Positions 1 through 64,000 of a DNA stretch of 64,000 nucleotides are shown here, piece by piece. The notes under the pieces are model-generated. The model saw nothing but the letters and a program-made list of their open reading frames with translations, was not told where the DNA came from and did not search any database. The translations under genes were made by a program, and so were the position numbers. Positions within the stretch are counted from its first letter, which is position 1; every line of letters starts with the position of its first letter. Where the stretch lies: positions 55,284,017-55,348,016 of the forward strand of contig OX411543.1 in NCBI GenBank assembly GCA_948146395.1, in the 5' to 3' direction. The DNA comes from Fragum whitleyi (taxonomy: Eukaryota > Mollusca > Bivalvia > Cardiida > Cardiidae).

Positions 1-82
1 TTAAACATTAGGAAACCTAAGTTAACACTGTGAAAGATCACGAGTTCAAAAATGTTGCGGAACCAACAGGGTCCACTACCTA
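1..82. repeat. MITE family F, partial copy
   Basis: Right half of a hairpin repeat (ATTAGGAAACCTAAGTTAAC ... GGGTCCACTACCT). Also at 14411 and 24692. It ends 28 bp from FN3 exon c. Confidence 0.65.
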
Positions 83-109
83 AAAAGGCCAAACCACTAT
101 GTCTTCTAC

Positions 110-251
110 CTGATAGTGTATACCCGACTGTGTGTAATTCTCTGTGATTGACCCAGTTCTGGATCTGCCCAGGTTAACACTACAGTTGAGGCTGACAAGA
201 CATGGGCCTTCAGATTCACAGGTGGTACCATTGATAGGTGAGACTGCTGTC
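110..251 (-). CDS. FN3 exon c (neogenin FN3-5, first part)
   Basis: Encodes MVPPVNLKAHVLSASTVVLT, WADPELGQSQ and HSRVYTIR. In neogenin/DCC the same order is MPPVGV-A, W-D, R-YTVRW. Acceptor TTTTTTACAG, donor AG|GTAGAA, ending in phase 2. The continuation lies to the left of the window. Confidence 0.82.
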
Positions 252-3200
252 CTGTAAAAAACAAATATCAAGGGGTAAAAATCGAGTAAATATCCAGGTT
301 AACACTTTAGCCCAGGCTGACAAAGCATTGCATGCACTCAGATTTACTGGAGGTGACACCAGTATTGTTAATTGCTATACTTAATTCACAAAACTGTATC
401 AAGTTTCTTTATATTGCATAGTTTACTGCATTAACCTCTACAATTATTCCTTGATCCCATGGGGCAAGCCTAAACTATTGAATATTACAAGACATTTATC
501 AGCAATTATTACATTCAGTAACAATAAATGGTAACATTATATATCAAAGATAACTAAATAAAATCAGTTATTTCTGTAAGGTCTAATTGGCCAATTTGGT
601 CTTAGCAGCAGCTTATATAAATATCCTGCCAGTTCACAAGATAAATGTTCTAAAACTTTGGTAATAGAAAGTCCAATCAATATTTATATGTTTTAAAAAC
701 AAAATGTCAAATGAAATGGCTGAGGCAACAGAAAACAAAATCTCAAACAATCTTTACATACCCAAGTTTTTATATGATTGTGTGCATGATCAAGTGATCA
801 TATTGTGTTGGTAACCATTCTCAACTATCCAAATGAACTGTTTTATTTTGTTGCTATGTAGCCAAAAGTAAACCTCAATCCAATGCTTTCCTGGCATCTT
901 ATCATGATGAAAGATACAGATATAGATAAGATACAAAGCTATCATCTCTTTACTCCTCCTAATTGTTTCAAAAATATTTATATTTAATCCAAGAAAGTAT
1001 GCGAATGTCTCAATGACATGATTCTTCAAGTTACACCATGCATTACATCATTGATGCTATTTAACAAAGTTAATTCCAGGGTAGAGTGAAATATTTTCAT
1101 TTCAACATCATTTCTAAGAACTCAACTTCTAAATTTGGCTGGCCTAAATCAATGTGAATGTAATAAACAGGGGTCTGTTTTACTAAACATCTAATGATGA
1201 ATTTTGCGTAAATTAAAGTCACTTCTACAGTAGTAACTTATTATGGAATTCTTCCTCGAATCATATTATAGGAATTGTCTTCTAAAGACATTTCCAATGA
1301 GATATTGCAAGGCAGAATCTATCAATGAACGAAAACACCAGGTACAATTTGTGATTTTGACTTACAATTTATTTTTCATACGGTGTTAAGTAAAACAGGC
1401 CCACATGGTTATTATATGGCTAATGAGGGCTGGAGACCTACCTTGAATTCTGTCCTCAAGCTAAAGCTCTTGAGGCAATTATCAGGATTGAGGGTATATA
1501 TCACTCCCCTGCCCTCATCAGCCATGTAATAACCACTATTTACAATAGCTATAAGCTGACCCCTAATTAAAATTATTCAATCTATAAGAAAACCTGGGAC
1601 CTTTTTGGTATCTATACCTTGTAATATTCCAAGAACCACCATGACATCTCAATCAGTTTTTTAAGTAGCATAAAAAAGCTTAACTTCTATAAATCAGAAA
1701 GTGTTACTTAGTAAAAGCTTTAAAAACTGATTCTGTGAAATTACTCACACCATTTGTAATTGACTCAAAATTCATAAAGAGCTGCAGGCAATAATATGAT
1801 TACTTGTTTGAAATTCCAAGAAAGATTGCAAAAGCTTTGTTTCTAACATGAAGACCTTTGCTAGTTATTGTTGCACACTGCTTGTACTCTTCACATCTTG
1901 TTCACAGCACATCCATGCAGTACACAAAGCTTAGACAGCCAGGATAGACTGAGGTCAGTTCACACAGCCTAATCTTATCTCCCACTGCAGGCTTTGTACT
2001 AAATTTTTGTGCAAAAAAGTGGACAAGGATGGTTAGATTTGTCCCAATATTGGCAATTCGTTTGAAAGAAAATTTTAATTCAGTTGGATAATGCCGTAAA
2101 TGGGTAACATGGGCATATCTAGGACTTGGAAGGTGACAACCAAATAAACAGGATAAAGGTGATTTTTAGACTATGTCAAAAGATGAATGCCCTCCAACTA
2201 CAGCTTGAATAAGCTATAGTTTCGATGTTATGATCATTCATTGATGATATTTTTCAACAGATGATTATTTCTTTTACACACTTGTGTAAATTGTGAGATG
2301 GGAGCTACACCCTTGGGTAAGATAATCAACATTTATCATACCTGAGCCAAAGGTTGTAAAACCTTTTTGGTACTCAACTGAGAATTTTCTCAAATTTAGA
2401 ATTAAAATAAATGTATGAACATAAAAAATAATATATGGGTAAATAAGTTGTTATTCATAACACTTTATTAATACCATAAAAGCTCTTATACAATCCTGAG
2501 GTTGAATTAGAATTATCACATTTCTTTTAGAGGGAGATGGTTTTTATTAGAGGCTACAGATGTTATGATATTGAAAAATAGCTAAAAATACAAAATAGCA
2601 GATTTACTTTAATTACTGCAAAGTAGGGATCAAAACTCAATGTGATTATTTGTGAAAAAATCATTACCATTTTACATGAGCAAGCTGTACAGGCCTTTTA
2701 ATGTACTAAAAGGTACAAAACACTCAGATAATTATATAAAAAAATTAAATCGAATCAATCATGTAAGTATCAATCTAATTGTTGACACAAAAGCTTAAAA
2801 TTTGGTCTTGAAATGTAATATTCACCCTCTTTTTAAATAATCATGACATTGACCTCGAATATTCCTGCTTTTGCAGGAAGTGCAGCCTGATCTTAGCCTA
2901 CACCACGTGTCTTTTTAAGGCAGAATTGTGTATGAAACTATGAAATTAAGATAGACTGCCCTACACCTTTGGATTCTTGCGCTTTCAGTACTTTGATTTG
3001 AGCAAAAGAGGATTTTAATTCAGCATGACAAGGGTTATCTTCAGGGCTGATGTACATAGAAAGTTGAGCATACCTGTATCTTTTTTAGTAACTGCAGATA
3101 CATATCTAGTCCTTCCATTTCCTATATTGTTGAAAGCCAGTATAGACACCACATACTCTGAGGCAGGCTCTAAAATGGAATCAAACAGCCACAGTTTGGA

Positions 3201-5341
3201 TAGGATTATTGTGACTTAGTAGGGTAGCTTTATTTAGGCAAGGCAAATTAAACAAAGAAGTATAAACACCAGACAAATTTCTTTACTAGCTAAATACATA
3301 TTTTACCAATCAGGTAACTTGGCTGAAGTGAGCTCACTTGCAACAAGAGGTTAGGAATTGCCCTATATTACTCACCTGAATTTTATTGGTCCAGTGGATA
3401 ACCCCCCCCCCCCCCCCCCCCCCAAGTATTTTTCTTGCAAAGTTTCAATCTTATTTGCCTAGTTGTCAAAAGTAAAAATAGACCTTTTATTCACCCTGCC
3501 ATGCCCATATTAACGGCCAAAAATGAATGTCATGACATTTTTTTATGAAAAGGATCACCAAAGATACATTCTGGCAAAATTTCATTTGAGGGGTCAATCA
3601 AAATTTCATGAAAAAGTTTTGAGAAGGGTCATCCAAGGAACATTTCTGCCAAGTTTAGTTGAAATCTTTCCTTTGGAGACTGAGGATAAGATGTCTAAAG
3701 TTTTCAGGGTAAAAAACAGCCCCATCCTGTCATGCCCATATTTTGGGGGTCAATCATAATTTCACAAACAACTTTTGAGAAGGGTCAACCATCCAGCTAA
3801 GTTTGGTTGATATCCACCCATTGGTTACTTAGGAGAAGATGTTTAACCCTTTGCTGTTTAATCCCTGCTTTTTACGTACCTGTGATTTTATGATTGAGAA
3901 AACATTGTGAAAAAAGAAGAAATTGCTTCTGAAAAGCAATTTCTTCCTTTTCCACACTATTTTCTACCCTACTGAATGGTTATTTTTCAAATTAAACTCA
4001 CTTTAAATTTTCGTCTGCAAAACCTTTGAATTTGGGCAGGTCTAAAATTTTGTAAACCAGGAAAGGGTTAAAGAATTGTTGATGACTTCCGATGACCGAT
4101 GCACAACAACAAAAAGGTGATCAAAAATGCTTTTAAAAGCCTAATAATGCATTTGAGTGAAATATTTTTCATATCAGGCATTACTTGTTGATTATTCTAT
4201 TTATTACATTCTCTACAACCTTTTTTCGTTCCTAAAATTATGTAGTTTGTCATTTTCTATCATCCTCTGCCCTTGCGATTTTTATGTATTTATATCAAGA
4301 AAATTTTCTTTACAATTATTTCTAGTTTAATTTAGTTCTAGTTCTATTAATTTAGGAATGGCAACTTTATCAATGATGTAAACATTGGAACATTCTTTGG
4401 AAATCTGCTCAGGCTGGATTGAGTGTTTGTTGCTATCACTGCAAAGTCATTGGATATCCAGCCTTCGAAATACTCCTCAATGTCACAGAAGACAGAAACA
4501 GTTGTATCAGGATCTATAGCTATTTTTTTAGAACTATTTCAGGATACTCCCTCATTCACATTATTGTTTATGATTGTTTCTTTAAGTTTCTGTTTGCCTA
4601 GCTCATGTTGATTAACATCCTTTTGATAATCTGTAATTCAAAAGCTTCAGTGGCGGATCCAGAGGGAGTGGGGTGTCAATCAAGAACCCTTCTGTATCCT
4701 AATATTTTCTTTTTTTCTGGGATATTTAAAACAAAATTGCATCGTTATAAACAAACATAGTTTGGCTCAAACACATTGCTCAGCGGATAAAGGTTAAAAT
4801 GTAATGTGTCCAACTGATGCGATGTCTGGAAAACAGTACATATAAATCAGCCTCGCCCGATTTAAAAATAACTTTCCAAATTTTCAGTTTGAATCCTATG
4901 CAGATATCCTGAACCTGTGATAGGTATTCAATGTTTATCTCGGTAGTCTGAGAATGAGCCAAGCTGCTTTCAAAAAAAAAAGTTCCTCCAGTGAAACTGA
5001 AAAGTGTTATCATCACGATATCAAAACTTGTTACACTGTGAAATCCCAAAATTTCACTGCCAGTAATGTAATAAAACTGTATTTGATATTTCAATATAAC
5101 AGATGTTAAGCGTAAAGGTGTAACTAATGCTTCTTATAAAACTTACCAAGATTTTCAATGGTATAAGAGAATGTATTGGCATCAAGCTTGACTTTGTAGA
5201 CATTTGGAATTCCTTTTCCGTATCCAAGATTGTAGCCTCGTACAGGAATGTTGGATCTCCTGTTTGGTTCCCATTGTACAACCAGTGAATTTGTAGTGGA
5301 ACGTACTACAAGGTCATCTAGCATGTCAGGGACTCTCGTCT
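110..5341 (-). CDS. Neogenin/DCC/Frazzled-like FN3 region, 3 exons, runs off the left edge
   Basis: Three minus-strand exons join in phase to encode most of two fibronectin type III domains. The first reads ETRVPDMLDDLVVRS, SLVVQWEP and NIPVRGYNLGYGKGIP, ending YTIENL. The second reads EYVVSILAFNNIGNG. The third reads VPPVNLKAHVLSAS, VVLTWAD and SRVYTIR. These follow in order the fourth and fifth FN3 domains of neogenin/DCC (VRGY-hGYG-G-P, then AFN--G-G, then PPV---A, then WAD). In that family this part binds netrins or RGM and is followed by FN3 6, a membrane helix and a P1-P3 cytoplasmic tail, all outside this window. The Ig and first FN3 domains are not present upstream between 46 and 64 kb. 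All phases also match exon 13 of the macroglobulin-like gene, so both may be one transcript. Confidence 0.82.
1171..1402. repeat. MITE family B copy
   Basis: Inverted ends GGGTCTGTTTTACTAAAC and GTAAAACAGGCCC. Shares AATTTTGCGTAAAT, CAGAATCTA and ACACCAGGTAC blocks with the copies at 17331 and 63197. Confidence 0.75.
2095..2335. repeat. MITE family C copy
   Basis: Contains ACAGCTTGAATAAGCTATAG and GTTATGATCATTCATTGATG, shared with copies at 16256, 19480, 45765 and 61527. Confidence 0.65.
2840..3037. repeat. MITE family A copy 1
   Basis: Ends in TTCAGCATGACAAGGGTTA with an inner ATTCCTGCTTTTGCAGGAA palindrome. Adjacent to FN3 exon b. Confidence 0.75.
3074..3169 (-). CDS. FN3 exon b (neogenin FN3-4, second part)
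   Basis: A 96-bp exon encoding EPASEYVVSILAFNNIGNGR to AVTKKDTG. EYV-S--AFN--G-G is the F and G strand block that completes the preceding domain. Acceptor ATTTTAG, donor GTATGC. A MITE end lies only 37 bp from its donor. Confidence 0.85.
3404..3423. repeat. Poly-C tract
   Basis: About 20 consecutive C; length is prone to sequencing error. Confidence 0.8.
3500..3840. repeat. Degenerate tandem repeat (AAGGGTCA... AAGTTTGGTTGA type)
   Basis: Two to three diverged units with TTTTGAGAAGGGTCA and CCAAGTTTAGTTGAAATC, a mollusc-type interspersed repeat. Open frames here are not genes. Confidence 0.5.
3843..4072. repeat. MITE family G copy 1
   Basis: Ends TTAACCCTTTGCTGTTTAAT and AGGAAAGGGTTAA, with an inner AAGAAATTGCTTCTG hairpin. 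The second copy (26218-26444) is in the opposite orientation. Confidence 0.8.
4340..4660 (-). pseudogene. Unidentified decayed coding fragment
   Basis: On the minus strand a frame reads DVNQHELGKQKLKETIINNN, then one stop, then DPDTTVSVFCDIEEYFEGW and SRFPKNVPMF. It has protein-like composition and only one stop in about 95 codons. I do not recognise it. It starts next to a solo repeat end (CAGTGGCGGATCCAG on the plus strand at about 4650-4664), so it may be a remnant of a mobile element. It could also be an unused alternative exon of the FN3 gene. Low certainty. Confidence 0.25.
5147..5341 (-). CDS. FN3 exon a (neogenin FN3-4, first part)
   Basis: Acceptor TTACTTTCAG, donor GTAAGT, phase 1 on both sides. 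The opening ETRVP resembles vertebrate neogenin at the same exon edge. The frame also stays open 5' of the acceptor to an ATG at 5411 (MLLASHIIL...), so an alternative first exon that starts the FN3 part on its own is possible. Confidence 0.85.
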
Positions 5342-5559
5342 CTGAAAGTAAATTTGATGGCTGGACATGAACAGTGCATTCTGACAAGATAATATGAGAT
5401 GCAAGTAACATCAATTTTCAAATTATTCAAGCATATATTATAAAAACAATAATATGATATGCGCCCCTGAGAAGGTTAAATGAATTTCCTCCATAAGTTG
5501 CTGAGAGATAAAGCAGACAAAAAAAGCTTCTGATTGCATGACAGACAGACAGAGAGACA

Positions 5560-5755
5560 CGTTGACTCCTACACACAACCCAGAATATAGAGAATAACAT
5601 GTTAGTGTCTTAAAATATATCAATGTTGTCTGGTCTTGGTTGGGAGGATTTATCTTGATGAGCTTTGGCTGAGTCATGATTATTTCTTGCAGCCAAGACC
5701 GGAATAGAATTGATAATTTAAGATACTGACATGCTATTCTATTTATCATGCAATC
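5560..5755. repeat. Palindromic repeat family Q, copy 1
   Basis: Imperfect hairpin around GTCTGGTCTTGGTTGG and CAGCCAAGACCGG. A related copy is at 46520-46660. Confidence 0.55.
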
Positions 5756-5887
5756 ATTCTTTCAGTGCTTAATTATTATATAATCAAAGAAAATTGTTTC
5801 TGAAAATAGACTGCTTGATTTCAGGTCAATACAGGCTTCATTCAAGACTGTTAACATGATGGGGTAGCACTGCCCTATTCAACTTAC

Positions 5888-6176
5888 CTGCTGGTGCTGC
5901 AGCATTTTCATTTTCATCCTCATTCATTGACCCTGGGGACCCTGGAGGGGCTACAGGGGCCATCTTGTCATACCCTGGTGGGCCATCAGAAGCAAACATT
6001 GGACCCTGTGGGCCCAAGTCAGAAAATGACCCATCCTCATTAGAGTTATCCTTGACAATGCTTGAGGAGAATATAGGGTAAAACACTGTCCCCTCAGACT
6101 TCTGTGTGTATGGAGTACTTGTTTTGACTATCTCTGTGATGTCAAGGGTCTGTAGAATGTTGCCTTTGGAAATCAC
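5888..6176 (-). CDS. Exon 13: truncated MG5 plus Pro/Gly/acidic linker
   Basis: Begins VISKGNILQTLDITEIV, the MG5 VLSKG-I block, but after about 40 residues loses resemblance to MG5. It continues as a low-complexity linker: GPQGPMFASDGPPGYDK, APPGSPGS, NEDENENAAAPAG. Acceptor TTTCAG; donor GTAAGT at 5886-5887 with phase 1. If the donor were skipped, the frame would stay open for only about 16 more codons before a stop. This exon sits at the border between the macroglobulin and FN3 halves. Confidence 0.75.
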
Positions 6177-9100
6177 CTGAAATAGGCCAAAAATTGAACA
6201 AGAATTTGTGATTAGTGGCTCAGGCAGTTTTTCTGTATAAAGACTTTACAATCATCCCGTGAAAGCTTCAAGGAAAACTGATTATTGTGAACTTTATCTT
6301 GTAATGGAGAATTGTTAAAATACATGGACAAGAACCACTTAAAAGCTTTTGACCTAAAAACAATAGATCTACCTGGAGATATCCCTTCTGAATGACAGTA
6401 GATTGTAACGTCGAGTAGACCCCATGTAAAGTCACATTATCTCCACAGTTCAGATAACCTTTGTGCGGGGTTGACACATGTATATAGCTGGAAGTCGGGG
6501 AATACCATTGTTTGACATGTTTCTTAGTGGAGGCTGCATACAGTGTGTACTTCTTCCTATCTACTATCTCTTTGTATGTTGATTTAGCCTTCAATATAAA
6601 TGAGCTCAAATAACCTATCAATTAAATTGCTAATGAATGGCAAAACGGAAAATACAGCTTATTCAAACTGTTCTTTTCTAGGTTTTTGATGACTATTTAC
6701 ACAATGATAAACAATATTCATTTGACTCATCCATCTCTGTAAAGCCTAGAATTATTACAACTCTTATCTTGCTGAATTCAAATTCTATTTCAAACTAATT
6801 TTTCTGAAAATTTTTCACTCATTCAACTGGTCTAGCTTAATGTTTTCTAGTATATAATTAAGTACTGTAAACGGCTTTTCATTTTTTCGTCGTACAAAAC
6901 AACCTAAGTCAAAGAGAGGCAATTTCTAGAGTAATGTCAACTTTCTACATACTTAACAATAGTTGCATGTATAAGCTTTTCACACCTTTTCTCCATGAAT
7001 TCGTTACAATGTATCAACCAACTTGGTTCTGGAATCTTGAAATTTAGGGATCAGTGCAATACTTTTATAAGTGCCTAAAATTTATAGGCACTTACAATCG
7101 TATTGCGCTGACCCGTCTAAGTTCAACGTTGTCAGCAGATTTTCTTATTCCAAGTTGAATAAGTATGGTTAGCATATCTTTGATATAAATTTAATTAAAA
7201 TTGACTAAAATGTATAGATTTCACATCCATCATAATAAGGAAATTTCTACTTTAACAAATATTAATGACAAATATTGGCGGTGGATTAATTTTGGCGCAT
7301 TTTGGCTTGACCGCCAATAAAGCCAAAATAAAACCACCGCCAAAATTACCCCGTTTACAGTAAAAAGCAGAAGGTTTAGACTAAGATCGGACTGCACATC
7401 TGTGCAGGCTAATGGTTGTCTATACCATCTGCCAAGTGACCTTGTTTATAAAGGATTACTTAATAGCTTTAGAAGATTAAGTTTAGTTAAAACATATTTC
7501 ATTGCCAATTATTTAATTTTTTTATCATAATTATACATTCAATACAATTCAAAATCAGCAAAGGGGTCTAGCCACAAGTTCTATTGACTTAGATTTGCCA
7601 TTCCCACTTGAGAAGGTTTAAATCTACACAATCAAATTCTTTCTTTACATGTTCATGTAATCACTACTATAATCAGCTTTACCAACTTATGTAAATAAGG
7701 ATAAATACAGCAGTCATTCCAGAAATAACGTACATACCCATGTCCCTGTACTTTAGCGACGTATAAAATGAGTTTGTGAGAATTAAATTCATTTATTTTC
7801 TTTTAATCTATATCATATAGAACAATTTCAAAACGCTAATACTTATTTTTTAACTATAAAGATAACATAAGTATAAAAGTCTATAACAATTATTATCGAT
7901 GTGAACAATTTTCCTATGTCCCGATTACAAAATAACATATGTATATACATAGTTTTTAATATATTCATTAAAGTAATCCCTATTTTTTGTTGTATATGTA
8001 CTAAAAACGAAATATTAAAGTAAGTTATATGATAGAAACAATTATCAGGGTCATTATCGAGATTTTAACTTGACAAAACGGTTGTCCCTGATACGATCGT
8101 CAACTCCGTTACGGCAATTATACATGATGAAATATCGGTTATTTCCCTTGGCTACGATAATAGTGATGACGTAGTTCGCAAGTTTTAATCCCGCGAAAAT
8201 ATGAATCAACATGGCGGAAAGAACACCGTGAAGGGCGTCCAAGAAAAAATAGCAGGTATGTCAGTTGTTATACGCGTACACTTTAAAAACGTCAACACCG
8301 TTCAAGCTTTTAAAGTTAGTAGCCTATTTTTTTTATTTATTCGCTCAAATTTTATTGAACAGAGTAAGTGCACGTAACGTTTAAGCACATTTGTTTACAA
8401 GCATGGCCGAAGAACAGATGGCTACACGACACTAAAAGTCAAAATGTCAACTCCGTTACAGTCAACTCCGTTTCACGAATTTTCGTAACGGTGTTGACAA
8501 CTTTGTAACGGTGTTGACTGCATTTGATATTTTCATTTTAAGCTTTAAGATAAAGTACCAAGGGGAAAATAAGCATACATTTTAACTAATTTTACTTATA
8601 CATTTTTCATATCTGTAGTCGCAAAGTACCGCCTTGGAGTGAAAGATCTTCTTCTGGGTGAAAAGGAAACATCATTAACCAATCTTTTGAGAATACCTCG
8701 GCAATATCAAATACCTGGCTGGGCGACAGGAGTGTGTGACATACGCGATCAGATTTCAGATCTCAAGGACGAGATAGCCCTTCTCAAGCGACAGCTGCAA
8801 GAATGGCAAAGTCAGCAAAGGAGCGAATGGCTGAATACAGACGGAGAAAAAGAGAGAACGCAGAGGCTTATGAAAAATATAAAGCTGACGAGAGAGAAAG
8901 ATGGCAGCGGCGAAAAGAAAGAGGTCAAGTAAAGTCAATCGGCGAGATGAGCGAGCGGGGTAAGCGAAATTGCCGCCGCCGCTGGGTCAAGGCCACCCAC
9001 GTTTACCGTCAAAAGAAAAAGATGATGAAGGAAATTATTACACCCCCTTCGACACCAGAACGAGAAGAAAATGACCCGCCGCATTTTGCTCACCAACTTA

Positions 9101-12100
9101 ACCAAAGATCAGAGTCAATGAAAAGAACACGCAAAAGAAGGGCAAACAGAGAAAGATCAGCCTGTTACCGCTCAAATAGTAAACTAACCATCAAACTGCA
9201 AAGGCAAGAGAAGCTCACTGAAAAGTATAAGAAGCGGTACAACAGGTTAAGATCAAAGTTTACGAAGAAGACAGCTGCAGAAGAACCCAACTTGAAAGGG
9301 AAATCCTATAAGATGTATCAGTTGATGATCATGAATATAAGAAAGCGGTACGCTGAGTCGAAAAGCAGAAAAAATCGTACAATGATCGCAGACCTGATTT
9401 GTTCAAAGCGGATTTTGAAGAAATATGGCTTGGGCGCCTATTGTCAATCAGTACTGGGAATATCGAGAAGGTATCTGAAAACAAAAGACGTCAAACGACC
9501 ATCTGTAAAGAGGCTGAACATGAAGGAAAAGGTGAAAACATTTTTAGAACGGGATGACAATACAAGACTCAAAGCGGACAAACAGGCAACAATTTCAAGA
9601 AAAGGTGTGAAAAAGCAAATACGTCTTCTTAATGACGACCTAAAAACATTGCACAAGAAATTTCAGCTCGAAGGCAACAAGATGTCATATAGCCTGTTTT
9701 GTCAATTGCGACCATTTTGGATAATAAAACCATCCGAAAGGGACCGCAGTACATGCCTTTGCAAAATACATGAAAATTTGATGTTCAAAATAAGTGCCTG
9801 CTATGCAGCAGATATGATTGCAACGAAAGACCCAAATGGTCTTATGAAGAGAATAGTGTGTGACACAAAGAATCAGAAATGCATGTACCGAGAATGTCAG
9901 GATTGTATGGGCAATAAATTGCAAATAGAAAATGCAGGAGGAGAGCAGCTCACATGGAACGAGTGGCAAAATAAGAGAATTGTAAAGGAAAAGGATGGAA
10001 ATAGTAAGGTAGTTACAATGACGGTAAAGACAGAAAACAGGGGCACAAAAGAGACGCTTGCACAAGAATTAGACCAAGAGCTACAGAGAGCATGCCGTCA
10101 TGTGTTCAATATTGATCATCAGTACCATGCAGTCCGGTTGCTGAAGGAAAACTTAAGTACCACAGAGGTTCTTCTGCACGTCGATTTCAGCGAAAATTAC
10201 AATGCAAAGTACCAATCTGAAATCCAGTCAATGCATTTTGGGGCATCTAGGAGACAGATCAGTCTTCATACAGGGGTGGCATACATTGAGAAAAATGTGT
10301 ACCCCTTTTGTACAGTCTCTGATTGCTTAAAACACGGCCCAGCAGCAATATGGTCCCATTTAGAACCAGTCATTGGCTACATCAAAACAGTCACGACCCA
10401 GCAACTATGTGGAATACATTTTCTGACAGACGGACCTACGACGCAGTACCGAAACAAGTTCAACTTTTTCTTCTGGGCTAACAAGGTGTTTGAACATGGG
10501 TTCAAGTATTCGTCATGGAACTTCCTAGAAGCATCACATGGTAAAGGAGCAGCCGATGGGATTGGAGCGGCGCTGAAGAGAGCTGCAGATCACCAAGTCA
10601 ATGTCAAAGGTCGAGATATAACTTGTGCAGATGATTTTGTGACATGTGTGCAGCCGTCCAGTTCAGTCCGAATGTTCACCGTTAAAGAGTCGTCAATAGA
10701 CGCAGCCGAGAAACAACTGCCTAGTGACCTGAATACCATTCCCGGAACAATGAAACTTCACCAGGTAAAATATTATAATTAAAACGATAAAACACAAGCT
10801 CACACTCGCGCGCATACACGCACGCACACACACACAGTCACGCACGCACACACACACACACAAGCACGTACACACATACATACATACATACATACATACA
10901 TACATACATACATACATACATACATACGGGCTATCTGAAGTTACACACTGCTGTACGTACACACATACGTACATACGTACGTACACATACATACATACAT
11001 ACATACATACATACATACATACATACATACATACATACATACATACATACATACATACATACATACATACATACATACATACATACATACATACATACAT
11101 ACATACATACATACATACACATGTACAGACACACATTCGCTTTTGTATACATGAATGTAAACTTACCCATACATTATAACATTTGATTAAAATAACATGT
11201 TGTGTATCACGTTGCAAATTTAATATATCAACTTAAACAATCCATGTCCTGGTATTTAAAAGAGTGATAACAACATTAAGACTAACAAACAGTTGTAACA
11301 TGTTACGTTTATTTTTAACATTTTTATTTAGCTGGATACACGTAAGCCTGGAGAAGTGACGTGCCGTGTCCTGTCCTGCTTTTGTAGCCATCCCGGCACT
11401 TGCGACTGCTACCAGCCCACCGCTGTCAGGTTCCAGTTATTAAAACCCGACGATGTAAGTATACAAACAGTTTTATAATAATAAATAGAGGATATTGAAT
11501 GAGTGGTCATTGAATACTGAATTTATTAAACGAGTCATCTATAAACAGATAAAAACGAGGCTGTGCCGAGTTTTTATCTGTTTTAGATGATGAGTTTAAT
11601 AAATTCTGTATTTTATGAGCACAAATTTTATATTCGGTTTATAATATGACCCGAATTTAAGTGAAAAATCGTCAAAATTCTTGAAATTCTACATTTAAAT
11701 TTTCCGCGAAACTTATAACGCCGTTTAAAAATGACGTCACAGTTTATACATTATGACGTCATTTTCGCGGTTACAAAATAGCGTTGCTATTCGCTCTGAG
11801 CTCATTTGCATAGTTATTCCACTAGTGTAATAACACCCCCGAATATTAAAAATATTCAACGGGTTTATTTCACTCCCGCGACGTCCGTCATATTATAACT
11901 CCTTTTATTCATAGCCAAGTATGCAAAAGCAAGATGATGTTGTTTCGACCGAGCTACCTGAGCTACATAGTGCTGTTTGACAGTCTGGCCATGTAAAATC
12001 CTCATTTTACCCATATTGGCAAAACAAGGTTAATGTACATGTAAATATTATAGATGTTAAGAGGGCCATGTTTTGGATTTGAATATTGAATTCGCTTGAA

Positions 12101-15100
12101 ATACTTGATGTTTACTTTTTTAGGATATTCCTGCTGGTGTGAATCCCACATCAACCAGCAATGGTGACACTCAAGCAAGCGATGGTGACCCACCGATCAG
12201 TGATGTTGACATCCGGGCCAGCAATGACGTTAGCATGCGGATCTGCGATGGTGACACGCCGAATAGCAATGGTGACACGCGGACCAGCAATAGTGACACA
12301 TCAACCTGCGATGGTGACACCATGACTGGCAATAATGGCAGCAAGTCTCCCGCTTTGCAGGTTTGAATTAATACTATTTAATGATGTGATTGGCTTTGTC
12401 TTTCACGAGTTTTGTTTAACATGCATAGATGATAGAGTAAAGTTGTTAAAAAGTGAATGTAATATTTACTCTTTAAAGATTGAACTACCAGAAATGCAGC
12501 CAAAAACATTCCTCTAAATTATTGTGTCATAAGTGAATACATTGTGTAACGAAAAAGCATTTTGCAAACTACCCAGCACCTATGTCCATGTCAATCGGCA
12601 TTTAACAGCATCATGCTATATGGTCTATTCAATTCATACGTTTTACATGTATTAGAACAGGTTGACCTTTCAGATTTCCCAGTTGAAATACATGTATAAA
12701 ATGTTTGCATACATTATATCATCTGTTGCTGTTTTATGAGTTACAGGTAGAACGTTCTTTGCGACCAGTTGAGGACCTCACTGAAAGTTTGATCGGACGT
12801 TACTGTGTTGTTGAATACGATGGGTTGCCCTACCCAGGTTTGATTCTGGACGTTGATGAAGAAGAAGCTGAGGTGTCAGCCATGGCGAGGATCGGTGCTA
12901 ATAGATTCTTTTGGCCACTAGTTGAAGACAGAATGCAGTATCAATTGGATCAAATAATAACACTGTTAGACAGTGAGCCAAGCCTCGTGACTAAACGTCA
13001 CAGGAAGCTTGATGACAACATTTGGCACAACATTTGTCATCAACTTGGGCTGGATGACATGGGAAAAAAGTAAATTGGTGTACTCAAAGATGATAGTGTC
13101 AAGTTAATGAAATAAGTCTTCGGTTTGTTCTAGTTAAACGTTATGTTTAGAAAGTTTATGGATTTAAATTGTTGTTTCGAAATTATCAATATCACATATG
13201 ACGTCCCAGTGTCCCAGATGATTTAAAATGTGTTTACACAAAAGCAAATACCATGTACTTTATTTCACAATACCAGGTTCTTGTGATATGAATAGAACAC
13301 CGTATTTGTAGTTGTCTTATTTAAGATTTATAACAGTTGTTCTTAAAGCAGTATTTACAGTGTAACCAGCAGTTTCTTATCTTTTTGGAGAATTCTGTTA
13401 ACATACATGCAATACTGTTAAAGGCTTAATTGTGTCAATAAACTACTTGGTTGGGGCTGATGTGAAGCTGTTGTTTTCTTGTGCTTTCATTCCAGCAATG
13501 TACGTTAATTTGAGAATCCCTCTGGCGACCGAGCGTTCACAGGAAGTTGAACATTTTTGAATGTCAACTCCGTTACTCCTATGCTCAACTCCGTTACTCT
13601 ATTTCAACTCCGTTATGACGTGTAAAAAGAGAAAAATAACAGTAAGCATTGCTAGTAATTTCTTCAAACATGCAACCTTAATCAGGGGAATTAGTATCTT
13701 GTTTATCTAGCAAATCATTTTTTTTGTACACAGACGCAGTATCATTTCCGTGCATTCTGTAGCATTCATATTTTAAATATTTCTGATTAAGCATTGAACC
13801 TAAGGCAACTATTTGTCAGAACATGATATCAAGACCATTTTAAAACTGTTGTTGACTAGAAAGTCATGAATTAAAATATTTATTGCAAAAAAATCTCGAG
13901 ATTAAATAATAGCTTTCATTTATTTTCCATATTTCAGTCTAGTAACGGAGATGACATTTTGGTTCATTACCATGTTTGAAATGATATATGTGTCTTCAAT
14001 ACAAAAAGAACAATTGAAATCGTTATCTTAAATTGAATTAACAAACATAAGACTAATGAATTAAAATGTTTCAGAACAATATTTTTCTTTGTCACTTTTT
14101 TGATTTTTATATGACAAAATGTACGTTATTTCTGGAATGACTGACAGACATTTGAATAAAAACAATTCAAGTCCTACTTTCCATATATCATGGGGATTTT
14201 GAAATGTTACCTACATTCATGACAAAACCATCCACACTGTTTGTGAGATTCTGTATAGTAAAGTGTATCAAGCCCTCAGAGTTAGAAACTAAAGTTTTTT
14301 CTATAGCAAGTTTTTCAATTGTTACACAAACTTCTTCTCCGGGTGCTGGTCTTCCAGTTGGAAAGCTGGCAAGGATCTACATGAAAAACAGATTAATTTT
14401 ATTTCTTTTAGGTAGAGGACCCGTTATAGTTCTGCAACATTTCTGAACTTATGATCTTTCATAATATTTACAGAGGTTTCCTTTGAAATCATTAGGAAAC
14501 CTCAGTTAGCGTTGTTAAAGTTCATTTCTTCCAAAACAAGGCAGAACTAGTACAGGTCCACTACCTTATTGCAAAAATTTGAGGAATTATGAAAGGTTTA
14601 GGATTAATTTTTTTAAGGCATGTCATTTTGCATGAGATTATGCAACCCCATGATGTCATTTGTTCACTGGGGTTCTGCATTGATAACATCATATAGAGTG
14701 AACTGAATGAATGCAAGGTATCATCTTTTGATAATTTGACTCGTTCGTTGCTGAGATTTTCAAGTGATTAACTACCTTTATTTCTCTGAATACCATCAAA
14801 ACAATATTACATAAAGAGGGCCATTGCTTGCAAAAAAAAGTTTTGAAGAAAACTATTCCTATAAGAAGGCAACCAAAATCTCAAAACTTACCCGCTCATT
14901 CAAGGTGTAGTCAAACAATTTGATTACTCCTTTCAACCATCATTTTTTTTCAAATATACCAGTAACTCATAACTTTAGTGGCCTTATACCTGAGGTTATT
15001 TGGAAAGAAAACTTATTTTGTAATTTGTAATTAAAACATAATGTAAGATCATTTAATTTTGCCCATACATTTCTTTAGTTTTGCATGACCAATCAATTTG

Positions 15101-18100
15101 TCCTTACCTTTCCATGATATGGGAAGAATGGTTTAAAGTATTTCTGTGAGATGAACTTGAGTTTGATCCTCTCCTCCCATACTCCTGTGCCAGTCTGTGT
15201 CTCATGAACACTGATTCCTGCGTAGATATAGCAATGCAAGTATTCATTTAAGAGAAGGAAAGAGTGATTGCTGATTTCATAGAGGTATGAGACTATAAAT
15301 CTAATCACATTGTATGAGTATGTGAAGCAGGTTCATACCTTTCTGTGATCAGGTTTTAAGTTTCATACCTCCATGAAATCAACAAGTACTCTCTTTATAC
15401 ATTATAATTAAAAAACATGAAATAAAAATGCTGCATCTAGAGTACACACAAGGCACCTTTTGACCTAGTTTTTGACCCTGCATGACCCAATTTTCAACTA
15501 TGCCTGGATCTTCAAGAGATAAATATTCTAACCAAGTTTCAGGACATTTAAGCCAAAAATCTGGCCTCTATAGTTCACACAAGGATTTTTTAAGATTTGA
15601 CCCCTTGACCTAGTCTTTGACCTCATTTTACTCAATATCATGTAGACAATCATTCTGACAAAGTTTCAAGACATTTGAGCCAAGAAAGAAGCGGCCTCTA
15701 GAATGCACAAAGGTATTTTTTCTAAAATTTGACCTTGGGACCTAGTTTTTAACCTTACTTTATCCAAATTCAAACTTGACTAATAGATCTCATAGAGACA
15801 AACATTCTGACCAAATTTTTTGACATTTGATCCAAAAATGAGACCACTAGCGTTCACACCAAATGTTGACACACGACGCAGGTCCGATGCCAGAAGCTGG
15901 ACACTGTAGGCTGGACACTTAAGATACACAACAGCTCCCAGTGAAAACATAGTGCTCAGGTGAGCTGAAATATACCTTGATCATTAACCCTTGTCATGCT
16001 GAACCCAGAATATTCCTGCTTTGGCAGGAGCTATAGACAAACATCAGCTTGCACATATGTGCAGTCTGATGTTAGTCTACACCTCCTGTTTTTCACTTTC
16101 AAACCAGAATTGTCGATAGATTTAGTTTTTTCAAATAAAAATTGACCTACAGTTGGTACTTTCAGTTATTATTGTCCTTTGATTTTGATGAAAATTTTTA
16201 GCCAAAATTTATTAAGCATGACAAGGGTTAAGAGTCATTTTGCTTCAAACATTTTGGGTAACTTGACCTTAGTAACTACAGCTTGAATAAGTTTAATATG
16301 TTTTGTGACTTGTTTTATGTCCATATACATAGGTACATCCAGGACTTTGAAAATCAAATGTGGTTTCAGAAGGTTAAAACTAAAGAATATATAGGATAAA
16401 GGCAGTGTGAGGACTGACAAAAGATGAATGCCCTCCGTCTGCTCCCTTTTAATAATTTGAGCAATGGTGAATAATCAAAACATCGTAACTACAGCTTGAA
16501 TAAGCTGTAGTTTTGATGTTATGATCATTCATCAACAATATTTTTCAACAGAGGATTATTTCTTTTACGCACTTGCATAAATTGCGTAATAGGAGAGACA
16601 GCAACCAGCTAACTATATACTCAACCTGTGTTCTTCTCTGTCACATTAACATCTAACACTAACAAAGGTTGACATAACAGGGAGAATCTTCTTTCTGTAA
16701 TCTTCAATGTGTCCGTCTTGATTTGAAACTCATGACACCCATTGATCTAATAAAAATAGATATTAACCCTTGTCATGCTGAACCAGTAATATTCCTGTCT
16801 AGGCAGGAGCTATAGACAAACATCAGCCTGCACATAATGTGCAGTCTGATCATTGTCTATAGCACCTGTTTGTACTTTTTTGAAACCAGAAAACTTTTAA
16901 AAATTAATTTTCACAATGAATTCGCTCATAAATAAAGTGCATTCAGCGCTTTGAGCACTTAGATTTTGTTGCAAATTTATCAAGATTTTTTATTCAGCAT
17001 GACAAGGGTTAAATAAATTGTTGTCACATGTGATGGACGGCCTGCAGATGCTTACAGAGTTTTTTAAAAAACAGGGGTTTGAAAGTTTGATCTTTGAACT
17101 GGGTGCAATGTCTGGGGTGTAATGTCACTTTGAACTAAATTTCAGTCATTTTCCAGCAGCTTGACCACCTAACCATAGACTCAGTAGTATTTTCAGACCA
17201 GTACTGCCACAACTTTCTATCTTGGCCTTCAACTGCTTATTCTACTACCCTTTAGGGATATCTGCTAATTGGTCGGAGACAAGTGTTGTAAAGGATATTC
17301 ATCGCAGCCAGGGATTAAACCCAAGGCATGGGGCCTGTTTTAATGAACATCTTACGATCATTTTTTGCGTAAGTCAAAAATAAAGGTTGCTTATACAGTA
17401 GTTACTATGGAATTCTGCCATGCATCATCTCATTGGATTCCAAAGAGATATGCCAAGGCAGAATCTAACAATAAGTTAAAACACCAGGTACATTTGGTGA
17501 TTTTGACTTTTTTTGTAATATGTTTAGTGAAACGGGCCTTAGTCAACAAAAATACAAAGTTTAATTTCCTCAAATATCATTATCATTTTTCTTTACAGAG
17601 CTGAATTATTCACGCAGTTGTTCATATACATAAGACATATTGTGCCTTTTGCAGTTACAGGCATATTCTTTGCTCCAGAGCTTCAAAATCCAGAAAGGCT
17701 ATGTTCATATATTTGAAACAACTCTCATATTTGTAGAAGGTATTTCTTTGATCAAAATAATCAACTTTTTTGGAAAATTATTTCACACGAAATGAAACAC
17801 CAAAATCATTACCTCTGAATTATATTTTGCACATGGTCTGACATTGGACTGACAAAACCAACTATCTTGTGTGTTCTTCAAACATATACTGGCATTTAGG
17901 ATCCCTTCTACAGGCTTACCAAATGTATATCTGAAATAGAAAAGAACTGTTACATAATGGTAATGCTCCCAATAAGTAATTGATACAAAAAGTATAGTAT
18001 ACAAAAAGATCTATTGCAAAGCAGAATACTTTGCTAAATGGAACAAATGGAAGGACAGACAGACATGTGGTGAAACCACTAAACCCTCCTCTTCTTCTTA

Positions 18101-21100
18101 GGTGGCGGATTCACAATTTAATGCGACAATTAAAGAAGGCTGTTCAATAAGTGGAAAATTGCTTATACATATATGTTGTTTTTTGCTGTATATATGGCCA
18201 AATGTCATATTTACCTATAAAGAGCATTTTGCTAAACTTATAAGGATGATGGACATTTTCTACAAGATATATATCTATATATATATATATATATATATCT
18301 ATATATATCTATATATATATATTCATAGTAACAATGTAAGCCATGTTGCTAGGCACAGGTTTTCAGCTTTCAGATGAAAAGTAACATTTTTAATCATAAT
18401 TAGGAAAATTATGGGCCAACAAAAATGACGCCAACATTACAGAATGTCTATATAAAGTCTTGGTGCATTATCTGTAAAATAGCAGGCTTCCATTTAAAAA
18501 GAGAATATATAAATCTACCCTTGGTTTCCTGTTATCTATCTCACCAGAAATAACATTTCATGTAAGACATCAGCTGCTAAAACCACAGGGGAATGGCCCG
18601 CTGATTTTTTTAAAATATATATGATAATATCACATTTATTTTAAACAAGAGCTGTCACTGTAAGATGACAATGCCCCCGACACCGCTTTGATAGTAATAA
18701 GGAAGTTATGGCCAATGTTAAAGTTTTTGGACGGAATGACGGACGGACGGACAGACGGACAGACGGACGGACAGACGGACGGACGGACAAGTCAAATTTA
18801 TGATGCCTCCCTATCGGGGGCATAAAAAATCAGCGGGACATTCCCCTGTGGCTAAAAGGTCTACTCTTTATCATACAACCATTGGAGGAAGAAAACTGCC
18901 TCAAGTCAAAATTACTTTTGTCAAATGTTGGATGAAAGTTTGCAGAGCTAAGGGTAAATCTCAAGATCAAAAGAAATGAAAGCCTACTGTGTTACAATAT
19001 GAGCTAATGAGAGCTATTACAGAAAAGTTAATTGTAAGTTTTGTGTCCATCAACATTCATGCATTGTGACTGGGTAAAAATCCATTTTAGTTATCAATGA
19101 AATGAATTTTGAGTATGCAGCAATTTTATGAGTTTGTGCACAAAGTTATCCCATAAGATATCTCTCTAATTTTGAAGAAATCTACATTTTCTTGCTTTAT
19201 GATATTATGTATGTAATTGCTTTGTGTATTCATACAGTGTGATGAGTTCTTAAGTTTCACACCTGGATGAAAACAACAAATAATCTCTTCATCTCTTAAT
19301 GGTACTTGAAGAGTCTCTAAGCCTTTAACTTACTTGGAGCAGACTTCAAACCATAAGGTATCTGTGGATACTGTAAGGGAATCTTGCATGTCTAAATCAA
19401 CCTGGAACTTTGGTAGTACTGTAATGATAAGGTAAATATAGGATGTCATGAGATTCAAGGACATAACTACCATCACACACATTACCCAAGTGCGTAATAG
19501 TAATAAATTCTCTTTCCAAAAAATGCTGTTGATGAGTAATCATAACATCAAAACTACAGCTTATTCAAGCTGAAGTTACAATGTTTTGATTATACACCAA
19601 CACTGAAATTATAGATAAGAGAGCGGACAGAGGGCATTCATCTTTTGTCATAGTTGAAATATCACCTTTATCCTAAATATTCTTTGTTGGTCAGTCCTTT
19701 CACCTCAAATGCGAGTGAACATATGTGCAGGCTGATGTTTGTCTAGCTCCTGCCAAAGCAGGAATATTCCGGGTTCAGCATGACAAGGGTTAATACTGGA
19801 GCATGAAAGAGAATGCTTGTATTTCCCCATTCCCCATAGCTTTACCATGTTCTATATAATTCCTTGAACTAATATGTAAATTTGTGAAAAAAAGTCCAAT
19901 ATACAGCTTGTTTCCGTATTTTAGACTTTGACAGATTGTTAATATTCATGACAAATTTAAGGCAAACACCATGTCAAATGTAACCTTTGTATCTAAAGAA
20001 AGAATGAAAAGTCAAAATTTATTAACATAGGGTTCTTGCTAATTGTGTCTACAAATGTCTTCAAGAACAATTAACCCTTGTCATGCTGAATAAAAAATCT
20101 TTGTAAAATAAATGTGAAATCAAAGTGCTAAAAGCACTGGAAGTTACCAAATATGAATGAGTATTGATTTCAGACATGCATTGTTTTACACCTTTCTGGT
20201 TTAAAAATGAAATAAAGGTGGTATTAACTAAGATGTGACTGCACATATGTGCAGACTGATCTTTGTCTATACCTCCTGTCAAAGCAGGAATATTCTGAAT
20301 TCAGCATGACAGGGGTTGATATATATTTTGGCTGAGTCTTTCAACAGGTTTACAGACAGGTTAACAAACATAAAACATGTCTATTATTTCAGTCAATCTT
20401 GCTCAAACAACCATGTCTATCAAGCGACCATTTCTATTCAGCAAATGTCTTCAAAATCTCCTTCTTTAAATCGAAAAAACTTAAAGAGTAGATATTGTTG
20501 GAAAAAAATGAAAAAGAATCCTTATTTGTTAAAACTCACCACAATTGTCTCAATGAGATGATTCTGTTGAGTTTTGACAACATAGGATTATTGAGAATTT
20601 CACTATAATTTGCATATTCAATCAAAAAGAATATTTCTCATTTTTGTAAACAAAACGTGTATTAAGCGACCTGATTTTCTTAAACCACCGCTGTTTGGTG
20701 CCCCCATTAGTGGTCGCTTTACACAAGTTTTAATGTGAATCTTCGGTTGCATTGGCTCCCTCTATAATGTTTCTATATTTATTCAATATAACTAGATCTA
20801 GCAAGCAATTAATTGATACAAAAAATCTGACAAAATAAAGAAGTAGAAATACCATATTCTTCCACAGTGAAAAATTGTTGATTTTTACGACCATTTACTA
20901 CTGCCTCTATCTTCCATTCTCCCAACAAGGGCTTCTCATACAGTTTAAACTCCAGACCAGCAAACCCTACAATATATACTTAACCCTTGTCATGCTGAAT
21001 AAAAAACTTGGCAAAATTGCATCGAAATCAAAGTGCTGAAAGCTCCATATTTCCTAATTGTGAGTCAGCATTTCATTTCGAAAATACAAAAATGATACTT

Positions 21101-24100
21101 TTCTGGTTAAAAAAGGAATCAGGTTGTAAAGACTAAGATCAGACTGCACATATGTGCAGGCTGATCTTTGTCCTTTCTTCCTGTCAAAGCAGGAATATTC
21201 CAGGATCAGCGTTACAAGGGTTAAGAATAATTTTAAATTTATTACCAACCCCCATTTGTTTATGAAAAAAACATTGGTTATATATAGACCAGAAAATTTT
21301 TTCAATCATTCAGATTTATTGTTACAATTGTACTTTGACCTCAGTATCAGCAGATGCATTTCAATGAGATCTTTCATCATGCCGAATAAGAGCAATGTAT
21401 TTTAAATAGGTTTTGATTAAATGGGAATGTCAAGTTTTATGATTAAAGTTTTGCAGGCAAACAGACAGACACTGGCAAAATATATTCCTCAGATCTTATT
21501 GATGCAGGGGTATAAAAACTTGCTTATCATACAGGTGACTGGTAAGACAGATTTCATTAAAGACAAGTTTGTCTGTACTTACCTGATTTGACAGGGAGCT
21601 CCTTCCATTCCTTCATGTAGAAACCATGTGGATCTTGTACAGTAACTCTATCTATCTAAACAATTTTGAAATTAAATGAAGATCAAATTAGATTTTAACC
21701 TTGATTTTAAACCTAGAATCATAATTCTGTAAAATCTCTTCCATATTATCTAGCCCAGTATTCAAGATGAAAACTTTTGTGAAAGGTTTAAGAAATGGTA
21801 TGGGCACATTGCATGATTACTCATGTCCATAACTGGATGCAATGTTTTAACATTTGCATGTGCTTTTTATATAGGACACAATGTCTTCACTTTAATTGCA
21901 ACCAGAGAAAATACAATAATATGTTGATTATTCCCTTCAATTCAAACTAAAATGGAAAAGCCCATGTTTGACAAGTTGGACAAGATAATTCCACTCCCCT
22001 GTTTGAATGTAAACATTAAGGATTGATTCATTACAAATTTTACAACATTTTTATGTACTGTTTAACAAATCAAATGTGGGAAAAAGTCAAAATGGAAAGG
22101 ATTCTGCATCATCTTATTGACTAATACACTTAAAATTACATGTCAAACTTATAGATCAATGTATTTATCATATTTATATATTTGTGACTTACTTTTTATC
22201 AGAAAAAGAACTAAATACTTGCCCAAATAAACAGTTTTGGCAGACAGCAAATTTAACCCTTGTCATGCTAAATAATAAACCTTGGCAAATTAGCAATAAA
22301 ATCATAGTGCTAAAATCACCGAATACCTTAATTGTTTGTTTGGGGGTTTTTTTTGTGAGTGTGTGTTTTTTTTGTTTTTTTTTCAGCTTTGAGCTGTTAT
22401 CCTGATTAGGTTATTTTCTATTAAAACATGATGCCTTAAAATGTAACAAGAGTGCCATCGTCACAAAATACGCCGCCACTTTGCTGCTGTTTCACGAAAA
22501 TAATTGTAGACACTACTTATTTTGACAGAACCAAATTGAAAATGACCAAGTTTCATTTAAATCAAAACAAAAAGTTAGGAGGAGTTGCCTTCACAAGGCT
22601 GCAATTTCAATAAGCCCCAGGCACTAAGTTTTAAGGGGGCATAATTCAGGGAAATAAATGATCCATAAAATCCTTGATCCATGTACATCTACAAATTATG
22701 GTGATGACATTGTCCAAGTTTCATTTAAATAAAGACAAAAAGTAAGGAGGAGTTGTGTTCAAAAGGCTGCAATTTCAATAAGCCCTAGATACTAAGTTTT
22801 AAGGGGGCATAATTAAGGGTAAAATTAATGAACCATAAAATCCTTACTTCATGCTCATCCACCAATTTCTTTTATAACATCCACGAAGCTTCATTTAGAT
22901 CCAGCCAGAAACTTAGGAAGAGTTGCATTCACAAGGCTGCAATTTCAATAAGCCCTAGATACTAAGTTTTAAGGGGGCATAACTGAGGCAATAAGCCCCA
23001 GAGACTAAGTTTTGAAGGGGCATAACTCAGGCAAAAATCAACGAACCATAAATGTCTTCCTTCATGCTCATCTACCAATTTCAGTTATAACATCCACGAA
23101 GTTTTATTTAGATCGAGCCGGAAACTTAGAAGGAACTGCGTTGACAAGAAAAGTGGACCCAGAGACTAAGTTTTTAAGGGGCATAACTCAGGCAAAAATC
23201 AACAAACCATAAAATCCTTCCTTCATGCACATCTACCAATTTAGGTGATAACATTGACCAAGTTTCAAGAAGATCCAGCCAGAAACTTAGGAGTAGTTGC
23301 GTTGACAAGAAAAGTGGACTCAGAGACTAAGTTATCAAGGGGCATAACTCAGGTAAAAATCAACGAACCGTAAAATCCTTCCTTCATGCACATCTACCAA
23401 TTGAGGTGATTACATTGACCAAGTTTCAAGAAGATCCAGCCAGAAACTTAAGAGGAGTTTCGTTGACAAGAAAAGTGGACCCAGAAGCTAAGTTATCAAG
23501 GGGCATAACTCAGGCAAAAATCAACAAACCGTAAAATCCTTCCTTCATGCACATCTACAAATAGAGGTGATAACATTGACCAAGTTTCAAAAAGATCCAG
23601 CCAGAAATTTAGGAGGAGTTGCGTTGACAAGAAAAGTGGACGGACGGACTGACTGACGGACAGACGAAGAAGATGACGCCAATATACGTCCGCATCCGGC
23701 GGTGTATAAAAATGAAATAAGAATAAATTATATAGAATCTTATTTGTTCATTCATCATCTGTTTTGTTGTGTACACAGATAGCTCTGCCCAATTTTCATA
23801 CTCAACGTCATCTTTAGCTGGAACAATGATGCTTTTGACATCATATAAACCATGTACTAAATGATGTGCTTTGCTTTCTATGAAATTCTCCCAATGTCAC
23901 TATCATGTCTTATTCATAAATTTTACATGCAGAAAATTGTTTTTGAACTATTCTAAACCAAGAAAATAGTAATAAAACTATAATTTCAGAAATGTGATTT
24001 TGTTTAAATGGCAACTATTTAAGCTGCATTTTTGCGTAGATGTGTCCATGAATAAAGTCTGATGGGGGAGGAGTTATATAAAATGCAAAATCCTCAGGCT

Positions 24101-27100
24101 ACGCCCTTGCCTTTACCTTTGGCATATAGCTCCTCCTCCATAAGACTTTATCCATGGACACATTAACTTTAGTCATGCAGAATAAAAAATCTTGGCAAAT
24201 TTCCAACTAGATCTATGTATTCAAAGCACCGAATGCACTAAATATGATAGGGAATTCTTTATGAACATTAATTTTTTGAGCTTTTCTAGTTTCAAAAAGT
24301 AAAAATAGGTGCTATGGAAAAAGATCAGAATGCACATAATGTGCAGGCTGATGTTTGTCTGTAGCTCCTGTCAAGGCAGGAATATTACGGGTTCAGCATG
24401 ACAAGGGTTAAGGCAAAATGGAAATAATTACATAAAAAGTAAGAGTTTTTAGAGCTACAAGTGTTCAGGAAATAGTAGTACTTACTGACTGAGAGAGTGG
24501 TAGTAGATCTTGCGTCACTGTAAGAATGCGGAACTTAACTGAAAATGAATAGTAGCAACACATATTTGACATGCCAATCAAAAAAGGACCATCTGAAAAC
24601 TCCATTAAATGAATATTTGTAATAGAGATTGGGTCTAGCAGATGTCAACCAGAAGTTGTATTTCGGAAATATTTAGTTGCAATATTAAGGTTGTGGACCT
24701 GTAAATGTCCCGCAATATTTCGGAACTGATGATCTTTAACAATGTTGATCAAGGTTTCCTAATGAAAATCATTAGGAACCCTCGGTTAACACTGCTAAAG
24801 TTCATTACTTCCTAAAAATTATGGAACTATTACGGGTCCACTTCCTTAAGGAGTCCTGCCCAGAAAATGAGGAAACTTCGACTCCTTGACTCCCCCTAGT
24901 ATCTCTATCCCTGGGTACGAAGCAGGCTGTATAGACTAAGACCAATCTATTCGTCTGTGCTGGCTGACCTCAGTCTATACTGTCTGCAAAAAAAATGTAC
25001 AGCAGGAATGAGCTATGAACAGCATGAAAAGGGTTCAAAGTTCAATTCTGGAATCAAGAGAAAGGTATACAAACAGCAGGGCTTGTGTTTGACTTGTGAA
25101 TCAGGTGTTTGACCCCCCAAAAAATCAGAAAATATCCTAATTTCACCCTTAAAAAATTCTCTCAAGGGGGTCAAAATGGTTTTATCCTCAAAATATGAAT
25201 GATGTATCTACAATACATGTGTACATATGATATACATTCATAAGTTTTACCAATTAATTGCTAGTATACTTCACATCTTTACTAAGATTGGTATTTTGAC
25301 ACTTAAATTTGTAAGATTCTACTCATAATTTGCTCTTTCTGATGTTTTGAACCCTTTCAAATCAGTTTTGACGCCATTAATTTCTAAGCTGAGGAGCCAT
25401 TGACTCCTGATTTCAAACACTAGCACGAGCCCTGAAAAAGTGACATAAATAGAGCATTGCCAACAGGTACCTACGCTCAACTGTTGGATGCTGGATAGTT
25501 GATTAAAAATAGAAGTCGAAAAGGAGCATTATTTGCACAAAATGCATCTAGAGATATCATTCTTGATTGTAAAGTTTGCTCTTTTGTAGGAAAGAAGTCT
25601 GCCGAGTTGCAAGTGAATTACTTCAGTAGAACCACAGCTCTGTGTTCAGGATGTATAAGCGTTTCACAAGCTCTTTGAGATGATACCCTGCTTTGCACTT
25701 GCACATTACGTACAAAGCCAGGTATCATTTCGAAAGTGCTTCGCTAACATTTTCATCCTGAACGCAGGGCTCATATCACAAAATGTAAAAGTTTCACATG
25801 ACGCCTAAGATAATGTTAACAACACCAAGGCTATAGCAATACCTCTGGTTTACTCTGAAAAACAGCTGTGCTAAAAATTACCTATTTCCCCTGGTTTGTA
25901 CATGGGTTTGTCTGTCTGTATGAAAGTCATCTGATGTGTGTCCACAATTTTGACATCCTTCCTCTCAGTAAACTTGTAATCTCCAATCTCATCTGAACCT
26001 TGCACCTCCAGCTCACAGGTGCCTGGTGTGAGAAACTCTGGTATGGTCCAGGTAAAACATTCATGGCTTTCTGAAATAAGTGTTACTATGTGATCAGTTT
26101 GTTTGTTGGAATGGGGTTTTACATGCTTTAAACAATCTTTCAGTTATATTGCGGTGCTGGAGTACTTAATAATGGATTCCTGCTATTTCTCACACCAGTA
26201 CACATCATTTCCTTCCCTTAACCCTTTCCTGTTTTACAAAATTTGGACCTATCCAAATTCAAAGGTTTTGCTGGCGAAAATTTAAAGTGCATTTAATTTG
26301 AAAAATAACCACTCAGTAGGGTAGAAAATAGTGTGGAAAAAGAAGAAATTGCTTGTCAGAAGCAATTTCTTCTTTTTTCACAATGTTTTCTCAATCATAA
26401 AATGACAGGCACGTAAAAAGCAGGGATTAAACAGCAAAGGGTTAAGCTGCTATCCCACATAGGTCTACAATAATCATCCCATTGGTGTGAGACAAACACT
26501 CTGTGGTCAGACCACTAGTTAATCCTTGCCATGCTGAGTTTAAACCCTGGTAATAATTGTATTTAAATCAAAGTGCTGAAAGAACTTCATGCACTAGTTG
26601 TGCAGGCTAATCTTCATCCATTACTCCTGCCAAAGCAGGAATATTTCAGGGTTTAGCATGGCAAGGTGTAATAGAGGATATTGAATGTTTTGTCACAAAA
26701 TATCTTTATTATTTAAGACAACAATAAGAAGATAAGGACAAGGCTCTTATGACAATATAGTTCATACATGTTAAGTATGAAAGACCGGTGGTGACTTCTT
26801 TAATTCAAACTTCAAGCTTCACACTTCAAACATATTATCTTTGAAATGTGAACTGTGAAGCATAAAATGGTGGTGACACTTCTTAAATTCAAACTTCACA
26901 CTTCAAACATGATATTGTTGAAGTGTGAACTGTGAAGTTTGAAGTGTGAACCTTGAAGTGTAAAGTTTTAAGTGTAAAGTGTGAAATGTTACCTGTGAAA
27001 TGTAAAGTTGAAACTGTGAAGTGCGAAGTCAGAAGTGTGAATTTAGAAGCATGAAGAGTGAAGTGATAAGTGTCAAGTGTGAAGTTGGAACTGTGAGTAA

Positions 27101-28885
27101 TGAAATGTAAAATGTGAAGTATGAAATGTGAAGTATAAAATGAGAAGCTTGAAGTGCGTAGCATGGAATGTGAAGTTGGAACTGTGAAGTATGGAATGTG
27201 AAATATGAAGTATGAAGGATGAAGTGTGAAATGTGAAGTCTGAAATATAAAATGTTAATTTGAATTATGAAGCGTGAAGTGTGAAGATCAAACTGTGAAG
27301 TATGAAATGTGAAGTGTGAAATGTGAAGTATGAAATGAGAAGTATGACATGTGAAGTATGAAGTGTGAAGTATTAGGTGTAAAGTCTGAAGTGTGAAATG
27401 TGAATCCTGAAGTGTGAAGTAAGAAGTATGAAGTGTGACATGAGAAGTATGAAGTGTGACATCACACTTCATGCTTCATACTTCATATTAAACACTTTAC
27501 ATTTCACATCTCACATTTCACCTTTTTACATGTTACACTTCACACTTTATGCTTCACACATCGACATTTTACTTCCCACTTCACATTTCATACTTCCCAC
27601 TTCATTTTCACACTTCACATCTCACATTTCGCACTTCAAATTCCACAATTTACGCTCCTGATTTCATACTTCACAACTCACAGTTTCACAGTTCACACTT
27701 TACATTTCTTTCTTCATGTTCACATTTCAAATTTTCATGCTTCACACTTCAAATTTCATGCTTCACATTCATACTTCACATTTCATACTTCAAACTTCAT
27801 GATTTTAGCTTAACATTTCAAGCTTAATGCTTCTTACTTCTAGCTTTGCTTTACACATTTCACCTTTCATACTTCACACTTCTCCATTTCTCGCTTCACA
27901 TGTCACACTTTACATTTCTCGCTTCACACTTCACATTTCACGCTTCACACTTCATATTTCATGCTTTGCAGTTCACACTTCATAGTTTTTTATTATGTGT
28001 TTGGAGTGTAAAGTGTAAATTAAGGAAGTCACCACCAGTATTTCATAGTTAAGCTCTGTTGGGCTTTTTGTTTCCTTATATCTTGAATGTTCAAATATGT
28101 TTCACATAGTTTTAAGACAGAATGATTGACTCAGTTGTTTTAAGACAGAATGATTGACTCAGTTGTTTTAATTTAATATATAATTAGGTAATTCATGATC
28201 TCTTAAATAATACTCTCTACTTATCAGTTTTCCTACTGCGGCTTCAACCTGGGAGTAAAAATTGTCATTTTGTAGCATGCTTGTACTCCCACTGTATGAG
28301 ACAAAGAAGGATGCTTGAAAAAATTCGGAGGTATCAACTTCAATCTAGGGTTAACTCACTCCAATTATTGAGGGTTTTTGGGAACCATGCTTATTATATG
28401 ATCTACAGTGTAGGAGTGAAAAAAAAGCTGTTGAAAATTTTTCATGTTATATGGATGTTATTACACTAATGGTGAATTGGCATCATTTTTGCATTTGATA
28501 ATGTCTGCATGATTTTACAAACAGCATAAGGAGTATGGAAATCACAGGGGAATGTCCCACTGATTTTTTTTTAAAATATATATGATAATATAGACTAGCA
28601 GGACATTCCCCTGTGATGGAAAAATGAAGTGTTTCATCTATTTCTATTAAATACTCATATAAAATTTAGAAAAACCTATTGCTCTTTAACATGAAATACT
28701 TTCACCATGGAAGAGTTTACAATTTTGTTTTTATTCAAGATCCCTTTGTCCTAGGACAAGTTTAAAAGGAAAACCTCCTTGGGTGAATTCTTAAAAAGGC
28801 TTTGAGCTGAAGTCAGACAAATCAAGTATGCCAAATATACACACACTTTTATTTTAAACTATTGAACTCTTGGTAAGTGAGAGAA

Positions 28886-28972
<87 letters not shown>

Positions 28973-31900
28973 GACAGAGAGAGACAGAGAGAAGGGGGAG
29001 AGAGAGAAGGGAGAGACAGACAGAGAGACATACAAAGAGACAAAGAGAAACAGACACAGGTAGCCAACACGGGTGGGGATAGTGAAATATTACTAAATAT
29101 TAACCACAAAAAATCACTATATTATTTTTTTTATCACAATACATAATATAGACTATATTATACATTGTGAAATAAATAATTAGTATGACAATTTTTTATG
29201 GTTAATTTTTGGTAAAATTACACTATCCTCACCCGTGTTGGCTACCTGTGGAAACAGATACCCAGAGTGAGAGAGATATATAGAGACAATGTGACTTGAG
29301 AGAAAGAGGGATACACAGAGCCAGAGAGCTAGAGACATGGCGAAACTTTAGAAAGAGAGCAAGAGAGGGAAACTGGCCGTGGGAGGAGAGACAGTGTGAG
29401 ACGGAGAGAGAAGTCATGGGGAATGGACAGAGAGACATGACACTGAAATAAAAATGAATGACTCCAGTAAAAAACAAACAAGTAAATGAATTAATCAAAT
29501 AATCGAATACTAAATATGTTAGTCATAAATAACTTACTCTTATGTAATGCTCTTGACTGATATTCCGCTGTTCTCCCATAACAGGATATGTTCAAGTTCA
29601 AAGTAACCCCATGTGAAACGTTATGCAATGCTAAGCAAAAATTTTCCGGTGCTCCTATTTGAAGTTCCTCTGGAAATGTAAGCATATACCCTCTGAAAAT
29701 ATATATGCGAATGACAAGATGAAAATGAAGCGACTATCTAAATAAAGTGGTTCATATTCCACTGAGTTATCACGTCTTTAAGACATACGTCCATAAAAAA
29801 CATGAGGAAGTAAAAGAAATGAGCATGTGCCAGAGCATAGCATAGGACATTTCGAACATTATCACGTGGGGACCCTATCACGTGCTCGCAAAGCGAAGTC
29901 TATAGCCAGACTGTGCATTCGCACAGCCTGACCAGAGTCTTTACCATGCGCTCTGTTGAATCAGAGACACAAATATGCGCGGTATTTTATGTTACTGGTA
30001 AAATGTAGCAATATTATTTTTGGTGGACGTTTTTACTTCTACCAGTGTTAGTGCGTGAGAAAAATCCGGTCAGATGTTAATAGCTTTTCAAAAATATAGT
30101 ATCAACTTGAGTTCAATTTTCTTTACTTCAAGACTTATTTCCGCCAGACAACTACACATTTAAAAAATAGCATTGTACAAGAATTCTGTATAATCTGTAG
30201 CTTAGACAAAGACCCTTTTTAAATGCAAAATCAGCTGCCAATCCTAAACTACGCGTTTTAAACTTTTGCAAATGAATATTATTAAACGACAAGGCGGTGA
30301 TTCGCCTAAAGGGTTTTGCGTGGTGCTTTATACCCTTAGTTATTTCACCGTCTATAAATTTATAAGAAGAGGTATGTTAGTTAGAGAAGATGAAAAATCG
30401 CGGTAAATACTTTTTTAAAACACAATAAGGGTGTATTTTCGATTTTTTTGAGAAAAGGATTAGTTTTCTCATTCAGAATTTATAACATTTTAAACAATCT
30501 TCATGGGAAATATGAGAAGAACCAACACAAACAAACACGCTACATTCAGATAAATAATCGTTTAATGCCGCTCAATCAACTACAGTTAGAAACATCGTGA
30601 AATTGGCAAGGTGAATGATTTGGAAATGACGTTGGAATGAAATTGAATGAGGGAGTTTTGAGCGAAATTGAAGGTAGGAAGTCCTATATCGCTAATTTTG
30701 TTCAGGATGAGAAAATAGCGATATTTGTTACCTCCCTTTAATGAAACTTACATACAAATTCTTTACATAGCTTCCTTTTTTATCAAGAACTAATCAGACG
30801 CATACAATTTTAATTATGTCAGTGAAATCAACATTTTTTCCTAGTTATGCTTATTTGAATGAAATTGTTGATCATAACCCTTTTAAAGGTTTTTGAGCGT
30901 TTTTATCGATTTGAGTGAGTATATGAAAAGAATAAATTGGGCGCTGTGTTAGCGATTTAGAATGGTTTGGTTCGGAATGACAGTCAATCCACGATGTTAC
31001 TAATTGTAGTGTTGTTACGACATTTTAGTAACCTAGCGACGACATCTCTCTGTCTGTCACTCACGCAAAATAAGTTACCGCGAATGCGTGCCTCGTTACA
31101 ATAACCGGACAAATTATGCCCCTATTGGTAATTAACCATCGTACTTTCTAAACATTGACAAGTATCGCCCTGGCTCCGGCTGTACAGACTGATGAGGCTA
31201 GATACTTTACAATTTTATTAACTTTCTGATGTTATGCAAATTACCATTATATATACCAAGCCGTCACAAAATCTTTAAATAGCCTCAGGAACAGAGACAG
31301 ATTTCTGTCACTCCCCTGGGGCTAATTTGAGATTGGCATTCTTTTTTTAAACATCCGCCCTGCGTTCAGGATCACCGAACGGTGCAAACAGTTTTCGAAT
31401 TATTACTCGCTTTGCACGCAAGCTCATCTGCAAAGCGGGGTATAATTGGAAATCTGTTTATATCGTTTGGTAATCCTGAACGCAGGGCAGCCTACGATGG
31501 TCACCCGTTAAAAAGATATTTACGAATTTTAACGTGTCAAAAAGAATGGGTACTGTATTTAAATTCGACCATGGAAAATAAAATAATAGTGCTGGTTCCT
31601 ATCAAACATGACAAATTAAGTATGGTTTTTTTTATAATTTGAGTAGAGGCGTACATTTTCTTCGATTTTCCTTTTTTTCTTTCTTTGTTTCTTTTTTCTT
31701 TCTTTGTTTCTTTCTTTCTCTATTTATCTATGTATTTATCTTCTTATCTATTTGTCTAATTCATGGCATAGAATAACTTCCAGTATCACTTATGTCGTGC
31801 GTTAGATTCTGTTCACGATTTTGTTTAGTCTCATATTTATCGTGTTTTGGTTTTTTTTGGCCGAGGCCCGGTTAGCGTGATCTATTCGGGTGGTTGCTGG

Positions 31901-34900
31901 TTTGAGCCCTACAGGGCGTGGAGAATGTATATGGGAAGGGAAATACTGACAAAGTCCCAGTCCACCAAGCTGTAAAAGTGGATAAGAATGGTCAAAATCA
32001 TTGCCCCTATCTCTCTTTATATACCTAGAATGAGTTAGGACGACGAAGGAAACAAATGTATCACAGCCCTGATATAGCACAAATGAAATATGTGCAAGGC
32101 AATAGTACCATGAATAGTAAGTAGGGATTAAAAGCGTAAAAGAACACCGAACAAGGAATAAACCAACAAGTAGTTATTCGAATGAGATCATTAAAAAGAC
32201 GTTAAGCTTAATTGGTATATCAGATATAAGATTTCAATCTAATCAGATACACAGTTGGTTTTGATTGTTACAAGTACCCTTTTTACAAAACAGTTTCTGC
32301 CGACTAGTCTTTAGTATACTTTGATTAATTTAATAGGGACGACGAGCCTAGACAATTACCAGGCGCGTAGCTAGCCTTTAAAGAATGTGGATTCAAAATA
32401 ATCTAGGGGTTCAGGGGGCATGCCCCTCCCCCTGAAAATTTTGAAATAAAAGGTGCTATTTGGTGCGTTTTGTGGCCTCCGGAGAGCTTTCTTGACCAAC
32501 GAAAATCCATTTATTTTCGCATAGAAATGGAGTTAAATATCTTTCCTTTCGTTTATTTCACTAATCTAGATTTCCCAGCAAGTCTTACTTGCGGCCTTTG
32601 CTAGCAAATATAGGCTTTATGATTTATTAAGTATTAAGTGTGGTAATTATCAGATTGGACGAACGCGGCTGAAATTCAAAATAATGTGGATTCAGCTGCG
32701 TACTCGCGTAAAGGCACCTACGCGCAAGAAAATTACTAAGTTTTGCTTTATGATATTAAAATATATGATATGAAGTGATTATTTATTGATATCATTGAGG
32801 TTTGCAGCTCAACACCTATTCACACTAATTGCATGAATAAACAAAGATGATAACAGGTTTTATGGTCAGAATTTAAGCGATGTTCTCTCACGTCATATTT
32901 AGAGGTAAATCTAAATTTTACAACAAGTTATGAGAAATTTCTGCCTAGTTTGGTTAAAAGAAGATGTTTTTATAAGAATTGTTGACGTCTTCCGAGAGAC
33001 GACCCACGTCGGATAAAAGGTGATCACAAAAACTTTCCTTGGTAATCTAAAATAACCAAATTGAACATTTACCTAGTACCACGATTGCTGTATAATTTCA
33101 AAATATTTCCAATAGATGAGTTATATAGTCTATTTATGTGTCCCGAAAATAAAAATACGCGTAATTCATCTAGATTTTTTGCGCTTGACATGTAACAGTA
33201 ACAGGCATACCCGAAAGTTCAAAGCGTAGCTCTAGCAAACTTAACCCCTACAGAAATGTCAATCTTGATAGAGAGGCATAAATATCATTGACCTTATGTA
33301 AGAATTTTACAAGCACTTATGAGTAAATCGTCTTCGGGGTATCAATTAGTAAAATATGTAATTCTTGGTATTTACTTTATAACGGTAAATTACAAAATTT
33401 GGGAAGAGGCACACATTTTTAAATCGGACTGCGAAGCAGTTCGCATTTATATGTACCGTTTTTCAGAAATCCAGTCTGTTTGACCCACTACATTTTTGGT
33501 GAACGAACGTCGTTCACCAGTGTTATATACCATGTCAGGAAAATCCTGTTGGATGTTAATACATTTGAAATAAAGTAGCGCCTCTTAAAATTCAATTTAG
33601 TATCTTTCAATATTTTTTTCCGCAAAATCACTGTTTTCTTCTTTAATGGCGTGATACTATTATTCTTTATCAAGTGAAAATAATGAAAATTCGCCTTGAA
33701 AAAACACAAAATTATCTTGAAAGGTTTATCAAGGGAATTTTTGATCGGCGTAAGCTTGTCGAGAGTTTAAAGCAAAAACAAAGTTTGTGTCTAGACACCG
33801 TAGAGACAGATACTATGTTTTTGACCCAAGCCTTCGCTGGTGCAACTTGTAGTAATTAGCCGGAAATACGTGTTTATTTAGGTCATGTCCTCTTGAACTT
33901 ACATTCGCCAATACTCGGGCGATCTCCGACGGCTCCGATTTAAATGTAGGTTAGAGGAATCGGCCGAGTTGAGACGAATGACACATCAAGACACCTTGTG
34001 TCATTAGAAACGGTAACGCGGTTTTACATAACTTTTCAACTAACGACAGTCAGTCTCGAGACGGGTTTTAAGAATGATTCGACATGTGTTTTACATGTAC
34101 AACCTTTCTTGTACTTTTATTTAAATAGGGATGAACGCCGCTATTAAGATTTTCGAATGATTCGACATGTGTTTTACATGTACAACCTTTCTTGTACTTT
34201 TATTTAAATAGGGATGAACGCCGCTATTAAGATTTTTCTGTAAAATTGCGTTGGCTGAAGTAGGGCTTGTAAGGATACACTCGAATATTCGGTGAACTTA
34301 TTCCCAGCGAAAACGTTTCGTATTCGTCTGTCTCAGAAGCGAATATTGCCGAATACCAAATGCGACAGGCATGGAAGATATTTCATTGGGGCCATTCTAC
34401 TTTGCATTTTATCAATCTGTAAAACCATATCAATTCAAAATTCTATTTGAAAATTAAATAAATGATAGCTAAATATTCAACCCTAGATACCACTCCAATT
34501 GACGAGTAGATATTGCCGTGGTCAAGGGGGGACAAGATCCGTCATGCACTTGTGTACAATTCGACAAGCGGGTTTAGTTGTTAAATTATTCTGGAAAAAT
34601 CACTGCGTTTTTCACAGAAATCATGAAAATCTTAATCGATGAATAAAAAATGGCTCCACCCTTCCCAAAAAACGTTTAGAATTTCTTAACTACAGTTTAA
34701 GCAAAAACTAGCTCCGAGCAGAAGTCTAATATCAGCCGTAATACTGTAATAAGATATCAATAGTGAGTGATTTTACAAGCATCCAAACTCTTGAAGGTAG
34801 ACAATATAGGTTCTCGTGCAAAAAATAAACCGACAATTGTAAGGATTCTCAATTCTTCTTGGAAAGAAAGTCGGAAGGAAAAAAACATTGTATTATACTT

Positions 34901-37900
34901 AAACATAGTCATAGACATAGTCATGCAATTATTACCGCCCTTTAAAAAATAAACTTCTTAAATAAGATTCTTATTCGCTTTTGATGTAGAAATTACGTTA
35001 CAAAAATAATATTATTTAAGACTTTTAGTATGCAATTTACTATGGAGCAATTGTTTAATATAAAAAGTTATACTTTAACTTCTAAACCTTAAACAGAAAT
35101 TATCCATGAATTATACCAATAGGGCACTAGACCTCCTTTAACATATACCTAAATAATTCTCATTCTGCAGTGTTATAAAATTGAATAACGACATAAGTGT
35201 CAACCACGTAAGTGGTTATGGCTTCAAATATGATAAAAACTAATCACTCAGGTTATGGTTCAAAATACTACTAGTATTAATAAGTGAACAAATCATAATT
35301 TTAATTAATGAGTACAGTTCGGGACTGACTGATATTCATAGGTGTTTCTTTGGTTGGTACTGAAAGACCTTTTCATCCCCTGAGAAGAAACAAAGATAGT
35401 TAAAAAAGTTAAAACAAATACAACAAATTTACTTGAAATATGCTTAAACATGATAACAACTACTTTTGTAAAAACAAATACCATTGGATATAGGTTAAAG
35501 ACAGTTTTAGATAGGATTAAATCATTTTCTCCATTTATGTTTAATTAATAAATGTACCTATTTCAAGTGTGTAAAAGAATTTTTCACAGAGTAACATCTC
35601 ATATTCTAACAAATATTTTTCTAACAGGATTTTTCCTCTCTTTCCCTTTCTTTGAATTTGCAGTGAAATTTCCGAATAATGGAAATTTTGTCGAGACAAT
35701 TCTTCCCACTTTTTTTTACATTCGTAATTTCTCTTTTCTAATTGAATTTAATATATCACTCTAGAATGCCATCAGGTTCGTTCACCATCAGTACTTTCAG
35801 TGCTTTGATTACCATTATCTTCTGAGCATGTGTTCAAACCAAATTATGTGTTTTCAAACACCGAAGAAACGGCCTTTTCAGTCACAATCTACAAACTTTG
35901 TTTTTATCTTAATTACTTTTCGACAAATAGAGAAGAGGCTAATACAAAATTTGATGTAATTTTTGCTTTTAGTAATTACCAGTTAGTATTTTCAGTGTTT
36001 ATAACAAGATTTTTGGTTGAGTAAAGGAGTTGAAACGTACAATAGGTTAACTGTATAATAAATTTGTAGCACTTACAATATTACTGCTCTGATTTTTTCT
36101 CGAACGGTCATTTACCAGTTGTAGGGCTGACAACCAATCAAATTCTGTTATGATTATCACTCGGTCAAAACCCACGCGTAAATTCAGACCACGTGGTAGA
36201 TGCAAATGGACATCGTCTGCTCGAAATGTGTCAATTAAGTTGTTTGTCATTGGTCAATGGTCGTCTGCACTCGGACAGGGAGCGTGGGAAGTTTACTTTT
36301 TTTCGCATGGTGGAATGAGTACTGTTGACTATGTGTTAACAAATAGAAATAATTTTGTAATTTTGAAATATTTGATTTCAATGAGCACTCTGATCACGCT
36401 CCAATCATATTTTCAATAAATTCAAATTTGAGTATGAAGAAAATTTATTCAACAACAAATAAACCGACAAAAACATACGATATACTGATATAGGATAGCA
36501 GTAAGAGCGATCTATTTTTAGAACAACTTATGAATAATCATAGAGTGCTGCTAGATTCAATCGATTGGTCAGAAACCAAAGATATAAATAGCATAGTTGG
36601 CGATTTCACGTGTTTCTTGAGGGAAATGCATTTATAGTATTTCGGAAAACCCAATGCTTGAAATACAAACATGTTGGTAATCAAAATTGTAAATAGTCTA
36701 ATGAAAAATGTTTTGTTGCTAAACAGGCTTTTAAACTCTGTAGAGAGAGGAATGATATTAACAGACAAGCTTTTAGCTTGGCGCGTGCTCATTATAACAA
36801 CGTAAAAAATCTGCTAAGAAATAATTTAGACTAGCAGAGGGCTATCGAATCAGCAAACTTTCAAAATCGGACCCACGAGGTTGGATAAGCTGGCGATGTC
36901 CTCGAAAAGATGGAGTGTTAAGACAAACAACTCACAAATTGGGCAAATATTTTACCAACTTTTATTGTCCAAATTTGAGCACTTTTGATTGGCGAACTAT
37001 TGCACTATCAAAGCCTCCCAATGATGTCCGATTTACAGTGCTGACAGCACTTTGATTCATATTCGCGGACAAAAAAATCAGTTATTTCATTTATATGCTA
37101 AATAATTATCAATTAGAATCATAATTCAAAGAAAAAAATAGAAACGGTCAACTTCTGCAGGATTATACATGTAGGCCTACCCATAAGGATATTCATTTGT
37201 AAATGAAATTAATGGTAAATAAGTTGGTTAGAATTGCAATCCAGGTGAATTTCTGCAAAATTACATGTAGATAAAATACCACACGAAATAAACATATTTC
37301 CACAGAGGCGTGGCGAACTCGGTGCAATTGTTGAATGCATATTGCATTAGAAATCGTTATCTATAGTTCCAAGTTTCACGTTCATTTTCGGTAACAGTCG
37401 CGAACAAATGCAACTGTACCTGTCGACATTTTCGGGGAAATTCAACATGCACAATTAACATTCATTCATTCGTTCGTTCGTTCCTTCGTTCCATTGATTG
37501 ATGATCGTTCGTTCTTTCATTTATTTGATCATTTATTCATGCATTCATATTTTTGTTCGTTCGATCACAATTGATCTTGTGTGTTTTTTCCACTGATTAT
37601 GCTCGTTTACAGGATTTTAGGGGGGGGGGGGGGCTTTTTCATTTTTTTAAAAATAAATTAGTGTTATGAAGTTTCGTAGGAAAAATGGCCGTGGCCATAG
37701 TTCCCGTGTAAATTGAAGCTCGATGCTCGTGAGTTAAGTTTAGAGAACGGGAGATAACGGCAATTAGAACCTGTGAATACGACTTCACAACTCTAACTTT
37801 GTCTGGTGCCGTCAGAAATCGTGAGTATGATTGTGAGAGTTAGAGATGGCCTCAATTTATCATTGTTTTTAATGTAATTGTAGGAGTTTCAACGTCTTCA

Positions 37901-40900
37901 TTTCGTTGTCGTCATCTCAAAATACACAGGGTGTTTCATGATATCTGTCCTTATTCTAAACTATAATGGTTCTGATATAACTAATCATATCACTGATGTA
38001 AATATTCATCTATATAGCAGACATAATAACATTTTGATAGATATATAACTTATTTTATCTTATAACTTTACGTGTGATAACTCCCGTATGATATTTTTTA
38101 ATGATATAACATAGTTATTTTTAGAACAATGATACCATGCGGTTATTTTTTAGAAACTTGCATTTCGGTTAGAAACACCGACGAAAACAAGACATATTGA
38201 GGTTATAAGATAAATACAATCCGTACTAAGTGTATTGTATGAAAAAATATCTAACTCGGCTGTGAGAATTGAAAATTGTCTCGGCAGAGCCTCGACAATT
38301 ATCAATTTTAGGCAATAACGACGTCGGGTCTTTATCTTGAAATATCAGTATCATTCATTATGTCGTCTGGCAAACGGTGTGGCTAGTTCTCCCCCTTCAC
38401 GCCTCTCTTCAAATCTTCTGTACTTGCATTTGAATAGCTGTTAACCATATATTATTCTATCAACATCGTGATTTTGCGTTCTCGTTTTTTTCTAAAATGT
38501 TTTTCGGTGTTTTATCGAGAAATAATGGTAGATTATCACTTGATAATCTCACCGCAAAAGCAGTGAAATTATCAAAAACTTATACCCTGCTTTTGTGCAT
38601 TTCATCCTATCTGACGTCATCTATGCGGGGCGAAATAAGTGACGTCACAATGAACGTTGCGTAGCAATCACGTGCAAAATGACGCGCTTTACGAAAATAT
38701 GTCAAAAAAAATCACATTTTGTCTCATTTTTGCATTAAAGAAATAGAATAATCGTTTGTTTTTCGTGTAAGATCGATTTATATTTCATTGAGTGAAAAAC
38801 AAAAACTATATTTTCACTCGTGACTCCGCCACTCGTGAAAATATAGCTTTTGTTGTTCACTCAATGAAATATAGATCGATCTTACACTGAAACAAACGAT
38901 TATCCTCTATGTATTCTTAAGATTTTCCAGCAATTTGGTCATCATCGACCTATTGAGATTTCAAAATCGTTTTCATCCGCTCGCGCTTTCGCCCGGCTTT
39001 ATCTAGTTATCCCATTTTATACAATGATTTTCTACATGTCGGGCTCCCTTGAAGTCTCTTGGCGACTATCTGTGATTATCTGTGATAAATATAATACGTA
39101 CTTAGTGTTTTGTATGAGAAAAAATATCAAACGAGGTTGGGAGAATTGATCATTGTCGAGGCTCTGCCGAGACAATTATCAATTCCTACAATCGAGCTAG
39201 ATATTTTTTCATACAATACACTAACTACGTATTATATTTATCTTATGACCTCTACTTGTCTTGTTTTCGTCGATGTTTGTAACAGAAATGCAAGTTTTTA
39301 AAATTAATCGAATTATATTTTTGTTCTAAAAATAACTATGTGATATCATAAAAAATATCATACGGGATGCTATCACACGGATATTTGTATAGTCATAAGA
39401 TAATATTGAATAAATGTATATAGCGTCAAATCGATTTTTTTTCAGTCGTTAATATTTGCAGAGACCATCAAAATGCTTTTACGCTATCGTGTTTCGCACT
39501 CGGGCGTTTATTTTTTTTCAGTTCTCGGCAAATGCAAACGCCCTCAAAAACGTGAATCAACCATTTATTTGCTTCATTGAAATGAGTTAAAATACTAAAA
39601 GAGCTCCGATTCTTATAGAATACTAGACATTAGACACCGAGATGTGCATTCACACATATTTTTTGAAATCTTAGTTTTTCTATAACAATTTAGTGTTAAA
39701 TCTCGATACAGCCGAAAAACAAAGACGCATTTTTACAGCCTCACTGCAGTACCTCAAAACAAAAATTAAAGATTTTATTTTCCAGAATTCCAGGCAAAAT
39801 GCATTTTCTTTCTTTTCATGAGATGAAACGATCAAGGAGAATCCCACCTGTTTCTCTCGGTTCATCTGACAATCAGGAAGTGCATACGATCTGATAGAAT
39901 CTTTTTGAAGAGTCGAGGCCTTGTTTTTGTTTTTTCAATTAATGAATTAAAATATTTATGAAGCTATTTTTTTTTTTTTTCAAATTAATACTTGAATAAT
40001 GGAAACATGCTACGCAAAGCGGTACCGTCCGGAAACTACGTAAATCGAATGTTAACCTTTGTCACGGTGAATAAAAAACCTTGGCAAAAAGTATCATAAA
40101 CTCAACGCGATCAAAGTATTGTTTTCACAAATTGGGGTTCAGTGTTTATTTTGAAAAAAAAAAGAGTTATTTTCTAACTTTTCTGGTTTAAAATGGAAAA
40201 CCCGGAGGTCAAGACTAAGATCAGACTGCATATATATGCGGGCTGATCTTTATCCATTCCTCCTGCCAAAGTAGGAATATTCCGGGTTCAGCTTGACGGT
40301 TTGTGACTAGATGTTATAGAGGTCAACCAAAGTTCTTCATATACATGAACAGGGCTTGTGTTAGTGTGTGATATTGTGGAAGTCAATGACTCCTCTGGGG
40401 GTCAAATATGAATTTAAAGGGTCAAAACATCAGAAAAAGCAAATCATAAGTTGAATTTTGCACATTTAAAAGTCACTTGAACTGATTCTTGTAATGATAT
40501 GAAGCAAATAATTAATTTGTAGAACTATAGATAGCATGATAATCTTAGGTATAAAACCATGTCTTGACCCTTAGTAATTCTTTTCAAGGGGGTCAATATG
40601 ACCCCCTTGAGAAATTTCTAGGGGGTCAAATTAATATATTTACAGATTTTTGTGGGTCAAAACCCTGGATTAAGGGTCAAACACGAGCCCTGATGAAGGA
40701 AATGAATATGAGACTCCTGAGGCATTAACAGACCCATCTCGATGGCTCAGCGCGAAACGATTGTAACTTTCTATAAACATATAGGGGGTTACAACTGTTT
40801 CGCGCTGAGCCATCGATCTGGGTTGTGCGAAAAAGTCGATCCTAGTCAAACCGCGCGGACAACGCAGTCTGACTAGGGTCGAAACTTTTCGCACCTTGCC

Positions 40901-43900
40901 CATTTTTTTGAATCTAGAATGACCAATCTACCTTTCTGTTTTTTTTTTTTTTTTGTTTCTCTTTTCAACAAGATCTCTAGTTGTTCTGTACGGTAACCAA
41001 TCTCTTTTTCGAATATTCAGACTCAGTTCAAGATGGCCCCTTTTTGCATGACGGATCACTCTTTATTTATATACCATTGTATATTGGTCATTTTAGAATA
41101 AGAAAATATACAGTGGACTAAAGTTCTTGACATATATCAACATTCCGGCAAGGGTCGACACTTTGCGCTCTTCACAGGTATCCCACTTTCGGGTACGGTT
41201 AACAACATCGTGAAATTGAAAAGGTAAATGATTTTGGATTTCTTTTTTTTTTTTTTTTTTTTTTTCTATTAAATTTGAATGAGTGTTTGGAGCGAGTTTT
41301 TAGTAAATTTGATGGGAGGAAATACAATATCGCAAATATTATCCAGAATGAACAGAATTAGCGATACTTATTACCTCCCTTTTGATAAAATATGCATACA
41401 AGTTCTATAGATAGCTTCATATTTCTTCAAGAACCTATCGGACGCTTGAAATTTGATATGTCTTCTGAAATCGCGAATCTAGCATTATTTATTTTGTATG
41501 ACGTTGTTGATACTATCTTTTTCAGTTGGTTTTGAGCGTTTTTCAATAGCTTGAGTGGGCGTTTAGAAAGAATGAATGAAACGCTGAGTGAGCGAGTTTG
41601 AATGGTTCTGACCGAGATGAATGTCAATTTCACGATGTTGTTAACTGTAACAGATCAATTATAACACGCAACCACGAAAAACCAACTGGGATAGCAATGT
41701 GATAGCGGGAAAAAAATAAGGAAACGCCGAAAACGATTCACAACAGTTTAAAATTGATTAGATGGATGGTAATCATTTGTTTAAGTTTTTGATTTATATT
41801 TCATTGAGAGAATAGGAAAAAAACACGAGTGGCGGAGCCACGAGTGAAAATTAAGCTTCTCTTGTTCACGAAATGAAATATTAAACCAATACATTATAGA
41901 AGTTGATGTGATTGACTATCAGTAAAAATGATAGCAGATAACCTATGAAGGATCTTTATAAAATTATCCTTAAATAATTTTAATTTTGTAAATCATCTGC
42001 AACACCACGTGTATTTTTAATTGATTATTTTTTTTTAATTTAAAAACAGTAAAACTGAAAGTAAAATACAGATGTTTTCTCTCGATTCTAAGCTTTTTGT
42101 CAGCTTCTTCTTTACCATCCCTTAAAACCCCTATTCATACAATGGGTGGTTTTATTTGTATGAATGATACTTTCTTAACAATGTTAAACATGTAACGTTA
42201 GATTTATAGAAAACCGAATCAAGCCTGTGATTCCAAAATATAATAATTGCAATCTACTGAAATAAAGATTTCTGATTGGTTAAAATCGCATCACGTGGGG
42301 AAATCAATTGCACTTTATTTCTGTATAAAATGCAATAGGTCTTCCTGGGAAACCACGACCTTCGATCTGCAAGTTCTGTGTTGTAGGAACTCGAATTAGC
42401 CTAGTTCCCGATCATCAACGCAACATTGCTATTTAATGTAGGCTACTATAATTAAGATATTTTCGAGAGTATTTACGATTACAAGCGCGCAGTTCTGATT
42501 CTGAGCCTATGTAAACTTAGAAAACAGCGAGTCGACGAAGACCATCGAGCAACCCTCTCTACTAAGACCGACCACGTAGTTTTCGTTTAAAAATACAGAC
42601 TAACTTGGCAGAAACAAGTTTTTGTCATAAGTACCTCTACGAATTTCAAAGTTGATGTTTATTTGTGTATCATTCGTTTCATTTTATGACATTTCACTTC
42701 CATAGCGAGATAAAAAAATGCACGATCTAAAAATAGATTGTGTAATCTATATACGCGCAGAAAGTAGACATGAAGCTTTAATGTTTTGCCGAGTATGTAA
42801 CAGTTTCTTCGATTTAGAGGATTGCAATTATAAGAGACGAGTGTCTTTTTCACTTCGTTTATTGGGGTATAAAGTGCAATTGCCTTAGCACATGGCTTAA
42901 ACATAACGTCCTACGGGCGTTATTTGCCATGTGCTAAGGCAATTGCACTTTATACCCCAATAAACGCAGTGAAAAGACACTCATCCCTATAATGCAAACG
43001 GATACACCCATACGTATAGACAAAATTTGAGTTCAGGGTCCGAGATTATAAAACTTGATTTGAATTCCCAGGAGAATTTACCCTAACTTCAGTTTGAGAT
43101 TGAAATTGCAAAATTGCTATTGATATAGTGCTAAAACATATCCGTGAAAATTTAGGATGATATCAGTAGAGTGTTGTTTGTACCATTTATTGAACATTTT
43201 TTTTCTAATTTGATACTTGAATATGTTTTTCTGTGTGTACTAAAACAAAGTTTGTTTTTTTTTTATTTGTTTTTTTTTTTATTTATTTATTTATTTATTT
43301 CAGGCCTTGATTTCTTTCGATAACGCACAAATTACAGATTCTATGCTATACGTAAAATGAAATACATGTATATCTAAGATCTTTTCGGATTGTAAAATGA
43401 TTTATATACTAGAGGATTCTAACCCTTGGGAAAAACCTAGTCGTTTAGAAATTTAATGTAAAATGAACAGTGACCCTTAAATCTATTAATAATTTCATCA
43501 TAAACCAACGGCCCTCCTTGGATTTCCGGGCATGTAAATTAGATTAGACATTTGGTCATACATCTATAAACCCCAAATAATTATCTGTTAATTTCGTAAA
43601 ATTGTCCGATATGGCGTGAAGCAAAAAATGGCATATATTTTACTAATCAAGGGGTACGTTTGATCGGTCTATCCTTAGCGCAAGCACGAAAAATAGTTGC
43701 TGGTTCAATGATGTTATTCACGTGGGTATGAATGATTTTTTTCAGCCAATAAGATAGCTTTATACGTGTTATCGAATCATAAAGTTACATAGAGGATCTT
43801 TTAATTTCAGTGTAAAATCGATTTATATTTCGTTAAGTAAACAACAAAAGCAAGACTTGGATAGTCAAAATACAAGTTTCGTTACTTACTATTCATGAAT

Positions 43901-45573
43901 TAAGTTGTTCATGAATTATTATATTTCTTAAGGTAGCAATGGACACATGGCGTCATTTTTTTCCGCCCAATGAATTTTTTTCTTGGTCACATATGTTGTA
44001 GATTAACATTGTATAGTCATTATATCAAAATTTGAAGGTACCTTTCCATGCTCGTTTTCATGCTGAGTTATCTGCCCTTGAGTGGTAAAGGCCATTTTTC
44101 AGTAAAACAGTTATATTCATTTTAGATCTAGTATAAACCCTGTACTAAGTTATAGCTATAAAAACAAATACATTTTGATAGACCTTTTACATGTACACAA
44201 TGGCTATTGACCAGAAAATTTCTCTTTGATCAATTGCATTTGCACAATTTGCTTTCAAAAGTTAAAAAATCACTAATTTTTGTAATTTTACTAGGTTAAA
44301 ATGCCACAAAAACCTATTTTTTGAAGAAATCACCCAATGAATTTTTCTTATTTTCCGATATGTTTATAATACATATTTTCCCTTTATTTGGTAAAAAAAA
44401 TCAACATACCTTTCCATGCAAATAAGAAAGTTTTTCGTTATTTTTCAGTGTTCCCTCCTAATTGAATGACGCCTTTAACGCATTTTTATTGTTAAATTTA
44501 ATGATCCAGTCATTCAATTAATATCAAATGTTGAAAAGAAGCTAAATTATGAATTTTAACCATCATTATTCTTCGTTATTTCCATAAGAAGAATCTTACG
44601 AAAACCGGTCTTTTTAAACAACGCGAAAAAAAAAAAAGAGCCGTAAAATAAACGAAAACCCACTTCCGGTTTATAGAGTGGGGAGGCCGCTGTCCATTGC
44701 CACCTTAAATGCAAACATGTGGAAATTTTAGGGCAAATTTTCGTAAAGCGCGTCTTTTTTCTCGTGATTGTTTTATACATGTATATCCAACGTTATGGCT
44801 TCGTTTGATTATTGCACTCCGTGACGATATAACGTCAGAAGGGTAGAATAAAAAAGGCAGTGTACATGTATAGGTTTTTTGTTATTTTATTGGTTTAGTG
44901 TTGACTTTATCAAATAAGTCTGTGCGTGACATTTCCAACAATTTGAAATATGCGTAAGGGGCAAACATTGAGCAGCCAAGACAGCCACATACTGTAAATA
45001 TAAAGCTACCCGATGGTCTACAGATATATTGAGACCTTATCTATCTACAAAACGCAAAGTGAAGATGGATGCACAGGCTGGTCAGAGTCTTTGCCTTGCG
45101 GTTATTTGAAAATTGTCGGAAATCCAACGCACAGGCTCAAATGATAATTCACCATTAATATCTCGATAATCTACCGGAAAACATTCAAGAAATAAACGTC
45201 TTTTCATTCATGTATATTTGCCAATCACTTAGATAAAAGAAATATGCGTTTACATTTCGTGAATTAAAAATGCCCTTTAATTTAGACCTAAACTTTAGAT
45301 AAAACTATTTGGTATCGAGGCCCATTACTGTGATACTTTTTCACAACCCATCATTTTCCCACCCTATATTTTGCAGACATTCTTATCTAGGCTGCTATCA
45401 ATGAAACAAGCGAACATTTTAAGATTGAAGGAGAAAATACTATTTTTTTGTCAAAAAATAACCCAGTGGAATACACATTGAAAGAAAAAAAAAACTTACC
45501 TTCTCGAAGAAACAACTGAGAATCCCAAACATACGAACACAATTATTCCAGTACAGTGTTTAATTACGGCCAT
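5888..45573 (-). CDS. Alpha-2-macroglobulin/C3/CD109-like (thioester protein family) N-terminal half, 13 exons
   Basis: Thirteen minus-strand exons join with consistent splice phases into about 597 residues: signal peptide (1-24), MG1, MG2, MG3, MG4 and the start of MG5. Diagnostic family motifs are QTDKPMYKPG (about 129-138) followed across an intron by VKFRILTV, and VEEYVLPKFQV (about 216-226) split by another intron. Further matches are KYTFGKPVEG (start of MG3), QKYFKPFFPYHGK (entry to MG4) and VISKGNIL (MG5). In this family these domains form the ring of secreted or GPI-anchored protease traps and complement factors. The bait/anaphylatoxin region, CUB and thioester (GCGEQ) domain should follow MG6 but are not found in the window. 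Instead the chain runs in phase into neogenin-like FN3 exons (110-5341). Assignment to A2M, C3 or CD109 is not possible from MG1-5 alone. Family membership is seen; secretion and immune role are inferred. Confidence 0.85.
6373..6614 (-). CDS. Exon 12: MG4 end and MG5 start
   Basis: Encodes YLSSFILKAKSTYKEI..., SYIHVSTPHKGYLNCGDNVT and ends QKGYLQ. S-YI-V----L-CG resembles the MG5 opening of A2M. The acceptor chosen (AATTGATAG, exon from 6614) is the only nearby AG that keeps the frame open after exon 11. An AG at 6581-6590 would hit a stop. Confidence 0.82.
6863..7362. repeat. MITE with TACTGTAAACGG ends
   Basis: About 500 bp with inverted ends TACTGTAAACGG and CCGTTTACAGTA. The interior includes a palindrome (7044-7121) and a TTGGCGGTGG hairpin near 7277-7345. 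Located in intron 11, left of the transposon. Confidence 0.65.
7711..7735 (+). repeat. Left terminal inverted repeat of the transposon
   Basis: 25 bp, exact reverse complement of 14119-14143. Preceded by ACAG. Confidence 0.9.
8097..8520. promoter_or_regulatory. Left subterminal CAACTCCGTTAC motif cluster
   Basis: Copies of GTCAACTCCGTTAC or its close variant occur near 8099, 8447 and 8462. The inverted form GTAACGGTGTTGAC occurs near 8484 and 8507, and a weaker CAACACCGTT near 8294. Similar copies occur at the right end (13560-13612). Repeated subterminal motifs in many DNA transposons are transposase binding sites; that role is inferred here. Confidence 0.6.
8201..8932 (+). CDS. Upstream overlapping ORF of the transposon (2 exons, coiled coil)
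   Basis: ATG at 8201 reads 18 codons to a GTATGT donor after 8255. An acceptor CTGTAG at 8617-8618 continues in phase for a predicted 122-residue protein ending at TAA 8930-8932. The C-terminal part has a coiled-coil look (IRDQISDLKDEIALLKRQL). Its last 130 bp overlap the transposase start (ATG 8803) in another frame. It may be a small accessory protein, or an upstream frame bypassed by leaky scanning. No homologue is recognised. Confidence 0.45.
8803..10764 (+). CDS. Transposase exon 1
   Basis: 654 codons, ending HQ at CAG|GTAAAA in phase 0. Contains the basic N-terminus, zinc-binding-like cluster and all three proposed catalytic acids. Uninterrupted by stops. Confidence 0.8.
8803..13073 (+). 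CDS. Transposase, four exons, possible D-D-32-E
   Basis: Four exons (8803-10764, 11332-11454, 12124-12360, 12747-13073) join in phase 0 into about 883 residues. The N-terminal 250 residues are very basic and helical (MAEYRRRKRENAEAYEKYK), fitting DNA binding. Then comes a Cys/His cluster (CLCKIHEN, CMYRECQDC) and a catalytic-looking core with D461 in HVDFSENYN, D543 in LTDGPTTQY and E576 in FLEASHGKGAADG. This gives D-81-D-32-E spacing typical of DDE transposases. Exon 2 adds a second Cys cluster (CRVLSCFCSHPGTCDC). Exon 4 encodes a YDGLPYPG...RFFWP module. The start has a good context (AAGAATGG). The catalytic triad is inferred from spacing. Confidence 0.75.
10795..11120. repeat. (CA)n and (TACA)n microsatellite
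   Basis: CA-rich stretch grading into about 300 bp of TACA repeats with a short unique break near 10928-10975, inside transposase intron 1. Long ORFs reading CMYVCMYV here are repeat artefacts. Confidence 0.9.
11332..11454 (+). CDS. Transposase exon 2 (Cys-rich)
   Basis: 41 codons encoding DTRKPGEVTCRVL and CFCSHPGTCDCYQP; a C-x4-C-x-C-x2-H-x3-C-x-C arrangement suggests a zinc knuckle. Acceptor TTTATTTAG, donor GTAAGT. Confidence 0.72.
11515..11610. repeat. Palindromic repeat inside the transposon intron
   Basis: GAATTTATTAAACGAGTCATC and its inverted copy flank a GAGGCTGTGCCGAG centre. A TGACGTCA-bearing stretch follows (11730-11765). It looks like a MITE that inserted into transposase intron 2. 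Confidence 0.65.
12124..12360 (+). CDS. Transposase exon 3 (S-N-G-D-T repeat linker)
   Basis: 79 codons of a degenerate seven-residue repeat (SNGDTQA, SDGDPPI, CDGDTPN, SNGDTRT, CDGDTMT). Probably a flexible acidic linker. The donor GTTTGA is weak; without splicing the protein would stop one codon later (TGA 12364-12366). Confidence 0.6.
12747..13073 (+). CDS. Transposase exon 4 (C-terminal module)
   Basis: 108 codons plus TAA. Encodes GRYCVVEYDGLPYPGLIL, AMARIGANRFFWP and a terminal helix. The Y-G--YPG...WP pattern recurs at the C-terminus of several invertebrate transposase-like proteins. Acceptor GAGTTACAG. Confidence 0.68.
   Translation, partial: VERSLRPVEDLTESLIGRYCVVEYDGLPYPGLILDVDEEEAEVSAMARIGANRFFWPLVEDRMQYQLDQIITLLDSEPSLVTKRHRKLDDNIWHNICHQLGLDDMGKK
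13437..13442 (+). terminator. AATAAA polyadenylation signal of the transposase
   Basis: Canonical hexamer 364 bp after the stop codon, followed by T/G-rich sequence. Confidence 0.5.
13560..13615. promoter_or_regulatory. Right subterminal CAACTCCGTTAC motif cluster
   Basis: Three direct copies of TCAACTCCGTTA at about 20-bp spacing (near 13564, 13585, 13605). A degenerate inverted copy (AGTAACGGAGATGAC) is at about 13940. Confidence 0.6.
14119..14143 (-). repeat. Right terminal inverted repeat of the transposon
   Basis: 25 bp ending TTTCTGGAATGACTG, followed by ACAG. Confidence 0.9.
14211..14376 (-). CDS. Exon 11: MG4
   Basis: Encodes ILASFPTGRPAPGEEVCVTI and later DGFVMNV. The pattern P-G-PAPG--V-V-I follows PY-G in MG4. 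The exon lies 67 bp from the right end of the inserted transposon (14143), so the insertion just missed it. Confidence 0.85.
14411..14572. repeat. MITE family F copy
   Basis: Inverted ends GTAGAGGACCCG and CAGGTCCACTAC around GTTTCCTTTGAAATCATTAG. Confidence 0.7.
15108..15217 (-). CDS. Exon 10: MG3 to MG4 link
   Basis: Encodes ISVHETQTGTGVWEERIKLK then FISQKYFKPFFPYHGK. The segment F--Q-YFKPG-PY-G is a standard A2M-family block at the start of MG4. Ends in phase 0 at GTAAGG. Confidence 0.88.
15420..15965. repeat. Degenerate 130-150-bp tandem repeat
   Basis: Four diverged units each with CCTCTAG-GTTCACACAAGG, TTTGACCTAGTTTTTGACC and ACATTCTGACCAAGTTTC. Ends GTGCTCAGGTGAGCT. Common in bivalve introns. 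Confidence 0.65.
15984..16231. repeat. MITE family A copy 2
   Basis: Full length: TTAACCCTTGTCATGCTGAA to GCATGACAAGGGTTAA, with inner CACATATGTGCAG and TTCCTGCTTTGGCAGGA. Confidence 0.85.
16256..16600. repeat. MITE family C copy
   Basis: Long copy with two ACAGCTTGAATAAG blocks, GATGAATGCCCTCCG and the TTACGCACTTGCATAAATT end. Confidence 0.75.
16626..16746 (-). CDS. Exon 9: MG3 end
   Basis: Encodes INGCHEFQIKTDTLKITERR and a hydrophobic strand LLVLDVNVTEKNTG. Acceptor TTATTAG; donor is the weaker GTTGAG. Phases fit both neighbours. Confidence 0.8.
16763..17012. repeat. MITE family A copy 3
   Basis: Full length; starts 17 bp from the acceptor side of exon 9. Confidence 0.85.
17331..17539. 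repeat. MITE family B copy
   Basis: GGGCCTGTTTTAATGAACAT to GTGAAACGGGCC. Confidence 0.8.
17813..17930 (-). CDS. Exon 8: MG3 (KYTFGKPVEG)
   Basis: Encodes YTFGKPVEGILNASICLKN; YTYGKPV-G is the conserved second strand of MG3. Three further cysteines (WFC, RPC, and ICL in this exon) probably form local disulfides. Starts in phase 2 and ends in phase 0. Confidence 0.88.
18270..18322. repeat. (TA)n microsatellite
   Basis: TATATC-interrupted TA repeat. Confidence 0.9.
18593..18852. repeat. MITE family L copy carrying a second nested repeat
   Basis: Outer ends CCACAGGGGAATGGCCC and GGGACATTCCCCTGTGG. The interior holds another repeat (AACAAGAGCTGTCACTG... ATGCCCCCG ... CGGGGGCATAAA) with a GACGGACGG microsatellite. 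The short unfilled relative is at 28542. Confidence 0.8.
19334..19418 (-). CDS. Exon 7: MG3 start (VLPKFQVDL)
   Basis: Its first two bases complete the valine of EEYVLPKFQV, the hallmark start of MG3. Continues through TVSTDTLWFEVCSK, with the last lysine codon split. Acceptor ATTACAG, donor GTAAGT. Confidence 0.88.
19480..19690. repeat. MITE family C copy (inverted)
   Basis: TTACCCAAGTGCGTAATAGT, AACTACAGCTTATTCAAGCTG and GGGCATTCATCTTTTGTCA blocks. Confidence 0.72.
19716..19793. repeat. MITE family A copy 4, half
   Basis: Only the right half is present, fused directly to the family C copy. Confidence 0.75.
20071..20317. repeat. MITE family A copy 5
   Basis: Full length, inverted ends intact except for one change in the right end (GACAGGGGTT). 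Confidence 0.85.
20853..20966 (-). CDS. Exon 6: MG2 end
   Basis: Encodes FAGLEFKLYEKPLLGEWKIE and ends FTVEEY. LGEWKIEAVV and the terminal VEEY are conserved at the MG2 to MG3 hinge. Phase 1 in and out, donor GTATTT. Confidence 0.87.
20980..21224. repeat. MITE family A copy 6
   Basis: Full length; its left end lies 14 bp from the acceptor of exon 6. Confidence 0.85.
21583..21655 (-). CDS. Exon 5: MG2 middle
   Basis: Encodes IDRVTVQDPHGFYMKEWKEL and PVKSG, matching the family pattern h-h-QDP-G--h--W. Starts in phase 0 and ends in phase 1 at GTAAGT. Confidence 0.85.
22254..22330. repeat. MITE family A copy 7, truncated
   Basis: Left end only (TTAACCCTTGTCATGCT), running into a T-rich tract. 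Confidence 0.6.
22447..23712. repeat. 160-170-bp tandem repeat element, about 7 units
   Basis: Units share AACTTAGGAGGAGTTGCG, GACTAAGTT--AAGGGGCATAA, CCATAAAATCCTTCCTTCAT and ACCAAGTTTCA-TTAGATC. It closes with a GGACGGACGGACTGACTG tract and GTCCGCATCCGGCGGTGT. Located in intron 4 of the macroglobulin-like gene. Confidence 0.88.
24040..24162. repeat. Hairpin repeat (GTGTCCATGAATAAAGTC)
   Basis: GATGTGTCCATGAATAAAGT and its inverse enclose GGGGAGGAGTTAT / ATAGCTCCTCCTCC. A partial copy is near 49085-49130. Confidence 0.7.
24163..24411. repeat. MITE family A copy 8
   Basis: Full length, abuts the preceding hairpin repeat without a gap. Confidence 0.82.
24486..24538 (-). CDS. Exon 4: MG2 (VKFRILTV)
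   Basis: A 53-bp exon encoding VKFRILTVTQDLLPLSQS, the direct continuation of YKPGEI in MG2. The valine codon is split by the intron, which confirms the joint. Acceptor TTTTCAG, donor GTAAGT. Confidence 0.85.
24692..24850. repeat. MITE family F copy
   Basis: GTGGACCTG ... AAATCATTAGGAACCC ... CGGGTCCACTTCCTTA. Confidence 0.72.
25077..25434. repeat. MITE family D copy
   Basis: Ends CAGGGCTTGTGTTTGAC and GCACGAGCCCTG, inner CAAGGGGGTCAAAATG. Confidence 0.82.
25640..25770. repeat. Palindromic repeat family R
   Basis: TGTGTTCAGGATG and CATCCTGAACGCAGGGC arms. Related copies are at 31357 and 47700. Confidence 0.65.
25882..26070 (-). CDS. Exon 3: end of MG1 and start of MG2, QTDKPMYKPG motif
   Basis: Encodes SHECFTWTIPEFLTPGTC, then the end of MG1 and MTFIQTDKPMYKPGEI. 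The QTDKP-Y-PG signature marks the start of MG2 throughout the A2M/C3/CD109 family. Acceptor TTTCAG, donor GTAATT; phase 1 in and out. Confidence 0.9.
26218..26444. repeat. MITE family G copy 2
   Basis: Inverted relative to copy 1; ends TTAACCCTTTCCTGTTTTAC and AACAGCAAAGGGTTAA. Confidence 0.85.
26519..26671. repeat. MITE family A copy 9, internally deleted
   Basis: TTAATCCTTGCCATGCTGA to TTAGCATGGCAAGG. Changes in both ends are complementary. Confidence 0.75.
26785..28037. repeat. Giant inverted minisatellite with GGTGGTGACTTC ends
   Basis: Ends GGTGGTGACTTCTTTAATT and TTAAGGAAGTCACCACC. The interior is about 650 bp of GAAGTGTGAA-type units, switching near 27464 to about 520 bp of TTCACACTTCA-type units. 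The two arms can pair into one hairpin. Located in intron 2. Confidence 0.88.
28113..28168. repeat. 28-bp tandem duplication
   Basis: TAAGACAGAATGATTGACTC unit present twice, perfect. Confidence 0.9.
28542..28617. repeat. MITE family L copy, minimal
   Basis: TCACAGGGGAATGTCCC and GGACATTCCCCTGTGA around TTTTAAAATATATATGATAA. Confidence 0.85.
28878..29050. repeat. (GA)n/(CAGA)n microsatellite
   Basis: Pure purine-rich GA tract followed by ten or so ACAG repeats. Arg-Glu and Leu-Ser repeat ORFs are artefacts. Confidence 0.92.
29055..29250. repeat. 30-bp inverted repeat around an AT-rich loop
   Basis: CACAGGTAGCCAACACGGGT at 29055-29084 pairs with 29221-29250 (29 of 30), enclosing 136 AT-rich bases. 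GA-rich sequence lies on both outer sides. Confidence 0.85.
29538..29692 (-). CDS. Exon 2: MG1 domain start
   Basis: Acceptor TTTTCAG and donor GTAAGT bound an open exon encoding GYMLTFPEELQIGAPENFC and LALHNVSHGVTLNLNI. This is the typical first strand pair of macroglobulin domain 1 (family pattern Y-hhhP-hhhhG-E-C/hslhN). It starts with 1 nt completing a codon and ends in phase 1. Confidence 0.85.
30580..31018. repeat. Palindromic repeat family I, copy 1
   Basis: ACATCGTGAAATTG end and TCCACGATGTTACTAATT end, inner GCGATATTTGTTACCTCCCT. Other copies are at 41200 and 48460. Confidence 0.72.
31357..31493. repeat. Palindromic repeat family R
   Basis: GCCCTGCGTTCAGGAT and ATCCTGAACGCAGGGC ends are perfect inverted repeats. 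Inner TTTGCACGCAAG and GCAAAGCGGGGTATAA blocks. Confidence 0.82.
31665..31750. repeat. Pyrimidine-rich (CTTT)n microsatellite
   Basis: TTTCTTTCTTTG and TATTTATCT repeats. Confidence 0.75.
31855..32100 (+). mobile_element. tRNA-derived SINE
   Basis: The head resembles a polymerase III promoter: an A-box-like TAGCGTGATCTATTCGG and a B-box-like GGTTTGAGCCC. A tRNA-unrelated body follows. It is not an intact tRNA: the acceptor and anticodon arms do not fold. Confidence 0.5.
32361..32727. repeat. MITE with GGCGCGTAGCTAGCC end
   Basis: Left AGGCGCGTAGCTAGCC and right GCACCTACGCGC ends; GGGGGCATGCCCCTCCCCCTG near the left. A GATTCAAAATAAT block is repeated at both sides. Confidence 0.6.
32730..36150. 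other. Intron 1 stretch without recognised genes
   Basis: AT-rich sequence with no coding signal I can support. It contains the 83-bp tandem duplication (34072-34237) and short open frames without protein-like composition. Confidence 0.5.
34072..34237. repeat. 83-bp perfect tandem duplication
   Basis: Copy 1 at 34072-34154 and copy 2 at 34155-34237 are identical (GAATGATTCGACATGTG...). Confidence 0.92.
36180..37010 (+). mobile_element. LINE fragment, endonuclease domain
   Basis: The plus strand reads GHRLLEMCQLSCLSLVNGRL, then after a frameshift in a T-run SHGGMSTVDYVLTN, then NEHSDHAPIIFS. These are the late motifs of the LINE endonuclease (VNGR, S-VDYV, SDH-P). Further protein-like sequence follows (LMNNHRVLLDSIDW) with stops. 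Located in intron 1 of the macroglobulin-like gene, opposite strand. Confidence 0.72.
38070..39390. repeat. Large nested inverted repeat
   Basis: Arms at about 38076-38315 and 39085-39385 are inverted copies (ATCATACGGGA, ATAACTATGT, GACGAAAACAAGAC, GAGGCTCTGCCGAGACAATT). They enclose the complete family H palindrome. Confidence 0.75.
38490..38935. repeat. Palindromic repeat family H, copy 1
   Basis: Has TCTGACGTCATC and GTGACGTCAC sites, then a near-perfect hairpin AAACGATTATC / GATAATCGTTT around CACTCGTGACTCCGCCACTC. The full inverted relative is at 61093-61510. Confidence 0.82.
40052..40301. repeat. MITE family A copy 10
   Basis: Diverged ends (TTAACCTTTGTCACGGTGAA, TTCAGCTTGACGG), inner palindrome now CATATATATGCGGG. 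Confidence 0.72.
40350..40692. repeat. MITE family D copy
   Basis: CAGGGCTTGTGTTAGTG to GGTCAAACACGAGCCCTG. Confidence 0.82.
40733..40894. repeat. Twin adjacent stem-loops
   Basis: Stem 1: 40733-40758 pairs with 40797-40822 (TCGATGGCTCAGCGCGAAAC). Stem 2: 40821-40851 pairs with 40867-40894 (GGTTGTGCGAAAAAGTCGA). Confidence 0.8.
41200..41655. repeat. Palindromic repeat family I, copy 2
   Basis: ACATCGTGAAATTGAAAAGG to TTTCACGATGTTGTTAAC; contains a long T tract. Confidence 0.75.
41740..41910. repeat. Family H hairpin, diverged partial copy
   Basis: ATTTCATTGAGAGAATAGG and CACGAGTGGCGGAGCCACGA. Confidence 0.6.
42839..42982. repeat. Near-perfect palindrome, 65-70-bp arms
   Basis: Arms 42839-42908 and 42918-42982 pair almost perfectly (GGGGTATAAAGTGCAATTGC) with a 9-bp loop. 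Confidence 0.9.
43932..44704. mobile_element. Non-coding DNA transposon with TTAA target duplication
   Basis: Inverted ends GGTAGCAATGGACA and TGTCCATTGCCACC (13 of 14) lie between TTAA at 43928-43931 and 44705-44708. No transposase frame, so non-autonomous. The TTAA duplication fits piggyBac or Kolobok. Confidence 0.82.
44912..45142. repeat. MITE family J, copy 1
   Basis: TCTGTGCGTGACATTTCCAA and GAAATCCAACGCACAGGCTC ends. Ends about 360 bp from exon 1, in intron 1. Confidence 0.75.
45500..45573 (-). CDS. Exon 1: start codon and signal peptide
   Basis: ATG at 45573 opens a 24-codon stretch with a basic start (MAVIKHC), a hydrophobic core (GIIVFVCLGF) and a small-residue end (SVVSS), a classic secretion signal. 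It ends AG|GTAAGT in phase 2, which joins exactly to the next exon to give SRRGYMLTF. The strong donor and matching phase support this start. The next exon is about 15.8 kb away, so a small unseen exon between them cannot be excluded. Confidence 0.72.
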
Positions 45574-45764
45574 AGTTAAAACCACGCAATAACTCTTCAT
45601 CTAATGAACAGTTTACAGCCAAGTTTTCCACTTAAAAACGCCTCTTAATAACTGCTTACCCATTTACTTCATTTAACTCCTTATTTCAAGTATTTGCTCG
45701 GAAAAAGTAAGACCGAAAAGTTGATACCGAATGGGATTTTGGTGTCAATACCAAGGGCTTAAGT

Positions 45765-46030
45765 CCCATTACGCAATTTACGCAAGTGGGTAAAAGAAAT
45801 AATCATGTGTTGAAAAACATTGTTGATGAATGATGATAACATCGAAACTACAGCTTATTCAAGCTGTAGTTACGATGTTTTGATTATTCACCAAAGCTCA
45901 AATCATTTAAAAAAAGGGGGCGGACGGAGGGCATTCATCTTTTGTTACAGTCCACATATCGCCTTTATCATATATATTCTTTGGTTGTCGCTTTCTGAGT
46001 GCGTATACATTTCAAAGTCCTAGATACCCC
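45765..46030. repeat. MITE family C copy, just upstream of exon 1
   Basis: CATTACGCAATTTACGCAAG, CTACAGCTTATTCAAGCTGT and GGGCATTCATCTTTTGT. Lies 190 bp upstream of the start codon of the macroglobulin-like gene, in its likely promoter. Confidence 0.75.
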
Positions 46031-46519
46031 CTGAATACAACCTAAAAAAATGACTTATTTATGTTGCGTTCATCAGATTCGAGAACTCTGATTGGTTAAA
46101 AATTATAATTTTTTATCTTTAATGAAAACAATTTCGAATACGCACATATTATGTAAGTATCCACATAAAGTACTCACGATTTGTTTTTAATTTCATATCT
46201 CAATGAAATCAACCATTGTTTAACAAATTAGGAACAATAAAGTGTACTCATACTAGACAGATGATTTTAATTTGATTCATATCAAAGTGGAACGCAAAAG
46301 ATCTACGAGACATCTTAATTCTATCATAAGAAATGAAACTACTGTAATTTATCATTCAATGGAGCCTGTATTGACCTGATATCACCTGCCTGATAATATA
46401 ACATGATTTCAGGCAGCATATTTTAAAAACAATTTATATACACGTCCACCTCAATTCTTTGACTTGAAAGGTTGTATTATAAAAAAAATGCTGAAATGAT
46501 TGCATGTTAAATAAAATAC

Positions 46520-46660
46520 CTTGTAAGTTTCTTAAAATATCAGTGTCATCTGGTCCCAGCTGCGAGGTTTTACGACGAGACTTTGCCTCGTCATGATAAA
46601 TTCTCCCAGCCTCGACCAGATAACATTGATATTCTAAGAAAGACATTAACATATTATTCT
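46520..46660. repeat. Palindromic repeat family Q, copy 2
   Basis: ATATCAGTGTCATCTGGTCC and GACCAGATAACATTGATATT arms. Confidence 0.65.
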
Positions 46661-46739
46661 CAATGTTCAACCAGGAAACGTTCCAAGTGAAACAAAAGGC
46701 CTGAGACGGTCTGATGGCTATATTTTTGTCTAAAGCTCA

Positions 46740-46985
46740 ATCTTATAGGCTATTTCAGGGTCCAAGATAGTTAAAACTTTTTTTGTGCTCATCTGAGAAA
46801 TTTCTCAAATTTAGAATTCAATGAAAAAAACAATACATAAAAGATAGTATTAATAAGTTGCTATTTATAACAAGTTGTTAATTATAACAACTTATTGATA
46901 TTGTCTTTTATGTTCATTCCTCAAGTGAAATTTGAGAAATTTTGAATTGAAAATGAGAAAAGTTTTATACCCTTGGGCCCAGAAC
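46740..46985. repeat. Palindrome (AATAAGTTGTTATAA type)
   Basis: Arms around TAACAAGTTGTTAATTATAA, flanks GAGAAATTTCTCAAATTTAG and CAAGTGAAATTTGAGAAATT. Half of a related unit is at 2340-2480. Confidence 0.7.
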
Positions 46986-47699
46986 TTTAATTGCATAAAT
47001 AGAAAACAAAAATCTAAATAATGAATAGACTTAATCCCCTTTATTAATTCATTTAAAGTTACTATCCTTGTTTTCTTGTGTCTTCTGATACATGTAAATT
47101 TCATTTTCCAAAGGAACCATGCGTATGACCAAGCAATCATTGTCTGAAGGTTTGAAGATTATCGGAATACATTGTAGTTTTCGTCGAAAAAATAATGATA
47201 TTTTGTATGAATTTCCGCCAGATCAGGCCCAATTTCAAAAGGGGAGCTTCTCTGTGAAATTAAATGATCTTATGTAACCCGAATATTTTAGTTAACAATA
47301 TAAAGCCCCCTTTTCCGTGTTTGCCGGCGTCTCAATCGAATATTAGAAAGGAGACTTTCTCGCTGCCCTACAATATTCAATGAAAGTTTCAAGGAAATCT
47401 GAAAAGATTTGTGGACCGGAAATTTGTTTCAATGCAAGATCTTTCATTGAGCGAACAACAAAAGATTTTTAACGAGTGGCGAGTGCATCGAACTTGCACG
47501 AAGAACAAGCGATTATTCTATTTATTAAGGCATGAATGAATCATAATGTTGACACTTTGGGACAAATCTTCTTCATTGTTAACAATTCGACCATGTTTGT
47601 CTATTAAATTAAAGTTCTAACGAAAGTCCAGTATTCGCGAACTTTCTCTGTTCTTAAGACCAAAATGTTCTCTCCAACGTTTTAAAAAGAGTAACCCGC

Positions 47700-48185
47700 T
47701 TAGCACGTCGTGTATGTTTTGAATCCTGAATGCAGGACATTCGTGCAGGAACAAATTTCGGGATCATATATTAGTCTCTTTCTATATGACATAGTTTGAT
47801 TTCAATTAAAACTAGGTCAAATTTACACAAAAAATATCTACATGTACCTTCTTTACAATTCGTTGGCTTCATATTTGGCGGTTTTGAAAGACAAAATAAA
47901 AACAATTGGAATAGATAATATTCGTGACCCATTGCCTTATATTTCATACAATGGTAAACATGTACTTTGTTTCTTCTTTTTTCTTCTAGCTATTTTACAA
48001 AACTGGTCTATCTTTGGTGAAAAAAATCATATGATCACGTGGCCAATTTTAACTAAACTTGCACTGCGGTCAGAATTACAAAACGGTGCAAGATTTTTGA
48101 AAATTATACCCCGCTTTGCACGCAAAACGGGGTATAATTTGCAAATAATTTGCACCGTTTTGTCATACTGAATGCAGGATAGGCA
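47700..48185. repeat. Family R repeat, long form
   Basis: ATCCTGAATGCAGGAC and ACTGAATGCAGGAT. The inner hairpin ATACCCCGCTTTGCACGC / GCAAAACGGGGTATAA accounts for the open frame at 47842-48171. Confidence 0.65.
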
Positions 48186-48459
48186 AGAGTGTTCCTCAGC
48201 TGACCTTTCCTCAAAGTTGTATCAGAAATTTTGATTGGTCCGAAAATATTGGCGAATATTCAATCTACAGGCAGATCATTTGCAAATGTTCTCTTTTATA
48301 TCGTCTAAAATCTACTTCTTCTGAAATTTTCCTTTCATTACTTAAAATTCTTACCGTAATTTATTTCTTCGTGAAATTTTAAAGACACATAAGTAAACGG
48401 TTTCGTAGAGCTGGGTTTATTTTCATTTCAATCATTTTAACATTTTCTTCTAAAACTTT

Positions 48460-48910
48460 TTACAGTTGGTTACATCGTGAAATTAACATTTGCCTCAATC
48501 AAAACCATTCTAAATCGCCTACTCAGCGCTCCATTCATTCATTCATTCAAAACACTCACCCAAACAATTCAAAAACGCTAAAATCCATTGAATAATATAG
48601 AATCAACAACGTCAATTAAAAATAAATTTAGATAGAGAAAATCGCGATTTTACTGATTAATTCCAATTGTAAGCGCCTTATAGTTTCTTGAAGAAATAGG
48701 AAGCTATCTTATTATTATCTATAGAACTTGAATGCATATTTTATTAAAGGGAGGAAATCAATATCGCTAATTTTGTTCATCCTGAACAAAATTTGCGATA
48801 CAGGATTACCTCCCATTAAATTCACTCAAAACTCGCTCCACACACTCATCCAATTTCATTTCTAAATCATTCCAAAATCATTCTAAATAATTCTTGTAGT
48901 AACAGTTGGT
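48460..48910. repeat. Palindromic repeat family I, copy 3
   Basis: ACATCGTGAAATTAACATTT start, GCGATACAGGATTACCTCCC in the middle. Confidence 0.68.
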
Positions 48911-49839
48911 GTGTTAAAACCCCAACCATTCGAATTTCGTGGCAGATTAGATATTTTCTAAATTGAGAAAATTGACCAAGCATTAATTGGGAAAAAAGAT
49001 CTACATACTTCATATAGATTGTAGCTCATACTGCCATTTTTATTGAAAATTTATTTATCTCTGCCTTCGGAATATACCTCTTGCTTATAATTATAACCCC
49101 TCCTCTATCAGACTCTATTCATGGACACATCAACGCAAAAATGTAATTATTTCCATTCAAACACGATCACAATTCTGGAATTAGGTTAATTACCCTTCTT
49201 TTGGTGAAAAATTGTTTTATTACATTTTATCTAGGTGTAAAATTAATGACAAATGTATGATATTGACGTCGGGAGAATTTCACAGAAAGCAAAGCGCAAA
49301 ACTTAGCACGTGGGTTATATGACGTCGAAAGCATCCCTGCAAAAGATGAGAAAAAAAATGAGCAGAGCTAGAAAAACACATGACATATGAATTTTATTGC
49401 GAATAAATTTCTGTGCAATTTCGTCTTATTTCATATATGCATTTTACGGCATCGTGTTATAATAATTTACTGAGCAAAAATTTAAAACTTGGTATATATG
49501 AAAAAGAATCCGAATGACTTATGAACCAAGTTACGTCAACGTGTACCCCACGAAAACAGAAAACATTGATGGCCTGTGTAAACCATAAACGGCGTTTTAT
49601 CTCACAAACGTTTAGCATAGGTATACTTGAATAAAATGGGATAAAAAGGAAAAAAATAAATTTACATTTCAAACTCGACATTACTTTAAACTAGCCGTCA
49701 CTTTCAAATGAACAAGAGAACACTTTTTTTTTTTAGCTTTTTCTTAATTTGTAGGTCTATAAACGGTTTTTCGATGACAGAATGCTTTAAAAGACATTCA
49801 ATTGCAGGTGTAACAACAATTCATACCAAAAATCTCGGT

Positions 49840-51160
49840 GCCTGGTTTAAAGTCGGGGTATTCAACTCGCATTATATTGAGTAAAATTTCCCAAGTTACA
49901 TCATATTTTGAGCAATGAAGCATAAAACATTCTTCATCTTCTAGTTTATTAAAGGTAACACGAATCCCTGTTTCGCGGGGGATCTTAGGTCTAAAATAAC
50001 GACCTTGTTCAATAAGCCTATCATGTGCACTTATTCTAAGCGTGGTTCTTTAGATTTATCTTTTGAATTCCCAAAGGACAGAACAGATATCTGAAAAGGT
50101 GTAATTGATTGGAATCAGTTTGGTTTTTTCATACGTGAAAGTTCATTTTTTAAGTCAATAGAATATCTACAGGATATGATTTTTGAAATATCACCAGAAT
50201 GTACTTCTGATTCTGAAAGTGTTTTTTTTTTTTTTTTTTTTTTGTTAATAGTTATGTATGCATGAATACCACGAATTGAAACCCTCTTGAGATAAATACG
50301 TATCTATTTCGAATGCCTCCCTTAGCAGGCGATCGTCTTAAATGTGAGATAAACGAGAACAATACTTAAATGACTGACCACATATGAAGTTAAAAATAGG
50401 CTCTCTGCCAAGTTCTGCCAAGTCTAGCAGCAAAGTTATAAGCCTTTTTGTGAGCGCCTAAAAGTATTCAACCGAGTATTCGAATTTGCCATTTCTTGAA
50501 ACTATAGTACCTAAATATTTGTAATTTTCAACAATCTCAATGACTGAATTATTTAAGTTAAAACTAAGATTTCTGCTTTGATTTTTTCAGTACTGAAATC
50601 CATTACTTTTGTTTATTCATGTTGATCTTCAACTTCCAATTATCACAATTCATTTGAAGAGAGTCACGACAGAAATGCAAGCCTTCTTTACTCTCTGATA
50701 ATAAAAGCAAATCGTCAGCATAAATCAAACAGTTTAGCTTAGCAGAGTTTAATATCACAGTTTCTGAGGTACACTGGTCAAAAACGTCACTAATATCACT
50801 ATAAACACAATTAAGAGAAGTGGACCTAGACTGTATCCTTGGCGTACTCCTCTGTCATAATTACCTACTTGGGATATACAGTTTTCCTTATTGTCATTTT
50901 TTTCAAATTTGAACACATGTTTTACCATTTTGTAGAAGTTTCTTCCAATACTTAACGTTAATATTTTCTGAAAGAGGCCTGAGCGCCAAACGGTATCGAA
51001 GGCTTCTGAAAAATCAACAAATCATGCATAGATTTGACTTTTTCATTTCGATAAATACTCGTTGATTGGTGTTTTTAAAGTATAAATATGATCTGTTGTT
51101 CTATAGCGTGGTCTAAAACCTGCCAGAAATTTATTGTTCAAGTTATTGTTTTCCGTGTGG
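49840..51160 (-). mobile_element. Decayed LINE retrotransposon (reverse transcriptase)
   Basis: On the minus strand, in several frames: AGFRPRYRTTDHIYTL, FVDFSEAFDTVWRSGLF, RGVRQGYSLGPLLL, LIYADDLLLLSESKEG, WKLKINMNK, IEIVENYKYLGTIVSRNGKF, and near the 3' end KLEDEECFMLHCSKYD. These are the ordered RT motifs, including the YADD catalytic box, and the C-terminal zinc-like block of a LINE with an apurinic endonuclease-type architecture. Stops and frameshifts make it inactive. Its upstream part may continue to about 53.8 kb but is not recognisable. Confidence 0.8.
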
Positions 51161-52892
51161 TTATGTAGCCGGGTTTGGAGTAATAAAAAGTTAACCAAAG
51201 ATACTGGTTTTACTTAGGCAACGATAATTGCTACAATCATACACACCATTTTTTTTTGCTAAGAAATAGAAAAGTGGGACATTCCAGCTGTGCGTAAATT
51301 TTTCGGAGTTTACGATTCTGTTAAACAATTTGGCAATGAGAAGCAGACGAATGTCTTCACCATATTTGAGATATTCATTTAAAATTAAATCTAGCCCTTG
51401 TTGTTTGTTTTTTTAAGTTTAGTAATTCCAGTATGTACCTCTTTACAATTAAATGGGAAGTCAAGTGTTCCGGTCGTATATATTTCTATGTGACTGGGTT
51501 TAAGTCAGAGCTTTTTTCGTTCATTTAGGTCATTTTCATGTAATTTGTCTAGCGGTTGGATGATTTGATTATAGTAAATTATTTTAGTTTTCTAAATGGT
51601 TTTGTTGTATTCCTTTTTTAACCTATGGAAAGCTTTAAGTTCGAAGTTATAAGGATCCAGTTGAAGACGTTTTCCTAGATTACTTAAGTTCTCTTTTCAT
51701 TATTAAACAATCGTTATTTAAGCACTTCTTTTTATATATTTTCTTGTTGTTGTTTTTTTTGTCTGCTGAGTGGTTTGAATTTCGTATATTTATGTGCTGA
51801 TCAATTAAAAATGTTAGTAAAATGATCTGTCAATGTATCAATATCATCATTTTCAACTTCAAGCAAAAAATTTCTGAAGCAAACTGACACTTTCATTTCC
51901 TTAAAGATTTTCTGTAAATCTATATTTTCTTGAATCACCAATCTTAAAATTACCAGGTAATTTTGTGAGATTATATTCAAAATTATCATTCAAAAAAGCA
52001 GAGTTTGGTAGTTTTGTCTTCATGCAACACCATACCGCACTATGTTCTGACAACACATTCGAAGAAGCTGATTTAAGCTGATAAACTTATTTCAAAAACT
52101 GGTCAGGTTGTAACTGTTTTAATGCTAGTACTTGTGCTCGAGAACTTTTAAACCGTTTATATTTTGCTCTGCAATGAATGTTGTCCATAGTTTCATTTTT
52201 AAAGCTTCGGCTGTTAACCAGAAAGAGTAGGTCTTCGTTTTACGCTAATGGTAAAGAAACCGGGCATCAATTTCTGAGTTACTGACGGCCTCACTAGACC
52301 GGCTATTTAGGGCTCGAAGAATATCGTCGCCTTTGTTCTTAAAACACACATGAGAAAACAAATTAATAAATCGCTCAAAGGGTTTGAAATTTCCTTTTAA
52401 TGTTAATTGAAGTTTGTTCTTGGAACATCACCATTTAATTGCATGAAATATGATCTAATCAAAAGATCTGCTTATTCGTGTTGAATAAGCTCTACTAAAG
52501 TAGTATCGCTTAAGGTTCATGTAAAGTATTTGAGACCAAATTTTAAAGACACTTCATTTTCAAGGCTTAGAAAAAGCAGCATGTCCAGGTATATTATATA
52601 TTAAGATGAAGTTATTTATGAGCACAAGTAGTTGAGCAACATAAGACTGTCATAACTAAAGCGGTATGGCCAAAATATTGTGGAAAGGGTCATTAGTAGT
52701 ACTTTAGGCTGTCCCTTGTTAAAATATTAACCAATTTTATCCAACCGCCATGCAGTTGCTTGTTCTCTACAGAATGGCCCTTTTCCACAAAGTTTTGGCT
52801 TTACTGCTATAGCTATGGCGGTCTTGTGTTGCTTAACTGCTTGTGCTCATAAATAGCTTCATTTTGATCAGCATTTACATAAGTGCAGTCTG

Positions 52893-52930
<38 letters not shown>

Positions 52931-53820
52931 CTACAATACCACCACAGCAACTAAATAATTCTGTAACAATTTCAATTAGATGTGTTAAAATTCACTTGAT
53001 TTTTTTTTTCAGGGTTACCTTACAAAATTTTGTAACTTTGAACTATAGATGTTAAACCACTGGAGATCATAATCACGGCCATGAAAAGAATTCACATTTT
53101 GAAGCATAACGAGATTTCTTGGTAAATAGACTTTTCTGGTATCTTCAACATAAGTAAATTCTAACATATAATGAAACTCGCCACCCAATTCCTTTAGCCT
53201 TTCACTAATACCCAATAGGGGAGTTAGGCAGTAGGCCTACATAGATCTATAAAAAAAAAACCCTGAATAACTCAGATTTTCACCCCTTATGGTTCCTAAA
53301 ACTCTTTCCCATTCAATCGGAATTTTGTGCTTTAGTGACCTTAACTGGCAAAGAGATTTTGATAGATAATCTGGACGAATAGTAAAGTAATTTTCAAATC
53401 CAAAATCTTGTTTTAAGATCCTATAGTCTTGCTAGTCTGTAAAAAGGTATCCAGTCTACTGTGATGAAACGTTTTAGTCCAAACCCGTATTCATTACCTC
53501 CCTTGCTGCTGAGTCTGCAGATGGCAGCACATCTAAATTATCTCTGATGTCTGCTTGAAGAGAAATGACAGATTTTTCCTTCAATCGTCGTGACTGAATC
53601 AACTAATGGGTATGGAACCTATCTGGACATTTAGATACCTTTCATTGCCCCTTTCGCAATGACAAATTAGCCTCAATCTGACAATCAAGCCGTCTGGCAC
53701 TTGCGGAAGATGAAGTGTTAACGACGATTTTTGCAATGCCAGACTCTTCATAAAATCAATATTCCATCATCGATTGTGGTGTGATGATGCACATGTCCTT
53801 TGTCAGATTTTTTTGTATGA
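51160..53820. other. Possible LINE 5' remnant, otherwise unassigned
   Basis: AT-rich region with short minus-strand protein-like pieces (RPDYLSKSLCQLRSLKHK, VNSFHGRDYDLQWF) that I cannot assign. Contains the inserted palindrome at 52604-52866 and a (GT)n tract at 52902-52929. Confidence 0.35.
52604..52866. repeat. Palindromic MITE
   Basis: AAGATGAAGTTATTTATGAG and CTCATAAATAGCTTCATTTT ends, inner GTATGGCCAAAATATTGTGG pairing with CCACAAAGTTTTGGC. Confidence 0.8.
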
Positions 53821-54889
53821 TTCATACTTCCTAGGCCTCTTATCTAATTGGATTACATGTTTGTGAAATCATGGTATGCTTTCATTAATAAATGTTGTGT
53901 TAAGGCATCTCGACATCACAGAAAAGATAGAATAAAATTCCTTCTGTTCAGATCATTGGCATTCAATACTGTACATGACTTGGGGGTCTTGCTAACTTTT
54001 TTTGTAACACTTAAATCTTCGTTCTGTATTTTCTTCTTTGTTTTCCTTTTTCTGGCTAACTTCGACTTGGCAAAGACTCTGCCAGTATTGTGGAGCTCTT
54101 ATTTTCTTTCAACGTCATTATGCAATCAGCTCTGAACCTTGCCCAGTTCCAGTCCATTTCAGAAAGGCCTCTTAAACTTTGGTATTAAAAAAATGCATCT
54201 TATGTAATTGTTTGCTTATACAATTCTATCATATTTCCATAGAAAAAATCTTTTTAGGTATATTTTTCATTTCTTCAGACGCTTACACCCCTGTTTCTCA
54301 TCAATTTTTGCCTTCTCATTGGATTCATGCATGTCAAATCTCTAAGGTAATGAGGTCTTTTGTAAAACCTTACTGTGTTAAATCTTCACTTTGTATGAAA
54401 AAATAAGAAAAAAAACTTAGAATTGTGTTTCTTTTTCGAGTATAAGTAGCTAAGTAATGAATTCAAAGAAATTACCGACTTTCCAAAAATGACAAACTAA
54501 CTTTGTCATACCATCCTTAAAAAATAATGTCTGTTTCTGCAACTTGTGTTAATCTTAGCATTGAAAATTATCAACTTTAACTATGTTAAAGAAAGCGCAG
54601 AGGAAAAGGATGTCAATGGGGACAATTCTTTGTAATAATCCCAAATAAGCTCTTTCAATCAGATGCACGAATCCAATGAGAAACTCTAGTCAGATTTAGA
54701 CTGGTCACCCTAGTGCACTTTATAGTAAAATTTTGAAATAAATTTGTTCACTATGATTTTTTTGTTTATTTTACATCAGCTAACATAATTCTGCAATAGA
54801 AAATCAAGAAAATATTTTGATTTTGTTTTCAACCCTCTACAGCCTCTCACTCGAAACAATATATATTCTTTAATTGCAGGTAGCAAAAT

Positions 54890-55099
54890 CAGGGATAATT
54901 TTGGGTCAGAATTTCATGTGCGAAAAATCTCGTTCAGTCAGAACTTATGAGAAATACTGAGTTTTCATTGGCAATTTGAACCAAATTTTTTGCTTACAAT
55001 ACATTTTGCTGTGAAATTTTTCTCTCATTTAGCCAACTTGAATGAGATTTCTGGCACAAATGACATTATTTGCACATATCTCGCCCAAAATGATCCCTT
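54890..55099. repeat. MITE family K, copy 1
   Basis: CAGGGATAATTTTGGGTCA to CGCCCAAAATGATCCCT. Confidence 0.75.
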
Positions 55100-55210
55100 C
55101 AAAATGTGCCCTTGGTTGAAAAGTTAAATAATGGATGAAAAAGGAAAGAAAATGATGGAGGAAAAATTGTGAGTGACATGGGACTCAAACACATGACCCC
55201 CCTACTTTGA

Positions 55211-55283
55211 AAAAACATGGTGGCCAAAATGTCCATGGCCAAAACGTCCTGGCCAAAACGTCCTGGCCAAAATGTGGCCAAAA
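55211..55283. repeat. TGGCCAAAACGTCC tandem repeat
   Basis: Five units of 11-16 bp. Confidence 0.85.
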
Positions 55284-55567
55284 CGTCTGTCCACCCTCTG
55301 GTATTATAAGGTATTTAGGAAGAAGGTTCAGTCAGATATAGTCTTTAGTTACATTCTTGTCTGATAGATAGTCACACCCTTTATTGAATGCTTTGTTGAG
55401 CTGTAAAGACAGCTCTGGAAAACATGTTTTTCTAATTTGATCTAGAATCTCAAATTTTATTTTAGAAGAAAGTGATATTTTAATATGACAACTAAGTCAA
55501 CAACCCAGATCTACATTATTCTCTCAGTTAAAGGCTACTCTCGTAGTCTGAAAGATGTACATGTTTG

Positions 55568-55795
55568 TTAACACTTGTCATACTGAATCCTGCTTTGGCA
55601 GGAGGTATATACAAGGATCAGCCTGTATATATGTGAAGTCTGATCTTTGTCTTAACCCTCTGATTTGCCTTTTAAGACCAGAAAAGTTTCAAGATTTTAT
55701 TTTCAAAATGAATACTAGTGTCTTGTGATTAGTTTCCAGTACTTTGATTATAATGCAATTTTGCCGAGGTTTTTATGTAGCATGGAATGGGTTAA
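55568..55795. repeat. MITE family A copy 11
   Basis: TTAACACTTGTCATACTGAA to AGCATGGAATGGGTTAA, with inner GTATATATGTGAAG. Outside the macroglobulin-like gene, 225 bp before the X11/Mint exon. Confidence 0.72.
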
Positions 55796-56020
55796 AGGCT
55801 TCAATTTGTAGGTAGTCATGGCCATGTTTATAATGGCCTGGTGTTTACTGCAGGTCTGTGCAGGAATATGTTGTGAACACTTCAACAGCATGATAATGTT
55901 AGAGACTTTGCTCTTAATGATGGAAATATTTCAAATTTGGGCTGAAAAGTTCTTGTATGGCATTTGTGTAAAACTGTTATGCTTTTAAATTTAGATTTTC
56001 CTTTAAACTATCTATTTCAG

Positions 56021-57798
56021 ATTGTCAATGGTAGAGCAAGTATTTTGGAGAGGTACTTTAGTCGTGGATCTTTCTCTGGGTACAGCTTAGTAATGTCCGA
56101 TTCCGAGGAACCCAGAGAGCCAGTTCAGTCCGATACAAACAGCCATCTTGGTGTAGAAGAGGGTGCATGTGGCGGAGACGAGGGTTTGAGACCCAGCACC
56201 CCATTTAGTGACAACGGTGATAATTTGAGTATGGAGGTTAGGTTTAGTGAAGGCAGTTCTCACCATGCTAGTGACATCTCGTCCCTGTCTTATCAAAACC
56301 TCTTAGATGATGATGTGCCAGGAGGAAATTTATCACGTAGAGACAGCGAGGATAGTGTAGACTCCTATCTTCCAGATTATTGTGATGACATTCCACGAGA
56401 CGAAGTTTACGTTACCCAAACTCAACAGACTTCAAATTATAATGATAAGCTTAGTGATAGAATCTCGATACAAATGACTGATGATCATATACATATATCA
56501 AAAGAAAATATGAGTAATAGCATAATTAACGACGGGTCTTTAAGTGGAAAGAGTGAAGCTAGTCAAGATATTCATGATAATAATAATATTTCTAGGAGTA
56601 GTCAAAAATCAAACTCTGGTGGTAAAGTACCACTGTCTATCCAAGATAGTTTTAGGAAACATGAACTAGTCATTAACATGCGAGATCAGCAGAGGAGTAA
56701 ATCACTGCCTCCCAATGATGAAAGTAAAGACCAAACAATGAAGAAAAGAAATAGTTTAGAAATAAGAAATAATATTCCAGTCACAGGTGAAGTGAAAAAT
56801 TATGAAAAAGACATCCACATTGATAATGTAACATATACAAGTCAGGGTGCAAAGCCTAAAATACGTAAACAGTCACCTGGACTAGCATGTAGAGTTGAAG
56901 AGATGGATGAAAATTCTGAGAAAATACAAAACACAAGAAATATGGATAACAATGCGAAACAGATAATTGATGATCTGGTACAGAGTTCAATGGCAAGATC
57001 TGCAGCGTTAAACTTAAAGAACACCTTGATGAATGAAGAACTCAAGGATGAAATGTCTCAAGCGCTGACAAATGGGAGTATTCTTATACAGAAACCTGCT
57101 GATATCGAGAATGAATATGAGTATGTGAAATATTCACGTATTCAAGAAGGTAATTCCTATGTGGGTATGAGACTAGCATATAATAGCTCAGAACTTGAAG
57201 GTAAAAATAATAGTGTCATGAATGGTTTAGATAGATTGACTGATAATTCAAGGGAGACTACTCCAGAAAAACTTTCCACACAGAGTTCAGACTCTAAAAC
57301 TCTTCCTAGTAACCTAAGTGAAGACATGCTAACTGAAATTCCATTAAATGGACCTGACCATCATACTGTGATAGGAGATGAAAATAAACTATTTACACTC
57401 TCACCAGAAAATACAGAGTGTGACAGTGTGGAGATTGAAAGTGTTGTATCTGATGGGGATAATGATCCTTCAGGGATGCCCAATGTGGAGGATGGGCTGT
57501 CCAGCAGTCAGACAAGTGATGTGGAAGAGGGGGTTAAATCTGAGCATAATACACCACAGAAAATGTTACAGAAAAAACAACAAGAGGAGTTAGAAAAGAA
57601 TCTCTATGGAACAGAGTGTGTAAATATGAAACCCAGAGAAATGGACGCTGAAGCTATTATAGATGATCTGAAGTTAAAACGTGAAGCGTTGGATAATGCA
57701 ATATCTGAAATCAAATCAGCAATACAGAAAAGTAAAGGAGTGGCACTGGAAGCCCCATATAAACATGAATCTGAAGCAGATCCAATCTGGGTTAAAAG
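56021..57798 (+). CDS. X11/Mint long exon (start codon to DPIWVK)
   Basis: Acceptor CTATTTCAG at 56020. The first 72 bases are probably 5' UTR, then ATG 56093. 568 complete codons plus AG in phase 2, donor AG|GTAAAA. Strong codon continuity with no stops for 1.7 kb, in sharp contrast to its surroundings. Confidence 0.85.
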
Positions 57799-60410
57799 GT
57801 AAAAAATACTTGTATTAAGCAACCACTTCAGGGCTTGTGTTTGACCCTTAAACCAGGGTTTTGACCCCCAAAATCTGAAAAATGTCTTAATTTGACCCCT
57901 AGAAATTTCCCCCATGGGGTCATTTTGACCCCCTTGAGGGGAATTACTAATGGTCAAAACATGGATTTAATTGCCTAAGATTTTCACAAATTACCATCAT
58001 AAATTCTACAAATTAATTACTTGGGTCATATCATTACAAGAAACAGTTAAAGTTACTCTTAAATATGCAAAATTCTATTTATGATTTGCTTTTTCTGTCA
58101 TTGTGACAGATTTGACTCCCAGAATTTCTTATGTGAGGAGTCAATAACTCCCAAATATGAAACACTAACACGAGCCCTGCACTTACAGGACCAGCAAAAA
58201 ATGGTCGTTCAAAAGCTCTAAGTGTTGCTTAGTACATATTTTGTTTACAAATAAGAAACATAATTTTGATCGAATATGTATTTTATTTCTAAATGATATT
58301 GTGCACAACAAACTCAATTCTTTTGTAAGGATAAAGTGAAGTTACATCCCTTTGCTTACAAAAATATTAGAATTTATCACTAATCTTTGTTATTCCTTGT
58401 ACAATTCTACCTATGCACATTAAGGAAGGCATCACTGATTTTCAGGGCTGATCCCTACCATAGCAAATAGGGTTTCCGGTGCAAACCCATTGAAAAACAG
58501 TTAGTGTCAACCATCGGATTGTAAATACAGGGATCATTCTGGCTCAAAATATCATGTGCAAAAATATCTCATTTAGTCAAATCAAACAAGGAATTAAGAA
58601 TATTTGGCAAGAGATTTTACCAAAACATTCACTACATTTCACTTTACTTTGAATTTTTTCTCTCATTAAGCCTATTTCAATGAGATTTCTGCTATAAAAA
58701 TGAGAGAATCTCTCAATATCTCACCCCAAAATTATCCCTGTAAATAGGATAAAAGAATGTAAAAAGGTAGGACCAAAAAAAAGTTTTATTTTCGTACATG
58801 AAAAAAAGAAAAGTTTTATTTTAAGATTATTCAATTTTCCTTTTCGACTGCCCTCTGATGAGTCCAGTAAATGTTTTCAGAGAAGAGCCCCCAGTTATAC
58901 CTAAAGGAAGATCAACACATGAAGTGATCCATGGTGAAGAAAATAAGAGCATAAATAATTCAGAGAGAAAGAGGGTTCCTGATGGGAGGAAAAAAGAGGA
59001 AGAAAAAGGTATCAAATTTCTTGTGATTAATTTTGATGGCTTAGGGCCAAACAGTTGTTACTGCCTATATTTTTATAGCTGATGCATTGCAATGTACAGT
59101 AAAACTTGTGTTAAGCGACCACTTAAGGGACCACCAAAAAGCGGTCGTTTACGGGAATGGTCGCTTGGTACAAAATATTATTAATAAATGTGACGGTTCA
59201 TTTTGATAGCATTTAAAGATTGTCGGTCAAGTCATACTGAAGCCTATGATGTTTAAACCCATTAGAATCGTCTTATTGAGACAATTCTAATGGGTTCCAA
59301 CAACATAATATTCAACAATAACCGGTTTTTCAATAAGATATCCTCTTTTTCAGAGATTTTGCTTACGGTGAAGGGACTTTTTATCATGGTCGCTTAGTAA
59401 AATTGGTCGCTTAATAGACGTGGTCGCTCGAGCAATATCGAATGTACTTTGAATCTAGAGCTAGGACATGTACTTGAGTACCCGATTATCAGGTAGGGTA
59501 ACATTGCTACCCAGGTTCTTAATCATTACCCAGGGTAACATTGCTACCCAGGTTCTTAATCATTACCCAGGGTAACATTGCTACTTAGGTTCTTAATCAT
59601 TACCCAGGGTAACATTGCTGCCCAGCTTCTTAATCATTACCCAGGGTAACATTGCTACCCAGGTTCTTAATCATTACCCAGGGTAACATTGCTACTTAGG
59701 TTCTTAATCATTACCCAGGGTAACATTGCTCCCCTCGTTCTTAATCATTACCCAGGGTAACATTGCTACCCAGGTTCTTAATCATTACCCAGGGTAACAT
59801 TGCTGCCCAGCTTCTTAATCATTACCCAGGGTAACATTGCTACCCAGGTTCTTAATCATTACCCAGGGTAACATTGCTACCCAGGTTCTTAATCATTACC
59901 CAGGGTAACATTGCTACCCAGGTTCTTAATCATTACCCGGGGTAACATTGCTACCCAGGTTCTTAATCATTACCTGCTATCTGAAATAATGTTTAAGCAA
60001 TATGTACCCTTGGGGATCAAATTCAGAAAAGAATTGAAGACTGTTTTAAACGGTCTTTAATTCTATTCTGAAGTTGATTTGAAGATGGTCTAACTGACTT
60101 ACATCAGATAGTTTGCAGAGTCTTTGTTACCCCTGCGTCCCTTAAAACCATGTCGGATATTGTATGTTCAACTCACCTGTACAGAAATTCTGGATTCCCA
60201 TATGTTTTTATTTGGTAAAATGAATATTTATGGACAGTAATCATTGGGTAATAGAATATCCACGAGTAACGAGATCTTGGGTACCCGGATACAAAATATC
60301 TACTCGTTCCCAGCTCTTAATTGAGTTTGATTTATTTGGACTAATATTTGCAAATGATTGAACAGGTGAAATTCAACACCAAAGGGAGTCTGAGATGCCT
60401 TGTTTTACTG
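56021..60410 (+). CDS. X11/Mint (APBA) adaptor, N-terminal exons
   Basis: The first coding exon runs from ATG 56093 to 57798 (MSDSEEPREPV...), continues at 58881-59008 and perhaps 60366-60410. The product is long, acidic, serine-rich and mostly disordered, like the N-terminus of X11/Mint proteins. Two blocks resemble mammalian Mint1. KQIIDDLVQSSMARS resembles the Munc18-binding DIDQIVAEVKQSM segment. LKLKREALDNAISEIKSAIQ followed by DPIWVKR (563-569) resembles KRDAISLAIKDIKEAIEE...EPIWVMR, the CASK-binding region. X11 proteins link APP, CASK, Veli and Munc18 at synapses and in polarised epithelia through later PTB and PDZ domains, which lie to the right of the window. An in-frame ATG at 55964 lies upstream of the acceptor and is less likely. 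Confidence 0.78.
57811..58240. repeat. Family E repeat with a family D MITE nested in it
   Basis: The host repeat reads TTGTATTAAGCAACCACTT before and GGACCAGCAAAAAATGGTCG after a complete family D element (57829-58179). Confidence 0.75.
58530..58742. repeat. MITE family K, copy 2
   Basis: CAGGGATCATTCTGGCTCA to ACCCCAAAATTATCCCTG. Confidence 0.75.
58881..59008 (+). CDS. X11/Mint exon 2
   Basis: Acceptor ATGTTTTCAG; completes the split arginine to give VKREEPPVIPKGRSTHEVIH, then a lysine/glutamate-rich stretch (SERKRVPDGRKKEEEK). Ends in phase 1 at GTATCA. Directly follows the CASK-binding-like motif. Confidence 0.75.
59096..59440. repeat. MITE family E copy
   Basis: ACTTGTGTTAAGCGACCACT, then TGGTCGCTTAATAGACGTGG, with an ATTAGAATCGTCTTATTGAG hairpin in the middle. 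A relative is at about 20655-20735. Confidence 0.7.
59496..59974. repeat. 37-bp tandem array, about 13 copies
   Basis: Unit GGTAACATTGCTACCCAGG plus TTCTTAATCATTACCCA. The variable 8-bp part alternates among TACCCAGG, TACTTAGG, TGCCCAGC and CCCCTCG forms, hinting at higher-order units. It lies in X11/Mint intron 2. Adjacent repeats have no unique spacers, so it is not a CRISPR. Confidence 0.92.
60366..60410 (+). CDS. Possible X11/Mint 45-bp micro-exon
   Basis: Between an acceptor TTGAACAG and donor TG|GTGAGA lies a phase 1 to phase 1 open stretch EIQHQRESEMPCFT. Signals and phase fit the previous exon, but the peptide has no recognisable match. Confidence 0.4.
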
Positions 60411-61092
60411 GTGAGACTCCTTTATTTCGCATGTGAGGAGTGTAATGGACTCCCTTGGTACAACTAAAATATTTCAACAAACAAACATTGTAGTTCCCTA
60501 CGTGGCCTTTATCTGTTTGTCAAAATTTGAATGTGTTCACTACTAAATTTTGGCAGATACCAAAAAAAATAATTTGCTTTCATCAACTAGTATTTTGGGA
60601 GAAAAACATATATATTTGGGGAGGAAGGTATGGAAAGGGAAAAAATTATTCTTTTCTATAATTTTCCTTCCCGATATCAAAAATGGGACACCTTTTAAGA
60701 ATTTGAGCTTGGATTTCATAAGATGGGGGTCCAATGGACTAATTACTGGTAGAGGTGTCAACCTTTAAATTTCAGTCAAAACTGTTAGCAGTCACTTTTA
60801 ATAAGTAGCAGCTAAAGTGTTAAAAAGGTTATTTTAGGTCTTTTGAGTTATATTTAAAGTTATATTTATCATGATTTAGGACATCTTATAAAAACAATCA
60901 CCTGTATTGAAATGAAAACTTACCAATTTTAGGAAAGCTGGTTAATTGTTGTCAAAGGGAAATAATTCTGCCTTGTAATTTTGCACTGAATTTATTTACC
61001 TCCCTTTGCTTAAAGAAGTTATGAATATTTTTGTTGAGCTACCTTAGGCGTAACTAGGATTTTGAAATTTATACACACTCAGATGGCTACCA

Positions 61093-61510
61093 ACATAGAA
61101 ATAGAGGATAATCGTTTGTTTAAGTGTAAGATCGATTTATATTTCATTGAGTGAACAACAAAGGCTATATTTTCACGAGTGGCAGAGCCACGAGTGAAAA
61201 GATAGCTTTTGTTTTATCACGGAATGAAATATTAATCGATCTTACATGAAAAACAAATGATTATTCTATTTCTTTAATGCAAAAATGAGACAAAATGTGA
61301 AATTTCTAGGACATATTTTCGTAAAGCGCGTCATTTTGCGCGTGATTGCTATGCAACGTTCATTGTGACGTCACTTATTTCACCCCGCATAGATGACGTC
61401 AGATAGGATGAAATGGACAAAAGCAAGGTTTAAGTTTTTGATAATTTCACTGCTTTTGCGGTGAGTTTATCAAGTGATAATCTACCGTTATTTCTCGATA
61501 AACCACCAAA
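61093..61510. repeat. Palindromic repeat family H, copy 2
   Basis: Inverted relative of 38490-38935, with the same GATAATCGTTTGTTT hairpin and GTGACGTCAC / GATGACGTCAGA sites. Confidence 0.82.
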
Positions 61511-61526
61511 AAGCATTAAAGAATAT

Positions 61527-61770
61527 ATAGGATTAAGGTGATATGTGGACTGTGACAAAAGATGAATGTCCTCCCTCCACTCCCCTTGTCTATGAATTGA
61601 ACGTTGGTGAATAATCAAAATTTCGTAATTACAGCTTGAATAACTAAAAATTTCGTAATTATAGCTTGAATAAGCTGTAGTTTTAATGTTATGATCATTC
61701 AAGAACAACATTTTTTGAAAAGGATTTATTTAGAACTTAATGCATTTGCGTAATTTACGTAATGGTAGCT
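61527..61770. repeat. MITE family C copy with a 31-bp internal duplication
   Basis: AAATTTCGTAATTACAGC and AAATTTCGTAATTATAGC occur twice in a row. Confidence 0.72.
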
Positions 61771-61849
61771 AAGCCCTTGTCAGCATTTTATGAATTTATG
61801 GATTAAAATGATTGTTTCCAAATGAAACCCTATGTTGTGAGTACTAATT

Positions 61850-62098
61850 TTAATTGAGCCTGTGCGTGAGATTTCCAACAATTTCAAAAATGCGCAAAGC
61901 AAAGACTCTGACCAGCCTGTGCATCCGCACAGTCTGACCAGAGTCTTCACTAGGCGTTTAGTGGATAGGTAAGGTCTCAAAGTATCTGTAAGCCATCAGG
62001 TAACTTTATATTAACAGTATGTGGCTGTTAACGATACTGAATATTTCCACCTCACGGACGTTTCAAATTGTTGGAAATGTCACGCACAGGCTCAATTG
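61850..62098. repeat. MITE family J, copy 2
   Basis: TTGAGCCTGTGCGTGAGATT and ATGTCACGCACAGGCTCAA ends, inner CAGCCTGTGCATCCGCACAG hairpin. Confidence 0.85.
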
Positions 62099-62159
62099 TC
62101 TTTATGAGGAGAATCCAATGAGTACGCACAACATAGGATTTGTGAAAATAGTTTCAAAT

Positions 62160-63190
62160 TATTAGCTTTGTTGTTTACGGAGAAATCCCTATTTATTGTC
62201 ATCACCTTGGTGTCATTAATAGCTATTGCATTGTTTTTGGCATAGGCATTTGTGTAGGTTTAGCATGACAAACTTTAAATCTTGGTCATATCTCTGTTGT
62301 TATTAAAGATATCTTTATGAAACTTAGCATGTGTGTTCACCATTGCAAGATCCAGACTATCGAGGGGGATAGCTCTGAAGACATTTTTAAAGAGCTATGC
62401 CCCTATTTGACTTAAAAATTTTTCTTGATCAAGAACCTGCAGCTGAGCCTTGGCACACATTGATGCTGCCCTTGTTTTCTTTTAAAAATCCAAAACACCC
62501 CCTCTAACTGTAGTTCTGAATTGATAAATGATTATAGTGAAGTCTAAGAATCGAAGTTAGGGAGCTCCACCTTGATGATATGGGGTCTTTTGATTCCCAG
62601 AATTCTCTTTAGAGTAAATTTAGTTTAGAAATTGTTAATTCTTTTAACCACTGAATTGCTGTTCATGACATATGCCTTTTGTACTAAATTCTTGGCACCC
62701 AATTTAGACTGATCTTAACCTTTCCTGTTAGCTTTTTACTTTATTACTGGGTTGGGGGGGGGGGAACCATAGTCAGATTAATCAAATTGTCCCAAAAATG
62801 ATTCAAGTTTAATTCATCAGAACAAGGGTTAACATGAAAGATCACAAATCCGAAACCTCCTAGCAGTGATAATCATCTGTAAATATTCTGGAAAATTTCT
62901 GTAATTTCTATCTAGTTAAGATGCCTATCAAGTGGTTTTATGGTTAAATCAATGCATTGTTGCATTCTCCCCAGAGCAATTGATGGAGAATGTTCTTTTT
63001 GAGCTTGTTTTTTTTTGGAGAAAAAACCCAGATACTGCTATAACCTTGGTGTCAAAATCATTTTGGTCTTTTATGTTGTGCAAAGACTTTGATATTTTAA
63101 AATATCTCTGATATCACTGAAGGCATTTCACTTGGAACTTGGCTTATGTGTTCACTATCTAAATGGCAATGTATGCTATCAAGGAGAATA
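62160..63190. other. Diverged repeat units, no gene seen
   Basis: Two diverged relatives (about 62190-62470 and 63040-63195) share CTTGGTGTCA, AAACTTAGCATGTGTGTTCA and GGGG-ATA-CTC blocks. No coding exon of X11/Mint is recognisable here. Confidence 0.45.
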
Positions 63191-63196
63191 ACTCCA

Positions 63197-63441
63197 GGGG
63201 CCTGTTTTACTAAACATCTTTCGATCATTTTTTGCGTAAATCAAAAATTAAATTTGCTCTACAGAAGTAACTAATCATGGAATTCTGCCATGCAAAATCT
63301 CATTTGAAATGTCTTCTAAAGACGATTCAAATGAGATATTTTGTATGGCAGAATCTAACAACGAATGAAAATACCAGGTTCGATTTGTGACTTTGACTTA
63401 AGATCATTTTTTTGGCAAGACGTTTTGTGAAACGGGCCCCA
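63197..63441. repeat. MITE family B copy
   Basis: GGGGCCTGTTTTACTAAAC to GTGAAACGGGCCCC, perfect outer palindrome. Confidence 0.85.
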
Positions 63442-63742
63442 GGTTCATTTTGTGCTAATCAAGCCCCATTTTTTACTTAGACTTTTATTTCCCTAATCTA
63501 TGAAGTAGTTATACTATCCAGCACCCTGCAGCCACTCAGACACAGAAGGCAGTGCTCTTGTTTATCCATAAAGTCAGCATTTCATTAAGGTTAACTTTTG
63601 ATCTATATATCATTACAGACATTAATGTATACTGTAATTTTGAACATGATTTTGGTAAGAAGTCACGATTTCTGTATTTTTCTGTATTCAATCCCTGGCA
63701 AAACACTCCTGAATTTGACAAACATATTGTGGTTTTTATTCT

Positions 63743-63905
63743 AAAACCTCGTAACTGCAGCTTGATCAAAGCTGTTGGTACGAGGTTCAGAATAACAACA
63801 ACAATATTCATTAAATCAAGGGGCTAGTGCATATCTATTGTAGCTGCCTATGATTACATAGACACTTACAAAAAATTAATAGACTTGCACTAACCCCTTG
63901 ATTTT
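63743..63905. repeat. Two small hairpins near the right edge
   Basis: AACCTCGTAACTGCAGCTTG pairs with its inverse ending at 63787. CAAGGGGCTAGTGCA (63820) pairs with TGCACTAACCCCTTG (about 63887-63901). Confidence 0.7.
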
Positions 63906-64000
63906 CTTACCCCCTATTGAAAGGTTTTGTCTGAAAATAAATCCAATTATTGTTGAACAACCAAAAAGGCCATACTACCTACACCTTGAATAGAGCTGTA

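What the first reader, a model, noticed from the sequence alone, without database searches (positions are those of the whole stretch)
110..45573. In-phase fusion of macroglobulin MG1-MG5 exons to neogenin-type FN3 exons
Sixteen minus-strand exons give one continuous frame. Thirteen encode the N-terminal half of an A2M/C3/CD109-type thioester protein and three encode the fourth and fifth FN3 domains of a neogenin/DCC-like netrin receptor. The macroglobulin part stops inside MG5, with no bait, CUB or thioester sequence. The neogenin part lacks all upstream Ig and FN3 exons anywhere in the 46-64 kb to its 5' side. If transcribed as read, it would be a receptor with a protease-trap-like ectodomain on a guidance-receptor stalk, an architecture I do not know of. 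Alternatives are exon shuffling that left a dead gene, a nested gene, or an assembly join. Phase agreement at the border alone would arise by chance about one time in three.
Basis: partly seen in the sequence, partly recalled or inferred. Interest (0 to 1): 0.88.

Follow-up and report, generated by a model that had tools for sequence, protein, structure and literature searches.

The report
Neogenin domains inside a clam macroglobulin
A bivalve gene for a complement-like immune protein carries a block of three domains copied from a nerve-guidance receptor in the middle of one of its own domains, and at least one other clam carries a similar graft at the same place.

Summary
Sixteen minus-strand exons with GT-AG borders give 740 codons without a stop: MG1 to mid-MG5 of a thioester macroglobulin, then FN4 and half of FN5 of neogenin. 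In the same assembly the gene runs on through the rest of FN5, FN6, then back into MG5, MG6, bait, an RKKR site, a GCGEQ thioester domain and the receptor-binding domain: 38 exons, 1873 codons, no stop. No neogenin Ig, membrane or cytoplasmic exon was found. It is therefore a thioester macroglobulin, probably secreted, with neogenin FN4-FN6 inserted inside MG5 as a phase 1-1 exon block that can be skipped in frame. A Mercenaria protein model carries neogenin FN6 at the same place, and two mussel relatives carry an Ig domain there. Trees favour separate captures of the two FN3 inserts (AU p = 0.032; weak). No transcript was available, so inclusion of the block in mRNA is inferred. So is the function: an accessory recognition arm on a thioester protein.

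The parts
45500..45573 (-). E1: start codon and signal-peptide-like segment (an in-frame ATG also lies at 45600)
29538..29692 (-). E2: first half of MG1
   Evidence: tblastn with P0121/P0122/P0125; model
25882..26070 (-). E3: end of MG1, start of MG2 (FIQTDKPMYKPGE)
24486..24538 (-). E4: MG2
21583..21655 (-). E5: MG2
20853..20966 (-). E6: end of MG2
19334..19418 (-). E7: MG3
17813..17930 (-). E8: MG3
16626..16746 (-). E9: MG3
15108..15217 (-). E10: MG3 end to MG4 start
14211..14376 (-). E11: MG4
6373..6614 (-). E12: end of MG4, start of MG5
5888..6176 (-). E13: first half of MG5 and a Gly-Pro-rich, acidic linker; ends in phase 1
5147..5341 (-). F1: neogenin-derived FN4, first part; enters in phase 1
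3074..3169 (-). F2: neogenin-derived FN4, second part; phase 1-1
110..251 (-). F3: neogenin-derived FN5, first half; ends in phase 2. F4 (FN5 second half), F5 and F6 (FN6), then E14 onward (MG5 second half to receptor-binding domain) follow left of the window at positions -1497 to -48148
   Evidence: continuation

Best explanation
This is one gene of about 94 kb or more for a thioester macroglobulin (A2M/PZP-like, bivalve subfamily). A block of six exons derived from a neogenin gene and encoding FN4, FN5 and FN6 lies between the two exons that encode the halves of MG5. Shown: the exons, phases, domain order, homology, continuity on one contig, and a similar neogenin insert in a Mercenaria protein model. 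Inferred: the block came as genomic DNA. It is symmetric (phase 1 in, phase 1 out), so splicing it in adds 303 residues inside MG5 without changing frame, and splicing it out also keeps frame. Inferred: the FN3 rod loops out of a long, probably disordered hairpin of MG5, while MG5 itself closes from its two halves, leaving bait, thioester and receptor-binding parts intact. Most likely function, inferred: a side arm for protein recognition or anchoring on a secreted thioester protein of the haemolymph, perhaps with and without the arm by alternative splicing.
For: The left flank on the same contig (window = C1:55284017-55348016; 80 kb fetched) holds FN5b, FN6a, FN6b, then MG5b/MG6, RKKR, MG7, CUB, TED with GCGEQ, and RBD, on the minus strand in order. 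The joined model has 38 exons, 1873 codons, 0 stops; without the block it has 1570 codons, 0 stops and 55% identity to P0121 over 1575 columns. Pfam on the full model: MG2, MG3, MG4, three fn3 stretches, A2M_BRD, A2M, TED_complement, A2M_recep, all above cut-off. Mercenaria P0001: MG2-MG3-MG4-fn3 (545-633), then A2M_BRD profile 56-136 (659-738). The Glu at the start of FN4, present in 9 of 9 neogenins aligned, is rebuilt across the E13/F1 junction. Neutral decay of the block to 62% identity would leave it free of stops in 0.2% of 1500 runs, to 78% in 1.9%. In the Mercenaria model, the MG5 strands on both sides of the insert have pLDDT 89-96 by blocks, and solved TEP1 and C3 chains align across the insert.
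Against: No RNA evidence. The six nearest long relatives (P0121-P0126) list no fn3, and two of them (P0121, P0123) come from assembled contigs of 5-6 kb that may be transcripts, so the block could be rare, optional or unused. A search for short proteins spanning MG5 and FN4 found none. The donor after FN6 is gtgagg, and the frame meets a stop two codons further on if it is not used. The block is more diverged than true neogenins: it keeps 33 of 39 invariant positions of FN4-FN5a, while eight molluscan neogenins, each left out in turn, keep 39 of 39 to 39 of 44, and its branch is 0.76 against 0.014-0.52 for the molluscan neogenins. The FN3 part of the predicted Mercenaria structure has low confidence, so the fold of the insert is not shown. 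The neutral simulation assumes that the divergence arose after insertion. A bona fide neogenin gene in this genome was not found: that search did not complete (the last try), so the block is not proved to be a second copy. P0001 is a predicted protein.
Confidence: 0.78

Rival explanations
1. The FN4-FN6 block is a passenger inside a macroglobulin intron: a partial neogenin duplication that is skipped in all or nearly all mRNA.
For: Skipping is in frame. Close relatives P0121-P0124 have only a Gly-Pro-rich linker there. No spanning fragment was found. The block is more diverged than neogenins.
Against: Six open exons with GT and AG at all 12 borders after much divergence; neutral decay would rarely leave this. 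33 of 39 neogenin-invariant positions of FN4-FN5a are kept. The Mercenaria model includes an FN3 domain in the orthologue.
Confidence: 0.15
2. A receptor with a protease-trap-like ectodomain on a neogenin stalk and tail.
For: Within the window alone the frame does end in neogenin exons.
Against: After FN6 the gene returns to MG5; no match (E below 0.2) to the membrane or cytoplasmic parts of neogenin P0133 in the 80 kb to the left. Mercenaria also returns to MG5 after FN6.
Confidence: 0.02
3. An assembly join or haplotype artefact.
For: Repeats are common in this region, and one exon start beside the block is tandemly triplicated.
Against: Macroglobulin exons of one orthologue lie in order on both sides, on a 105.9 Mb contig, and another species shows a like arrangement.
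Confidence: 0.02
4. A separate small gene of neogenin origin nested in the intron with its own promoter.
For: The exons are open and in one orientation.
Against: Its entry and exit phases match the host exons, and in Mercenaria the FN3 domain is part of the host protein model. A promoter or own start exon was not looked for.
Confidence: 0.03

Closest known systems
Alpha-2-macroglobulin / PZP / A2ML1 and other thioester proteins (A2M, C3, TEP1, CD109)
   Same: Same order of MG domains, bait region domain, TED with GCGEQ, receptor-binding domain
   Different: A neogenin FN4-FN6 block plus a long Gly-Pro-rich linker sits inside MG5; beaver A2M has only a short hairpin there. An RKKR site lies in the bait part
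Neogenin / DCC netrin receptors
   Same: FN4-FN6 are 57% identical to Mercenaria neogenin over 303 columns
   Different: No Ig domains, FN1-FN3, membrane or cytoplasmic exons found in the 144 kb read
Mercenaria mercenaria 'pregnancy zone protein-like isoform X2' (P0001)
   Same: Orthologous macroglobulin with a neogenin FN3 domain inside MG5
   Different: Only FN6, and the inserted FN6 groups with Mercenaria and Mactra neogenin; the model lacks the first MG1 half and stops at residue 739, early in MG6
Macroglobulins P0125 (Potamilus) and P0126 (Sinanodonta)
   Same: Same subfamily (100/99 with the clam proteins); an extra domain in the same MG5 loop
   Different: The extra domain is Ig, not FN3
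CPAMD8 and MCR-type thioester proteins
   Same: Thioester proteins with an added foreign domain (CPAMD8: Kazal; MCR: LDL receptor domain; passages of PMC9363628 seen)
   Different: Different added domains; none of the passages seen describes FN3 or an insertion in MG5

Membership tests
Thioester macroglobulin (A2M/TEP superfamily) | MG domain scaffold (MG2, MG3, MG4 and bait region domain) | tested here: met
   Pfam on the full model above cut-off
Thioester macroglobulin (A2M/TEP superfamily) | Thioester domain with GCGEQ | tested here: met
   TED_complement 323.9 bits; LLPTGCGEQNMV encoded in E22
Thioester macroglobulin (A2M/TEP superfamily) | C-terminal receptor-binding domain | tested here: met
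   A2M_recep 65.9 bits, profile 2-86 of 95; further C-terminal pieces to -69020 by tblastn, not joined into the model
Thioester macroglobulin (A2M/TEP superfamily) | Protease trapping or opsonic activity | not testable with these tools
   needs protein assays
Neogenin/DCC netrin receptor | N-terminal Ig domains and FN1-FN3 | tested here: not met
   tblastn with two neogenins: no such exon in the window
Neogenin/DCC netrin receptor | Membrane segment and conserved cytoplasmic tail | tested here: not met
   no match of P0133 in 80 kb downstream of the window; macroglobulin exons follow the block instead
Neogenin/DCC netrin receptor | FN4-FN6 of neogenin type | tested here: met
   best PDB match for FN4-FN5a is neogenin; FN4-FN6 group with bivalve neogenins 93/95, not starred
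Neogenin/DCC netrin receptor | Netrin or RGM binding | not testable with these tools
   needs binding assays

The most novel reading that the evidence does not exclude
The MG5 loop of one bivalve thioester protein is a standing docking site for foreign recognition domains. Clams took neogenin FN3 modules into it at least twice (FN4-FN6 here, FN6 in Mercenaria), freshwater mussels took an Ig domain, and optional splicing gives haemolymph thioester proteins with different recognition arms.
Probability: 0.35. Interest if true: 0.82.

Novelty: new variant of a known kind. Interest (0 to 1): 0.68.

Why it matters
Thioester proteins are central to invertebrate immunity. Here a rod of three netrin-receptor domains sits inside a scaffold domain, shortly before the bait region, and the same loop holds another domain in other bivalves. 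It gives a clear natural case of symmetric-phase exon shuffling within a folded domain, and of possible repeated capture at one site. It also makes a direct test possible: does the added arm choose where the thioester is deposited?

Tried and rejected
Receptor reading: rejected because macroglobulin exons follow FN6. Assembly join: very unlikely, given the order on both sides and Mercenaria. My first reading of the FN3 exons as FN5-FN6 was wrong; aligned neogenins show FN4-FN5 in the window. My guess that C9:29.74-29.84 Mb held this genome's neogenin was wrong (weak Ig/FN3 matches only, which look titin-like; that name is recalled). C12:24.286-24.296 Mb gave no match either. A search for short proteins spanning MG5 and FN4 gave none of 659 candidates at E 1e-5. 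Single origin of the two FN3 inserts: AU p = 0.032 against, while an insert older than the Mactra/Mercenaria split is not rejected on FN6 alone (p = 0.12); both inserts have long branches, and gene conversion with neogenin could mimic separate origins. Literature: 9 searches listed no title on neogenin or FN3 domains inside a macroglobulin; searches listed nothing, searches listed 12 of 13 and 12 of 52 papers. In three papers (PMC8960428, PMC12939704, PMC9363628; passages only) the word fibronectin occurs 0 times in the main text.

Full report
What was checked. E1-E13 run from 45573 to 5888 and F1-F3 from 5341 to 110. All 15 introns have GT and AG ends, phases agree at all 15 junctions, and the join gives 740 codons with no stop. 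A partial join of the macroglobulin exons matches alpha-2-macroglobulin, CD109, TEP1 and C3 in the PDB; the final model has Pfam MG2 61.5, MG3 67.4 and MG4 36.0 bits. The FN3 exons match neogenin (fn3 50.4 bits).

The relative in another clam. A protein search with an early joined translation gave 652 proteins at E 1e-3, 120 of them listed. One of the 120 listed has both macroglobulin and fn3 domains in its Pfam list: P0001, 'pregnancy zone protein-like isoform X2' of Mercenaria mercenaria, of the family Veneridae. It is 49% identical to the window's macroglobulin part. Its fn3 match (residues 545-633) is followed by a match to the later half of the A2M_BRD profile (659-738). So the macroglobulin resumes after the FN3 domain, and the FN3 domain sits inside MG5. 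A second search, for longer proteins, gave 184 hits at E 1e-30, 120 listed; none of the 120 has both kinds of domain in its Pfam list. The six nearest are P0121-P0126. Four have a Gly-Pro-rich linker in the loop and no added Pfam domain listed (P0121, P0122, P0123, P0124) and two have an Ig domain (P0125, P0126). That Potamilus and Sinanodonta are freshwater mussels is recalled. P0001 is a predicted model (that 'isoform X2' marks an NCBI prediction is recalled) and lacks the start and most of the later half.

The flank settles the architecture. The window's own assembly was reached once: the window is C1:55284017-55348016 of a 1.22 Gb genome. Eighty kilobases to the left were fetched. tblastn finds, in order and on the minus strand, the second half of FN5 (-1497 to -1672), FN6 in two exons (-3740 to -3847 and -7501 to -7692), the rest of MG5 with MG6 (-9180 to -9599), an RKKR site, MG7, CUB, the thioester domain with GCGEQ (-26795 to -26971) and the receptor-binding domain (to -48148). 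C-terminal pieces reach -69020. The first downstream model had one stop from a badly chosen last border and missed one short exon; with these two places re-read, the final model has 38 exons and 1873 codons without a stop. Without F1-F6 it has 1570 codons without a stop and is 55% identical to P0121 over 1575 columns. Downstream borders were chosen by a simple scoring script and by eye, and some (for instance the donor of E16, gtttgt) are approximate. Pfam on the full model gives MG2, MG3, MG4, three fn3 stretches, A2M_BRD, A2M, TED_complement and A2M_recep. Matches of neogenin P0133 in the flank at E below 0.2 are confined to FN5 and FN6.

How it arose. The block enters in phase 1 and leaves in phase 1. 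It keeps introns inside each FN3 domain, so it came as genomic DNA, not as a reverse-transcribed copy (inference; intron positions of a neogenin gene were not compared). The first Glu of FN4, shared by 9 of 9 neogenins aligned, is rebuilt from one base of E13 and two of F1. The block groups with neogenins of Mercenaria, Mactra and Potamilus and with the Mercenaria insert (93/95, not starred) on a long branch of 0.76. The Mercenaria insert groups with Mercenaria and Mactra neogenin (100/97, starred), nearest Mercenaria's own (86/83). Holding the two inserts together costs 7.75 log units, AU p = 0.032. On FN6 alone an insert older than the Mactra/Mercenaria split is not rejected (p = 0.12). In the macroglobulin tree the window species branches outside Mactra, Dreissena, Mercenaria and P0121 (89/89), inside a starred group of five (97/95). 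A single old insertion would then need several losses or skips, so separate captures are favoured, but weakly.

Is it used? Six exons are open and all 12 borders have GT or AG. Of 39 positions invariant in nine neogenins, 33 are kept in FN4-FN5a; in the Mercenaria insert 33 of 36 are kept in FN6. As a control, each neogenin was left out in turn: the eight molluscan ones keep 39 of 39 to 39 of 44, and 36 of 36 to 36 of 38, the frog 39 of 50 and 36 of 46. So the inserts are more diverged than molluscan neogenins but keep most of the pattern. In a neutral simulation of the block, 0.2% of 1500 runs had no stop at 62% identity, 0.5% at 70%, 1.9% at 78% and 5.7% at 85%; avoiding indels is rarer still at the rates assumed (an earlier run on F1-F3 alone gave 4.2% at 62.5%). 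This assumes that the divergence came after insertion. Against use: relatives without fn3, in-frame skipping, a modest donor after FN6, and no spanning fragment in a search of short proteins. No RNA could be examined.

Verdict. The nine paper searches, and the passages read, named in Tried and rejected, show no report of it.

Noticed in passing
left of the window, about -8640 to -9362 (locus L009): A 241 bp unit holding the acceptor and first 50 or so codons of the MG5/MG6 exon is present three times in tandem, 94-97% identical; only the third copy is a complete exon.
   Followed up: partly
8740-10779, + strand, inside the intron between E11 and E12: An open frame of 680 codons on the opposite strand, no Pfam match at E 0.01; possibly a mobile-element gene.
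   Followed up: partly
55946-57799, + strand: An open frame of 618 codons, no Pfam match at E 0.01.
   Followed up: partly
50609-50854, - strand: Fragment of a reverse transcriptase (RVT_1, 31.9 bits), upstream of the gene.
   Followed up: no
59495-59974: A 37 bp tandem repeat, 13 copies, 94% matches.
   Followed up: no
34072-34236: An 83 bp unit present twice in tandem with 100% matches.
   Followed up: no
P0125 residues 597-671 and P0126 residues 598-676: An Ig domain in the same MG5 loop of two related macroglobulins from Potamilus and Sinanodonta, preceded by an RKKR motif.
   Followed up: partly
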